Shown piece by piece: positions 1 through 64,000 of a stretch of 64,000 nt of DNA. A program made the position numbers and the translations under genes. Position 1 is the stretch's first letter. Every line of letters begins with the position of its first letter. Source of the DNA: Sinohyriopsis cumingii (Eukaryota; Mollusca; Bivalvia; Unionida; Unionidae); contig CM068828.1 of NCBI GenBank assembly GCA_028554795.2, positions 21,321,936 through 21,385,935 on the forward strand. The letters are read 5' to 3'. Below the pieces are notes generated by a model that did not search any database, was not told the DNA's origin, and saw only the letters and a list, made by a program, of their open reading frames with translations.

Positions 1-572
1 TTTAGAGCTCTCCGTTTAAAGTATTTCTTAGATGTTTGTGAATCCATGTTTCATTATGGGTAGTTGGTCCTGAGGAAATATTCCTCAGACCGAATTATTT
101 AGACAATTGCTAGGTGTAAACGTCACGGAGTGAAGTGTTAGTGGGTTTCCATGATGCCATGGTTTACTTTTGGTGCATTCAGGTCAGAGCCGCATGATTG
201 TCCCTGGAGTTCAATAGTACTTATTAAAATCTAGTTCTGTACATTGATTGTGTGACTGCTGATGCAGTATTTATGATTGGAGACTAGTAAATTACACAAT
301 GGAATAACCGAGAAGGGACTGTTTCGTCGTCGGCAGGCGCCGTTTCTTGTTGCCATGGTGGCAAAAGCGATGCAACGTTACAAGCGAAATGTGCATTAAA
401 AACATGATTTGACTGGCCTAAGGTAGCGTAGTAAAAATAGCTTCCTGTACGAAAGATGGAGGGCACATGACGATGGAGTTTGATGAAAAGACTTCATTAA
501 ACAGTCCGTCCAAATATGTACTGTGTACTATGTACCTATACAAACCAGTAGCATATTTCAAATTGCTTTATA
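1..572. other. Non-coding flank, no gene recognised
   Basis: Short AT-rich stretch with no ORF that resembles a known protein. A 60-codon open frame on the minus strand around 284-466 has no recognisable motif and is probably chance. Confidence 0.4.
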
Positions 573-882
573 CACCGCTGCGGTGGCCTAGTATGTTTAA
601 CATCAGCCTCGGATGCGGGGGATTGTAGGTTCAATCCCCGGCCGAGCCATACCAAAGACTTACAAAAATGGAACTAACAGCTGCTTCGCTTAGCACTCAG
701 CAATTAGAGGTTAGTATTAAGACTGGTCGGCCTGGTGTCAGGATAATGTGACGGGGTGGGACATAATGCTACATGTCTGCGGCATGATGTCCCAGTGCTA
801 GACAACACTATAAACTGCCACACTGCAGACATCGTAGCGATATGACTGAAAAGTTTTTTAAAGCTACGTTAAAAATCAAAAT

Positions 883-947
<65 letters not shown>

Positions 948-955
948 ACACACAC
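573..955 (+). mobile_element. tRNA-derived SINE with (CA)n tail, copy 1
   Basis: The left end is tRNA-like: an A-box-like ggtggcctagta at about 582, and a B-box ggttcaatcccc at about 629. A body of about 220 bp follows. It ends in a long CA/GACA microsatellite (about 882-955). A second copy lies at 16100-16442 in reverse orientation and matches over the tRNA head, the body (ctacatgtctgc, tgatgtcccagtgctagac, gcagacatcgtagcgatatgactgaaaa) and the junction to the CA tail. The two copies are independent insertions. Dispersed SINEs of this build are common in molluscs, which supports the host guess but does not prove it. Confidence 0.8.
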
Positions 956-1488
956 ATAAATAGCTTTATGACGGTGCTTAATAGCCTCACACAAACAACA
1001 CCACCACCACCGTCAATGATTGATAAAGCAAATAGTTCAAATATGGGTTGTTTGACTTGAATTGCAAAAAAAACTTTATCAGGTGAATAAATGTTGATGC
1101 AAGGTTAAATTTGTCATGTAAACGCATATTAAATTTCAGTGAAATATTCATTATAAAATCAAAAATTACATTGCATCTAAATCAATCGACGAAATTTATC
1201 ACGAAGGCCAAGTGTAAAAATTACATTTTCTGATAGTAATTTAAATTTTGGAAATTAAATGGTATTTATTTGCAAGCCAACATGCTCTATTAGAACACCG
1301 GATAATATGTATTCGTTTTGTAATTATCATCAACACATGCGTATCTGCAAAACTTGACTGAGATTAATATTTAAATTCACAAATAAGAATCAACATATAT
1401 TGAATAAAACCATATCATTTTCTTTGGTCGAAAAGAGCAAATTGAGGAAGATGTGCTAAACGTTTAAATTAAACTTTTTTATTTACAG

Positions 1489-2154
1489 GTTGCTTTGCTG
1501 GTACCTACCGTGATGGCTTTGTATGTCAAAATTGCTCCACTGGTCAGTATCAAGATAAAATGGATCAAATGTCCTGTTTACCTTGTCAAATCGGACATTA
1601 TCAAAACCTTACTGGTCAGTCTTTATGTTTCTCTTGTCCAGTTGGCCAGTTTCAAAATGAAAGTGGTCAATTATCCTGCAAAGTCTGCCCTGCTGGCCGG
1701 TTCCAAAACATAACAGGTCAAAGTGCTTGCAGTTTCTGCCCAAATGGTACCTACCAAAACATTACCGGTCAAAGTACTTGTAATTTATGTCCAATCGGTA
1801 CCTACCAAATCAGAAGAGGTCAATCAATGTGTGAGAAGTGCAGTGCTGGTTCTTATCAAAACATTCCTGGTCTCCCTTATTGTCATCATTGCGGACCAGG
1901 AACATACCAAAATGCCACTGGCAAATCTTCATGCGATTTGTGTCCTATTGGATATTTCCAAAACCTGACTGGTCAGATTTATTGTACACCTTGCCAAAAG
2001 GGTAGCTTTAGTAATCAAACAGGTGCAACAATTTGCAATCCATGTGAAGCTGGGACGTATCAGGGATCAAGTGGACAAACTTCATGTTTATTTTGCCTGA
2101 AACATTACACTACACGGTCTGAAGGATCGGAATCGGAATCTGCATGTTATATAG
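1489..2154 (+). CDS. Receptor exon with 12 cysteine-rich (GCC2/GCC3-like) repeats
   Basis: This exon is preceded by a good acceptor (tttatttacag) and ends at a GTAAGT donor (2155). The reading frame is entered in phase 1. It encodes about 220 residues made of roughly twelve units of 17 residues, with pattern C-x2-C-x2-G-x-(Y/F)-Q-N-x2-G-Q-x2-C. Many units carry an N-x-T sequon (for example QNITGQS), so the stalk should be glycosylated and disulfide-linked. The pattern fits the GCC2/GCC3 or ephrin-receptor-like cysteine family found in extracellular parts of invertebrate receptors and SCUBE/MEGF-type proteins. Upstream exons, including the signal peptide, lie outside the window. It joins in phase with the exons at 5505 and 18038. 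Confidence 0.85.
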
Positions 2155-5100
2155 GTAAGTACCCTTATTCTATAGACGCATAGGTGTGTGTGTGTGTGTG
2201 TGTGTGTTGGCCTGCATGTTCATTTGTGTGACATGAAGATAATTGTATATTCTGATTCATTTCACAGTATTAGTGTTTTACCTATGGCGGTTATGTTAAA
2301 TTAAAGATACGAATATTGTGCTTATTTCCTAGACTGTCAACATTCGTACAAGATTATAACCGAAATAAGTATGAGCAACCTTTATTAGGACATTTACTCG
2401 CATAAACATGTAAGATTTCACATTATAAAGCTCATTTGATTCTTCAAAGGCGTAAAAAAATTCGAGTCTGCAAAAATGTATTGACAGCAATAAAAATAAA
2501 ATACAACGTATATTTAAATGTTTCAGAGCAATTAAGTACTTTGAAAAAGAAAATTATATTATTTTAATTCCCTCACTTCCATTTATTGGCAACATTAAAG
2601 GATCTATAGTTTGATGTACTCTTCTATTTTCTGAAAATGAGAAAGTGTAGGGGCTATCAGTTTTACCTTGACATGCGTGGTTCAGTTTGTTATTTTGACG
2701 CTGTTTTGTGACAGAAATGAACTTGATTTGGCTATCAGAAACTTTCTTTGTTAGACATTGTACAAAATTATGATCAAATAATTTGCATAGATTAAATAGT
2801 TATAATTGGTTACTTAAGATATTATATATGTGTATTAAACAGTTTGCAAACTTTATATTGCAAAATATTGACAATTTTGTAGTATTTCAATCACTTTACA
2901 GACACAATTCCTTCAGCTCATCTTACCGGCAGTTATGGTACTTTTATTTCTTATTACAAACGTTGATTACATTTAAATTTGCTCTCTAAAATGTTTGATC
3001 CAAAAGATTTATATAGTGCAGATTGTGTCAAACTCACCACTATACAAATAAATGCCACTGACTAAATAAAGAGAAAATGCTTTTAATTACAGAGACGAAT
3101 AAAAGGGCACACTAATAACAAACATTTTCCATTACCTTAGGTTTTAGCTGCGATGTGCAATAGCATCAAAGTTTCTTTTTTCTCTTTTTCTCAACGAAAT
3201 ATGATTACATTTGGTAAATATTGTTAAAACTTAAATTATTAACTTTGCAAATTAAATTCCATCTTATGCGCCAGTTATCAGTAAAGAAACAAATAGGTCG
3301 TTCTATTTTATGCGACCAACAATACTGATAACAGTTGCACTTTATATGTCACAATGGCAAAGGTCATTACTATAGCAAGAATTTTGAAATCTCTTTATCC
3401 TTGTATATGTTACTTATTAATAAAATAGATATCACAATTAATCGTGCATGATATGCACTCTGTATTCTTATTTCAACATGACGCGTTTGTTGACGACATT
3501 ATCACATTTGTAACCTATTGTAAATTCATTCTTTCCAAATATATCTCTATTTGGGTGATCGAACCCTTGATTTATACTTTTGTATCTGTTATTTTCCTTG
3601 TTTACTAAGTCATGTGTATTAATATGTGATGAGTGTTATTGTAATATCAGTTAAACTTTGCAAAACGTCATTCCACATTTTGGATTTTATTTCTAACGAG
3701 TTCCTTTCACAGTAGGTGGATATTCTAAGGTCTATTAGTCTTTTAATTTTAATGATAACCATGACATCAATGACTCAAGTTTACAATGCTTAATTAGCAC
3801 GATTTTCACTAATCAACATGGAATATTCGTACTGCCTACAAATTTGTATCACTTTGCAGGAGTCACGTTGTTGTGATTGACTGACACTGTAAGTCAAATG
3901 GGGCTAGACACAAAATAGGATTACTTGACTCTGATTTGTGTGACAGTGACCAGTAAATTGACGGTTATTCCTGCGCACAAGTGACAGTGTCGCCATAAAG
4001 AAATTTCCCCAGCACCTCCTAGTTCCCTAATTTGCTATGACGTATATATTCCAAAGTAAACGTGCAGTCTATAAACTTGTCTCCAGAATGTCTGTACTGT
4101 ATTACACCGAATAACCCTGATTAAGGACATTTTATTCTTTACTGTAAACCAATATAAATACTTAAAGGTGTACCAAACATTAATGAAAGAGGTGTGGTGA
4201 GTTGTATAAGGACACACTTTACAGAAAGTGCATCTAGTCGGGTGGGACGTATGCAGATACCCGTTGATGAAAGGATTTATTACCTCCACCTTCTCTACGT
4301 TCTATCCTGTATGGAGACGCAAACTTATCGCTAATTTATTTTGCCCAATGGCCAGGGTGTCTCTCTTTTTCCAGAGGACACAGTTCTGCAAAGTAAATGC
4401 TGTGGCATCAATCTTAGCGCTTCACAACACACACCTTATTTCATCGATTTATCTGCATACCCCAAAAACAAAGATTCGTTGCTATCATTGCGTTAAACTT
4501 CGGAGGGCCCACGCAGTTTAGAAACTGGAATGCAGCAAACAGTTGTGTAAATGTTGTATTGTTAAGTTTCTCTGTACATTAAAAGCCTCAATGCAACGGT
4601 ACCTGTTTCTTCAAATCTATATAATCATCGGTTAAGGGCCAAGGCAGTGCATATAGTAACTTTGCGATCGTCGATGTAGTAGTAGTGGTAGTAGTAGTGG
4701 AAGTAATAATAATAATAATAATACTTATAAGACGAAAAAGAAGACAATATTGATATTATTGTTATTATAAATATGCAGAATGTAAACTTCCCTTAAGTAC
4801 GCTTATGACATTAAGGCAATATGATCTATGGAGCATGTATAGTAGAAATCTCCTTAAGTAAATTCAGTATATGGATACAGCTTATGAAAGGTATTCTTTG
4901 CTTGCTAGAGGTAAAACATATAGTTTCACATTTACGTCAATTTAAAAAAAAACAAACTTTAGTCTTCTTTTGTTCAACCAGAGACGCTTACCCTATTAGA
5001 AGAGTTTTCTCGAGGTGATTTCATGAAACTGGGACAGCAAAGGTGGAGATTTCAATATATAGCATTGTACGTTGTTAGGACACGTAGAGCTGGAAAGCAG

Positions 5101-5504
5101 ATGTTGATGATCAGAAGCCAAAATTTAAAAAAACAAACGAAAACATTCACGTCTTCACAACTCAGTTTCATTAGTTTTTGTTCTTACCGTTAGGTAAACA
5201 AATTGCTTGTTGCGCTTATTTAAACATCAACTGAAACAAGGGAGATAAATACTATAAATAAAAAAGTTGCAGAAAAACTTAAATTGTAGTGACTATCGTC
5301 GATGTTGAAAATACTCACATAATATTTAAATCTCAAAAATGGAAATGAAATAAAGACTTTCAATAGTGCCTTTCATGCAGTCAATACGGGATGAACAGGT
5401 TCGACTTTTCCTGATTTATCTCGTCTTTAGTAAAATGCATTACTAATTGCGAAATATATCTGTACTTATTTTATAATCATTTAATGATGATGTTTATTGT
5501 GCAG
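2155..5504 (+). other. Intron of the cysteine-repeat receptor
   Basis: AT-rich intron bounded by a GTAAGT donor and a ttgtgcag acceptor. It contains a (GT)n run at about 2184-2207 and a GTA/ATA trinucleotide run at about 4676-4724. The open frames inside have no recognisable domain. Confidence 0.7.
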
Positions 5505-5607
5505 CTGATGTGAGTCCACCGATATTGTTTGGTCTTATAGGAGGTCTAGCTGGGACAGGGTTTATCATCATCGTGGCTGTCAGTCTGACTGCGTATTTTG
5601 GCTACAG
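5505..5607 (+). CDS. Receptor exon encoding the transmembrane segment
   Basis: A 103-nt exon between a ttgtgcag acceptor and a GTACGT donor. It is entered in phase 1, completing an Ala codon with the last G of the 2154 exon, and left in phase 2. It encodes a short juxtamembrane stretch followed by a hydrophobic span, LFGLIGGLAGTGFIIIVAV and a few further residues, ending YFGYR. This is a single transmembrane helix with small-residue GG/AG motifs. Phase agreement on both sides, and its place between a cysteine-rich exon and a charged tail exon, make a type I single-pass receptor the simplest reading. It is too short to be seen by ordinary ORF calling. Confidence 0.8.
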
Positions 5608-6700
5608 GTACGTGAACAGGATACACTGCAACCTTTTATTCTTTCTTTTTTCTCTTCTGACCTTCATTTAACAGCATAAGTATCTTTATGTTGTAAGTGT
5701 TATATATTTTGTGATCATGACTTGCCCCATCGTGGAAATATATGTAAATGTATAATATTCATAATATTTACAAGTGAACATTTACATAATAATTACTTGA
5801 CAATATTAAGATTTATTTTGTCCTGGATTCAATATACAAATTTTAAACAGTGAGTATGTGTCGATAATTAGTGGTAGTCCTAAGGTTTCAACAGTGTTAA
5901 TGTTAGTTGGTAATCCGAAACTAATATAATAAATGAAAATTGGTTGCCTTATGCGAGTACATTAATACACAATACATTCTTTTCTCATAATTTTGCAATC
6001 AGATATTTGACTAAAAGCATATCACAGCTAAAAGATGTATTATTTCTACATGTCGATGTCACAACAAATCAAAACAAATTAGCATTTTGAATGATTTCGT
6101 AATAATGACAAAACAAAGAAATCCAGCTATATCCTCAAACATGTAGGTAAAAAAAAACTATTTATGTATATTCTATTGGTAAATAAGTTGATATTCAAGT
6201 CAGTAATTAATTTTATACCAACTTATAGGCGTAAGGGATGAAACAATAATAAAAATAAAAAAAAATTCCCTAGGTGTATGGACTTAATATATGCATTTTT
6301 ATTAATAGATCAAGTAAATATGGTTATTTGGGTCAGGGTTTTGGACTTTCCTAAGTGCGTTTTACAGGTTATGGTTTTCGTTTGTACACATAAGGATCAA
6401 TCTAGAAGGTTAGATTCCATTAGGTAATTGGTTTTTTGTAGAGAAAGCTAATTGTGACCACAGGTCAAGTAGACAACTGTATACTCTTGTAATTGTGAGG
6501 AATTGGTCATTAGTGCTTTAACATCAAGCACCTTTCAGTTGTGTTAGGTTGTGACCAGGAGTTTAGGGCTGGAATCTTCTTTTTTGGTGCTCAAATTATC
6601 GAATTCAAATGATTATTTTCTCTGGAAATAAAGATGAGCTCTGATAAAAATTTTATATAAAGACATTCTTTGGAATTTATAGCGAATTCAAACCTGTAAT
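5608..6700 (+). other. Large receptor intron, first part
   Basis: Start of a 12.4-kb intron (5608-18037). AT-rich and without recognisable coding content until the retroelement remnant beginning near 6840. Confidence 0.6.
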
Positions 6701-6839
6701 TAATTTTCTGTGCTTCAACAAAAGACTGTTTACACATCATCACTTCAACAGCTACCACAGACACGTCATCGACTTCAGTTTTGGAATATTTTCTGGACTT
6801 TAACTGAATTTTATTCAGGACATTAAATTATTAGGACTG

Positions 6840-8240
6840 GTGTATGTAATTATTGGATTATTTTGGGATTTAATTCGCCATACCGTGAGTGCTCGTACTG
6901 AAGACGAGTATTCATTAGCTCATAAAGTTTATTTTGTCAGTAGGTCTTCCACTCAAAAGACTTCTGGTAAAAAAGTATTTCAGCCTAATACAAGCCCTTC
7001 CAAACCTCAATCTCGTACAACTTTTAGAAATCAAGTTTCTGATAAGATTGATCAGAAGTCCATATCTCTTCCTACATGTACCTATCGCAAGAGGAAAGGA
7101 CACGTTATTTCTGATTGCTTCGAATTATAAAATAAGTAACATAATCATGAAACACCTGTTCCAAATGCCCTTAGTTTTAAGAGTTCAAGGTCACGGTCAA
7201 GTATTGAAGGCAATACATTTGCTGGGTCTAATAAACGCCAGTCTGATTTTATTTTGGAGAATTTCGAAGGGTTCTATATCATTTGTGAGTGATTCAGTAA
7301 ATCCTGTCCCTATTAAAATTTTAAGCGAGACAAGAGCTTCTCAGAGTTATTTATTATCATTCACTTTGCATTTTAAAGAGAAGTCTTCTTCCAATGAGAG
7401 TGTGCTTATTCGTGGAATATAGTGTTGCTTTGTTACTGTTCGTCTCCATTGTGTAAATTTGTCATCAGACTTAGTCTCAAAACCCGTGACAGTCGGAACA
7501 ATGTCGTCTTTGCCCATTGAAGGCATTCCATAGATACTAGGCAATGGCCTGCCTCGAGATAAGGTTGTGGTTAATCCACTTGTAACTGACAAGCCTTGTT
7601 TGGATCAGAAAGTCGATCGGATTGAAAAGGATATCCATGATTTGTAGCAAGCTTGTGCAGTCGCTAGAGCTGAAATAAAGAAAGCTCTTGAAAATGATGT
7701 TGATCAGGAAAGTATTCCTTTAGATGACACAAGTATCGGTCAGTTTTTCATGAGGTCACATTCACTCCTTGTTTGGATCAAACAAAAGGTATTGATTACA
7801 GTGATCATTTTTTAACTACTCATTCTCTTTATTCTAATCAGGGTGACAAACGACACTCACTTTTGTCGTCGAACAGAAAAATGATCCTGAGATCTCCTGT
7901 TTGATTCAAAGGGCCATTAGTGAAACCGAAGCCACTGAAGTACCTATTTGCTATTTTGTTTAAAATGTGGTTCTTATGAGACTATTGAGACCACCTGAGG
8001 TACCTGCTGGTGGCGAGTGGTTAGTGAAATATCAAACTGTAGTTTCAGAAATTGCACTGACAGATAATGCTTAGTCTGACATATCAAACTCCTTTGGCCG
8101 GTCTTTTATGGATTAATACGATTTATCACAAGATCATGAAACACTTCTTTTGGCCAGATATTAAAAGCGATGTTTGTAAATACTACAGACCTTGTTAAAC
8201 TTGTCAAATGATAGGACAACCTGGAATATTTGCTTAACGT
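6840..8240 (+). pseudogene. Decayed Ty3/gypsy retroelement, copy 1 (gag, protease, integrase)
   Basis: Plus-strand remnants in several broken frames. Around 7076-7128 is a nucleocapsid-like zinc knuckle ending RKGHVISDCFEL. At about 7455-7610 is the end of the retropepsin region with the family motif SLPIEGIP-stop-ILGNGLPR and DKVVVNPLVTD. At about 8085-8230 is the integrase zinc-binding module, YHKIMKHFFWPDIKSDV then C...TCQMIGQPG. Stops and frameshifts interrupt every part, so it is inactive. The integrase module follows the protease by only about 500 nt, with no reverse transcriptase between. That is the order expected for Gmr1-like gypsy elements, although an internal deletion is possible. 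It lies inside the receptor intron. No LTRs were identified. Confidence 0.75.
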
Positions 8241-11200
8241 AGAGCTATTTTATGTTTGATGTTGAACGTTGTGCGTGTGATACAATGTTTTGGACTTGGG
8301 TCTTTATCTCCTTGCGGTATCGTGCCCTGCTTGTGCGTAATCAAACGGTATGTTCCAATGTGTACTATTTTTGACGCTCAAGCTTATTTTAGCAACGCAC
8401 ACACTAAGATCCATCATCATCACTGGTATTGAATCTGATCATAATACGTTTGATAGGAATGATAGGGTACATGATGCTTTGATGTTTCAACATTTATATA
8501 TAATCTTCACGGCTCCTATATGCATCTGGGTTAGTACATGCATAAGCGTGAAAAACATCATGCAGGTTGTTAATGTCTGAGTCACAAAGCCTTCATCGGT
8601 CAGTCTGTAATTGAAGTAATCAAGTGTATATGCTCTGTTTTCATTTCAATATCACTGCACATCGTGCAATTCAACAGGGTGGCGGATGATTACTAGCCTA
8701 ATATATAAACTGTAAACAAATAGCGAATATGCACAAATAAATAAGAAAATATTCAACAGGTGCTACTAGATCAAAAGAGACCACGATAATCTTTTTCAGG
8801 TTACTTCAATATGTAATAAAACTTAATGTACCAACTATATTTATATATCTGATAGGAACAATATAAAGAAAACAAAAAGACAAAATGGGATACAACATCA
8901 CCTTCCACAAAAATGAAATATATTAACGATTGCTCGTGCAAGCTATGATCTTTATATTTTCCTATTGCATGGATTAAACCAGTGCCAATGATGCAGATGC
9001 AGAAAGAAAATGATGTTTACGTCTTATTCACTTTTTGGAAAAGTACATCACAGGTATGTGGACAATAAAATGGGAATTAAAAATAACAAGAATGGATACA
9101 TATAACAGAACGTCAACGTAGCCCTAAAGAAATTTCGCAAAGAATTAAAGGCTGAAGAAAATTAAGAAAATAAACAATCAAACAAAAAGCGAGAGATAAA
9201 ATGTGTTGTCATTTATTATTTAAATTCAAAGTCAGACAATTCTACTATTACATAATATTTATCAGTAGGGTAGTGCCTACGTTTCTCAAGCTTGCGTAAT
9301 TTAATTAGCTCCTTCATAGCTTTGAGTTAGGAGTTGAATGGTTTAATTCAAGTAACTGAAGCTAAGTCCATGATGATTTAGCGTAAGGAACGATCAAAAC
9401 ATATCTCTGCGAATTATCCCTAAGACAGCAATTAATTCTGCCTTCCCCGCCGGTTTGGTGCATCTAATCCTCGGGAGCAAACTTCGTGGATTGCCAGACA
9501 AGATACAGCACATGTGCCTATGCAAAAATAAATATAAAGTTGAAAGATTTCACCCAAATCTCCCTTCTCCGTACACAACTGGCGGTAATTATAAAACATA
9601 AAATTAAAGATATACAATATTTTTAGTGAGTATTTAATAACTGAAAATGCATCGTCATATGTTAATAATAAGACAGTTCAAAATCTTCTATTATAGGAAC
9701 CAGAACATTTACTAGCAGGACATTTTCAATTAATTCTATTGTATGTTTTACTGTCTTTGAAAATTGTTGTTTTTATTATACGTGATTTATAATTTAGAGT
9801 TCTAGACACAACCTTCAATCTAATTTTGGTTTTAAAAAACAATAGTTTCGGTTTTAGCAAAATCGTTGTGGAGCTACGTGGTACAAGTTAAAAGGTCTCC
9901 AAACTATAGCACAAATGGATCTAAACAGGATTTAAAAATATCTTATTCTCGGATGTCAATTTAATATCTGTGTCCTACCTTATAGCTTCTATTGCTTTGC
10001 TTATCATTGGGTTTAATGCAAGAGCTAGTTATTTCAGTGTTGTAGTCAGTTAACGTTATAATTTGCTCTCTTGATAAGACACTGAATAAATCCTTTTTGA
10101 TTCTCGAAATATGAAAATAATCTTTTTTTTCTTCCTTTTATTTGTTCCAAATCTGTTCTATGATATAAATACCTTTGCACACTAAAAGCTGAAAAATAAC
10201 CAACAGTATGTCTTTCAGATATGTATCTACATATTTGTCTTTATAAAGATCGATGACACATTGTTAAATGTCCTTGAAAAGTTAACGAATTATTACATTT
10301 GCGTTCAGATTAAATTGCGAAATCTGAAGAATAAACGACTGGTGTAGAGTATATATAATAATGATTTACAATGTATCTGCAACTATAAGGTATTTGTGAA
10401 CGTATATAAACAAGATGGGAATAAGAGGATGAAAAGGATCTTTGTCTTTAAACGCTACATTCGCGTATTCAAAGAAGTCAGAAAATTATTCACATTAAAT
10501 AGATTGTGTTCAAATTATTGCAAAATCAAGCTAATGATAATGACGGGTACAAGATGCATCAGGCAATTTGGGGAATGTTTTTTAGCGAAATCAGAACGAA
10601 ACATAAATGAAGAACGGCAAGGTAAAGCAGTTCTTTGAGAAGAAACTACTGAATAATTATTCACTTACTCGGATATAATGATTTCTGTTGTGGAGAATTA
10701 AAATAGAATGGTAGATAATAGATTGTGGAAATATTTAACAGAAACGAAACTAGTAGTGTTCGAGATCTATTACCTAAGTGGATTCCAGATACAATACCGT
10801 GTTTCACAGATCAGTGACAATGATTCCGATTTATGCGAGCGTTTGGAAACTTGGATCATAACTCTGAATTACATTATTTGTATATTTGACATCAAATACT
10901 TCTGGAACGCCTAAATATAAAATTGGCCAGACATAGAGAGTTGAGAATTAAAAGACAATATTTTCATATGGTAATGTACCTGAATTCACGGACGAGTTTT
11001 TAAAAATGAGAAAGGATATAATAGGTCATCATACTGGAGGCCTTAAACATAGACAATATTCATTGGATATTATGCATAAAGAAGTTCGTGTAAGAAAAGG
11101 AACGCAGATTTGAGATGGTTCAGTAAATAGGGTACAATTAGTGTTTTTTATATTTATGACCTGGAAACATTGTGGCATTAAAATAAATAGAGGACATACA

Positions 11201-12025
11201 ATTGATCACTTGAAAAGTAAAGAAATAGTCTCAAAATATAAAACAACAGTCATACAAAATGAGAAGTTTCGCTATGTTGCGTATTAGCAAAGAAGAGAAG
11301 GGAAAACAAGACAATAACTGCTTTTTTGCAGAGAAATATACAATAAGTAAATTGCATGCACTTAAACTGGTGATAAATGTTGGAATAAATTTTAAAATTG
11401 TTAACATAATATGAACATAATTATTTGTTGTTAGTGTTGGAGTAAAAGGTCACAAGGGATCGAGGTAAAGTCAAAAGAAAAATACATTTCCTGTCAATTT
11501 GTATAAAATAAATGAGTTTTAAGCACCTGTCCACGTCAATCAATAGTGCCGCCGCAAAATAAGAACACGATTACATTAGCCTTTAATCAGTGCTCAAACT
11601 GCAATGGAATTTGGTATAAATAGAATGGTCATCAGAGGACTCCATCACTTTATCTTTAGAGCTGATAACCAATGAAGATTTAACCGCATAAGTATGGATA
11701 TTTTAATGTATTTTTCAAAGAGTAATTGAACTTGTAATGTAAAAGAAAAGGAAAGGTCAGCTGTTAGATATTAATATCACTTAACAACGACGTTAAATAT
11801 AATCACCATAAATTTAAGTGAAAGGGTAGATAATATGGTTAAAACAGCTGCATACAACATTTTATCAGGAAAGACATCTCATTCTGAATTTTGTGCTGAT
11901 ATATGCTGTTAACCGCAAAACTTTGTAGGTCATTCAGCTTGGAATGATGATGACTATTGTCAGATATATCATTAAGAAACATCCTACCTAAGGTGTTTAC
12001 GACTGTATTGTTGACATCACCTTTA
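8241..12025. other. Intron sequence without recognised genes
   Basis: About 3.8 kb of AT-rich intron between the two retroelement copies. Open frames at 8350-8580, 9432-9617, 10396-10638 and 10708-10914 were inspected. They show no motif or sensible composition. Confidence 0.5.
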
Positions 12026-13940
12026 TCAAATGCTATGTAAAATGATCAATGTACAATAATGAACTAATTTAGGCATTGTCACTTGCATATTTTGATTCTG
12101 TTTAATACTACTGGGAACGATTATAATACAGTGATGCATAGGATTAAAATATTTAGAATCATCTGGTCTCTGAGCCTTTCGCAACTTCTGCTTGAAATCA
12201 AAGACATAATCAAGATGAATAATTTCTGAATCTTCGGTTAAACAAAATTTCTCTAGTATTACCATCAATGGTCCACGGACAGTATTTCTAAAACAAACCC
12301 ACTTAAGAACAACTAAACCAGAATGATTATTGAACTGATTCCCTAACAGCACACAACAGTACATGAACTCCTTCGTCCCAATTTTCTACTGTCTCAAAGC
12401 AACATGACCTGATCATGTTCTTCAAACTTCGATGAAATTTTGTCTACGCCCAGGGACTTTGAAGGTGAAAGGTAGAATATTTAAAATGTTAGGTGTCTAA
12501 CTTGCTGGACGTATTCAGATTGATCATATGTAAGAAGGTCAAAAGGTGAAGAAAAAAAAAACCTTTTTAAAGCTTTTAAAATTGTTTTAGTTTGTATATT
12601 CCTGAAAGGAATTGCCTCTGAAAAAAAGCTTGTGGTCACACACGTTTTGAGTAACAGGTATTGGTTGCCAGACTTGGACTTAGGAAAGAGATAGACACAA
12701 TCCACCCTTATTTTGCTAAATAGTGCGTCAATCTTCACAATTAGGAAACATCACTTTTAATGTGTAGCCAGTAAATATGATTCGATATCGGTGATCAGTC
12801 GTATCAACTTCCAAAGACGTTTCACGAATTAGGTTAAGAATTGCTTGTCGGTATGATTTAGGAACATCAATGAATAGCCGACAGACCATTCTTCACCAGC
12901 GGGAACCCTATGTGGTCTCCATTCCATCATCAGGACTGTAGAGTTCAAACAATAATCAACAGGTACTTGCATGGCTTCACTTTTGCTAATAGCCCTCCCC
13001 CCCTCCGAAACAAACAGGAGATCTCAGGATCTTGTTCTTGTTAGATAACGAGTGACTGTTTTTTCTAACTCTGATTAGAATAAAGAGAATCAGTATTTGA
13101 AAGAGGATCACAGTGATCAATGCCTTGATTGATCAATACCAGGGAAACGTGACTTCATTAAGAAAGTAAGCATTGAAATTGTCTGCTAAAGGAATAAATT
13201 TGTGACCAACATCATTCTCATGAGCTTTTGTTGTAATAGCTCAAGTAACTGCAGGTTATAAATCAGGGATTTCATTTTCATTAGGATCAAATTTCTGATC
13301 CAAACAAGGATAGTCAGTTTCTAGTGGATTAACCACAACCTTATCTCAGCCAAAATCATAGCCTAGTAATAGATTAATACCCTAGATGAGTAAAGACGTT
13401 CGGACAGTCAAAGGTTCTGAGACTAATTCTGATGGCAGATTAACACAGTAAAGAGGAACATTTACAAAGCGGTATTCTACTCTCTCAATAAGAACATTTT
13501 CACAAGTAGAAATCTTCTCAGAAAAAGGAAAGTACCTCATAATAAAAGACTTTGAGAAACGCATGTGTCCCTTAATATTTGAATAGGGATAGGCTTGGTG
13601 ATATAGTGATGTAGAATCTTTCGATATTATTGGTTCATAAATTTCGATTTTAAAGTCGGACTGGGGTCTGTTTGACCCAACAAATGGATAAATGTGACCT
13701 TGCCTTCTAAGAAATAAGAGCATTTGGAACAGCTCTGACCTTATTCTGATACTTACTTTTTAATAAGTGGTAATCAGAAATAAGCTGTCATTTATTCTTA
13801 CAGTAAGCTCACCTGCGAAGAGATAAGGGTGATTTCTGATTAGTCTTAACCGAAGTTTAATTCCTACAAGTTGTGCCAGAGAGAAATTCGGATGTGCTCG
13901 TAAGTTACTGAGATCTTCTTGTACCAAAACAAGGTGCTGA
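12026..13940 (-). pseudogene. Decayed Ty3/gypsy retroelement, copy 2 (protease, integrase)
   Basis: Reverse-strand relative of the 6840-8240 remnant. Reading on the minus strand, a gag/protease region lies at about 13850-13330 with the shared stretch KVVVNPLETDYPCLDQK. The integrase core lies at 12738-12540: VDCV followed by PKSKSGNQYLL, then EAIPFRNIQTKTILKAL. The integrase C-terminal region lies at 12350-12150: FRNTVRGPLMVILEKF, then LDYVFDFKQKLRKA. Frames are shifted and stops are frequent. No reverse transcriptase is seen between protease and integrase. The nucleotide match to copy 1 around the protease end is obvious. Both copies sit in the same receptor intron in opposite orientation. 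Confidence 0.75.
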
Positions 13941-16099
13941 GAAATGACTCACAAATTAAACTTTGTGACTAAAGGCATAATCGTCAGGCGTACGAGCATC
14001 ATTGTTTAAAATTTAGACCTTTTTGCTCATCGCCTTAGGTCTTGATATCATTATTGACCCATTCTACATACTCTTGAAGTATTATGAGCTGTCTGAATTT
14101 ATGTTATGGACAACTTTATTTTTTGTGACTCTTGGTACATGGTTTTATCTAATGTTATATCTTTTATTTCATGGCTGTGAATAGGTCCGACTCGAAATGA
14201 GTTGTAAGGTCTGTTTTGTAGGGTCTACTGCGAAATATAGTCCAGTGGACGATGTATATAAAGTGAGAATTGAACAATCAGTTTTGTTCCTATGTTAGAG
14301 GACATCACATTTCTTGTGTTCATGTTGTAAGTCTGTAGACGTATTTTCATGTTGTACTTATATATGATTCGAGACGGAAATCATTTGCTTGGACTGTCCA
14401 GTGGAAATAGAAAGTCCGCATTATTTGGACTATAATATTATTCTGGAACTGATGTGAATTAATCAAAGGATATCTGGACTATGTCATCTCGATACCGTAA
14501 CTATTCCTGGCGGACCGGTACACTTCCAGTTTTAAAATTTATACACAACTTTTGAATAATTTAGGGCTTCATTTCAATTTTGTCAGCTTTATTCTTGATT
14601 CAGATCCTTATACCTTAAGTTCTTCTCATATTTCCATTTAAAACATTGACAATTAAAAAGTTTGTGAAGGTTTACAAAATTTGTTGGTAATGTTTCTTCA
14701 TGTTACTTAGGTTGTGATCATAGAGTCGTATTTCATAATATTGTTGAACCTTTCTGACTGAGCACCATGTATACAAGAGTTATTATTTTTCCTTGAAAAT
14801 TCGACATGAGTCTCTCCAGTTTCTTTTCTACAGTTCATAAATCTTTATCGATATGCCCCAGGTGCCGACTCATAATCCTTCGAGATACGTTACTTTAAAA
14901 AAATCATTAACAAGTTCTTGTACCGACAGTGAAATGTACAATTCATGAGCTTTGTGAATAAGTACACCTTGCAATAATAATCTCCTGTGCTGTTTTGGCC
15001 ATTTCGAATTTTCAGAAAGTTTCTCAAAACGAGGATAAGTTTTGTCTAGTACTTTTTCTCTGAAAGGGGGTAGCAGTCTGATATATCTTGTGACATCAAA
15101 ACCTGACGGTGGAGAGGTGCTTTCCGCTTGCCAGTCTAATTCTTTTAATTTGAATTACCTTATCTATCTTCTTTTTCTCTTTATATTGCATTCGCACTTA
15201 TCTCTCTTCTATTGTTCTTTCACTCTTCATATATTCTTTCTGCAATTGCATTTATTTGTCTCCTTCTTGAATTGCATTTAATTCTCTTTTTCCCTTTTTC
15301 TTTCCTGATTTTGGATTTATATTATTACTAAATTAAAGCTGAAGCTTTCTTGTTTTCTCTTTCCATCTGGATTTTTAAATTCTATATCATTTTAGAGCAG
15401 GATAAATACTTATTAATCAATCTCAACGTACTTTTATGCAATGTTTGTTTCCACCAAATAGATATATAATATTCATAATTAATTCCAGTGGTATTCCGAA
15501 TGAATTACAATTTTGAACCTGATGATATACCAGTATCTTTCAATAGTGATGATGTTTAGACAGTCTTGATGTATCACGATAAAATAATCCAAAATGTATC
15601 TGAATGAATTTATGATACTCCCAAAATAGGGATTTAGTGCTAAAAGTATTAATGAACAAAGTGTGATTCCAATAATAGATTTAAATTAATCTTCTCAATG
15701 TTTATCTGAACATTAATATAAATGCTTCCCCTAAAGACTGGTCCAATGAAAGGATAAAGACTTTCTGTTTACTTCCCCTTTATCAAAACCTAAGTCACAA
15801 TATGAGGACCAGAACGACAGTCAAAGGTCAAAGTTTAATTTATAGAAAATTGTATAATATCAGGTATATAACTAAAACTTTAGTAATGAGCTCGGTAAGC
15901 AGGTACGCCGGGAATTCCCATCGCAATAACAATGTCCTGACCTCAGTTCCGACTAAACATGTTTACCTTTAAACAATAATAATCACACAAATGCAAAATG
16001 AATATGCATAAGAACATGTCCCAGACGAAACCAATATGCAAATACTAGACATATGAGCCGTTAATAAACATGAAAGAGAATAATCATTGCCTATAATTG
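13941..16099. other. Intron sequence without recognised genes
   Basis: AT-rich. Pyrimidine-rich patches occur at about 15140-15370. Nothing coding was recognised. Confidence 0.5.
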
Positions 16100-16442
16100 A
16101 GTGTGTCTGTGTGTGTGTGCGAGTGTGTGTGCGTGTGATTCGGATTTTTAACGTAGCTTTAAAAATTTTTCAGTCATATCGCTACGATGTCTGCAGTGTT
16201 TTAGTTTATAGCGATGTCTAGCACTGGGGCATCATGTTGCAGACATGTAGCTTGATGTCCCAAGTCACATTATCGTGACACCAGGCCGACCAGTCCTAGC
16301 ACTAACCTCTTAATGCTGAGCGTCAAGCGAGGTAGCTGTTAGTATCATTTTTGTAAGTCTTTGATATGACTCGGCAGGGGATCGAACAAACGACCTCCCG
16401 CAGCCAAGGCGGATGTTCTAACCACTAGGCCACCGGAGCGGT
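16100..16442 (-). mobile_element. tRNA-derived SINE, copy 2
   Basis: Reverse-oriented copy of the SINE at 573-955. It starts (in + coordinates) with the GT-rich tail at 16100-16137. It ends with the tRNA-like head, where the B box (gatcgaac on the + strand, about 16380) and the A box (ccactaggccacc, about 16421) can be read on the minus strand. It matches copy 1 closely across the body. Confidence 0.8.
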
Positions 16443-17970
16443 CGACCATAATTTATGATTGCGTTGAAGACCTCAAAGCAGTAATATTCCTTCTGTGGTG
16501 AAAAATATCATTAACCGCCAAAGGCGAGCTAGAAATGAGAAGAAAGTTTAATTCTGTAGAAGATGTCAAATCAGACAAGAATCTGTGCAATTTGATGATG
16601 AAAAATATATAGAAGACTCACAAAAGGATGTAAGCAAAATAACTTTACGCAAAAACATAATTGCAAGAACGATAGGAAATTACCGAAATGGACAAAGATC
16701 TTTTAGTTGGACAACCAACACAGTTCGAGATAACGTTTAGTGCAAACATGGAGAACGTAAATTTAAAAGGTTGAGAAAAAATTATATCAGATGAATCAAT
16801 TAAGTGAATCTTGAAAGAAGTGGGTGTAACAATAGCTATAACTCCAATGATAGCGATGACTAAATCACCAGTTGGCATCCCTGACAGTATAAACATCGTC
16901 ATTATGTACTTTCTTTTCTACATGCTTTTATTCGCTTTGTTTCCCTTGATTTCTTGTTGCACTGTTACCGAGCAGTTTTCCTCGTTGGAGTGCCATTCGT
17001 TATTTCGTCAGTATTAATAGAATAGTTTAAACCAAACCTAAGCTTTGAACATACTGATGTATTCTCCCAACCTGTAATTGAAATTACACATTATCTCCTG
17101 ATTTCGAGATTGTTGCTTTATTGTAAAACGCTTGAAACAGTTTGTTACAATGTCTGACAACTCCTACTACAGCATATTTTTATACGATGGTTTGTGCTGT
17201 GCCCAATCACTGTTTGCTCTATTCACTTTTCCCAATTAGCGTTAGCTGTAGTCAGCTTTCAATAAAGCAAATACAACATTGCCTAGGATATGGAATGTAT
17301 ATTTAGCAGTTATAATCATATAAACATAATTTGCCCATGGCTGTTGATGGTATATTGAGTAGCTATGAAAATAAACATACTTGAATTTGAATTTAACTTT
17401 CTGGAAATTGTTTAAAGAGGTCTTGAAGTCTTCCTGTATTCCTTTTTGATAAAAAACTGGAGATTTATACATTTACAAATGGTCTCGTGGTGCTTGTATC
17501 CTACACAATATTGTTTTATTTTAAACATTTTACAAGTTTCCAACAAAATCTAATGAATATAGCAGTATGCATGCAACGTAACAATGCTCATCTAGTACTT
17601 CTATGTAGGTTACATTCCTTTTCTTGTCAGTCAGTAAATTCTTTCACTTTAGCCACGTCGGCAGTCTTCAAAGATAATCATGCCCCTTTTCTTATTCACT
17701 GGAACAGTATTGCTTGGTTAAAACAAGTTTTCAATGCAATGCATAAGAAATGGCCCCTTTAAATTTTTTATCATATCTCAAACTCATTTGTTTGGTATCA
17801 TCCGAAATGTATGTTGTATACCCGAGGTCCAGATCTTGACGGCATATATGTGTTATGTCCTTTCAGGTTTGATCACTGCACTTTTGTTTTTTTTCTTCTT
17901 CATCTTCAGTATCATTACTATAATTTGTTGTTCTTTGATCATTTTTGTATGTATTCATTTTTAACGTATG
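16443..17970. other. Intron sequence without recognised genes
   Basis: End part of the large receptor intron. Several short open frames (16645-16902, 17487-17762, 17734-17964) show no domain and are probably chance. Confidence 0.5.
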
Positions 17971-17974
17971 TATT

Positions 17975-17978
17975 GTAA

Positions 17979-18030
<52 letters not shown>
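17975..18030. repeat. (AAT)n/(ATT)n microsatellite next to a splice acceptor
   Basis: A run of ATA repeats passes into ATT repeats and ends directly at the acceptor aattcag of the receptor tail exon. The self-complementary halves could form a hairpin immediately upstream of the 3' splice site. Confidence 0.85.
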
Positions 18031-18033
<3 letters not shown>

Positions 18034-18037
18034 TCAG

Positions 18038-18323
18038 GTGGTACAAAGCAAGGAATCTTTTGAGACGATCTCACAGTAACGGAGAATCAGCATATGATGG
18101 CATTTACCGGCCTCCATCGTCTGACTACGCCACAATAGATGATACACAATTATACGACGTACTAAAGGGATGTAAATCTGACATGCCAGTCGAGGGAGGC
18201 AAAAAATCTGTTGTTAAAAATCAAGGAAGTGCATGTTTACCTATTGAGATGGAATTGATGTATGTCAACATGGCGTTAAACACCAGGATTGAGACAGAAC
18301 TGTTTACTGATATTTCCAAATGA
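18038..18323 (+). CDS. Receptor cytoplasmic-tail exon (terminal exon)
   Basis: The terminal exon follows the acceptor aattcag and is entered in phase 2, giving Arg at the join with the 5607 exon and then WYKARNLLRRS. The tail has about 94 residues and ends at TGA (18321-18323). It is rich in tyrosine motifs: IYRPP, DYATI and LYDVL close together, then LMYVNM near the end. YATI and YDVL are separated by five residues, resembling an ITAM with slightly short spacing. YVNM fits both PI3-kinase (YxxM) and Grb2 (YxN) SH2 binding. This suggests tyrosine-kinase-coupled signalling, as in Draper/MEGF-type invertebrate receptors. That role is inference. Confidence 0.8.
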
Positions 18324-18541
18324 GAAATGTGTTATTCCGAGTAAGAAGAAATCAGAGTAAAGTACCATCCTCGCATCAAAATTCTCCTCCCCAATTTCTG
18401 ATACTACAACGGAGTACAAATGAGTTTACTTTAATCTCAAATATTAAAAGAAATATCAAAATTAAAGAAACGAAAATGAAATTTGATAAATATGGAAACA
18501 ATTGCAGTTTGACTGCCATAAATGTGTAGGATAGTATGAAC

Positions 18542-18547
18542 AATAAA
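18542..18547 (+). terminator. Polyadenylation signal AATAAA
   Basis: AATAAA lies about 220 nt after the receptor stop codon, a plausible 3' end for this gene. Confidence 0.5.
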
Positions 18548-19637
18548 TGCCACTAAACCCAACTTCTGAATATATTACGCAGGACATACATTTACTTCAA
18601 TGAAGCAAACCACGCTCTTCTCCTGCCCCTGCCCACACCCTTCTCCTGCCGCTGCCTACACTCTTCCTGTCCATGTACTCGTTTTTGGACCTTCAAGTAA
18701 TGATCAATACATATGCCTAAATACAGTAGAAATCGGCATTGAATACTTAAAGACCGGTACTTCATTTATCGCCTTTCGATTACATGCTACCCATTGTGAA
18801 TGGATATTGGAATATCCATACATTCCTTAATGTAATTTTAGCACATTCGATCTATTTTGCTTTGTACAAAGTATTACGTGGTGTATATTATATTTAGTGC
18901 AGATATTCATCATTCATCCTAACATGTACCGTAATGGATATTTTATAAATTTTGTTATTTACAAAATACATTATATATCAATTACTTATTAATTTGCTCA
19001 TCAGTTTCTTTTGTTGATTTGTCTGTAAATAGCACGTGTCCATCAAATATAGGTAAATTGTCAACAGTGTCGTAATAGACAGCTTGCAATTAGAAACATC
19101 ACCTTAAACATTATCGATTATCAGTATAAATACATCTTATATCAATTTATTCATCATTACGTTTCAACAGTTTGAAATTTGCCAAAAATCAGTCATAATT
19201 ACTGATTTTAATGTATTAATCTCTGCAATACTTACAATACTTGCTGTTTGAATTAGTACACATTCAAATCTTGTAAGTTATTCATAAATTAGTAACTTTG
19301 TTTTCAACCCTGTAAAATAAATTGTTGTAGTCTACTCGCTGCCTTTATTTAAAGTTATTGAACATTCACACTAAAGAATCAAAACGAGACGTAAACATTC
19401 TCATTTTTTATAGACCCAGATATCTGCATGACGAGTTTAATTACAAAACAAACTGGACTATTGGAAATCATCGATGCGTATAATTAATCATATTATTCTC
19501 ATATAAAAAGGTGAATCGGAGCTGATGACGAAAAGACAAGTAAAAATTAATCAAATACTGAAAAACAAAGTAAACAAAACAGAAAGCTTCTAATTTGGAA
19601 AATCTTATTTTTTTTTTTGCTTAAGCCGCATAAGAAG
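18548..19637. other. Intergenic, nothing recognised
   Basis: AT-rich. No coding or structural feature found. Confidence 0.5.
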
Positions 19638-20004
19638 CATGCCCTAGAAAGTTCACACAATAGCAATAGTCGGCACTGACAGATAATAGCAATGTTATAA
19701 AAACATCCAATAGAAAGATTACAACATAGCAATAGTCAGCATAGACAAATGATAACAATGGTATAAAAATGTGCAATAGAATGCTTACAACATAGCAATA
19801 GTCAGCATTGACAGATAACAACAACGGTATAATAAGGTGCAATAGAAAGCTCACAACATATCAATAGTCAGCATTGACAAATAATAGCAACGGTATAACA
19901 AGGTGCAATATAAAGCTCACACAATAGCAACAGTCAGCATTCACAGATGATAGCAATAGTATAAAAACGTGCAATAGAAAGCTCACAGCACAGCAATGGC
20001 TGAA
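19638..20004. repeat. 66-bp minisatellite, about 5.5 copies
   Basis: Units begin gtgcaatagaaagctcac (or variants) at 19638, 19704, 19771, 19837, 19903 and 19969, a 66-67 bp period. Each holds tagtcagcattgacagat. The array creates spurious minus-strand open frames with internal repeats. Confidence 0.85.
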
Positions 20005-22274
20005 TACCATTACATTAATTTGAAACGGACGTGAATACATATATTTTTAAAAAACATTAAAGAACCACTTAGTGAGAACTACTATTATAGATAGAACATA
20101 TTACAAGGAACAACTACACGAATAGGCATTATGTTTCAACGACTCAGAACCAAGTATGTTCCAATCATTGATAGAAGAGATATTCATATAGGCTTGTTTC
20201 GAATACGAACAACGAATAATACATATATGCATACCTTTTGTACCAGTTTTTACTTTGCTTAATTTATATCTCTTTAAATCCTTTTTGTGCGCTTGGATTG
20301 TAAAACTCTACTATTATTTTATGTTGTTGAATCTATGGTCTTGAACTAAGTAACAGAAAAGGACGAAAAACCTAGAAGTTTTGTAACATGCAACAAATAA
20401 GGTATTCCTCAACAATGCAATCTTAAAATTGAAAAAAGAAGTTAAAGTATTGTGAATTAAATCCAAAAAATTCCTGAAAGTTCTATCACAAGTGCAAATG
20501 TATGAAGTTTCAATTGAACTCCTGCGGTTATTAAAGTAAAATACAATATTGAATGTGTTGATGTGCATGTAATCTCGAACGTGCTAATGTGTAATGGCCG
20601 AGAAAACTACCATGTGTTAAGTCTTTTGATGTGTCACAACTCTATAATCCAAAATTGCCTTTGACTGAATTCATTATAATTCCAAATTAATGTTTTAATC
20701 CACAAATACTATTGATCACTTGGCAGTTACAGTGAATAATAATTTTAATACATAGATCCACATAAATTAAAAAGCAAAACAATACTGATTCCACTTCGGA
20801 TGTTACGGCAAGAATGAGTAATTTTCAAGTAAACGACATTGATAAAGAGAGCTGAGACACAATATTAGAGCCTCCTTTCTAAAACATTCAAAGTTGTAAG
20901 CAAGTTTTTTTTTAATTTCCAAGTAAAAATCTAATATCCCACATTCAGAAATGAGAAAATATGCTCCATTAATAATGATGTGAATATTTAATATATAATC
21001 ATAGAGAAACATTAGATATGCATTATGTTGTTTGCAAATGTCACTGGTCAGGTGCACCTTTAACTTGATTTTGGACTACGGTCAATTACAAAATACTAAT
21101 AGACAGAACATAAAATCATTTATTAAAACTAATATTACGTAATTGTGTACATTTATTGTTTAAGTGTATCTGGAATAAATGTACTTGGGTTTCGTTTCTG
21201 AGCGCAACGTTACCTGAGGGCGGTTTATTTATATTTCTATCATACATTATTTCGATATAGTGAGTTCAGTTCAATCCATGCTGCTATATCTCCAGATGTA
21301 GAGGTATGTGAATTGTAAAGTTGTATTATTTTCTTAACTGAATTATAGTAGAGAGTTGTTTTGTTTTATTGTTCTAACATTTATTGCGCATTTGTGATAG
21401 TTCTGAACTATGTAATGCAACGCTAGTCTGTTTTTAAGTTTACCAGTGAATAACTGAACAGAAGAATTGTATCCACACAAATGTTGCATATATTAAGGGA
21501 CGAGCGAATGCTACTTCAAGTTCTGTTATATTCTGCCTGATGCAGACTGGTATACGAACCTGATTATTGTGGTAATCTCGTACAGCAGTCCCGATGAAAT
21601 AATTTTTTATGAAATCAGTATGTCTACGTACGTGCATGCGTAACACATGTCATTGTATTTTATACATTACCGTGTGGCATGTACTACACGGCCTTAGGCA
21701 TTATAGCTACAGCTGTTGGGACGGCCATTGTTAGACTGCGAACGGAGACGATGTGTTTGTCGGAGTCAGCATAGTTTATTTGAACTGTCTGTTTTGGGTA
21801 GTGTGCTGTTGGAGCTGTCCGTCTTGGAGCCGAGATGTGTCTGAAGTGCGTTGTCTGTGATGTGACGGAGTTTGTGTGAAAGCCATTATTTGACTGTCAG
21901 TGTTGGATAGGTGTACTGGGCAGTGTAGGGTTGCTGGTGCTGTGTTGTCAGCTGTGGAACATTGTCTTGGAGGAGTGGTCTTTACCGTGGTGCTGGTTTG
22001 GATGTTGAGTAGAAGTTATGTGTGACTTGGTACCTGGTTTGATGTTGTCGGTGGTGACGTTTCCACGGAGAAAGATAGTGATTATCTCGTGTTGAGAGAC
22101 CAAAGCTCTGAGACCAACGGGCCTGCAGGGAACATGGGTCCTAGAGATCCTTTGGCAGGCTGGGAGGGGCGGACCATTTGTAGTGGCCTCTTGACCATCC
22201 GACAGTGGTGAAACATAAGATACAGTATCCCGTCATCTGGACGCCACAGGGTATCTCCCACCTTTGGGTTACTT
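20005..22274. other. Intergenic, mostly unremarkable
   Basis: AT-rich to about 21.7 kb, then G/T-rich at 21.7-22.1 kb. A segment near 21180-21320 (gtacttgggtttcgtt, then atttcgatatagtgagttcagttca, then gtagaggtatgtgaatt) resembles 37025-37300 and is probably part of a dispersed repeat. No gene recognised. Confidence 0.4.
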
Positions 22275-22385
22275 ACCATTATCGCTATTCGAGCAGAAAA
22301 TCCACCATTATCGCTAAAAGAGCAGACATGCCATCATTATTGCTATTGGAGCTAACATCATTATCGCTATCTGAGTGAAACTTAT
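22275..22385. repeat. Short tandem units containing attatcgctat
   Basis: Four degenerate units of roughly 25-35 bp, each with (c)attatcgctat followed by a gagc-type end. Confidence 0.6.
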
Positions 22386-23049
22386 CATTGTTTTGAACTT
22401 CGCCTATCACTATTTTCAGTGATTAATCGTTTCTTTTATTCGTATAATTTTTGTTTAATTTCACTTCATTTATTATTGTTCACAATTAGTTTTTAATTAC
22501 ATCTTACAATTTGATCCCGGTAGGAACCCTATCAGGTTTCCTTATATCAGTTATTTAACTCGGTGGACATCATTGTATTAAAATACCAGTGTTGAAATGT
22601 TATGCACACGAGTTTGGTATAGGGTTTCTCTGTCTTTAATCATATATAAATAGATATCGTGTTTTCATTATCATTCTTAGTGTCTACATTGTAATAACCT
22701 GACCCCAACCCGGGTCATCTTGTTACAGCTATCATACAATACATATTATATATACATAACATTATATAATATGAATAATGCTATATTATTATAAATAAAT
22801 AAAAAATTCTATTATACCAAGTTTGAGGATTTGTTATAGTTGTTTGATGTTAAGTGCAAGATGTGATCAACAATTAAGTTTGTTCAGCAATATCGTTTAA
22901 TTCTCTCTTTCACATGCACACATATACACACATATTGTATGTAATGGTGGTGATAGAGTGTGTTTGTAGGTAACAAAGCTGAAATGGGTGTTTTGTATGT
23001 CCACGCGTTCCATATTTTGGTAGTGGTGCATATTGTTAGTTTTGTATGA
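22386..23049. other. Intergenic, AT-rich
   Basis: No gene. A 16-bp imperfect inverted repeat (tgtaataacctgaccc ... gggtcatcttgttaca) lies at 22690-22727. Its meaning is unclear. Confidence 0.4.
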
Positions 23050-23545
23050 GGGGTGGTTTCCTTCAGGCATATAAAGTGGTACGTTTGTCATTCTGTCTAA
23101 CAATCGTTGACTGGTCACGATAGAAGAAAATCAGTAGGATAGCAAGATTGATTGAACTCCATATGTATCTGGACGAGTTGGCTGTAGATGCTGTTGAAGA
23201 AACTGCAAGAATTCAAGAGGAGTAGAAAAGAAAAAACAAGAGGAGAAGGAAACGTAAAAGCAAATTCAACCTCACCTCATTCTCAGACAGACCTGTGAGG
23301 TGAAACCTGCGGTGAGGACGCCATTACCACAACCACAGCGCCAGCCACAACCACCGAAAGCTGCTGTCACCTGGATTGAAAACTGGGAAGAGGAGTTGGA
23401 GAGAAAGCGAAGTGAGTAGGAGCACACAACATCCGCGGGTCTTCGCAAAGCAGAAGGAGAGAACGAGTCTTCACTATCCCTCAAACTGAAGAATGGGATA
23501 GTGAAGCCAAACATACCCCATCTGCGCTCCCAACAATAGCAGTTG
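23050..23545 (+). pseudogene. Relict Polinton gene related to the 40334-40645 coiled-coil gene
   Basis: A promoter-like block (gaggggtggtttccttca plus catataaag, 23050-23076) is followed by a broken frame. It starts near 23122 and reads KISRIARLIELHMYLDELAVD, which matches RISKLLELQIHLEYVRRLVNEL of the gene at 40334-40645, also at nucleotide level (ttgaactcc...atctgga). A second segment near 23465-23530 reads IPQTEEWDSEAKHTPSALP, matching the C-terminal IPEAEDWGAEANHPPSSLP of the same gene. Stops at the GAG-TAG near 23222 and later, plus a frame change, show decay. It therefore belongs to a divergent relative of the Polinton at 38.4-55.8 kb. Confidence 0.75.
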
Positions 23546-24000
23546 ATACGGAGAATGATTGGAGTCAACATTGTGTGTGTGGTGCTAGACCTAGAAGGTG
23601 TGAGCATTGAGTGGGTGCATTTGGAGCTAACCATATCTATAGAAAAGAGTTACTGGGTGTCTTGGTATGTTAGTATATGTGAGTGTCTTTTCACAAAAAG
23701 CCCTAATCTAATGAATGTTTGTTTTCTGTTAGAGTTTAGTAGTGTCAATAAACACTATATCACTTTGATTGGGTGATATTATGTTTGGTATTTTTTTACT
23801 GATTGTAGATTGTATGTGATGGTTTGGGTATGTTTTGTTAGAAAAAGGCTTTCCTGCTCCACTATGAGATGGTATGAGTACAGTGTGTTTTGTTGGTATT
23901 AGTGTGTTAGTTTTATAAAAACATGTAAAACCTGTTTCTTTAAGGTCGGCACTGTTAACTCTTTTGGTTTTTGTGGTATGTGATACGTGTTGTTGGTGTA

Positions 24001-24042
24001 AGGGGATATTTTCCTTCACGTTCGTTTTTGAGGCATATAAAC
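24001..24042 (+). promoter_or_regulatory. Relict copy of the Polinton promoter box plus TATA
   Basis: ggggatattttccttcacgt followed by a catataaa TATA at 24034. It matches the box upstream of the intact Polinton genes at 40334 and 41149 (ggggatgttttccttcacgt on their coding strand). Confidence 0.7.
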
Positions 24043-24082
24043 CGATGTATTCTTCAGTCGTACCATTCAGCACTACCACTGA

Positions 24083-24441
24083 ATGATGGCGTCCAGTAAC
24101 TTTCACAAGCTTGAAAAGTTACAAGAGGTAAGAGATACTCTAAAAATGGTAGAACAGTTGCTAGAACAAGTGCAGGTAGGCTGGTACAATCCTCAGAGAA
24201 TAACAATTAAAGCGAATAACTTAAGGAGACCAAAAGGGATTTTGAAAGATGTAATAAAAGAGGAAAAAGAAAATAGAGGAAAAAGGAGAAAAGGAGAAGA
24301 TGAATAACGAGAAGAAGGACTAAGAAAATAAAAAGAGGAAAAAACGAGAAGGAAGAGGATGGGAAAGAAGACGAAGAAGAAGAACAATGTAATAGCGAAG
24401 ATGAGAAATTGGTGGAAAAGACGAATGGAGGAACGAAATTA
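24083..24441 (+). pseudogene. Relict Polinton stem-loop gene, lysine/glutamate-rich
   Basis: An ATG 40 nt after a TATA box opens a 74-residue frame (MMASSNFHKLEKLQEVRD...) that becomes very K/E/R-rich. After a frame break, coding-like purine-rich sequence runs on to a TAG near 24439. A histone-type stem-loop follows 12 nt later. Layout and composition resemble the gene at 41149-41505 (short N-terminal helical part, charged middle, stem-loop end), but residue similarity is weak. It sits between the relict at 23.05 kb and relict polymerase sequence at 26.2 kb, so it is probably part of one decayed Polinton. Confidence 0.55.
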
Positions 24442-24453
24442 GAAAAGACCAAC

Positions 24454-24469
24454 GACCCTTTTCAGGGCC
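24454..24469 (+). terminator. Relict histone-type 3' stem-loop
   Basis: GACCCTTTTCAGGGCC: the same stem and TTTC loop as in the intact Polinton with one stem mismatch, followed by ACTCC. After exactly 12 nt comes CGAACAGA at 24482, the equivalent of the purine box CGAAAAGA in the intact copies. Confidence 0.75.
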
Positions 24470-24619
24470 ACTCCATTGCCTCGAACAGATGTCTACTCAG
24501 TTGCCATATTTGTGTATCTGTATGTGTTTGTGTATTTGTTGGTTTGTTTGTTTGTTTATTTGTATATGTTGACCCATACACTCTTGACCCTAGACAGAAC
24601 CACCATGTTCTATTTTCCA

Positions 24620-24812
24620 TAATGCCCGAGAGAGTCCCTTTGTTCAATTCCCATATTGACCTCCTTTTTAAATGACCATATATCCCCCAAGTGGTCCAAC
24701 AGATTATGTTCAAATCCCATGTTGCCCCCCAGGTGGCCCAGTATGTTATATTCCCATATTGCTCCCACGTGGACCACCATGTTAAATACCCACATTGATC
24801 CCAAGTACATCC
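24620..24812. repeat. Degenerate minisatellite (cccatattg...ggtggcc units)
   Basis: About four units of roughly 50 bp with cccatattg / gcccccaggtgg / ccaNNatgtta blocks. Confidence 0.6.
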
Positions 24813-26228
24813 ACCCTTTTCTCCCGATATAAAATCATATTGTCCAGCGGTTCTCCACTATACTACTATCTCAAGTCTAAATGTATGAAGTTAGAATTGA
24901 ATTCCAGTGATGTTTAAAATAAATTGCAATCTGTTCCAGGGATTTAATCAATATGTTCTAATAAAAAGAATAGAGTGCTGAATGTATAGATTCTTCTTCT
25001 AAGACTACTTCTATCACTACTAATGAGTCTATAATTGCTGTTTTACATATATGCAAGATATTTAAAAACAGTTCTTGGACAATGTGTAAAGATGGAGCGA
25101 GCTTTCCTGCAGGACTGATCTTTACCGTCTATGATATCGACCATTTAAAATGCATGAAATCCTTATTAAAGATTCTCGTGAATGTTATGCATTTTAGAGT
25201 TCATTTAGATCCGGCAGTTTGTTCGATAACGCTTCAAATGAATGGGTCTAATTACATCGCTTTTACTGGTATATCTTAAAACAGTCTCTGCGAAATATTT
25301 GTATTGCATTACATTATAAACCGCATTTGCATTTTGTCCAAACAAAGCACAATACTAAGAGCTGCATATGAGAGAAAGAGACCTTTATTATCAAGACTTC
25401 TAAACACTTTATAACTAAATCGACGTTCACCACTGAGACACTAGCAGCAGCAGCAATAGCTAATGACAGTACAACATCGGCAGGAATGGGACACGGTTAT
25501 AGGAAATGTTTAAGGCAGTTACAACTAATGATGTCAAGTCCACAAGTTTAAGTTACTCAAGAAACCCCTCTAGTCGTTTTCGTGGCCACCTATATCTATT
25601 ATTGCCTAATTAAATAAATTTTGAACCCCTCAATGATCAACCTTGTGCGTGTGTTAGTTTTGGAATATCGTATTCAGACTGAAAGAAACAAGGAGACAAA
25701 GGTGCGAGTTTTCTTTGATATATATTCTTTAAATCACAATCATTATCACAGTTCATAACACAGGACAAAATCCATGTTCTTCCTTCTTTCTTTCTCTTAG
25801 CGTCGTTCTCTTTTGAATTTTTCAAAAGCTTTTTCTTTATTTTTTTCTGCCTGTCTTGCCCAATTAGAACTTCTTTACTACTATGTGATCTTTGTGTGAT
25901 TTTCTTTCTGAAGGCTGAAAGAAAATATTATTTTAGGATGAGAAGTTCCATACATTGTGAGAGTGTGTTGGCCCAGTGAAATCAAATGTTGAATCAAAAT
26001 GAAACGAGTACATCTTGCTAAGGAGAAACCATAAGAAGCCATGAGACAACTTTTCCCCACTTTCGGTGTTACCTCATAAGCTAAGTGAAATGTTACACAA
26101 ATGTAAGCGATATTAAAGATGACATAAGTGATCCTAAGCCAACACTACATGCTGCCACTACCAGACCTAGAGAATCAAGATTTACCGAAGAGAAAGTCGC
26201 TTGGATATTCCTGAAGATTAGTAGAAAA
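24813..26228. other. Non-coding or decayed sequence between relict Polinton parts
   Basis: Nothing recognisable. Probably decayed element sequence, because Polinton-like segments lie on both sides. Confidence 0.4.
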
Positions 26229-27293
26229 CTTGCCCTCCAAACATTTCAAACGATAGGTTACACGCTGAGATGTAAAGCGTTCAAGTTTTATGTGTCACCA
26301 GAGAAAGCAGTGGGCTTCATTACATAGCATGGGATTCATCATTAGAGACATTGAAACGACAGTGCCGAATTTAATGATGACTATCCTTTTGAAACTATTA
26401 CTCATGATAGTTCGATGTATCACGTGTCAAACAAATTCAATATAGAACTTCGTTTGAGACTGTGTGTCGAGTTCCTGCTATACTGGTACCTCAGTATACG
26501 TTGACGTCGTTCGCGGAACTGTCGTGTTCCGAGGATTGGATTTCCAAGACAGAAAGTATATTCATGTTTATTATCATCAAACTCATGTCGATGCTATTAC
26601 AGGAATCACATGAATTATTTGTGGGAGACATGTCACAGAGGATTTACTAGAATCTAAAGATCCATTGTGGAACGAGATATCATGAGGTTTTGGCTTTTAG
26701 ACTTTGCGTTCATAAAGGAAGCAAAGAATTCGTACGTATACATCCATGTCGCCCCTATTACATACGCCGTATTTATTTGGTATAAAGCAATTCCAAGAAG
26801 AGAAAAGTGCTTACAAATTAAATAAGTGTTTTGTGACCAAATTCAGTCATTATTCGAAAATATGACAAAGAACTTGAGTAAGTATTCAATGACGATCAGA
26901 GCAAAAATAAAGTGGAAGGTGCAAATTGTATTTATTTATTTATATATGTATTTATTTATTTTATGTTATTTATGTATTTCTTTTTTTTAATGTTCACATA
27001 ACACCGAATTACGCGTAAATACTTTTTGTGTAGCCCATCGTGTTTGTGTGAAGTATACGCAAGAACCTTTATTTCAACTGTTAGAATTTTGGCATGATTC
27101 CAGGAGGACGAGGAAAGATATTTCGTGGACCACACACTCGTCCTGAATTTGGACTTTACGCCCCAACGATGACACTAGGAACGGAGAGGAACACCACAAC
27201 AGTTACAGAAACTTTCATCGATATCTTATTTGAAGGCAAACCAGTGCGACTAGCTTGTTGTACACAGAGAGTTCCATGACATATATTGTTCAT
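26229..27293 (+). pseudogene. Relict Polinton DNA polymerase B, N-terminal part
   Basis: Several short segments in different plus-strand frames match the polymerase N-terminal region of the intact Polinton. At 26240-26327, FKFYVSPEKAVGFIT (intact FKADVPLEKAEGFIT). At 26330-26370, WDSSLETLKRQC (intact WDSLLTALKRQC). At 26505-26610, GTVVFRGLDFQDRKYIHVYYH then DAITGIT (intact GTLLFRGQDFKDGKYIHVYHH and DTITSIT). At 27100-27150, IPGGRGKIFRGPHTRPEF (intact IPGGREKIFRGPNTLADF). Order and spacing agree with the intact gene, except for a decayed TTTA-rich gap at 26.9-27.0 kb. The polymerase and capsid parts are not found, so the copy is truncated. Confidence 0.8.
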
Positions 27294-28115
27294 TGGGAAT
27301 ACATACCTCAACCTAAAATGATCAAGTCACCATAGCAACGGTACGGGGAACCCAAATGCTAAATCTAGGCTCTACTAATCTGTGTGCATAGCTGTGTTTT
27401 GCGACCATAATGGTGCCGTATCCTCTGGCGTCTGAAACTCTGCATTACCTTGTCGTTCTACTATCGAAAGTGAGACGTTCGTTTGTCCGTCTATGAATCT
27501 CACCCATTTACCACTCACACCTAACTTTGAATATCACTACAAAACCTTCATTGATAATCACACAACAATTAATAATACACGTGTAACAACACTTTCGCTG
27601 GCTATTGTAATTTTCAAAGTCGATTCCAGACTTACAAATGAAAATGGCCTAACTGGAAGAGCCTAGGTTTAGATCTTGAAACTTCACGAACAACAGTATA
27701 AAATTACAATTTACCTGGACAATTATGTCAGATAATTTAGAAGAGGAGAGGACTAGTAGTTTTCCACTGGACCTGCAAGAAAACATATACTGAGAGTTTG
27801 TCAGGTTTCGAATGAAACAAAAAGATCAAATATATCCTCTTATTCCTGGTGAAGATGAAATTTGTTTTTAACAAGAATTTTGTTTAGACAGTTGGTTTTA
27901 ATAATACATTCAAGGTCGCTTGCAACAAATTGTTGGTGGCGGGGGGAGGTGGCAAGCATGTAATGGTCAGCCATTAAGTTTTAAGGATTAGGGCAAAATA
28001 TGTTTACAGGTGAATTCGGTGGGGGGGGGGGTAAGGGCGGGAACCCATGAACAAATTTACGACTGGAAGGACGTACTCGAATTTATTTGTCTTAGATTTC
28101 ACGTTTGGATACAAT
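27294..28115. other. Intergenic, nothing recognised
   Basis: Contains a poly-G tract at about 28019-28031. No gene seen. Confidence 0.45.
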
Positions 28116-28570
28116 AGATGACCAGCTATGCAAATAACACATGCATAAAATACCGTGTGTGATTGGCTATGCAAACGACACTGCGTGTGAATGCCTATGC
28201 CTATGTTTGTGATTGACTATGAAAAGACACTGCGTGTGAGTGAATATGCAACAAACACTTGTGACTGACTATGCAAAAGACAATGTGTGTGATTGACTTT
28301 GCAAAAAACACAGCATGATTGACTATGGAAAAGAATGTGTATGATTTACTATTGAAAAAATATTGTGTGTCATTTACTATGCAAAATACTGTGTGTGATT
28401 GACTATTAACAAACTATGTGTGATTGACTATACAAGATACATTTGTGATTGGCTATGCAAAAATACACTGTGTATCAATGACTATGCCAAAGACACTGTG
28501 CAAAAGATTGTGTGTGATTGATTATGGAAAAACAGTTTGACTGACTATGCAAAAGACACTATATGTGACT
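28116..28570. repeat. Minisatellite of gtgtgattgactatgcaaaa units
   Basis: About fourteen degenerate units of 28-36 bp containing tgattgactatgcaaaagacac. Unit length varies, suggesting slippage. Confidence 0.8.
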
Positions 28571-30892
<2,322 letters not shown>

Positions 30893-30894
30893 CA

Positions 30895-31800
30895 GTAGTA
30901 ACAGTAGAAGTTAGAAGTGGCAGCATTCGTAGTCGTCACTTTAATAATAGTATTAGTAGTAGAAGTAGCAGGCGTAGTGATCATCATATTAGCAAAAGTA
31001 GTAGAAGTTGCAGCAGTTGTGATGGTCATATTAGCAGTAATAGTAGAAGTAGTAGCTGTCATAGTGATGATATAATCAGAAGTAGAAGTAGCAGGCATAG
31101 TGGTCATATTAACAGTAATAGTAGTAATAGCAGTCGCAGTTGTCATATTAGTGTAGTAGTGGAAGTAGCAGCATCATTTGCAGTTGTCATATTAGTAGCA
31201 GTAGTAGTAGAAGTAGCAGCATTCGTAGCGGTCATATTAGCAGTAGTAGTAGAAGTACCAGCAGTCGTAATGGTTTTATTAACAGTATTAGTAGACGTAG
31301 CAGAAGCATTCGTAGTTGTCCTATTAGTAGTAGTAGTAGTAGAAGTAGCATCAGTCACAGTTGTCATATTAGTAGTAGTAGAAGTAGCAGCAGCAGTTGC
31401 CGTTGTCATACTAGTAGTAATGGTAGAAGTAGCAGCCGTCGCAGTTGTCATATTAGCAGTAGCTGTAGATGTATTAACAGTCATGGTGGTTATACTAACA
31501 GTATTAGCAGACGTAGCATCTGCAGTCGCAGTTGTCATATTATTAGTAGTAGTGTAAGTAGCATCAATCGTAATGGTCATATTGGCAGTAGTTGTAGAAG
31601 TAGCAACAGTAATCGTAGTAATTATATTAGCAGTAGTAGTCATATTAGCAATAATATTAGACATAGCAGCAGCGGTTATAATGGTCGTATTAGCAGTAGA
31701 AGGTAGGAGTAGTAGCAGCAGTCGTAGTAATAGTAGTAATTATAGAAGCAGCAGTAAAAGTATTGTATGTAGTGTAAGTACTATTAGAAGCATCAACTGT
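30895..31800. repeat. GTA/GCA trinucleotide-based complex minisatellite, 0.9 kb
   Basis: Nearly all triplets are GTA, GCA, TTA or related. Blocks such as gtcatattagtagtagta and gtagaagtagcagcagt recur every roughly 45-60 bp. Because the period is a multiple of three, long frames stay open on both strands (271 and 173 codons), but these are artefacts. Confidence 0.85.
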
Positions 31801-32067
31801 AGAGCTGCTGCCTTTTGTCGTCTGTCCCAAAGTTGAAATCTCAATCATTTGGATTCTTGGTTGAAACAGTCTGATTTTCAACGTATTACCAGATGTCACA
31901 TCTCCTGATATATCTGGAAAATAAAATTGATCTAATTCAATTATTGTGAACCTACTTACCTGAAACTATGAAATAGTCCCATTTTAGGTTTGTACCAACT
32001 CACATAAGTAAACTGTAATATTTTTAGTCGTCGCAATAAAAAGTGTTTAATTCATAATATATTTGTC

Positions 32068-32128
<61 letters not shown>

Positions 32129-32884
32129 TATCAATATCCGTACACTGTAACCAGTTAGTAGGTTGCACATAGTAACCAAATATACGGCTTTTTTATCAGC
32201 AATGATACCACCATTGACGTAATATAAACTATGGTAAACGATTCTTATCCATACCGACATAAACCAATTATCTGTTTCATGTCAACATAATTACAATTTA
32301 TGTTGTATATGCGAATATATAGGTAACACACGTGGACGAGGAGTGCATGCATTTTTATGCAAGTCAAAACTTATGTTTGTTTTAAACTAGACGATTACCT
32401 ATGAATGAAGCATGCTTGCTTTAATCTAGACGATTATCAATGAATGAAGAATGCTTGCTTTGAAATATACGATTACTTATGAATGAAGCATGCTTACCAA
32501 CGAAGGATTGTAGAAGATGTAGTTCAGTGAAAGCAAATGATGTTATTTTAATAGGTCATGATTGGCTTTCATGCCATTGATAATTAAATGAGATTTTATT
32601 TCAATAGATTATATTTGGATTTGTAAGTCCAGTGAAAAGCACCATATGCTATTTCAACTGATAATATCTGGAGTTGTATTTCAGTAATGCACAAATGATT
32701 TTATTTCAATAGGTTATATTTGGCTTTGCAAATGACATTTAACGACAGTGTCGACTGATTTCTTTACCTATTCTTTGAACATTGTGAGAATAAAATGATC
32801 AAAAGTTTGCATTATTATCATGTAAACATTGAACTTTTTAGAAACAAACGTTCGACCTTGTGGTTTCATTGTCTTTATGCCATG
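31801..32884. other. Intergenic with a (TA)n microsatellite
   Basis: (AT)n lies at about 32073-32126. Three short direct repeats of cgattaNNNatgaatgaagNatgcttgctt occur at about 32390-32490. No gene. Confidence 0.5.
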
Positions 32885-33545
32885 CTAAATTCCACGAGAG
32901 GACCTGATTGTATATGCTTTGTTAAAACCCATGAAAGGACCGGTATCTGTATGTTTTGTTAAATTCCACGAAAGGCCATATATGTCTACGCCGTGTCGAA
33001 TCACACAAAATGGCTTGTATATCTACACCTTGTCGAATCCCACGAAAGGGCCTGTATGTCCATTCCTTATCAAATCCCACGAAATGCCTGAATATGTATG
33101 TCATGTCAAATTCCAAGAAAGGATCCATATGTGTATGCCTTATAAAATTCCACAAAAGGACCTATATTGTCATGCCTCGTTGTATTCCAATATAGGGCAT
33201 GTATATGTATGTCTTGTTAAATTCCATGAAAGCATTCATGAGTTTATGCCTTGTCAAATCCACGAAGGACCCATATGTTCACGTCTTGTCAAATTCCACC
33301 AAAGGATCCATATGTTTATGCTTTGTCGAACTCCACGAAAAGATCCTTATGTTTATGCCATGTCAAATTCCACCAAAGGATCCATATGTAAATGCCTGGT
33401 CAAATTCCACCAAATGATCCATATGTGAATGCCCTGTAAAATTCCACCAAAGGATTCTTACGTTTATGACTTGTCAAATTCCACGAAAGGTCACATATGT
33501 TTATGTCTTGTCCAATTCCACGAAGTGACCGATATGTTTCTAGTA
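32885..33545. repeat. 39-bp minisatellite, about 18 units
   Basis: Eighteen recognisable units built around aaattccacgaaaggatcca and atgtttatgccttgtc, spaced about 39 bp. The period keeps several frames open (up to 169 codons), which explains the apparent repeat proteins here. Confidence 0.85.
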
Positions 33546-33645
33546 TTTTCATATTTTCTTTTCCTGCGATATAAAAGATCGTATACTTCATTTTCTGTTT
33601 TCTGGTTTTAAACGGAATTATTTGTCACGATGAGTTACTATATCC

Positions 33646-33689
33646 CATTTACTACTACTACTACTATTACTACTACTACAACAACAACA

Positions 33690-33726
<37 letters not shown>

Positions 33727-33765
33727 ATAATAATAATAATAATAATATTGTTATTATTATTAACG
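33646..33765. repeat. (ACT)n / (AAT)n microsatellite
   Basis: ACT/ACA triplets passing to AAT and ATT triplets. Confidence 0.9.
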
Positions 33766-34910
33766 AGGGAAAACTTATTCAAGATAAATTAAATCAAATT
33801 GGATAACAGATTTAAAAAAATTACTTCAAAAAATACAGTACATAAATTTGCGTGATGTAGATATATATTAAGTGTGAACGTGAGTGTTTCTTCTGCATAT
33901 CAAAGACACCTACAGATTTCACCGACATGGAGAAAAACAGAAAACTGGCCCAAAGAGCTTTGACTATGATCCTAACGTTCATTTTCACATGCAGTACTCA
34001 TTTCCAAAAAAGGTACTCGTTTTATTAAATGAAACTTCTATTAAACATCACATAAGCTCTAAATACATTAGCCACATTTATAAATGAATAAACCTTTGAA
34101 TGAGTTTGGACAGTACTTGATTTTCAGGCAAAACAATGAATGATGCAATCTGAAGCCGGTATTGCGTCCAAATTGATATGAATCATGTTTTTCCTAGAAT
34201 TCGTGGATGATGCAATCATAACTAAGTTTTCATCACTCTCCTGAACAAATTGCCCTATATCAGCTCTAGAAATCATACAATGTCATGCTCTATTTTTTGT
34301 CAGTGTTTGATTTTGCAAAGGGACACATTTCGGTTTAGCCAAGGTGACGAGAGATGCCTCGCACTTGTGTGAACAATGCAGATAGCTTCTGTTATGTTTA
34401 TGGTGAAATAACGTTTGCATCACAAAAACACAGTATAACCGTATAACCACTATGCTTAACAAAGCCTATCACCTTTATTTTGACTGCAAATTGGTCATGG
34501 CAAGAGGTGGGCCCCACACATATGCTGCAACACTTGTGCTACAAATCTTCGCCAGTGGTTGAACAGGAAAAGGATATATTTGCCACTTGCAGTGCCAGTG
34601 ATTTGGAGGGAACCAACAGATCATATCAGCAATTGTTAATTCTGCCTGGTGCCTACAGCAAAGAAGGGTGTGTCAAAGAAAAAAGAATGGACTGTGTAGT
34701 ACCTTAACGTCCCATCCGCTTTACACCCGTTACTCCACGGAGGACTGCCGGTTTATGATGCACCATAATCATTCTCACTTGAGTTGGACAAGGAAGAGGA
34801 AGACGATAAGACTTCTAGTCTTGAACCATCAATGTCACATGATCCATATGTTCTAAAATCATCCTCCTCCTCTGAAACACACCTCATAACACAAGGTAAA
34901 CTAAGTCACC
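33766..34910. other. Intergenic, possibly the 5' part of the dispersed element
   Basis: Little recognisable. Open frames at 34480-34707 and 34668-34856 directly upstream of the element-like gene may be its decayed N-terminal part. Confidence 0.35.
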
Positions 34911-35662
34911 TTGTCAGAAATATCCAAGGGTAAGGCAGAGCTGCTGAGCTGCAAGCTACAGCAGTGCAAACTCCTGGCAGGTGATGTTATGGTTTCCATG
35001 TTCGGTGACCGTCAAAAAGATCTTGTTCTATTCTTCTTCGTGGAAGGTGATCTTGTAGCCTGCAAAATCATCGATGGAGTGATGGCAGCCCTCAACAACA
35101 TTCATGATTCATATGAGTGGAGACTGTTCGTTGAATCATCGAAATGGAGTTTAAATCTGTTCCGAAGTATAATGACAATGTTTTGCAATCTATTTCAGTT
35201 GGTTATGCAGTCCTTTCGAAGGAAACCTATGAAATCATTTAACAACGTTCCAAGGGTAAGTGAAGCTAAGATAAAGGAAGGTATATTTGTTGGTCCTCAG
35301 ATCGCGAACTTCTTCGAGATGATGTATTTGACTGTGTACTGCATGGCAAGGAAATGATAGCATGGAAAGCCTTCCAGTTAGAGGCAGCATATTTTCTCGG
35401 AAACAACAAGACAGACAACTACAGGGAGCTGGTGGAAAATTTCCTCAAGGTACACAAAAGACTTGGTTGCTACATGTCACTAAAGATACATTTTTTGCAC
35501 TCTCATCTAGATTTGTTTCCACCGAACTGCGGAGATGTGAGCTACAAATACGGCAAGCGATTTCACCAGGACATTACAACAATGGAGAAACGCTCTCGGA
35601 AAATGGAGGCCATCAACGCATGCAGACTATGCGTGGACAGTGACAAGAGATGCTCCATTTAA
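34911..35662 (+). pseudogene. Frameshifted copy of a dispersed metazoan protein family (function unknown)
   Basis: Two plus-strand frames join across a frameshift near 35305. The first (34911-35300) reads AELLSCKLQQCKLL, EGDLVACKIIDGVMAAL, EWRLFVESSKWSLNL, and RVSEAKIKEGIFVGPQI after an internal gap. The second (35310-35662) reads IAWKAFQLEAAYFLGNN, GCYMSLKIHFLHSHLDLFPPN and RFHQDITTMEKR. These blocks are characteristic of an abundant, repeat-encoded protein family seen in many arthropod and mollusc genomes. I know no assigned function for it. The segment between the SSKWSL block and the SEAKIKEG block is much shorter than usual, so this copy is internally deleted as well as frameshifted. Confidence 0.65.
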
Positions 35663-36282
35663 TGAATACAAGAGACAAGCCAATAAGCGCCGAGTAGGCA
35701 CTGAATAAGGACTAAACTATGTACTTATATATGCATAATATTTTTTTGTTTCATAATAAACTTTATTTATATAATTCTTTTGCTGTTTGTTAAGTGTTAC
35801 ATAAACAGGACAGACGAGATATTATCATATAAAGGAACCATAAACACATGAAAAACCTAGGTTTACAATTGATGAATAAAACTTTACTATATACTCAAAA
35901 TAATAGAAGTAAAAACTATAAACTTAAATATCTTTGAAACTTGTCAATGACCTGTTTAATTGTCATATTTAAATTCAGCACATCAAAATCCTTAATAAAC
36001 ACCACGACTTCTAAACGACTGTAGACCAGTGTAATTTGCAACATGTTGTCCATTAGCTACCGTTATTGCTATACAGATCAGTTATTTAGAATTTAAAACA
36101 AGTGGCTGTAAGTTTATACAATTTTTTTCTTCTATTAATCCCTCTAGAAATTATTTTATAACATATATATTTAAAGTCAAAACATTTAAAATTAATTTTT
36201 GTCTATTTATTTTAAACTCAACAAATTTACAATTTATGTTTGCTGTGCAGTTTGTGTCATGCCATAATGTCCATTAATAAGC
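35663..36282. other. Intergenic, AT-rich
   Basis: Nothing recognised. Confidence 0.45.
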
Positions 36283-36390
36283 ACCATTTTGTCAACAACA
36301 TTTTGTCGATACCATTTTGTCTGTAAATTTTTGTCCGGTAACATTTTATCCTCCTAACATTTTGTCCGTACATTTTATCCGCTACGTTTG
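36283..36390. repeat. Short repeats of accattttgtc
   Basis: About eight 12-14 bp degenerate units (cattttgtcnn). Confidence 0.75.
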
Positions 36391-36882
36391 TTCCTAATAC
36401 CCACCAGCACAGTGCATAGTGTATAAAAAGAGCAAAAGTTTTGTTCTATTGCAACAGCATTTTGTAAACGAATACAAAATATTGTTTGTTTTTATGTATT
36501 GCTTAATAAAATATTCTGAATATCAATTGGTAAACGGAGCAGATGCAGACGACATAATACGTCGTATCCATTCAATCGGAGGTCGACAGAAATGTCGTTG
36601 GTGTTGCCATCCTATAACTGGCATGTATGTCGTCTTTGAGGTTGAGGAGTCAAACGTTGATTTTACAAACGGTTACAGTCTTATAAAAGTGTATTTCACA
36701 TTCTTTTTTCGGCATGTTTTAAGAATCTTCATAATTACATCATTAAGTTAAACAATTAACTGTATTGTCTTCTTCTGACTGTGCAAATTTCAACACTATG
36801 CTAATATAATTAATGAAATTACCTACTCTGAGTGGTGACCAGTTATAAAACAACGGCAAATCCATTTTCATCAAAATGTGTT
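36391..36882. other. Intergenic; one unassigned open frame
   Basis: A plus-strand open frame (36419-36751) has a C-x2-C-like CRWCCHPITG patch but no recognised family. Treated as unproven. Confidence 0.3.
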
Positions 36883-36993
36883 TGCCTTGGGCAATACGTG
36901 TGACCCTTGAACAATGCTTGTGGCAACTGAACAGTAAATGTGGCCTCTGTACAATATATGTGGCCTTTGTACAATATTTGTGGCCTTTGTGTC
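36883..36993. repeat. 20-bp tandem repeat (gtggcctttgtacaatatt)
   Basis: About five units with increasing similarity toward the 3' end. Confidence 0.8.
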
Positions 36994-38396
36994 AAGGAAT
37001 TATATAAATCCCTTTATTTATTAAATACATGTACTCGGGTTTCCTTTGTTGTGTACATCGATACCCGAAGGTATGTTGTACAATATTTCGAAACAGTGAG
37101 TTCGGTTCATCTTATGCGGCACGTGCGAAGTGCTCTAGATGGGAAAAACCGATATTCATCAAGCGCACAGACGATATAGGGCTACATTGTCTGTGCACAA
37201 ATGCCTCACCGTACACGAAATATATGCATTACGGAACGTCTTGTCAGTAAGCTGTCTACTTAAGGACTTGCACATCTTCAGCTGCAGAGGTATGTGAGTT
37301 ATTTATTAATTTCGTATGTATATTATAGGTTATAAGTATCGTACTACCACGTTTATTTTTGCACATTTTCTGTTTAGCTCCGGCTTGCTTCGTATAATGC
37401 AAATATTTTATATTATATTATAGCTTAGTGAATTAACTCACCAAAAGTCCTAAACGTTCTATCAAAAGTTCAAAAGTAGAGGGCATTGCGAATGAATTCC
37501 AGTCTTGAATGGACTGATGTGTCAATCGTTTTAAATGTGGTGATGGGCTAATAATCTTGCTTACAAAACTCCGGCCAGATAAATTTGAACTTAGTCGGGC
37601 TAGACATAACTTTCGAAAGAAAATGGCGTTTTGGTCTACTTAAAATTGAAATTTGGAGTTATGTTGTGTGTGAATGCGCATTGCAACAACTTTTCTATTT
37701 GATCTGGAATGAACAGAGTTTGGTAATTTTGTTGATTCTACGAAATTCCGTGATTATGGACGGATTTATCTGTGCCGCTTCGACATGAAATACATCGGAT
37801 TGAAGCAGCGAGGGAGAAGCGTGTTGACATCTGCAAGTGTGTTTCTCTTTTGTCATTGAATGTTTGAAATCATAATATTAGAAACATTTGAAGTCTTCCA
37901 AATGCAATTATCAAAAAGAAGCTATGGAATTTAATGTTTATTTCCTTTTTAAGTGGAGTAAGGAGGATGTAGTTTGTCCTGGAATATAGTCTAAATTACA
38001 TTACAATTTCGAAATGTGGAATCAAGCTTGAGAACCAATGACATGACTAATGTAATTCGGGTTTGCTGGGCTAAGAAAATACATTTTGAGGAAATTCAGG
38101 ATGTAATACTGTAATTATATGTTTTGCCATTCTTATTACCAGCTAAAGACGACAGGTTATGCCTTGTCACTTGCATTTTATTTGTAAGGATCGTGTCTGG
38201 CTTCTTTAGCTAGCCTAAATCCGAAACATTATATCAAAAAAAAGTTAACGTGGAATGTGCCAAAGCAGATGGTATGTGGCAGTAAAAAAAATAAAACATC
38301 ACATTTAGTTCATTCTGAAACAAATTTAATCAACCAAAACGTAAAGCGTCTACTACAAGAGTGAGCATGATTTATTTACAAAGTATTTCCTAATAC
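36994..38396. other. Flank of the Polinton insertion
   Basis: A segment at 37025-37300 resembles 21180-21320 (tatttcgaaacagtgagttcggttca, then gcagaggtatgtgag). Otherwise nothing recognised. Confidence 0.4.
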
Positions 38397-38402
38397 ACTA
38401 TT
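38397..38402 (+). repeat. Left 6-bp target-site duplication (actatt)
   Basis: actatt directly precedes the element end AGTAGTAAATG. The same hexamer follows the other end at 55821-55826. Six-base duplications are the hallmark of Polinton integrase. Confidence 0.95.
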
Positions 38403-38688
38403 AGTAGTAAATGGGGGCACTTTACCGTCAATGGGAATTAGCATTACAGAGATCCCTGGGTCAGATTAGCGTCAAGGGAAATTTAACATGGAGAAAAATC
38501 GTGGGTCAGATTAGCGTCAAGGGAAATTAACATGGAGAAAAATCGTGGGACGGTTTAGCGTCAAAGTAATTTAAACAGGGTGGGACTTTATAGCGTCAAG
38601 GGAAATTGAACATGGGATTTTTTTTTTAAAATTTTTTTACAAAAGGGGTAGGCAATGGAAAGGCTATCTCTTTTCGAGAAATATGGCT

Positions 38689-38704
38689 GGCCCTGAAAAG
38701 GGCC
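38689..38704 (-). terminator. Histone-type 3' stem-loop in the left TIR
   Basis: On the minus strand: CCCAAA then GGCCCTTTTCAGGGCC (6-bp stem, TTTC loop), then AGCCA. The purine box CGAAAAGAGA lies at 38676-38667, 12 nt beyond the stem. It mirrors the right TIR copy. Confidence 0.88.
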
Positions 38705-38713
38705 TTTGGGTTT

Positions 38714-38735
38714 ATGTTAATATTAATATTAACAT
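38714..38735. repeat. 22-bp perfect palindrome in the left TIR
   Basis: An AT-only core of ttaatatt repeats reads identically on both strands. In the right TIR (55486-55507) the same palindrome overlaps the stop codon of the Arg-rich gene. Confidence 0.9.
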
Positions 38736-38955
38736 AGATGGCATCTGTCACATCTTCTTCTTCTTCTTCTTAAACTCCTTCTAACTGCCGGTCCATACAC
38801 AAGTACCCTCTTGAGACATCCTTGTCTTTCTATGTAAACTCTCCTCATCCATTGACTAGTATCTGTCCTATCAACAACAGTCCACTTGGACCTGACATAC
38901 ATGAGCATGTCCGTCCTAAACATCATGGAAGACACAAGGGTGGATGACTCAATGA
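38726..38955 (-). pseudogene. Left-TIR copy of the Arg-rich gene, without its promoter and first codons
   Basis: The minus-strand frame carries the Glu-Ser-Ser-Thr to RRRRRRC-x2-CHLC region identical in type to the right-TIR gene at 55256-55492. The TIR ends at about codon 5 of that gene. Upstream sequence is the CA-rich tandem array, so no start codon or TATA box matching the right copy is present. An open frame runs on through the array (to 39040), but this is accidental. Only the right copy looks expressible. Confidence 0.7.
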
Positions 38956-40200
38956 GCGGGTACAAACACAAACACACAAACACAAACACACAAACACATA
39001 GGCTAAGAAACAATAAACAAATCCATAATCTACTATCCACACAATCGTACGTGACCGGTTACAAAACCCAAACTATACTCTCCACATACGCTAAGAAACA
39101 ATAAACAAATCCATAATCTACTATTCACACAATCGTACGTGAGCGGGTACAAACAAAAACACACAAACACAAACACACAAACACATAGGCTAAGAAACAA
39201 TAAACAAATCCATAATCTACTATCCACACAATCGTACGTGACCGGTTACAAAACCCAAACTATACTCTCCACATACGCTAAGAAACAATAAACAAATCCA
39301 TAATCTACTATTCACACAATCGTACGTGAGCGGGTACAAACACAAACACACAAACACAAACACATACGCTAAGAAACAATAAACAAATCCATAATCTACT
39401 ATCCACACAATCGTACGTGACCGGTTACAAAACCCAAACTATACTCTCCACATACGCTAAGAAACAATAAACAAATCCATAATCTACTATCCACACAATC
39501 GTACGTGACCGGTTACAAAACCCAAACTATACTCTCCACATACGCTAAGAAACAATAAACAAATCCATAATCTACTATTCACACAATCGTACGTGAGCGG
39601 GTACAAACACAAACACACAAACACAAACACACAAACACATAGGCTAAGAAACAATAAACAAATCCATAATCTACTATCCACACAATCGTACGTGACCGGT
39701 TACAAAACCCAAACTATACTCTCCACATACGCTAAGAAACAATAAACAAATCCATAATCTACTATTCACACAATCGTACGTGAGCGGGTACAAACAAAAA
39801 CACACAAACACAAACACACAAACACATAGGCTAAGAAACAATAAACAAATCCATAATCTACTATCCACACAATCGTACGTGACCGGTTACAAAACCCAAA
39901 CTATACTCTCCACATACGCTAAGAAACAATAAACAAATCCATAATCTACTATTCACACAATCGTACGTGAGCGGGTACAAACACAAACACACAAACACAA
40001 ACACACAAACACATACGCTAAGAAACAATAAACAAATCCATAATCTACTATCCACACATTCGTACGTGACCGGTTACAAAACCCAAACTATACTCTCCAC
40101 ATACGCTAAGAACAATAAACAAATCCGTAATCTACTATTCACACAATCGTACGTGAGCGGGTACAAACACAAACACACAAACACATACCCTCACACTATC
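38953..40200. repeat. 187-bp tandem array inside the Polinton
   Basis: The block gtgagcgggtacaaac recurs at about 38955, 39141, 39328, 39595, 39782, 39969 and 40155, a period of 187 bp with one 267-bp step (an extra 80-bp sub-unit). Each unit holds a CACAAA-rich tract and two copies of aaacaatAAAcaaatccataatctacta with ccacacaatcgtacgtgaccgg. It encodes nothing credible. The repeated 64-codon minus frames are by-products. The last unit leads into the 3' flank of the gene at 40334. Confidence 0.93.
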
Positions 40201-40289
40201 TTAAAAAAGAGTTAGTGTTTATTTTCATACTACTCTACCTACACACACATTGGCAAATCGATAGTTATTTCTTTTCTAGATTATTGGGT

Positions 40290-40305
40290 AGCCCTGAAAA
40301 GGGCT
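40290..40305 (-). terminator. Histone-type 3' stem-loop of the 40334 gene
   Basis: Minus strand: AGCCCTTTTCAGGGCT followed by ACCCA, 28 nt after the stop codon. The purine box AGAAAAGAAA (40277-40268) starts 12 nt after the stem. Stem, TTTC loop, ACCCA tail and downstream purine box together match the animal replication-dependent histone 3' end. Confidence 0.9.
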
Positions 40306-40333
40306 GTTTTTTTTTAACTCCAGATGCAACTAT

Positions 40334-40645
40334 CTAATGATTGCACCTTCCTGGCCTGGCGCCACACACGCATCTTCTTCCCCAGTCTCCTTTCACCTTT
40401 CTTCTGGGGAGCGAAGAGGGAGGATGATTCGCTTCAGCACCCCAATCCTCTGCCTCGGGAATATTGAACGACGTCCTCTCTTCTCTTTTCTTTTCCTCCT
40501 CTTCCCTCTGTCTTCTCTCCTCCTCTTCCTTCTTTATTCTTTCTTCTTCTATTATAGCCTCCGCAGCCAGTTCATTTACCAGGCGCCTGACATATTCCAG
40601 ATGTATCTGGAGTTCAAGAAGTTTGCTTATTCTGCTACTATTCAT
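40334..40645 (-). CDS. Small Glu/Arg-rich coiled-coil protein, histone-type 3' end
   Basis: 103 residues from the first true ATG (40645). The longer open frame begins with TTG. The N-terminal third is helical and leucine-rich (ISKLLELQIHLEYVRRL). The middle is a highly charged coiled coil of E/K/R. The C-terminal part has IPEAEDWGAEANHPPSSLP and a basic, cysteine-containing end (GRRCVCGARPGRC). TATA (CTATAAATTG, 40705-40696) lies about 50 nt upstream, with a promoter box (40736-40709) shared with the 41149 gene. A related broken gene lies at 23.05-23.55 kb, so the protein is conserved in the family. Function unknown. The histone-like 3' end suggests S-phase or non-polyadenylated expression. 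Confidence 0.8.
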   Translation of the reverse strand: MNSSRISKLLELQIHLEYVRRLVNELAAEAIIEEERIKKEEEERRQREEEEKKREERTSFNIPEAEDWGAEANHPPSSLPRRKVKGDWGRRCVCGARPGRCNH

Positions 40646-40695
40646 TCTTGTGTTGATCAATCAACAAGGGTAGCTAGACTGCCGAACGAGTTTCA

Positions 40696-40736
40696 ATTTA
40701 TAGTGAAAGCGCGTATGTGAAGGAAAACATCCCCCC
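40696..40736 (-). promoter_or_regulatory. Promoter of the 40334 gene: shared box plus TATA
   Basis: On the coding strand ggggggatgttttccttcac, then atacgcgctttcac and CTATAAATTG. The same block, ggggatgttttccttcacgt then ccgcgctttgac, lies upstream of the gene at 41149. Confidence 0.8.
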
Positions 40737-41104
40737 TAAAAGCATAAAATTGATCTTACCTAGATCATGACCAAAAAAAATAACAACAACGCGCGGACCT
40801 AAAAGAAACACTCACTCACTTTTTTATTCTACCCATCACTATTTTAAAATTTTTTATAAATCACTTCAATTGACTATCCACATACTCAAAGCAATCCAAT
40901 CTAACCCCTAAATCTACACCTCAAACACCAAATAAAGACATCATTTTAATCTACTATCTACACCAACGTACTTGATCACTTACAAACACACAAACTCACA
41001 AACACATACCCTCACATTTTTGTAAAAAAGAGTGTTTATTTTCACACTACTCTACCTACACACATTGGCAAATCGATTGTTATTTCTTTTCTAGAGTATT
41101 GGGT
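40737..41104. repeat. Duplicated 3'-flank module (40948-41125 repeats 40129-40310)
   Basis: From aatctactat through cacaaacacataccctcaca, gtgtttattttcacactactctacctac and ttggcaaatcgattgttatttcttt to the stem-loop, the sequence repeats the 3' flank of the neighbouring gene. It shows that the two stem-loop genes share a duplicated 3'-end unit. 40737-40947 holds nothing recognised. Confidence 0.8.
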
Positions 41105-41120
41105 AGCCCTGAAAAGGGCT
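41105..41120 (-). terminator. Histone-type 3' stem-loop of the 41149 gene
   Basis: Minus strand: AGCCCTTTTCAGGGCT then ACCCA, 28 nt after the stop. Purine box AGAAAAGAAA at 41092-41083, again 12 nt after the stem. Confidence 0.9.
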
Positions 41121-41148
41121 GTTTTTTTTGTTTGCTATGGCATTCTTT

Positions 41149-41505
41149 TTAGTTTCTAAGAATGCGATGTCCTCTGAGGATAGACTTTCTGGCGATAGGT
41201 CTGCTTCTTCGGAAAGAGAAGAAGAACTCTTTGGTGTCGATACGACAATCGACAAAGCCTCTGTCAGTTTCAGGTTGCTGCTGCTGCTCTTGTTGTTGTT
41301 GTTGCTGCTGTCTCTGAAGTCTGTACTTCTCTGTCCATTCTTCTTTTTCCCTGTTCATTTCTTCTCTGAAGAGCTCTTCTATCAGGTCTTCAGTGATTTT
41401 TAACATTCTCACATTCTCTATTTCTTCTGGCTTCGGTATCAGACTGTGTCTGACCCTATGCAAATTCACGTAGGCTTCGTTGAGTTTAGCTAGTTTGGAG
41501 CACAT
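41149..41505 (-). CDS. Small Gln-rich coiled-coil protein, histone-type 3' end
   Basis: 118 residues starting at ATG 41505. The N-terminal part is helical (MCSKLAKLNEAYVNLHRV). A charged helix (EDLIEELFREEMNREKEEW) leads to a glutamine run (about 13 Q, encoded by CAG/CAA repeats). The C-terminus is basic (SFRRSRPIARKS...RGHRILRN). No known family. The downstream stem-loop and purine box match those of the 40334 and 54476 genes, and its upstream region carries the same promoter box as 40334. The size class, Q/E-rich coil and basic end are shared by these genes, suggesting a set of co-regulated DNA- or chromatin-associated proteins. That is inference only. Confidence 0.78.
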   Translation of the reverse strand: MCSKLAKLNEAYVNLHRVRHSLIPKPEEIENVRMLKITEDLIEELFREEMNREKEEWTEKYRLQRQQQQQQQEQQQQPETDRGFVDCRIDTKEFFFSFRRSRPIARKSILRGHRILRN

Positions 41506-41561
41506 CTTCTTAGGAGGATGAGTCGACCATGGATGGTTAGACTGGAAACTACCCCGGTTCT

Positions 41562-41600
41562 TAAAGTCAAAGCGCGGACGTGAAGGAAAACATCCCCCAC
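41562..41600 (-). promoter_or_regulatory. Promoter box of the 41149 gene
   Basis: Coding-strand ggggatgttttccttcacgt then ccgcgctttgac and a weak TATA (ctttaaga). It is nearly identical to the box upstream of the 40334 gene and to a relict at 24001. Confidence 0.75.
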
Positions 41601-41704
41601 ACGGTTTTTGAGCCTCAACGTTTAGTGAGTGTCATGAGAGGGATAGTAAGAAATGAAAGAGCATCAATCCAACATTCTTATAGCTAAACAAAAGACAAAG
41701 GCAT

Positions 41705-41888
41705 TTTTTTCAAAACACAACATTTTTTATTCAAAAATCACTTAACAGTAAACAACAACTCTAACATTTTTAACAATAATCCAACAATATAACATCAAAC
41801 AATTTTTTCAAAACACAACATTTTTTATTCAAAAATCACTTAACACTAAACAACAACAACTCTAACATTTTTTAACAATAATCCAACA
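41705..41888 (-). terminator. Duplicated polyadenylation region after the major capsid gene
   Basis: A segment of about 83 bp (ttttttcaaaacacaacatt ... aataatccaaca) occurs twice in tandem (41705-41786 and 41803-41888). Each copy has AATAAA on the minus strand (41732-41727 and 41829-41824), so the capsid transcript has two ordinary poly(A) signals. This contrasts with the stem-loop genes. Confidence 0.8.
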
Positions 41889-41937
41889 CTTAAAGTTTCT
41901 CCACTAGGTAAAGATGGATAACAGTCTTCCATGGTTT

Positions 41938-43251
41938 CTAGTAATCTAGGATGACTTCTCTCAAACTGTTGATTTCTATGGTATTATCGAATTCTGCATA
42001 CAGGATGACGTTCACCGTTTCATCAGGGTCTCGGTCTTTAAACTGAATTTCCACACGAATCTGGCCGGATTTTATAGGGTGGAAATGTCCCTCGTCGCTG
42101 CCTTGGTCTGGAGTGAAATCGAAAGCCCACAAAGCGTAGCCTCCTGCATAATCCTCGTAAGTAAAACCGTGACTGGTATTGGTTCCTAACTGTCCGGTGG
42201 CTTCGTACAGGGACAAGTACGATCTCAAGTAATTCTTCTTGGTAAAGTCAGGTTCGAAAGGTCGGGTACACAAGGTCTTGCCATCGCGACTGACTTCGAT
42301 TTTGGACACGCCAAAGTGTTGAAAGTAGAAAGGATTTTTTTCGGCAGCTCCGTTGAAGGCTGTATTCTCGACGATACCAACAATCAAACGTTTGGGTAAC
42401 TGTCCTTGGAACAGATGATCTTCGATCATGGATCGCTGTCCCTTGGGAATGGTGAAGGTTTTCACTTCCACGCGTCGTATTGGATACTTGGCAGTCGTTC
42501 TGCTCAACGTCTGACTGATGTCGTTTCCCACTTTAGGTAACACTTCCACACGGCGTACGTAGAGTCTGGCTTCTAGGATTTTGGTTTTGTAACCGTCACT
42601 ATCAGCCATCAAATGGAAAGCGGCACTGCTACGATTCAGTCTCAGGCGGACATCCACCCCGTTCAGCAAATACTTTTCTTGCAACCACATGTCCAAATGC
42701 AAACGATCCATCAGTTCTAAACTTGTGTCGGCTCCCGTGATTCTCTTTCTTCGTTCTACAAATCCATCATTGTTGTCTTTCTTTTCATCAGTTTCCAATA
42801 TTTCAAACTTGGTAGGTTCGTCAGCTTCCCATACCACACAGGCATTGAGATGAGTGTTCTTGGCATCTATTCCGTACGTCAAGAGATTTTCCAGGTAGGC
42901 ACGATAAGGGTAAGTATCCATGCTGCTACTGACCAGTTTGTTATTCAAGTACAAGTCCACTCCACTGAACAAGGAATGCATGAAATTGTTGACGGGAGCT
43001 ACTGCTTCATCGTCTATAGCACCTCCAGTCTTATCTAGAATTTAGACTTTCAGGTACAAGTAACTGCTATTCAGATCGATGTAATCTTCGGGCTGTCCTT
43101 TGATTTCAAACTCGATGGGAGCGGAATCGGTCAATGAGGAGACGGGGTGAAATTCCACCCACTGGGATTCTTGCATCGTCATCATCGTGGGGGGCATGGC
43201 AAACAGATCCAGTTCCGTCCTGGAACAAGCGCAAGATTCTCGGTGCATCAT
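41938..43251 (-). pseudogene. Polinton major capsid protein (double jelly-roll), one in-frame stop
   Basis: 437 codons counted from ATG 43251, with an internal TAA at 43044-43042 (codon 70). The frame is open on both sides and continues unshifted, so this looks like a single-base change. Family features are clear: N-terminal RESCACSRTELDLF, then QWVEFHPVSSLTDSAPIEF, DLNSSYLYLKV before the stop, AVAPVNNFMHSLFSGVDLYLN after it, and DTYPYRAYLENLLTYG. This is the hexon-like protein forming the icosahedral shell in Polinton-type viruses. It ends the capsid/integrase gene block and is followed by two AATAAA signals. The stop should prevent full-length protein unless it is read through, or is an error in the sequence. 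Confidence 0.88.
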
Positions 43252-43267
43252 TTTTTTGTCTCTTTTC

Positions 43268-43684
43268 TCAATAATCGAAAACGTCTAAGTCTCGAACGGT
43301 TCTTCTTTTCTTGGCCTTTCTCGCTTGAAGTCTGGTGAAAGGGTGTTTTCTTCGTCGTCTCTTTCTGCCTTGTCCTTGCTGAATGCCTGACTCGGTAGCG
43401 TGCAGGGCATTTATAGGTGTTTCTCGGTGACCCAAAATGTCTTTGCCCGTTTGCAGCAAGACATTTTTGCCTGCCCTCATGAAGGCTTCTTTAGGGTTTT
43501 GTTTGTCGATGATGACATTTTGGAGAAATTCTTTGCCTTGCGTCAGTGCCGCATCTTTCAAGGCGTGCAATCCGCGTGTCACCATCGGTTTCAACACCGG
43601 GGCCACCGAACGAAAGGCCGATTTTAACATATCTCCTAAACCGTGTCCTCGCTGTCGAGCAACCCCTCGGTACACTGGATACAT
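43268..43684 (-). CDS. Small basic virion-type protein (pVI/core-like)
   Basis: 138 residues. The N-terminus is short and glycine-rich (YRGVARQRGHGLGDML), followed by an amphipathic helix (FRSVAPVLKPMVTRGLHALK), a middle part predicted helical (LQTGKDILGH), and a strongly basic C-terminal third (RKRRRRKHPF, RKAKKRRTVRD). It ends 16 nt before the capsid start and begins 3 nt after the penton stop. Polintons regularly encode a protein of this build next to the capsid gene. By analogy with adenovirus pVI and core proteins it may bind membranes or condense DNA. That assignment is by position and composition, not by a clear sequence match. Confidence 0.75.
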   Translation of the reverse strand: MYPVYRGVARQRGHGLGDMLKSAFRSVAPVLKPMVTRGLHALKDAALTQGKEFLQNVIIDKQNPKEAFMRAGKNVLLQTGKDILGHRETPINALHATESGIQQGQGRKRRRRKHPFTRLQARKAKKRRTVRDLDVFDY

Positions 43685-43687
43685 GAC

Positions 43688-44611
43688 TTACGAATCGTGA
43701 GAAAACCGTTTTCGAAAATGGAGTTTCACCGTGACTTTTCCTTTGGTGAATGGAATATTTTGTCCCAAATCTCCTTTTATAGTAATGTTGACCGTGTCCA
43801 AATACGACTTACTGACAGGCAAATAGTGAGGATGTACAAATTCGCGGTGGACGTGGTAAGTGTTTCCACCTTCCTCGTCAGTGTTCGTGGCAGAATCCAC
43901 TTTGAAAGGAATGACACGCAGTAACGGTACGGAGGTGTGTCCCACCACGTTATACTCCACCACATCGGAGTACACAAACATCAAATTCAGTCCTTGGTTC
44001 AGTTCTACCGGGGCACGAAATAACTTGCTAAAAGACTCGTTGTCGTAAACGATGGGTAATTCGCTTTTCTTCATCATGCTCATTCTCAGGTTCATGTCTC
44101 CGCCCAAGATGTCATACAATTCAGGACAAAATAAAATGGACAGGATTTTACTCCGTTCAAATTTCATCAAGAAGCGACGAGCTGTTTTGTGGTACTCCAG
44201 GGTGACACTTTTGTTAACATGCTCCAAAGCTTTCAGAAACACGGCATTAAACCTAGAGGCTATGGTGCTGACCAAATGTTGACCACTAAAATAATAGCCT
44301 GGGGAAATGAACAAGTGATAGGTGGTGTACTTTTGTGTACGGGTTTTCTTGTCATATTTGACATTGCTATCCATCCACTGTTGCAATTGTTCGTCATGAA
44401 CTTCCACATCAAAAAAATTTTGATTGGGAAGGACATTGAGGACTTGGGTCGGGTGAATCATTTCTACTAAAGCCACTTCCCAATGGGCTTCGTGATCTAA
44501 GGGGATGGCTTGAGGTAATTTGGCCGTGTAACAGCACAACGTGTTCTTGGGAAACACCTCCATGGAACTGTCACTGGGTAAGGTTAAGTAAAATTGGTTT
44601 TGGTGACTCAT
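43688..44611 (-). CDS. Polinton minor capsid (penton-type) protein
   Basis: 307 residues from ATG 44611. The start overlaps the stop of the upstream gene (ATGA). The N-terminal signature is characteristic of the Polinton minor capsid protein: FYLTLPSDSSMEVFPKNT, then YTAKLPQAIPL and HWEVALVEMIHP. The C-terminal region has the LDTVNITIKGDLGQNIPF and VTVKLHFRK strand pattern typical of the single jelly-roll vertex protein. Length is about normal for the family. Its product would occupy capsid vertices beside the major capsid protein encoded downstream. The reading frame is intact, unlike the major capsid gene. Confidence 0.88.
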   Translation of the reverse strand: MSHQNQFYLTLPSDSSMEVFPKNTLCCYTAKLPQAIPLDHEAHWEVALVEMIHPTQVLNVLPNQNFFDVEVHDEQLQQWMDSNVKYDKKTRTQKYTTYHLFISPGYYFSGQHLVSTIASRFNAVFLKALEHVNKSVTLEYHKTARRFLMKFERSKILSILFCPELYDILGGDMNLRMSMMKKSELPIVYDNESFSKLFRAPVELNQGLNLMFVYSDVVEYNVVGHTSVPLLRVIPFKVDSATNTDEEGGNTYHVHREFVHPHYLPVSKSYLDTVNITIKGDLGQNIPFTKGKVTVKLHFRKRFSHDS

Positions 44612-45012
44612 AATTCCAGAGTTCTGTGGCTGTCCGAGGGGTTAGTGGACGTCAGAGGCGTGTCTCCGCCCAAAATGGGGTTCTGGTTGTGGTTGGAGTG
44701 GTGACTGGCACTGGCACTGGACACAAGGTTCCCGTTGGAGGTGAATTTCAGGGAGGGATTAGGAAGCAGGTAACCGATGCAACTGCTCAATAAAATAGTC
44801 CACAATTGTTTGTCTCCTTGTTGCAAACTCAAATTGGCGATGGCTGCCCCGATGACACAATACACCACGAAGATTTGGCAGAAAAAGACGATTTGCGTTT
44901 TAGGCACACGTTCTCCACACCACACCCACAAGGGTTGTTTTTGTAAATCTTGCACAGAAGAACTGGGTGAAGGAGGAGTGGTCGACGTAGCTGCGTCTGT
45001 GTGAAAAGGCAT
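44608..45012 (-). CDS. Polinton small transmembrane protein
   Basis: 134 residues from the first ATG (45012). The longer frame starts with GTG inside the integrase stop region. After a Ser/Pro/Thr-rich N-terminus come LWVWCGERVPKTQ and two hydrophobic spans (IVFFCQIFVVYCVIGAAIANL and WTILLSSCIGYLLPNP). The ending IGYLLPNPSLK is a recurrent signature of small membrane proteins in Polintons. The C-terminal tail is Ser/Asn/His-rich. It lies directly after the integrase gene and overlaps the penton gene start by 4 nt. A role in virion membrane or assembly is possible but unproven. Confidence 0.78.
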   Translation of the reverse strand: MPFHTDAATSTTPPSPSSSVQDLQKQPLWVWCGERVPKTQIVFFCQIFVVYCVIGAAIANLSLQQGDKQLWTILLSSCIGYLLPNPSLKFTSNGNLVSSASASHHSNHNQNPILGGDTPLTSTNPSDSHRTLEL

Positions 45013-45017
45013 GATGG

Positions 45018-46115
45018 TCACTTCTTTTTATAGTCGATGACTTGCGAAGCGTCGATCCAAGAATCAAAACTGGGTGGATATCCTTTCCAACGTACTTTGA
45101 CTTCTTTGACACGTCGTTTGCCCACTTTACGGGTTCTGCGTTCGAGAATGTTTTCGATGTCGTACACGTCGTCTTCTTTTTTGGTGACACGTTGTAACTC
45201 GGGCAAATAAAACGTTCCTTTGAGCACTTCTCCGTTCATGTCTTCCAATTTATAGACGGCAGGATGACGGCCATGCACTCGTCCAGTGACGCGAAACAAT
45301 TCGGTCGTCCAGTTAGGTAAGTAACCTTTGTCGAAAGTGCGTTTGGTTTTGCCAATGCGCACCCAATCTCCTACGGCCAACATTCCACTTTTCTCGGGGA
45401 CAGCCCTCGTCGGGGACGTACCGAACAGACGCTCAAACACCAACACTTCGTTGTCGGGAGTCACGTCTTGCGGGGCACGTCCGATGCTTCGATGGTAAGA
45501 TTGTTTGTACGCTTGCACCAGGTGCGGTAAGATGTCGATGTGCTTCAGAGTGTGGTGATGCGTAAAATATTTCCACATGCGTTCTTTCAAAGTGCGTTGA
45601 AAACGTTCCACGATGCTGGCTTTCTCGGTGGTAAAAAAATGAATGTCACGTTTCTTTAATTCTTTTTGGAAAGCTTGGTTCAGAAATTCGGTGCCTTTGT
45701 CCGTTTGCCATCGAAGAGGGTGACGACCGCTTTGTTTCAACACCCGTTGCAGGGCTCGCACTAACTCGCTGCTCGATTTGGAAGTCAAGGGCACGACCCA
45801 GGCAAATTTGGAAAAGACGTCGATGACACAAAACAAATATTTGTAGCCACGATTGTAGCTGGCCAAATGAGAGACATCGGCTAAATCGGCTTGCCATTGA
45901 TGATCGATGCCTTCCACTCGGGTGCGACTTCTGGCAAACTTGCGTCGAATGGGTTTGTGTAAAGTGTAGGTAGCTTGTTCTTGTAACCATCGTTGCACTT
46001 GAGGTAAACGGAGACTTTTCAGTCGCGTTTTGGCAGCACGATACAATTTTTGAACTCCTGCGTAACCTGCAGGATGGGAAGGATCGTAGTAAATGCTGGC
46101 TAAGACTTTTTCCAT
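45018..46115 (-). CDS. Retroviral-type integrase with chromodomain
   Basis: 365 residues, intact. The N-terminal helical region is followed by the DDE core: WQADLADV (about residue 74), WQTDKGTEF (about 138) and ASIVERFQRTLKERMW (about 165), with the usual spacing. An SH3-like region precedes a C-terminal chromodomain (VYDIENILERR, VKVRWKGYPPSFDSWI, about 315-360). This enzyme inserts the element and makes the 6-bp target duplications seen at both ends. The chromodomain may guide target choice. It sits between a conserved unknown gene (21-nt gap) and the small membrane protein gene. Only the chromodomain tail is variable in the family. Identification is firm. Confidence 0.95.
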   Translation of the reverse strand: MEKVLASIYYDPSHPAGYAGVQKLYRAAKTRLKSLRLPQVQRWLQEQATYTLHKPIRRKFARSRTRVEGIDHQWQADLADVSHLASYNRGYKYLFCVIDVFSKFAWVVPLTSKSSSELVRALQRVLKQSGRHPLRWQTDKGTEFLNQAFQKELKKRDIHFFTTEKASIVERFQRTLKERMWKYFTHHHTLKHIDILPHLVQAYKQSYHRSIGRAPQDVTPDNEVLVFERLFGTSPTRAVPEKSGMLAVGDWVRIGKTKRTFDKGYLPNWTTELFRVTGRVHGRHPAVYKLEDMNGEVLKGTFYLPELQRVTKKEDDVYDIENILERRTRKVGKRRVKEVKVRWKGYPPSFDSWIDASQVIDYKKK

Positions 46116-46136
46116 TTTTGTGTGTTGGTTGGTGTG

Positions 46137-46781
46137 TTAATAAGACACCCACTCTTGGAGGATGCTACTCTTTTTCTCTTGGGGTATTTTCTTGGATTGC
46201 AATGCTTTGCGTGTGCGGCCAGCAATAGGTGTCGAAGAGGAGAAGGATGTCTGAGCGGGGGATATCGGTTCTTGTTTCACTTCTGTCTTCACTTCTGTCT
46301 TCACTTTCTTTCTCTCTTGTGAGGAAGAAGGGGTGGCCATCATCTTTTTAATCCATCCAATTCTGGAGGTAGGTGGTGTTGTTAACTTGCGTACTTTTTC
46401 TGGTGGAGTTTGAAACCCTTCCTCTTCTTCTCCTTTTTCTGTCTTGGTCACGGGTACTGGTGGTACTGGTACTGGTACTGGTACTGGTGATGGTGCTGGA
46501 CTTTTCATCAAGGTCTTAAAATCTTTCAGAGTGGGTAGAGCTGTTTCGTCTAAAGCTTTCTGGTGAAAGAGTTGCAGTCGTTGCAAGAGTTGACCGTACT
46601 TTTGCGATTTTTCTGTTTCGGACAAATCTTGGCGATCCATCAAGGACTGCAGTTCGTGTTGTAACTGGGACATCTCGCTCAAATGGAGATTGGGAGGTAA
46701 ATGCGGGGTGTGTTGTTCTTGCCACCGATGGTATTCCATCCATCGTTTGTAAGGCACTAAAGCTAGTTTTCGTTCTTCCAT
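46137..46781 (-). CDS. Conserved Polinton protein of unknown function
   Basis: 214 residues from ATG 46781, 45 nt downstream of a TATA-like AGATAAAAAGG. The N-terminus begins RKLALVPYKRWMEY, a start also common in other Polinton proteins, followed by helices (LSEMSQLQHELQSLM, QKYGQLLQRLQLFHQKAL). The middle is a PV-rich linker (PVPVPVPVPPVPV). Near the C-terminus is TPIAGRTRKALQSKKI. It is the first gene of a closely packed block running to the capsid gene (gaps of 21, 5, -4, 3 and 16 nt). No enzyme motif seen. Probably a virion or regulatory protein. Confidence 0.75.
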   Translation of the reverse strand: MEERKLALVPYKRWMEYHRWQEQHTPHLPPNLHLSEMSQLQHELQSLMDRQDLSETEKSQKYGQLLQRLQLFHQKALDETALPTLKDFKTLMKSPAPSPVPVPVPVPPVPVTKTEKGEEEEGFQTPPEKVRKLTTPPTSRIGWIKKMMATPSSSQERKKVKTEVKTEVKQEPISPAQTSFSSSTPIAGRTRKALQSKKIPQEKKSSILQEWVSY

Positions 46782-46824
46782 GGGGTTGTCAGGGGTCGAT
46801 TCTGAGATCTTGGAACTTCCGAGG

Positions 46825-46835
46825 CCTTTTTATCT
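46825..46835 (-). promoter_or_regulatory. TATA-like box overlapping the upstream gene's stop codon
   Basis: Coding-strand AGATAAAAAGG. Its TAA is the stop codon of the 46830 gene. It is about 45 nt before ATG 46781 and is the likely promoter for the capsid/integrase block. Confidence 0.65.
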
Positions 46836-47216
46836 TGCTCCCACCAGTCCTCCCAACATGGTTCCCAAGACTCCTTTCAGTATGGGGCCTAACAAGAGAG
46901 GTAAAATACCTCCACGTTGCACTAATATCTTCTTTTTTTGACGAATGGGAATTTTCTTTTGAACCATTTGGCGAAGAACGTGACGATGTTTGCCTAAGCA
47001 TTGTTTCTGGTGTTTGGACAAAGGGATCGTGCCTTTCAAAACGTTCAAACAACATTCGCACACGGTATCGATGACCTCTTTGGAGGCTGTTTGAATGAGG
47101 TTTTTTCGTAGGGGTGGAGAAGCTTTGGACAGGACAGATAACATGTCCCCATGTTTGGCTAAACGTGGTGGCAGTCCTTTCCTTTTCTTTCCTTGGGGTT
47201 TTCTGGAGGGTGACAT
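46830..47216 (-). CDS. Conserved Polinton protein with Lys-rich C-terminal 'RGG' hydrophobic module
   Basis: 128 residues from ATG 47216. The longer frame begins with GTG and would start inside the promoter region, so the ATG that opens SPSRKPQGKK is chosen. Order: basic N-terminus, a helical part with three cysteines (DTVCECCLNVLKGTIPL), a second helical part (HVLRQMVQKKIPIRQKKKIL), then VQRGGILPLLLGPIL and a glycine/leucine-rich tail. The KKKILVQRGG-hydrophobic arrangement recurs in Polintons and adintoviruses. It is related in form to the C-terminal module of the neighbouring 47275 gene. It may be a virion protein with a membrane-active tail. Function is inference. Confidence 0.72.
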   Translation of the reverse strand: MSPSRKPQGKKRKGLPPRLAKHGDMLSVLSKASPPLRKNLIQTASKEVIDTVCECCLNVLKGTIPLSKHQKQCLGKHRHVLRQMVQKKIPIRQKKKILVQRGGILPLLLGPILKGVLGTMLGGLVGAR

Positions 47217-47268
47217 CTTTGAGTCTTCAGGAGCACCAAAAAACACTGATACCCGACTTGGTCACAGT

Positions 47269-47280
47269 CCTTTTTTATAC
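47269..47280 (-). promoter_or_regulatory. TATA box containing the stop codon of the 47275 gene
   Basis: Coding-strand GTATAAAAAAGG. TAA at 47277-47275 is the stop of the upstream gene. ATG 47216 lies about 55 nt downstream. Confidence 0.75.
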
Positions 47281-48198
47281 TGGAACGCGTCGCCACTGAT
47301 TGTCTTTACGTCGTATCAGTTTGAGGACAGGCATGACACGTCGTGCAGGGGTACGTAACGGACTAAATCGAGCCAGTTCTTGCTTGGACAAATCCAGTAA
47401 ACTTTGTAACATGAGCGATCTTTCTTGAACTTTGATTTTGGGAGAAGGTACTTTGTCAGCAGCAGCCACTGCCACTAAATTGGAAGGTCCTGCCACTGGG
47501 GAAGTTCTTTTGGGGGTCATCAACGGAGAAGTTCTTGGTGTGATCAACGTCTCCAAGTACTCTTCAGTTCTGGGTGTCATTAACGGAGAAGTAGACAAAC
47601 GTGAGGCTGCCGGAGACGCAGTCACCGCCGTGGCAGGTCGTGGTTTGCGAGTGTAAGGTTGCGTCCTGGCCGAAGTGCCTCTCTTGCGACTAGTTTTCTG
47701 TGGACTTTTCTTTTTCTGGGGGCTTCTTTTCTTTTTCCGGGGTGGTGGTGGTGGTGTCTGGTCAGAGGAGGGTCCTGCCACTGGAGAAGTTCTCCTTGGG
47801 GACCTGGTCTTTTTCTTCTTGGGGCTTCGTTGGACTTTTTTCTTGGGTATAACTTTGGGGGCATTAGGATCCCATCTTAAGAGTGAGCGAATGATGACCC
47901 CTCCTAGAGAACCGCTCCCTCCAGGTTTCAAAATGATTTGTTTTTTGGTTTGAGTGTCGATGCGGGGATCGGCCAGTTGGACCAAAGCGACTTTGTTTCG
48001 ATCGAAAAAGCGTTTGGTTTGATGAGGAATCTGAATGATTCCTTGGAGTAATTGACGTGCCGTCACCGTGAACCATCGTAAGACTTCTTTGAGACTAGCT
48101 TCTAAGACACGAGCTCGTGTTTGTGGATCTTTTTCTCGACTGATGCCATACAAGGCACGAATCAATTTGACGGGAAGATGCGACTGAAGGGACGTCAT
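47275..48198 (-). CDS. Conserved Polinton protein with long disordered Lys/Pro/Ser linker
   Basis: 307 residues from ATG 48198. The N-terminal part is folded and helical (LPVKLIRALYGISREKDPQ). A conserved block follows: RNKVALVQLADP, TKKQIILKPGGSGSLGGVII (about residues 70-105), similar in arrangement to KKKILVQRGG in the 46830 gene. The rest is a long basic linker with repeated SPLMTP, TSPVAGPS and SPKKKK/SPQKKK motifs, ending LKLIRRKDNQWRRVPV. SPKKK repeats resemble DNA-binding linker-histone-like tails. The product may be a DNA-associated core protein. TATA at 48246-48236. Stop codon embedded in the next gene's TATA. Confidence 0.72.
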   Translation of the reverse strand: MTSLQSHLPVKLIRALYGISREKDPQTRARVLEASLKEVLRWFTVTARQLLQGIIQIPHQTKRFFDRNKVALVQLADPRIDTQTKKQIILKPGGSGSLGGVIIRSLLRWDPNAPKVIPKKKVQRSPKKKKTRSPRRTSPVAGPSSDQTPPPPPRKKKRSPQKKKSPQKTSRKRGTSARTQPYTRKPRPATAVTASPAASRLSTSPLMTPRTEEYLETLITPRTSPLMTPKRTSPVAGPSNLVAVAAADKVPSPKIKVQERSLMLQSLLDLSKQELARFSPLRTPARRVMPVLKLIRRKDNQWRRVPV

Positions 48199-48235
48199 GT
48201 TCGCACTGGAGTGAGACAGACGAAAAAGGGTCTGA

Positions 48236-48246
48236 GGTTTTTATAG
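48236..48246 (-). promoter_or_regulatory. TATA box of the 47275 gene
   Basis: Coding-strand CTATAAAAACC, about 40 nt before ATG 48198, directly after the ATPase stop codon. Confidence 0.75.
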
Positions 48247-48252
48247 ATTTTT

Positions 48253-48996
48253 TTATGGGGAGTGAAATGAAGTCGAGGACGGAGAAGTGTACAGGACAGG
48301 CCCTCCGTCTTGGCACCAGTGGTGAAACAAGTGGGTACGAAATCGCAAATCCTCGGGGGTCGTAGGTTTCAAATCGACGAGTAAATAGGCGTGTGGAGTT
48401 TGAGTGGCATCGTCGTACGCCTGAGTCAGCCAATGCGTTCCTAACTGTTTGGCTAAGACTTGCACTTGCGATTTATCTTGAGGGCTTTTAAACAAGACCA
48501 CGTAATGCGCATTGAGACTGATGGTGCGATGGACTTTACTTTGTTGAAACAAATTTTGGGTGATGTAAACGACAATGGCATTACGGTGATGCCCTTTGCG
48601 CGTGAACCACAGTTTAATTTCTTCTTCGTCTTCTCCTAACATGTCGTCGAAAATGACCAAATGGGTTAGACGGGAGTCAGAGACGATGCCATCGTCTTCT
48701 TTAGGAATGCCTTCCACAAACACGATGGAATCGCCTTGACTTTCTCGCAAGAGGCTGTACGCCGATTGCCACTCTTTGTAACACCACAAGATTCGTTGAG
48801 GGGGTCGATCGATCAAATGATGTTTATGTTCGATCAAACGTTTGACGAATTCGGTTTTGCCTGAACCGCTAGGTCCAGCAATGAGCATGTTAAAGGGATG
48901 GCGAAGATATAAAGCCTCCCAACTGGCACGATCTAAGTGTTCGTCGATGACTTTGACAGTAGAGGAAGAGGGAGCAGAAACAGCAGAGGTAGCCAT
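48253..48996 (-). CDS. FtsK/HerA-type genome-packaging ATPase (A32-like)
   Basis: 247 residues from ATG 48996. Upstream in-frame codons to 49035 lack an ATG and lie between the TATA box and the likely transcription start. The chosen ATG has a strong Kozak context (caccATGG). Walker A AGPSGSGKTEF is at about residue 40, Walker B LTHLVIFDDML at about 114, and sensor-like VVYITQNLF follows at about 145, as in A32-type packaging ATPases. This motor is expected to pump element DNA into capsids made by the downstream genes. The frame is intact. It is the counterpart of the ATPase at 60775-61455, with low similarity outside the motifs. Confidence 0.93.
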   Translation of the reverse strand: MATSAVSAPSSSTVKVIDEHLDRASWEALYLRHPFNMLIAGPSGSGKTEFVKRLIEHKHHLIDRPPQRILWCYKEWQSAYSLLRESQGDSIVFVEGIPKEDDGIVSDSRLTHLVIFDDMLGEDEEEIKLWFTRKGHHRNAIVVYITQNLFQQSKVHRTISLNAHYVVLFKSPQDKSQVQVLAKQLGTHWLTQAYDDATQTPHAYLLVDLKPTTPEDLRFRTHLFHHWCQDGGPVLYTSPSSTSFHSP

Positions 48997-49042
48997 GGTG
49001 TGAGAAATGTCACTTGTGACACGAAAAACAAACAAGACAAGA

Positions 49043-49052
49043 GTTTATATAC
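49043..49052 (-). promoter_or_regulatory. TATA box of the packaging ATPase gene
   Basis: Coding-strand GTATATAAAC, about 50 nt before ATG 48996. Confidence 0.75.
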
Positions 49053-49066
49053 TTTTTCAGAACACG

Positions 49067-49072
49067 TTTATT
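49067..49072 (-). terminator. Polyadenylation signal after the polymerase/membrane-protein genes
   Basis: AATAAA on the minus strand, 8 nt after the stop of the 49080 gene and just upstream of the ATPase TATA box. Confidence 0.7.
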
Positions 49073-49079
49073 GAATGTT

Positions 49080-49424
49080 TCAAACATGAATACGAAAGAC
49101 AAAAATACATAAAAGCCAAAGGCTTAAGTACAAGAATAAAAGGCACATGATAACCATGAACGTGGAATAAACACAAGTGTCTGTACAACATGTTTTGGGT
49201 AAAGTTCTAACCAGTTCTATAGTAGGGGGTAAGGTCACACAAGTGTCCTCCCCAAAGGGTCTTTCAGGCCTGTCCACGACAGTCCCGTCCTGGGTGACGG
49301 GTTCTTCTGGCACCGTCACTAACACAGGTTGAAAAGTAACTTTTTTCCTTGAATAACTCTCGTGCATACTGGGCCACCTCTTGTGTCCAAGCCTCAAAAC
49401 CCTGGTCTCGGTGATGTCCAACAT
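49080..49424 (-). CDS. Unknown protein with C-terminal membrane anchor
   Basis: 114 residues if begun at the first in-frame ATG (49424). The open frame extends to 49508 without an ATG and overlaps the end of the polymerase gene, so a spliced or frameshift origin is possible. The C-terminus has a single hydrophobic span (STFMVIMCLLFLYLSLWLLCIFVF) preceded by a cysteine pair (KTCCTDTC), giving a tail-anchored type. The middle is Pro/Glu/Val-rich (VPEEPVTQDGTVVDRPERPF). I do not recognise the family. It sits at the 3' end of the polymerase transcript just before an AATAAA. Confidence 0.5.
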   Translation of the reverse strand: MLDITETRVLRLGHKRWPSMHESYSRKKVTFQPVLVTVPEEPVTQDGTVVDRPERPFGEDTCVTLPPTIELVRTLPKTCCTDTCVYSTFMVIMCLLFLYLSLWLLCIFVFRIHV

Positions 49425-49491
49425 TTGACTCCTAACCAATCTGGTTTCTTCTTCGTCAACGACATGGTAAGTTACATCAATGAACAATGAA

Positions 49492-52275
49492 CTATCGATC
49501 TTGCCTAGGGTTCCTTTTCATATACAGACCAATACCGACGTGACCGTACGGTAAGGTGAAGTGATTGGGAAGTCGCACTCGCTTCTGGTATACAATTTGA
49601 TAGACTTTTTCCAAGGGTCGACTGACGATGTGGTGAGTGGGTAAACGTACAATCTTGTTCGTTTGATAAGTGGTCACTTTAAAGTTTCCATCCTCTCCCG
49701 ATTGCAAGGCTTCTTTCAATACCCCAAAGTTGACCACTCGACTGGTACGATGATTCAGAGTCAGTCCTTTCACTTTGCACGTCGTGTGCACTTCTCCTTG
49801 TTTGTCCCGGTATTCGTAGCCGTAATTTTTGGGACCACCACTGACGAAACTTAGAATCTTGTCGTCGGGATGCTCGTCTGTCCAGGCTCCTAAACGGTCT
49901 CCTTCGATGTCAGGGTGCTGTTGAATCGGGTGATGGATGTAAATGCAACTGTCCGTGTCAAAGTACAGGACGCGTTCTTCTAACAGTTCTAAAGCTTCGT
50001 ACAATTTTAATCGAGCATGGGCTGTCACGTAAGCCGCAATGATGACATTTCCAAAAGGGTCGTCTTGTACAAAGTCCAGATCTTCTTCGTAATTGACCAA
50101 GATCAAATCCTCTCGAACGACGTCCACGTGTTTCATGTATTTGGTTTTGTCGTGAATCATCTGGAAGTAGCGGGAAGGTTCTGTCAAATATTCCGTCTTG
50201 GGTAAACACGGTCGTTGTGCCATTTTACCCCACAAGCAATTTAACATCACTTTGGCAAACGATCGCCTGCCTTCGTTTTTTTCGATGTGGTCTAAAGAGA
50301 TGCCTTCTTGTGCATAGTATTTCTCTTTGAATTGTATTTGGTCTTCGGGAGTGTGACACCAGGAAGGATAGCCGCTGGCTTCTTGTTTCAGTTTCAAAAA
50401 GGCATCCACGTAGTCGGCGAAAATGCCTTTCTGAGTAGGGTCACCCTTGTGGTACTGTTGTGTCTTGGGAAAGTGGCAAATTTCGTACACTTCTAACAGT
50501 TGGTATCCCATGTCCAGAGCTTTGAACAATTCCACGCTGACCCAGGTTCCCGTCAAGGCCCGTTCTTCCTGGCTGTGATGGCAAGGTTGGTCCTGGTTGC
50601 ACGTTTCGGCACAAGTACGGCACAAGGGAAACATCAGTTTGCCTTGACAATGGTGAGGTAAGACGGGATGGTATAGGTTCGTGGGAGGCAAAACTTTACA
50701 CTTGATCAAGCCTTCGTATTGTCGAATGTTTTTCAGGTCGATGTGTTCCGTGAACAATTGCGGGTGCCCTACAGGAAAGCGACAATATTTGCACACGTAG
50801 GGATACAGCGAACACACGTCCAAGTATTTGATTTCTTCTCCTTTCTCTTCGTCGGCTTGGTACAGCAAACAGGTGGCATTGGTCCTTCCTCCGTACAAAC
50901 TATCCCTCGGGTTCAGCGGGTCCATGAACTGGTAACTTTCCACGAGGCGTTTAAACTCGGGATCGGTTTTCAAACGGTGATCGTACTCGTGTTCCCACAT
51001 TTCCACCACTTGGTATCCTTGCTGTTCTAACTTTAGGCGTCGCTGACAAGTGTCCTGGTACAAGTCTTCCATGGTTCGTTGCATAAACTGATTTTTAGTG
51101 TCACGGTCAGGGTAACAGACGGGACATCCGTGAAATAAGCAACCGTTAAACTCGTACACGATCTTGGGGTTTTCCAAGTCCCAGCCATCTACCGAATACG
51201 TTCCGATGGTCATTTCGCCTCCTCCGTTGCGGGCATGCTGAATCCATTTGTCTTCCTTGTCGCAGAAGTAATGTAACCAACGTAGGGCTTTGACCGAGTA
51301 TTGACGTTTGACAAAGTGGGTCGCTTGGGGACTGATGACAGCCACGGTGTTTTCAGGCATGAATCTTTGGCGGTACACTAAGGAACACGCTTTGGCAATG
51401 GTGCAAGCTTCTTTCAAAGGATCGACCCCTCCGTGTTCCATGAACAGTTCTCGAAATTTTCCACAGCAACGTCGTAAAATGTCCACGTCGGAACGACAAT
51501 ACTTTAACATTTCTTCCTGAAAGTCGAAGGGGTCAGAGGCATGAGCCTGGTACCAAGCGTAGAAAGCTTCTCGTTGTTCGGTACGCATGTTGTCGGGGTC
51601 GCAATAGTGAGCCTCAGGTAAATGGGGTAGAACGGCATGTTGATTGGCTTCCGTATTGAAAAAGTGTGGAAAGTACCCTTTAGCCATTTCTGTCATTCCA
51701 AACGTTTTAGGCATTCGACTCAAAGGCATGGCCAAGTAACTCATCGAATCTTTAAACTGTACTTGTCCCACTTGCATGAAAATGATTTTGGCTCCGTTCA
51801 AAGTGACTTTAGGACGTTCGGTGCCTTGTTCCGTATAGTATCTGAGAAGAAACTGTCCATCGTATCCGGAGAAATTGTGAGCCATCACCGTGGCATGACG
51901 ATGACAATCTCCGTAACGTTCGATGTCCTCTTGGCTCCACGTCTTGTCGATGGGGTCTAAGACCCATTGGGCAAAATCGGCTAACGTGTTTGGTCCCCGA
52001 AAGATTTTTTCACGCCCTCCGGGAATCTTGCTGCAGTGAGGGCAATGACTGAAGATAGGTTCTTGAATGCACTTCTCGCACGCTCGATGAGCCACGCAGA
52101 AATTAGGAATGTGAATGCCGGTCTCTTGCATGCATTCGAAATCGAAAAAGATGAAATTGCCTTTCTTCTTGTGACCGTCCTCTTTCTCTAGTGGGGGTTG
52201 GTATTTTTGCACGTAGCATTGGTGTTCCAAGTCCACGGTGCGGTGACAAATGTGACATTTCTTTTTCCTGAACAT
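49492..52275 (-). CDS. polB: Polinton DNA polymerase B, exonuclease and polymerase domains
   Basis: 927 residues from ATG 52275. The true gene begins further upstream (53558), and this is its main open part. It starts with a zinc pair (CHIC ... HQC). The 3'-5' exonuclease follows: FIFFDFECM (D45, E47), HNFSGYDGQF (about 153) and YCRSDVDIL (about 262). The family-B polymerase motifs come next: A, DVCSLYPYVC (about 503); B, KVMLNCLWGKM (about 680); C, YFDTDSCIYI (about 777). This is the protein-primed polymerase type that replicates Polinton DNA from its ends. All catalytic residues are present. Relative to the upstream zinc-finger part the frame is shifted by one near 52262-52290, at an A-rich run. 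Confidence 0.93.
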   Translation of the reverse strand: MFRKKKCHICHRTVDLEHQCYVQKYQPPLEKEDGHKKKGNFIFFDFECMQETGIHIPNFCVAHRACEKCIQEPIFSHCPHCSKIPGGREKIFRGPNTLADFAQWVLDPIDKTWSQEDIERYGDCHRHATVMAHNFSGYDGQFLLRYYTEQGTERPKVTLNGAKIIFMQVGQVQFKDSMSYLAMPLSRMPKTFGMTEMAKGYFPHFFNTEANQHAVLPHLPEAHYCDPDNMRTEQREAFYAWYQAHASDPFDFQEEMLKYCRSDVDILRRCCGKFRELFMEHGGVDPLKEACTIAKACSLVYRQRFMPENTVAVISPQATHFVKRQYSVKALRWLHYFCDKEDKWIQHARNGGGEMTIGTYSVDGWDLENPKIVYEFNGCLFHGCPVCYPDRDTKNQFMQRTMEDLYQDTCQRRLKLEQQGYQVVEMWEHEYDHRLKTDPEFKRLVESYQFMDPLNPRDSLYGGRTNATCLLYQADEEKGEEIKYLDVCSLYPYVCKYCRFPVGHPQLFTEHIDLKNIRQYEGLIKCKVLPPTNLYHPVLPHHCQGKLMFPLCRTCAETCNQDQPCHHSQEERALTGTWVSVELFKALDMGYQLLEVYEICHFPKTQQYHKGDPTQKGIFADYVDAFLKLKQEASGYPSWCHTPEDQIQFKEKYYAQEGISLDHIEKNEGRRSFAKVMLNCLWGKMAQRPCLPKTEYLTEPSRYFQMIHDKTKYMKHVDVVREDLILVNYEEDLDFVQDDPFGNVIIAAYVTAHARLKLYEALELLEERVLYFDTDSCIYIHHPIQQHPDIEGDRLGAWTDEHPDDKILSFVSGGPKNYGYEYRDKQGEVHTTCKVKGLTLNHRTSRVVNFGVLKEALQSGEDGNFKVTTYQTNKIVRLPTHHIVSRPLEKVYQIVYQKRVRLPNHFTLPYGHVGIGLYMKRNPRQDR

Positions 52276-52499
52276 ACGTGTGCCTTGGTACTATTGGTAC
52301 GTATGCATTGTCTACACGTAGAGCACAATCTCAAGAGTTGACAAGCACATTTCTGCTGTGAACCTTGCGTCTTCAGATGTTGTTGGTAACAGGTAGGACT
52401 GACAAACGTGCGCAAACAAGTCGAACAAGGCACTGGTCCTTCGCTCAGACAGGGTGGAGAGGCCAAACATCCTGGGCATTTCATTCCACAATGCTTGTT
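52262..52499 (-). pseudogene. polB: Polymerase B zinc-rich linker, cut off by stop and frameshift
   Basis: This frame continues without shift from the N-terminal segment after an in-frame TAA (52502-52500) and carries the conserved zinc-finger cluster of Polinton polymerases: KCPGCLASPPC, PCSTCLRTF, CYQQHLKTQG, LCSTCRQCI and AHVC. It then runs out of frame relative to the 49492-52275 part near CAGGAAAAAGAAATG (about 52260-52275), an A-run prone to indels. Together with the TAA it shows the gene is interrupted twice within 240 bp. Programmed frameshifting is not excluded, but the A-run is not a classical slippery heptamer in this frame. Confidence 0.8.
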
Positions 52500-53558
52500 T
52501 TACTCTCGATTGTTATAACCATAGTCACATTTCTCACAATAATAACTGTATCCCAGGAATCCAGTGATACTGGTAATGGTATCGAAATGGTCATCGTGAT
52601 GATAGACATGAATGTATTTTCCGTCCTTAAAATCTTGGCCTCGAAACAACAGAGTTCCACGCATTTCTTGAGGGTGCACTTTCAAGGTGTAGCGTGGAGC
52701 TAGGGCATCTTGCAATTTTTGCATCTCAGGAATGCCACAGGGTGTGTCTTTGGACAGTCCGGCTTGTTGTAACAGGAGTTCTGCTTCATTTCGTTGTTTG
52801 GCTCGGTCGGATTGTTGAATATTGTTCCAGGTTCTTTTCCATTCTACCGTGTCGTTCTTGTTGGCATAGGTTCGTCCCACCACGATGGCACGGGCTAAAC
52901 ACATCTGGTCTTGAGGGTTGATAATTCGGACGAGACTCTTTTTGGTGTTGCGAAGGTCGTCCACCAATAACATCTTTTTGCGTCCTGTCCCTTGAGGAGG
53001 AGAGACGTGGGCCATTTTCAGTGTGGCTTTACCATCGGTGATGTCAAACTGGTCATTAGATTGTTGCACCTGTTGTATCTTGTCCATGACTTTGGAAGGG
53101 GTCAGTTCTGCGGGTCTGCTAAACTCGATCCAAACAGGGGATTTCAAACCGTCGTGATGTATGGATAGTGTCAAGCGATCGTCTTCTTTGGCTTGACATT
53201 GTCGCTTGAGTGCGGTGAGCAAAGAATCCCACATCTCGGTGATAAACCCTTCTGCTTTCTCCAAGGGTACGTCGGCCTTGAAATCTTTAAACTTCACCGT
53301 GTAGGTGTAAGCCGTGGTTCTAAATTTTCTAGAGGAGCGCTTTTCCGTCTCTCGAATGGAATAGTACTTTTCAGGGTTGACTAAGGGTGGTGAACTTGGT
53401 TTAGAGGGTTCGGATTCTGGTTCACTCATGTCCTCTTCAAAATCACTGGCATGAATTTGTGCCAAGATTTCAGCCCTGGTACGAGGCGATAGATCACGTT
53501 TCTGCCTCTTACTTTCTTCTTCTTCTTCTTTCTTCTCGAATGAATAGGATCGTTTCAT
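52500..53558 (-). CDS. polB: Polinton DNA polymerase B, N-terminal region
   Basis: 352 residues from ATG 53558, ending at an in-frame TAA (52502-52500) where the family continues. After a charged N-terminus (KKEEEEESKRQKRD) comes the conserved N-terminal domain of Polinton polymerases: TYTVKFKDFKADVPLEKA, TLSIHHDGLKSPVWIEF, CLARAIVVGRTYAN, then CGIPEMQKLQDALAPRYTL, KYIHVYHHDDHFDTITSIT and the zinc-binding YYCEKCDYGYNN. In the family this region precedes the exonuclease and may include terminal-protein or priming functions (inference). TATA (CTATAAATTAG, 53613-53603) lies 45 nt upstream, back to back with the promoter of the 53694 gene. A relict copy lies at 26.2-26.6 kb. Confidence 0.88.
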   Translation of the reverse strand: MKRSYSFEKKEEEEESKRQKRDLSPRTRAEILAQIHASDFEEDMSEPESEPSKPSSPPLVNPEKYYSIRETEKRSSRKFRTTAYTYTVKFKDFKADVPLEKAEGFITEMWDSLLTALKRQCQAKEDDRLTLSIHHDGLKSPVWIEFSRPAELTPSKVMDKIQQVQQSNDQFDITDGKATLKMAHVSPPQGTGRKKMLLVDDLRNTKKSLVRIINPQDQMCLARAIVVGRTYANKNDTVEWKRTWNNIQQSDRAKQRNEAELLLQQAGLSKDTPCGIPEMQKLQDALAPRYTLKVHPQEMRGTLLFRGQDFKDGKYIHVYHHDDHFDTITSITGFLGYSYYCEKCDYGYNNRE

Positions 53559-53602
53559 CTTGAGTGCAAAATGTCAAATGACTCAAGTTTAAACACCATA
53601 GA

Positions 53603-53638
53603 CTAATTTATAGTCTTGGCAAACCATCGTATATAAAA
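53603..53638. promoter_or_regulatory. Bidirectional promoter between polB and the CCHC gene
   Basis: The minus-strand TATA CTATAAATTAG (53613-53603) and the plus-strand TATA GTATATAAAAAG (53629-53640) are only about 16 bp apart. Confidence 0.75.
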
Positions 53639-53693
53639 AGGGTGTGTGTCTTGTCCTTTCACTATTCATTTCACTCTCAAGCCGAGCACAACG

Positions 53694-54185
53694 ATGGAAG
53701 AGACTACCCAGATGGAACGTTTCGTCAGAGCTTTGCGAGGGGTCATTAGAAAATTCTCTTCAGACCAGCCGACGGACTACTCTCCTTCCTTTCGAGATAA
53801 AAGTCAAGATACTTGCTATATCTGTCAGAAGAAAGGGCATTGGTCTTCAGAGTGTCCAGACCGTCAAAAAAGAAAAAAAACAGGGGCTAAAAAAGACAAA
53901 AGTCAAGATACCTGTTATTATTGTAAAGAAAAAGGACATTGGTCTCCAGATTGCCCAAAAAAGAAACAAGAGGAGTCAGAAGAAAAGAAGGATTCTTCAG
54001 AAGAAGAGAGGGATTCTTCGGAAGAAGAGAGGGATTCTTCGAAAGAAGAGAGGGATTCTTCAGAGGAAGAAGAGGAAGAAAGAAGACAATTCTATTTAAA
54101 AGAGGCAAAGAAACAGGAGAAGAAAAGAAGAAGGGAAGAAAATGAGGAAAAAACGGTGAAGAAATTCAAAAAACAGAGAGACTAA
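53694..54185 (+). CDS. Protein with two CCHC zinc knuckles and acidic Ser/Glu repeats
   Basis: 163 residues from ATG 53694. The frame is open from 53646 but without an earlier ATG, and TATA at 53631 fits a start here. Two retroviral-type knuckles, CYICQKKGHWSSEC and CYYCKEKGHWSPDC (C-x2-C-x4-H-x4-C), are each preceded by DKSQDT, showing an internal duplication. Then come four repeats of RDSSEEE or similar, and a K/R/E-rich C-terminal part (KKQEKKRRREENEEK). CCHC knuckles bind single-stranded nucleic acid. It is the only long internal plus-strand gene of this Polinton. It could package or chaperone RNA or DNA. No stem-loop or clear AATAAA follows it. Confidence 0.8.
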   Translation: MEETTQMERFVRALRGVIRKFSSDQPTDYSPSFRDKSQDTCYICQKKGHWSSECPDRQKRKKTGAKKDKSQDTCYYCKEKGHWSPDCPKKKQEESEEKKDSSEEERDSSEEERDSSKEERDSSEEEEEERRQFYLKEAKKQEKKRRREENEEKTVKKFKKQRD

Positions 54186-54432
54186 ATAATGAGAAAGAAG
54201 AAGTGTACGAACTTTTTAAAGTGTTCTGTGGTGAATTGTGAATTGGATTGTAAAAAATTCATAAAAGAATACATGAATGATATAAGGTAAGTGTCTTTGA
54301 GTTTTGATTTTAAAATAAGAAGCTACACTCAAGCACTCATACACAGACACGTACTATAAGGGTAAAATGGGTGGGGTTTATTTTTGAGTTATTGGCAAAT
54401 TGAAATTGTATTTCTTTTCGAGAAATGTGGGT
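54186..54432. other. Short intergenic region with conserved stem-loop flank
   Basis: Contains ggtaagtgtc (donor-like) at about 54287 and the conserved downstream flank of the 54433 stem-loop (ttattggcaaattgaaattgtatttcttttcgag), also found beside the stem-loops at 40290 and 41105. Confidence 0.6.
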
Positions 54433-54448
54433 GGCCCTGAAAAGGGCC
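54433..54448 (-). terminator. Histone-type 3' stem-loop of the 54476 gene
   Basis: Minus strand: AAAAAA, then GGCCCTTTTCAGGGCC, then ACCCAC, 27 nt after the stop codon. Purine box CGAAAAGAAA at 54420-54411, 12 nt past the stem. This copy fits the canonical animal histone stem-loop at every stem, loop and ACCCA position. Confidence 0.92.
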
Positions 54449-54475
54449 TTTTTTCTTTATGGTGTAGGAGTGAGT

Positions 54476-55036
54476 TTAACCAATCAACTTTAACTGCCTT
54501 AAGCCTTTGCCACGGCCAAGGCCTACTTCTGATGATTGGGTTGAAATCACTAAGGGTGGTACGACAGGCTTAGTCACAGGGTTGGCGTGTTTAGCTCGGG
54601 AAGGTCGTATTCTCTTCGGTCGTGATAAAGAAGTCTGATACATTTGTTTCAGACTTCTTAACTCCGCTAAAATGTCCAACAGTACCGTAGCCGTTTGATT
54701 TTCACCCTCTTGTTTCTTTGCTGCTACTTCTTCTTGCTGTTGTTGCTGTTGTTTTTTTCTTACCTCTTCTTGTTGCTGTTGCTGTTGCTGTAGGAGAAAA
54801 GCTTGTTCCGCTTCCTTTTGTCGTTGCATAAATTTCTCCAATTCTTCTTTCTGTCTCTGTCTAAAATTCTCCACTTGCGGTAATGAAGAAGGTAACGAAG
54901 GTTCCGGAACAAATTCTTGCGAGGTAAGAAAATCCACAAAATCCCAATGTACCTCTTCTGAAAGTAAGTCCGGGTTCCCTTGGGCAGTCTCCCCTGCTGG
55001 TGCACCCCAATGGATCGTTTTCTGAGTTTCTGTCAT
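54476..55036 (-). CDS. Gln-rich coiled-coil protein, histone-type 3' end
   Basis: 186 residues from ATG 55036. An N-terminal acidic/hydrophobic part (SEEVHWDFVDFLTSQEF) is followed by a long coiled coil (ENFRQRQKEELEKFMQRQ) with two glutamine runs (7-8 Q each), a helix with leucines (TVLLDILAELRSLKQMY), and a basic, Arg/Lys-rich C-terminus (RPKRIRPSRAKHAN, GLGRGKGLRQLKLIG). No known family. TATA (TCTATATAGA, 55092-55083) is about 50 nt upstream, next to an E-box/CRE. It shares 3'-end type and general build with the 41149 gene. A DNA- or chromatin-binding role is possible from composition only. Confidence 0.78.
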   Translation of the reverse strand: MTETQKTIHWGAPAGETAQGNPDLLSEEVHWDFVDFLTSQEFVPEPSLPSSLPQVENFRQRQKEELEKFMQRQKEAEQAFLLQQQQQQQEEVRKKQQQQQQEEVAAKKQEGENQTATVLLDILAELRSLKQMYQTSLSRPKRIRPSRAKHANPVTKPVVPPLVISTQSSEVGLGRGKGLRQLKLIG

Positions 55037-55082
55037 GTTGAATCACTGTCGCATAGATTGACTGCACACAAGCGCTAACGAA

Positions 55083-55211
55083 TCTATATAGACCACGTGA
55101 CGTCACAGACTGCTCTCTTCGGATTGGATGCGAGATGACTGAATTTTGTAACGCGTGTTCGGATTGGTGAATGAATTCAATCTGTTTCAATCCTTCCTGT
55201 ACCTATAAATA
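55083..55211. promoter_or_regulatory. Divergent promoter: TATA boxes, CRE/E-box and CCAAT boxes
   Basis: Minus-strand TATA (55083-55092), overlapping E-box CACGTG (55094-55099) and CRE TGACGTCA (55098-55105), two inverted CCAAT boxes (cggattgg, about 55120 and 55160), and plus-strand TATAAATA (55204-55211). It serves the 54476 gene to the left and the TIR gene to the right. ATF/CREB, NF-Y and bHLH sites are typical of cell-cycle and stress-responsive promoters. Confidence 0.65.
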
Positions 55212-55255
55212 AGCGCAGTTCACTGCATTGATTCACCTATTCTCGTCGCTTCAAG

Positions 55256-55492
55256 ATGTGGACCACAGTTGAGTCATCCACCCTTGTGTCTTCCATGATG
55301 TTTAGGACGGACATGCTCATGTATGTCAGGTCCAAGTGGACTGTTGTTGATAGGACAGATACTAGTCAATGGATGAGGAGAGTTTACATAGAGAGACAAG
55401 GATGTCTCAAGAGGGTACTTGTGTATGGACCGGCAGTTAGAAGGAGTTTAAGAAGAAGAAGAAGAAGATGTGACAGATGCCATCTATGTTAA
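55256..55492 (+). CDS. Arg-rich small protein encoded across the TIR edge, histone-type 3' end
   Basis: 78 residues. Only the first five codons and the promoter are unique. The rest lies inside the right terminal inverted repeat, so a headless copy exists in the left repeat. The sequence is MWTTVESSTLVSS..., with a helical part (YVRSKWTVVDRTD) and a highly basic C-terminus: KRVLVYGPAVRRS then a run of six arginines and CDRCHLC (a possible zinc-binding C-x2-C-x2-C). TATA at 55204 is 45 nt upstream. The stop codon lies in a 22-bp palindrome, and the stem-loop follows after 24 nt. A protamine- or histone-tail-like nucleic-acid-binding role is suggested by composition only. Confidence 0.72.
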   Translation: MWTTVESSTLVSSMMFRTDMLMYVRSKWTVVDRTDTSQWMRRVYIERQGCLKRVLVYGPAVRRSLRRRRRRCDRCHLC

Positions 55493-55820
55493 TATTAATA
55501 TTAACATAAACCCAAAGGCCCTTTTCAGGGCCAGCCATATTTCTCGAAAAGAGATAGCCTTTCCATTGCCTACCCCTTTTTTAAAAAAATTTAAAAAAAA
55601 AAAAATCCCATGTTCAATTTCCCTTGACGCTATAAAGTCCCACCCTGTTTAAATTCCTTTGACGCTAAACCGTCCCACGATTTTTCTCCATGTTAATTTC
55701 CCTTGACGCTAATCTGACCCACGATTTTTCTCCATGTTAAATTTCCCTTGACGCTAATCTGACCCAGGGATCTCTGTAATGCTAATTCCCATTGACGGTA
55801 AAGTGCCCCCATTTACTACT
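55269..55820 (-). repeat. Right terminal inverted repeat
   Basis: About 552 bp matching the reverse complement of 38403-38952. It ends GCCCCCATTTACTACT. It contains the body of the Arg-rich gene, the palindrome, the stem-loop with purine box, a poly-A tract and the 45-bp sub-repeats (ttagcgtcaagg on the minus strand). Confidence 0.93.
55517..55532 (+). terminator. Histone-type 3' stem-loop in the right TIR
   Basis: CCCAAA, GGCCCTTTTCAGGGCC, AGCCA on the plus strand, 24 nt after the stop of the Arg-rich gene. Purine box CGAAAAGAGA at 55545-55554, 12 nt past the stem. The 5' flank CCAAA also agrees with histone mRNAs. The box contains AAAAGAG, complementary to the CUCUUUU of vertebrate U7 snRNA. 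Confidence 0.9.
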
Positions 55821-55826
55821 ACTATT
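55821..55826 (+). repeat. Right 6-bp target-site duplication (actatt)
   Basis: Identical to 38397-38402. Confidence 0.95.
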
Positions 55827-56560
55827 GGGCACATGAGTGCAATATCGTGAAATACTGAACGATTCTGGCAATGTAAAGTTAACGGAGAAAAAATGAGCAT
55901 ATAATAACTCATCTTACCGATGGAAATATAAACATTTGGTATACGGTGTACAATTTTAATACATACACCTCAGTCAAAATACGTATCATGTTCTAAACAA
56001 TATTTGTTTCTAATTTCTTACCGTCCAAAGTAATAATTCTCACTGTAGATCCGAAACTTTGTTGTCTTTTCCTCTGGCATGCAACTAAAAAACTAAAACT
56101 GCCTTCGATTCTATAGCGATAGGAAAAAGTGCAAGCTGTGCACCATTGTGACTTGTAAAAGAAAGGAATGCAACTTTTCAATCTTAATATAAAATAACTC
56201 CTATCAAAATCGATAAACTAAGACTTACATTACAAAATGTAACCATTCTTGCAGCAACTGGACTGTGAAACATATTTTACTGCAATCTACATGACTCGTG
56301 TATCTATTCATCAACTTTTCATTGGAAACACGATATTGATGCCGCAACATGATGGGTTAATTCGCACATACAGCAAATCTCATTTGGTGTCAGAAACATC
56401 ACATGCGTGTATCCCGATTCACCAAAGTGTGTCGCCGCTTTGCTACCAAGCGATGTGCATGACCTGATGGTATTGCCACACACCCGTTTGAGCTTCATGC
56501 TACTTTCAAACAACATAAGATTGTTGCACATTGTGGATTCCAAAACAATTTATTAACGTG
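55827..56560. other. Flank between Polinton and adintovirus-like remains
   Basis: AT-rich. No gene recognised. Confidence 0.45.
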
Positions 56561-56561
56561 T

Positions 56562-56768
56562 TCAATAGTTCTTGGTGGAAGTTGAGTATTCGCTCGAACG
56601 ACGTGTTATTCTTCTCACCAATGTTAGCGATTCCTGCACGTATTGATGACTGAATAATAGTTCCTCAAGTGTGCGATTAAATCGTTCCACAATGGCTTGG
56701 GTACTATGGATACTAATATATCCAACACTAACTTGCACACACTGTTTTTCAACAGCGCAGCTATGCAT
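56562..56768 (-). pseudogene. Adintovirus-type integrase fragment (older copy)
   Basis: The minus-strand frame contains QAIVERFNRTLEELLFSHQYVQE, the Glu-bearing end of the integrase catalytic core. It closely resembles QAIVERFNRTLAERLFGYQYAKE of the intact integrase at 61994-62938. The two Asp motifs are missing and stops surround the fragment. It lies on the opposite strand from the intact gene, so it marks a separate, older element. Confidence 0.8.
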
Positions 56769-57659
56769 TCCAGAAATTCTATATCAGCATTTACTGGTCG
56801 TGCTCATATTAACTGTGTACGTTCATAAATCAGCGACACTTGCAGAATATTTTGAGGTCAATGGCTCATCACCTGGAAAAATAAATCCTACACCAAGCCC
56901 AAACGAAAACTTAGTTGTTGTATTATCTACCACAGATAAAGCACTTCGAAAACGAGAACGTGTATATGTGGAACGATATGAGCAGTGACAACTACCAAGA
57001 CATTTATCGACCCCACTGTAGCGATCTTTTATGCAACACCGGTTAAAGAAAAAGACTAAGAGAAAGGTGGAAAGGCTTCGGCGGACAATATGACTTTTAT
57101 GACCTCATTGATCGATTAAAAACGCTCATGCAATCAGTTGAGAACAACACTCCATAAGTCATTAATGAGGCCACATCGATTTATAAGCAGTTGCTTGCCA
57201 GCGACATTATGGACGGAACAACTTATCGCGTGTTGATGCATGAACCTGTTGAGGATATTATTGACGTATATTACAAAAATACGGATGGGTTTTCAGGTGA
57301 TTTAAACACTAAGCGTATTGGGTTATATCTATGATGCGATACAACAGGTTGTTGTAAATACAACCCAGATCGTTACCTCGATGATTACGATCTTGTAAAC
57401 AAAACCAGTATTTAATGTGCCTTTTCTTACAATGGTAACAATTGTGATGGCAATGTCCAAGTTGGATTTGTTAACAATGGAATCATGGCGTTGTTCAACA
57501 CTACACTTTATATCATCAACGGGAAGAACATCGATTCGATTCATGACAATTGTGATATTGTCACGACGATTTTTCGACTTGCCAGATACGGCTGGTCCAA
57601 CAATATTGTTTACCAAAAATAAAACTAATAATGCAGATCATAGAGCGTAAAATCTCATC
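56769..57659 (+). pseudogene. Decayed element sequence, unassigned
   Basis: Broken plus-strand frames, for example around 57080-57300 (YDFYDLIDRLKTLMQSVENN, EATSIYKQLLASDIMD), look like former helical virion or structural proteins. No confident family assignment. A minus-strand frame with GPAVSGKS near 57580 is discussed under rejected items. Confidence 0.4.
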
Positions 57660-58545
57660 AAATTGAACACGATTTTTTACGGACCACCAACGTGCTGCAA
57701 ACGATGCCAGACATGCTGTCGCCGCCCCTATGATGTCTGGCGCAAATGCTACTTTCATCCTTGGATTAACACAGCGACGCAACCTACTCGCCGGAAACTT
57801 ATTAAGATTTTCGTGTGCAACTCACCTCAGTCACATATTTCGGTTTGGAATAGATGTTTACAAGGTTAGTTTGATGGCGAAACATACCGTCACTTTCTTC
57901 CGAACAACGCCAACGATTTAATTTGGAGTAAAGGAGGTGCTGATGGCAAAGTTGAATTATCAACATTGATTATGTGGATGCCTGTGCTAACCTCGTCACC
58001 GACTACTCAATCACTTTTATTGTCGTTCATGCAGTCAGGAACCGCTTCAAGGCTGTCATTTATCGCACATGCCACAGATGCGCACCAAACAAGTAAGTAA
58101 AAGCTTGGTCTTACCGCACAAAAACAGGTTTTCTTGGCGTTTCAACTTATAAAGCGAGAAATTAACCAAGAGCGTAGTAAGATGTTAACTTAGGAGTGAT
58201 TCAGGTTTCTTTGTGGTTAAACGGGCATTAAGAACCCTCTGAAGAAATTCTGCTTGACTATCCAGAAACCAATTTTGATAATGCACTTGCATATCACAAA
58301 CTGTGTTCGTATATGGATCGACATATAAACATTGACGCTGATTTGCAAATTTCCCATGAAGACTTTAGCACATTATTCCCAATGTATTACTTTTCAATGG
58401 AATATCTGGAGTTGCTCAGACAGTCCGTTCTTGACATGGCGACGCTGGATCATATGTTTATCGATGTTTTGCTGTGTTTCTTCTATACAAGACTCTTTCT
58501 TTGGAGCGCGCGGTTTACCGAATGAAGATCCTTGATGTACCCTGT
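57660..58545 (+). pseudogene. Adintovirus-like major capsid protein, heavily decayed
   Basis: Matches are scattered over all three plus frames: LSHIFRFGIDVYKVSLMAKHT with VTFFRTTPT (57830-57920), GGADGKVELSTLIMWMP (57930-57990), VIYRTCHRC (58050-58080), FSWRFNL (58130-58150), LFPMYYFSMEYLELLRQSVLDM (58370-58440). These are the landmarks of the invertebrate adintovirus/Polinton-like hexon (LSHIF-GF, MKHT, GK-V--I-W-MP, FTWRL, TLYPI-VFD-S-QSERL) in the right order and spacing. Many frameshifts and stops. Probably the same old element as the 56562 fragment. Confidence 0.7.
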
Positions 58546-58583
58546 AGAAAATTCATAACTGAACCTATTACTCTTTAACAATA

Positions 58584-58963
58584 ATGTCATATCACAAAGT
58601 GACGGTCGGTCTTAGCAAAAATCAGCTGACGAAAATAAGAAAACGCAATGACAAAAAATGGTGGATCAGTGTGGCCTTACTAAACATAACTAACCAGAAT
58701 TGTCCAAATGTGGTTGACCAAAATACAGCTTGAGCAGCCAAACGCAATAACACCTCAGTGGTATTACAGTTATTAAATAAGAAGTGATTCAATTGCAAAA
58801 TAAAGGTGGAATATGTTCATTCCTTGTGGCGATTCCAGCGTTGTTAGCAGAAGCGGCTTCAGCAGTTGCTAAAGTGGCCGCGTTAGAGATTGCTGAAACT
58901 GCATCTGGGATAGCTTTAAAAAAAAAGCTGTCGGTGGTTGAACACGAACAAAAAAAGAAATAA
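58584..58963 (+). pseudogene. Adintovirus small protein (LSKNQ ... GGI-hydrophobic type), decayed
   Basis: The frame from ATG 58584 reads YHKVTVGLSKNQLTKIRKR. After breaks, a second frame reads NKGGICSFLVAIPALLAEA and continues Ala-rich to LKKKLSVVEHEQKKK, with a TAA at 58961. The arrangement 'LSKNQL-KI ... QKGGFLPFL ... A-rich helix' is recurrent in adintoviruses, where it follows capsid-type genes. The second half also parallels the VQRGG module in the 46830 protein of the Polinton. Non-functional. Confidence 0.65.
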
Positions 58964-60364
58964 GCCTTCGATTTTCAGGACCAAATTGTCGAATACCATG
59001 GAGAAGAGGTCACCGAGTACCCGGTACAACAAATGCACTGGGAAATATCTTAAATCTTCTAAGAACCCACCTGACCTCATTAGCCAATGAAATATTACTT
59101 AAAAACATGTCAACAGGTTCAATATATAGGCTGAAGTTAACTTGTAAATAGTATTTATAACTTAAGATCTAACAATGAAGAGTGTACAACCATGAAGAAA
59201 AATTTAGCTATATATGATCGTGTTAATAGGTAATCACTACATTTTACAGTCATAGACAAAAATTAACCTCAGTATAGATACAGTCATGTACCAAAGGTGA
59301 CACAAAATATAGATATACATAACAGGTTGCATACATTGTGACACTTAGACATTGTTTCTATTTCTGACTCATATTTACTTGCACCACCACTTGAAGTTGT
59401 TAATTATTTAACGAAGGGTAATAGCTCTCTATGCGGACACATAAATGTACTTCGACTATACCAATACAGACTTAGCTGGACGGCCCATATGTGGCCAATT
59501 TGTTGCTGGAGCATTGCAAGTACTTGCGAGAAGCAAAGCTTCTTCAAACACAACACCATAAACACTTATCAATTTCACATTAAAGCACGTTTAATATTGT
59601 GCAGTATTAATATTTACGGACGTTACTTAGCCCGACGACGCGCTGCTGATGTCAATCTGAGCAAGTATACCACATAAAGCGGATTTGAAAGAGTTTACCA
59701 GCCTGGTTGTTGTAGGTGTTGAGCCAGGTTGTGATTTCGATGATCGAACTGGGAAATTTGAAATGTCTAACGTGGACATTCAAGCTGTTATTGTTAGGCT
59801 GAGTGGCGCTGTTGCAAATAATCTGGTTCAAATCACTGACAAAGGTGAAATAATAGACGCTGGTGTGTCAATGACAAAGTTGAGACTGCTAATGACGTTA
59901 TGAATCAATACGTGGATGAACAGATCACAAATATACCACTACCACCACGCGTAGTAGCTTAATTTAAAACATACAGAGTAATTTTAACCAGCGATGAAAA
60001 GGAGGAAACAACTGACGTCTTATCAATTGTTCGACTTATTTTCCCTGATATGAGTAGTTGTCATAAATCCTAATTCTAACATCTTAACAACGCTTGTTAC
60101 AATATACAATATATAGCATAAATTATCTTTCATTTGGCTGTGTTTAATACATTGCTTACTGCATTCACGTCTCCGCTGTTCTTAGTCAGTAACACTTTAT
60201 ATTTACATGTCCACTGGTAGCCGTTATGATGACCTTTCTACTTTTGTATATTATATTTTGTTTGCATTTTCCTCTGTAATTAAAGTGGTGAAGCTGCAAG
60301 GTAACTTCTAATAGTTTGTCGTTATTTCGTCTGTTAGCACTCAATTTCCCCCTCATACCATATA
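58964..60364. other. Decayed or intergenic sequence; one unassigned frame
   Basis: A frame at about 59640-59900 (SGFERVYQ..., VEPGCDFDDRTGKFEMSNVD) is coding-like and might be a relict penton-type protein, but I cannot assign it. Otherwise AT-rich. Confidence 0.35.
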
Positions 60365-60524
60365 CTAGACAGTGAATCTACCTCTGCCATTATTATTGTC
60401 AGTGAGGATGTTTTTGTCTTCTGAAACGCTATCATTCCTACCGGAAGTTGATATCACTAAGGACACATTTCTTTTCTCCCTTCGCTGCAGAGGTACAGAA
60501 TTAAATTCTACGTCAGGTGCTTGA

Positions 60525-60763
60525 GCAGCAGGGAGGGCGAATCCGACATTTTGTCCAATCGTCATTTGGCTTAATTAATACTTTCTGCACTCAGCGGATC
60601 CGGTGTCGTCAGCGCCTGGTAAAAAAAAAAACGACGCGGTCGTCGGGGGATCGTCCAATCGTCATTTGGTTTAATTAATACCTTCTGCGCGCCGATCCCA
60701 GTGTCGTCAGCGTCCGGTAAAAAAGCGAGACGACCGCGTCGATGTCATCGCCCTCCCTGCTGC
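60525..60763. repeat. 16-bp inverted repeat enclosing a 100-bp tandem duplication
   Basis: GCAGCAGGGAGGGCGA (60525-60540) and its exact reverse complement (60748-60763) flank two copies of a unit of about 100 bp: gtccaatcgtcatttgg, taattaata, gtgtcgtcagcg, cggtaaaaaa, cgcgtcg (starting about 60553 and 60653). It lies just outside the start of the younger adintovirus-like gene block and is GC-richer than the flank. It could be a terminal or origin structure of that element. Confidence 0.75.
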
Positions 60764-60774
60764 TAAGTGGCTAC

Positions 60775-61455
60775 TTACAATTTAACCGAATATTTGGTCA
60801 AGTCCGATACGATATCGTGCCGAGGGTCATGTAAATTTATCGTTACAAATCCATGTGGGGTCGACTGAGCATGACTAAAAAAGTTTCGAAAAACATTAAA
60901 GTCCATGTCACCGCCGCACCATGTCTGCCAAATATTTCGTAGCGTGTGTGTATCGACGCCGTTGAATACAGCAAGAATATTACAGTTGTCTCTGATTACT
61001 TTTGGAATCTGAGTGTATCGTTGAGTGACATATATCACGTCAGTGTTTTTATGCCTGCCCCTGGAAAATATCCTAGCTGGGTTTTTTTGATTGTCTAACA
61101 TAACATCATCGTACACGACTAAATTGTTAACGTCGCCATCAATATCATCGATACCTGGTGCATCATTGATATCTGTAATAAACTCAATAACATTTTTTTC
61201 AGCGATCCCTGATGCATTCTCGTTGAAATCCTTCAACACCTCGTAGCATCGTTGATCATCTACGCTAGGGGCGATTAAATACAACTTATCCCACTTCATC
61301 CATCTCATTATTAAATTGAGTAACAATTGCGTCTTGCCGGATCCAGATGGTCCGATGATAATCATCCGGATCGAGTTTGGTAACGCTGCAACATGCTTAA
61401 CTGGTTCTCTTGTTTTAGTCGCCGAAAAATCAATTATATTCATATCTCTATACAT
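60775..61455 (-). CDS. Packaging ATPase (FtsK/HerA, A32-like) of the adintovirus-like element
   Basis: 226 residues, intact, from ATG 61455 (a second in-frame ATG at 61443). Walker A IIIGPSGSGKTQLL is at about residue 33, Walker B NNLVVYDDVML at about 111, and the sensor-like TDVIYVTQRYTQIPK at about 137. The C-terminal region TPHGFVTINLHDPRHD is typical of adintovirus and Polinton ATPases. Its start codon lies only 5 nt from the divergent ATG of the zinc-ribbon gene (61461), so promoters must overlap coding sequence. The product should package element DNA. Intactness contrasts with the decayed genes to the left. Confidence 0.92.
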   Translation of the reverse strand: MYRDMNIIDFSATKTREPVKHVAALPNSIRMIIIGPSGSGKTQLLLNLIMRWMKWDKLYLIAPSVDDQRCYEVLKDFNENASGIAEKNVIEFITDINDAPGIDDIDGDVNNLVVYDDVMLDNQKNPARIFSRGRHKNTDVIYVTQRYTQIPKVIRDNCNILAVFNGVDTHTLRNIWQTWCGGDMDFNVFRNFFSHAQSTPHGFVTINLHDPRHDIVSDLTKYSVKL

Positions 61456-61460
61456 AAATT

Positions 61461-61634
61461 ATGGATCTATATTGTGTGAAGTGTAGAGTGCGTACTGGCA
61501 CAAATGATATGACAACCGTTACAACAAGAAATAACAGATCGGCGCTTACTGGTAAGTGTGTACAATGCGGTATAAAGAAATTTAGATTTATTTATATTAG
61601 ACCCGGGGATGTTTTAAAAAAAGCGAGGAGGTGA
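61461..61634 (+). CDS. Zinc-ribbon part of a virion PLA2 gene (frameshifted end)
   Basis: 57 residues starting LYCVKCRVRTGT, then a Thr/Asn-rich stretch (TRNNRSALTG) and KCVQCGIKKFRF: a C-x2-C ... C-x2-C ribbon. This small zinc motif is common in adintovirus genes and often stands directly before the phospholipase domain. The frame ends at TGA 61632 shortly after a run of seven A (61616-61622). Shifting by one base at this run would continue into the phospholipase frame, so the two parts probably form one gene. The run could also be a programmed slip site or a sequence error. Confidence 0.75.
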   Translation: MDLYCVKCRVRTGTNDMTTVTTRNNRSALTGKCVQCGIKKFRFIYIRPGDVLKKARR

Positions 61635-61986
61635 TATTGCAGCCAAGTTATCAAAACTCCCCGGAACCCCGTGGGCAAAGTATCCAGGAGAAAAGCACCT
61701 CCCAGGATATAGCTACTGTGGCCCCGGAACACGATTAGATATCAGACTCGATGATCAAAATCAGCCCAAACCCGGTGAGTATCCAATAAACGCTATAGAT
61801 AAGGCGTGTCATGCTCATGATGTTGCTTACTACAAAAGTAGCGATCTGCAACAGCGTCATATCGCGGACGTAAAATTAATTCACGCGTTAAATGCGATTC
61901 CTGATAAATCCTTCAAAGAAAAATTGGCTTCATGGTTGGTAAAATCGGCTATGAAAGGTAAATTAATGATGGGCGCTGGTAATTAA
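61616..61986 (+). pseudogene. Parvovirus-VP1-type phospholipase A2 domain (virion PLA2)
   Basis: The frame (no ATG of its own) reads KRGGDIAAKLSKLPG, then HLPGYSYCGPGTRLDIRL, YPINAIDKACHAHDVAYYK and RHIADVKLIHALN. It contains the calcium-loop YCGPGT and the catalytic His-Asp pair in KACHAHDVAYY, spaced as in the parvoviral VP1 unique-region phospholipase A2. It ends TAA at 61984, 7 nt before the integrase ATG. In viruses this enzyme opens endosomal membranes during entry, and adintovirus-like elements are known to carry such domains. It is coupled to the zinc-ribbon segment by a one-base shift at an A7 run. Confidence 0.85.
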
Positions 61987-61993
61987 TAACAAC

Positions 61994-62938
61994 ATGGAAT
62001 CCATCTATTATTCTCCGAGAGGATACTGGAAGGGGAAGGCCGCAATTGATAAACTCGCAAGCGCTGCAAAAGTAACAAAGGCCACTGCGGCTAATTGGTT
62101 ATCCAAACAGGCTATATGGCAAATTTATCTACCACCGCCTAAACAAATCAACTTTTCGCGCTTTGATGTCAGCGTACCCAATGAAGTTCATCAGGCTGAT
62201 ATACTATTTCTGCCGCATGACAACGGTTACAAATACGCGCTAACCGTAGTTGATGTTGCGAGTCGATACAAACAAGCGGAGCCGTTAAAAACAAAGTCAG
62301 CAACTGAAGTAGCCGATGCGTTTGAGCGGATTTATCGAAGGGGTCCTCTGCGCTGGCCAAATCTATTACAAGTTGATCCTGGTAGTGAATTTCGCGGCGC
62401 TGTTTTATCAACGCTGAAACATCATGGCGTCGCGATACGACGAGGTCATACTGCGCTACATCGTGATCAGGCAATTGTTGAACGATTCAATCGGACTCTT
62501 GCTGAACGGTTATTTGGGTATCAATACGCGAAGGAATTCATCCAAGAAAAACGATCTCGTGAATGGGTCAAAAGGTTGCCAGGCGTAATTGCAGCGTTAA
62601 ATAACGAGATTACCCGAGCAATCAACATGGAGCCTAGCGACGCGATTAAAAAAAAGTATATACCCGGAAGATCAAAAATAGATAGCGTTTCCAAGCCGAT
62701 TCTCGGCGATGTCACCGTGAGATATCTGTATGAACCAGGAGAGCTTGAAGGCGGTAAAAAAAGAGCTACTGATCCTATTTCGAGTGTTGCCACACATAAC
62801 ATATCAACGATAACACGATCAACTGGTAGACCACCGATCTATAGACTGGATTCAACTGCCCTACAGCGGGGTTTTACACGCGAGCAACTACAAGTGATAC
62901 CTGACGATACTCAATTACCTCCGCGTGGTCTTAACTAG
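61994..62938 (+). CDS. Adintovirus-type integrase, intact
   Basis: 314 residues. An N-terminal helical DNA-binding part (IYYSPRGYWKGKAAIDKLA) is typical of Polinton and adintovirus integrases. DDE catalytic motifs: HQADILFLP (about residue 67), LLQVDPGSEFRG (about 127) and DQAIVERFNRTLAERLF (about 160). A C-terminal SH3-like part follows (PPIYRLDSTALQRGFTREQLQVI). There is no chromodomain, unlike the integrase at 45018. Frame intact. It lies 7 nt downstream of the phospholipase stop, suggesting co-expression. A related fragment at 56562 shows a second, older member nearby. Confidence 0.93.
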   Translation: MESIYYSPRGYWKGKAAIDKLASAAKVTKATAANWLSKQAIWQIYLPPPKQINFSRFDVSVPNEVHQADILFLPHDNGYKYALTVVDVASRYKQAEPLKTKSATEVADAFERIYRRGPLRWPNLLQVDPGSEFRGAVLSTLKHHGVAIRRGHTALHRDQAIVERFNRTLAERLFGYQYAKEFIQEKRSREWVKRLPGVIAALNNEITRAINMEPSDAIKKKYIPGRSKIDSVSKPILGDVTVRYLYEPGELEGGKKRATDPISSVATHNISTITRSTGRPPIYRLDSTALQRGFTREQLQVIPDDTQLPPRGLN

Positions 62939-63115
62939 CGCCGTTGCGTCTATTGCACTCAAGACAGGTCAACCTCACATTGGTTTTGACATGACCGAGA
63001 CTGTTATCGATCCTGTCCACGGTAAATTGGCGAGCGTCTTTATCCGAATAACGCCAACGCATTACACAATTACAACTCGCGCAGTGATTATTCTGTTGTT
63101 GTCGTAACGCAATTA
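62939..63115. other. Short intergenic region between integrase and helicase
   Basis: An open frame overlapping the integrase end (to 63107) has no ATG near its start and no motif. Convergent ends of two genes. Confidence 0.5.
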
Positions 63116-64000
63116 TTAATTCGGCATCAATATCAAAACGCCGCTGTTTTTTTTATCCTGTTGGCGGTAACCCGAGAGTTTTCTATCAATGACGCTTGCA
63201 TCGATGATGTCGTTGTCGTTGGTGACTCCGTCGGTGACTCCGTCAATAACAATTCTTCGAAGCTGATTTATCCTCCGTACTCGGGACACTGCAAGATAGA
63301 CTAGATTTGACCATTCGATGCGATTATCAACCATCCAAACAATTGTGTCCGTGATGGTTAGTCCCTGCGAGGAATGTATTGTCGTTGCGTATCCTAGCGT
63401 CCACGGGGATTTATCAGCACGTAGCGCGTCCTCGACGACGCTAATATCAACGAGCACGATATCATTCAGCACGAGAACTTGTTTTTTTGTCCCTGACGCT
63501 GTCGGGGCCGGGATTTCAACTTCAATGTTCTGCCGCCGTGTAACCGCGGATCTATAGCATAACGGCACTGGGCGCGTTGGAAACTTTTCCTTATGCAACG
63601 TAAACAACTTTTGCTGAAGTGTGTCTCTGACTATCTTTCTACTCGCTACAATCAAATCGTTTGGTCTCCATGTTTCCCAGAATTCATTTAACGGCGTTTC
63701 CGGAATCACCTCGCGAATTATTTCACATTGAATTCTATCCGGCTATAATCTGATTAATTTTTTAACCTCGCGCAGTTGTTCATCAAGTGCTCGGTAATCA
63801 GTATCGGTTTCTTCATAATAGTCCACAAAACCCTTTAACCAATCATGTGGACCCTCGCCGACAAATGGTGGTGGTTGACCATGATCTCCGCACATTATCA
63901 CCGCTGTATTCGCGAGCAGCAACCAATCAAGAAACATTTGTAAAACATCTAACGAAACAGTACATATCTCATCCCAGATGATAACCTCAGGAATAAATTT
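63116..64000 (-). CDS. SF1 (Pif1/RecD-like) helicase, partial, interrupted by TAG
   Basis: The minus-strand frame is open from the window edge to TAG at 63745-63743 and then continues in the same frame to 63116. N- to C-terminal: motif II VIIWDEI (about 63985-63965), motif III VIMCGDHGQPPPF (about 63900), then a middle domain, and motifs V/VI GYATTIHSSQGLTI (about 63385) and LVYLAVSRVRR (about 63290). These are the hallmarks of superfamily 1B helicases. The Walker A part lies beyond the window. The TAG falls in a non-motif region (KKLIRL-stop-PDRIQ), so it may be a single-base lesion. A helicase of this type is not part of the classical metazoan Polinton set but occurs in some Polinton-like viruses. 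Confidence 0.85.

Follow-up and report, generated by a model that had tools for sequence, protein, structure and literature searches.

The Polinton described here, from Sinohyriopsis cumingii, very probably expresses its small terminal accessory genes in the manner of histone genes. The signals attached to these genes, and the order, orientation and spacing of those signals, agree with what is found in the histone genes of the host, which are most likely where the element took them from.

The DNA analysed (the window) is a stretch of 64,000 nt from S. cumingii (assembly GCA_028554795.2, contig CM068828.1, positions 21,321,936-21,385,935 of the forward strand). Genes for DNA polymerase B (PolB), an rve integrase, an A32 ATPase, a penton protein and a presumed capsid protein, bounded by terminal inverted repeats and a 6-bp target duplication (the length typical of Polintons), identify the element as a Polinton/Maverick (Table 1). 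The structure model of the penton protein has the mavirus penton as its top match (E 3.4e-10, TM-score 0.48). The product of 41938..42981 is presumably the major capsid protein; a Pfam scan gave no match, and there are 414 homologues, those listed being usually 410-475 aa and including bivalve proteins. In PolB, the chromodomain-containing integrase, the A32-type ATPase, the penton, the inverted repeats and the 6-bp duplication, the element resembles other Polintons/Mavericks and adintoviruses, from which it differs in the histone-type gene cassettes at its ends.

Table 1. Features of the Polinton and its surroundings (window coordinates; TIR, terminal inverted repeat; HDE, purine element after the stem).
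Feature	Position	Strand	Remarks
Decayed relict of older cassette	24005..24469	+	promoter module (6 mismatches), ORF remnant, hairpin 24454-24469 (one mismatch)
Target-site duplication, left copy	38397..38402		6 bp, ACTATT
Polinton element	38403..55820		17,418 bp; termini AGTAGT...ACTACT
Left TIR	38403..38952	-	contains 5'-truncated TIR gene copy and hairpin
Left-repeat hairpin	38689..38704	-	duplicate of 55517-55532
HDE-like element of g108	40266..40276	-	GAAAAGAAATA
Histone-type hairpin of g108	40290..40305	-	outer pair A-U; 28 nt 3' of stop (40334)
g108, accessory gene	40334..40660	-	103 aa from first ATG, 108 aa from upstream TTG; C-terminus CVCGARPGRC
Promoter module upstream of g108	40708..40731	-	21/24 bases as in host H2B
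HDE-like element of g118	41081..41091	-	GAAAAGAAATA
Histone-type hairpin of g118	41105..41120	-	outer pair A-U; 28 nt 3' of stop (41149)
g118, accessory gene	41149..41505	-	118 aa
Promoter module upstream of g118	41571..41594	-	23/24 bases as in host H2B
Presumed major capsid gene	41938..42981	-	347-aa part of protein; no hairpin; AATAAA at +108 and +206
Penton protein, core gene	43688..44611	-	mavirus-penton-like model; no hairpin
rve integrase with chromodomain, core gene	45018..46115	-	PF00665 1.1e-14, chromodomain 1.2e-7; no hairpin
A32-type packaging ATPase, core gene	48253..49035	-	PF04665 2.5e-6; no hairpin
DNA polymerase B, core gene	49492..52275	-	PF03175 1.5e-42; no hairpin
HDE-like element of g186	54409..54419	-	GAAAAGAAATA
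Histone-type hairpin of g186	54433..54448	-	27 nt 3' of stop (54476)
g186	54476..55036	-	186 aa; predicted single long helix, ends disordered
TIR gene	55256..55492	+	78 aa; C-terminus Arg-rich; no Pfam match
Right TIR	55269..55820	+	
Histone-type hairpin of TIR gene	55517..55532	+	24 nt 3' of stop (55492)
HDE-like element of TIR gene	55546..55556	+	GAAAAGAGATA
Target-site duplication, right copy	55821..55826		ACTATT

Hairpins are borne by the small terminal genes and are absent from the core genes. A sequence-only reading of this DNA had noticed four of them, describing a stem with a TTTC loop, followed in three cases by ACCCA; all four are present where it placed them, on the same strands and with this structure, the fourth being followed by AGCCA. 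It had noted neither the hairpins of the left repeat and of the relict cassette nor the purine element and the promoter module discussed below. A search for the hairpin pattern with up to two mismatches gave 6 matches in the window, against 0.03 expected. The Rfam model RF00032 matches all four hairpins noted earlier, with E from 9.6e-9 to 6.4e-5; two of them exceed its gathering cut-off of 34 bits and two fall short of it. Across the six window sites the scores are 41.2, 35.6 and 35.6 bits above the cut-off and 31.1, 31.0 and, for the relict, 23.5 bits below it.

The covariation of stem bases proposed in the sequence-only reading holds for the outer pair only, where 3 of 13 rows show A-U in place of G-C; the pair counts in these 13 rows do not support it past that pair. 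One covarying pair was also reached in 301 of 500 shuffles, so that the covariation count is weak by itself. In a sample of 20 genomic sites (every fifth among the first 100 hairpin-core sites listed), the outer pair, which lies outside the search word, is G-C at 8 sites and A-T at 12, and two A-C mismatches at this pair occur in the fetched loci L001 and L007.

Based on one host histone unit, out of 114 H4 matches, the genes for H1, H2A, H2B, H3 and H4 all end in the same hairpin type, 27-38 nt past the stop codon and never on the other strand; the 16-mer of the H2B hairpin is identical to that of the element. GAAAAG follows the host stems after 13, 13, 13, 14 and 14 nt, and in the small terminal genes of the window the purine element GAAAAGA lies 13 nt past the stem. 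In mouse, the HDE core AAAGAG pairs with CUCUUU of U7, and cleavage takes place between stem-loop and HDE, according to the available part of PMC7026596. The core AAAGAR was found within 32 nt in 18 of the 20 sampled sites (shuffle mean 1.1, maximum 4) and in none in either of the next two 32-nt windows. A larger set comprised 63 distinct sites (exact [AG]GCCCTTTTCAGGGC[CT] only, at least 120 nt of 3' sequence, identical contexts counted once); here 57 have AAAGAR within 32 nt (shuffle mean 2.4, maximum 8) and 1 and 1 in the following windows, and the distance from stem to RAAAAG is 13 nt in 55 and 14 nt in 3, the motif being absent in 5, although part of these sites came from RF00032, a model that itself extends across the HDE. 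At the level of sequence, the earlier claim of a histone mRNA signal is supported. RF00032, orientation and stop distance, the HDE core and, above all, the agreement of hairpin type, HDE and spacing with the five host histone genes speak strongly for reading the element hairpin as a 3' signal of histone type.

Polintons are relatives of virophages, and the hairpins of Mimivirus and Sputnik are not known to carry the SLBP loop, ACCCA and HDE. It is nevertheless conceivable that the hairpins belong to a polyadenylation or termination system of the virus's own, such as that of the virophage Sputnik, 16 genes of which end in the Mimivirus hairpin polyadenylation signal (PMC6723459, in the part available). 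We regard this as extremely unlikely, since hairpin, HDE and spacing match the host histone genes and all 13 other window ORFs checked are without a hairpin. The two systems are alike in that a small virus borrows a 3'-end signal from the machinery on which it depends, but Sputnik draws on a giant virus and its mRNAs are polyadenylated (PMC6723459), whereas the source for the Polinton would be the histone pathway of its animal host.

The genome of S. cumingii contains 56,759 copies of the 14-base hairpin core, against 3 of the reversed control. All 75 candidates scored with RF00032 in the genome (of 589,472) were above the cut-off, and the 28 of these 75 matches that were examined all lie in accessory genes of the element. 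In fetched DNA, 54 of 60 hairpins lie within 60 nt past the stop of an ORF of at least 50 aa in sense, whereas the antisense control gave 1 of 60 (297,556 bases including L009; the counts omit L009, a duplicate of the window, L039-L044 and any site 40 nt or less from the end of its locus). In the 20-site sample a stop codon precedes the hairpin in 19 cases in sense and 0 in antisense; the hairpin copies are related, and these counts are not independent. The 29 PolB-centred loci contain no hairpin.

The hairpins are concentrated towards the two ends of the element, as might be expected of palindromes serving recombination, packaging or replication of the DNA, but such a role is scarcely credible given the strand-specific link to stop codons and the strand specificity of HDE and promoter module. 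The sheer number of hairpin cores would also fit a decoy, in which transcribed genomic hairpins titrate SLBP or U7 and upset the histone supply of the host, gene expression being secondary. This is very unlikely: the hairpins occupy a fixed place past an ORF, in sense, and a decoy needs neither ORFs, promoters nor stop spacing; moreover, many copies are probably silent, and a decoy effect could be a by-product. When the window is compared with 20 young copies, the hairpin and its flanks are not clearly better conserved than the downstream sequence (0.0073 changes per column and sequence, versus 0.0107 and 0.0056). In IMG/VR viral contigs the hairpin pattern was found in 6 stretches; the 4 examined all lack GAAAAG, and the matches were taken as chance. 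No confirmed relatives of PolB, g186 or penton were found in viral contigs, nor of g186 in genome contigs.

AATAAA or ATTAAA is present within 104 nt past the stem in 24 of the 63 distinct sites, so that some polyadenylation of element mRNAs is possible. These signals are found in 13 of 23 g186 sites, mostly at one position, and in 5 of 8 g118 sites. The hairpins might accordingly stand in ordinary polyadenylated 3' UTRs, where they would only tune stability or translation while an AATAAA further down is used. We consider this unlikely, because the signal is absent from 39 of the 63 sites, including 10 of 13 for the TIR gene and 9 of 10 for g108, because the HDE, which has no use other than U7 cleavage, is retained at a constant distance, and because host H4 likewise has AATAAA/ATTAAA downstream. 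Only 2 of the 13 hairpin-less window ORFs have such a signal within 400 nt, and two clean classes of 3' end are thus not established. A search for host U7 with RF00066 gave no match, but was weak (65 of 801,960 candidates scored; 0 of 14 control genomes matched).

The left-end genes also share a promoter module with host histone genes. The sequence GATGTTTTCCATCACGTCCGCGCT is found at -107 of host H2B and, with one mismatch (23/24), at -105 of H1; all 24 bases are common to H2B and four element sites, these being the exact ones among 15 element sites with up to four mismatches in L001-L008. Besides g118 and g108 of the window, sites in L001, L004, L005, L006 and L008 carry the module, and a TATA box usually lies just downstream of it in left-end genes. 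There were no matches with up to five mismatches in 10 Markov-resampled windows. A 23-base form, with A or T allowed at one position, occurs 30,227 times in the genome and never when reversed; of the 49 module sites listed, 41 have a hairpin 100-1300 nt downstream on the same strand, and none has one on the opposite strand. No module was found at the right-end pair of g186 and the TIR gene, nor in the 160 nt preceding H3 and H2A. A copy with four mismatches lies 168-191 nt upstream of H2A on the opposite strand. An E2F-like reading of the module was dropped, as the letters, set against the E2F consensus, do not support it.

The accessory proteins do not appear to be histones. As the sequence-only reading had maintained, none of the four genes encodes a histone: Pfam gave no histone match for g108, g118, g186 or the TIR gene (the MASN and MDVEY proteins were outside the scan). 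Paralogy of g108 and g118 was rejected for lack of similarity (E 3.5; other families were outside the comparison). The ORF remnant of the relict, from 24083, shares 39% identity with one of the current accessory proteins over 59 residues. A database of proteins from genomes and metagenomes contains 20 homologues of g186, whose predicted structure, one long helix with floppy ends, gave no functional reading. In the homologue P0013 the reading frame continues through a would-be hairpin-HDE-like stretch (...WPISGPPTSLEKRYY), which is suggestive at the level of the protein sequence.

The accessory genes have in common with metazoan replication-dependent histone genes the stem-loop type, the HDE core, the 13-14 nt spacing, the stop-to-stem distance and short ORFs, and at the left end the promoter module of host H2B and H1; they differ in that the proteins are not histones by Pfam and the genes reside in a mobile element. 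We infer that each would act as a short ORF with an SLBP-type stem-loop and, 13 nt on, a U7-type purine element, the left-end genes being additionally under the H2B/H1 promoter module. Host SLBP would bind the loop, U7 snRNP would pair with the GAAAAGA element through a 5' end predicted to be complementary to CTAGAAAAGA, and CPSF73 would cleave between the two, leaving an mRNA without poly(A). Such an mRNA might be made and be stable mainly in S phase, when element DNA can replicate, a timing for which the shared promoter module gives indirect support; core genes would use other 3' ends. Taken as a whole, a virus-like element has probably transferred the regulatory framework of host histone genes to genes of another kind: six distinct families of accessory genes bear the stem-loop and the U7 element, and four of these bear the promoter module as well. 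This would give S-phase, poly(A)-less messages from the terminal genes, and tens of thousands of such histone-type signals would have been spread in the genome.

The histone 3' end is hardly known outside histone genes. No report of histone-type 3' ends in Polintons, Mavericks or adintoviruses was found in the literature, which for adintoviruses included the available part of PMC11071296. If the proposal is true, it describes how selfish DNA can link its expression directly to host DNA synthesis. The messages would escape poly(A)-selected RNA-seq, and the element hairpins would provide many natural test substrates for the rules of SLBP and U7. Tens of thousands of SLBP-type hairpins may also burden a host pathway in which supply is normally kept in balance.

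The sequence-only reading had described four small Polinton genes ending in histone-type stem-loops, and all four were confirmed, with coordinates and strands right and the hairpins 24-28 nt past the stops. A fifth site, an exact copy, lies inside the left inverted repeat; the sixth lies outside the element and has one mismatch. Matches with at most 2 mismatches thus number 6 in the window, versus 0.03 expected from shuffled windows. The Rfam histone 3' UTR model (RF00032) scores the 5 exact sites at E 9.6e-9 to 6.4e-5 and the relict hairpin at E 0.038; 3 of the 6 exceed the family cut-off.

The hairpin was found on 5 of 18 window ORFs checked, all 5 terminal accessory and 2 being repeat copies of one gene. 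The remaining 13 have no hairpin within 400 nt past the stop, and in only 2 of these does AATAAA/ATTAAA occur over that distance, the presumed capsid gene (at +108 and +206) among them. Hairpin genes are small and terminal. The window set comprises a 78-aa gene partly within the inverted repeat (the TIR gene), g186, g118 and g108, and other copies add two families, MASN and MDVEY (named after residues near their starts). No similarity was detected between g108 and g118 (E 3.5), and Pfam gave no family above cut-off for g108, g118, g186 or the TIR gene.

Features of the element, its surroundings and the host histone unit (window coordinates unless a host sequence is named)
Feature	Position	Strand	Description
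Decayed accessory cassette	24005-24500 (cassette 24005-24469)	+	Outside element; module (6 mismatches), ORF remnant, hairpin (1 mismatch, 24454-24469)
Polinton	38403-55820		17,418 bp; inverted repeats ~550 bp
Core proteins of element			B-type DNA polymerase; integrase with chromodomain; A32-type ATPase
Fifth hairpin	38689-38704	-	Exact copy
Minisatellite-like stretch	38960-40180		Between g108 and left inverted repeat
g108	40334-40660	-	Accessory gene
g118	41149-41505	-	Accessory gene
CCHC gene	53646-54185	+	Strand opposite to core genes; without hairpin
g186	54476-55036	-	Accessory gene
Divergent g186/TIR-gene promoter	55036-55256		Without histone module
TIR gene	55256-55492	+	Accessory gene
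Host histone unit (L105)	C531:14400-22900	all same	H4, H2B, H2A, H1, H3; one tandem unit of ~8.3 kb

The element is flanked by a perfect 6-bp target duplication, ACTATT. Its penton-like protein (AlphaFold mean pLDDT 87.8) has the mavirus penton as best Foldseek match (E 3.4e-10, TM-score 0.48). A 347-aa frame, presumably the major capsid protein, has 414 homologues, and the 120 listed include Mercenaria, Crassostrea, Ostrea and Saccostrea proteins. The CCHC gene encodes two zinc knuckles (PF00098, E 1.8e-13) and a Lys/Glu/Ser-rich tail, and the minisatellite-like stretch consists, by eye, of GTACCCGCTCACGTACGATTGTGTGAATAGTAGATTATGG... units. In the window copy an N-terminal 352-aa frame stands apart from the polymerase frame; many other copies have a single polymerase frame of 1359-1360 codons. 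Of 43,499 candidate polymerase matches in the 2.9-Gb host genome (at least 18 scaffolds >70 Mb), 49 were scored, the window's own included, at 98-100% identity, and 45 of these have no internal stop. Among 20 equal-length copies taken from 30, the mean pairwise difference is 0.0109 and differences on codon positions 1/2/3 number 1096/498/4159; selection therefore kept the polymerase until recently.

The association of hairpin with stop codon, in both orientation and distance, holds in the host DNA read beyond the window and is neither chance nor a product of picked examples, although element copies are related and counts over them are not independent. The locus survey covered fetched host DNA up to locus L084 (297,556 bases including the unscanned L009; L039-L044 left out) and yielded 60 hairpins in which 5 or all 6 of the stem pairs are present. 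Of these, 54 lie in sense within 60 nt past the stop of an ORF of at least 50 aa; the mirror-image test in antisense gave 1 of 60. No hairpin occurs in 29 polymerase-centred loci of ~5.8 kb each. When 20 copies were picked by polymerase, not hairpin, all 20 had the g186 hairpin 25-27 nt past the stop; 18 were exact and 2 had substitutions leaving G-U pairs, one of them also with a changed loop. Over 20 young copies and the window copy, the hairpin with flanks (0.0073 changes per column and sequence) does not stand out clearly from the sequence downstream (0.0107 and 0.0056). The RF00032 genome scan scored 75 of 589,472 candidates; 28 of these 75 sites were read, and all 28 are in element accessory genes.

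The genome contains 56,759 copies of the core 14-mer of the hairpin, versus 3 of the reversed word. The first 100 listed core sites include 18 minus/plus pairs spaced 1,066-1,104 bp, an arrangement matching that of the divergent g186/TIR-gene end. A 20-site sample was formed by taking every fifth of the 100: 19 lie 21-38 nt past a stop in sense, and none does so in antisense. Of the outer stem pairs, which lie outside the search word, 8 are G-C and 12 A-T; beyond this sample, two A-C mismatches were seen in L001 and L007.

An H4 search of the host genome gave 114 matches, many in tandem at ~8.3 kb spacing. In the one unit on which the host comparison rests, all five genes (H1, H2A, H2B, H3, H4) end in the hairpin type of the element, 27-38 nt past the stop. 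The H2B hairpin, GGCCCTTTTCAGGGCC, is identical to that of the element; H3 and H4 have GGCCCTTTTTAGGGCC, H2A GGCCCTTTTAAGGGCC and H1 GGTCCTTTTCAGGACC. Host H4 also has AATAAA/ATTAAA at 64 and 119 nt past its stop. The palindrome is described on histone mRNAs of the bivalve Lucina (PMC6210712).

In mouse, the core AAAGAG of the downstream purine element (HDE) pairs with U7 CUCUUU, with the cleavage point between stem-loop and HDE (PMC7026596). An AAAGAA/AAAGAG core lies within 32 nt past the stem in 18 of the 20 sampled sites (shuffled mean 1.1, maximum 4), and neither of the two 32-nt windows that follow has any. For 63 distinct sites, some found via RF00032, which spans the HDE stretch (none of the 20 was so found), the count is 57 (shuffled mean 2.4, maximum 8), with 1 and 1 in the next windows. 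RAAAAG follows the stem by 13 nt in 55 of the 63 and by 14 nt in 3, while the other 5 gave no RAAAAG match; host GAAAAG lies at 13 nt (H4, H2B, H3) or 14 nt (H2A, H1). AATAAA/ATTAAA occurs within 104 nt past the stem at 24 of the 63.

The left-end accessory genes (g118/g108 side) share an upstream promoter module, unnoticed before this analysis. Its 24 bases, GATGTTTTCCATCACGTCCGCGCT, lie at -107 of host H2B and recur exactly in 4 element sites (L001, L004, L005, L008); with up to 4 mismatches there are 15 element sites in L001-L008. Host H1 has it at -105 with one mismatch, window g118 with one and window g108 with three. A distinct 21-mer, TTTCTTTTAGGTCCGCGCGTT, is common to host H4 and the stretch upstream of g108. 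The 160 nt upstream of host H3 and H2A gave no match at up to 9 mismatches; further out, 168-191 nt upstream of H2A, the opposite strand has a copy with 4 mismatches. The divergent g186/TIR-gene promoter gave none at up to 7 mismatches, and 10 Markov-resampled windows none at up to 5. The divergent promoter contains CACGTGACGTCA (E-box and CRE-like), with TATA-like boxes on both sides. Among 49 listed module sites, in the stretch of host sequence C1 covered by both site lists, 41 have a same-strand hairpin 100-1300 nt downstream and none an opposite-strand one.

A 23-base form of the module was counted 30,227 times genome-wide and its reverse 0 times. Together with the hairpin cores this is an unusual load of histone-type signals, from which we infer element copies on the order of ten thousand. 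The ORF remnant of the decayed cassette is 39% identical to a current MASN protein over 59 residues (E 4e-12); the module-ORF-hairpin arrangement therefore predates the present burst. In P0013, a g186 homologue, the frame continues through a would-be hairpin-plus-HDE-like stretch, hinting that the arrangement is present in a more distant element.

A search of the host for U7 with RF00066, in which 65 of 801,960 candidates were scored, found none, and none of 14 control genomes gave a match either. Among titles and abstract starts in the open-licence literature, on histone stem-loops with Polintons, Mavericks, transposable elements or viruses and on SLBP with viruses or non-histone genes, no report of such an arrangement was found. 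The nearest precedent found for borrowing of a 3'-end signal is Sputnik, whose genes bear the polyadenylation hairpin used by its giant virus (PMC6723459); there the source is a giant virus and the product polyadenylated.

Non-histone genes of this Polinton bear the module (four families), an ORF, and the stem-loop and HDE (six families), arranged in a constant order at constant distances that agree with the host histone genes. The signals were probably copied from host to element. The accessory genes would be transcribed in S phase, their stem-loops bound by SLBP and their transcripts cleaved by U7/CPSF73, giving mRNAs that would lack poly(A).
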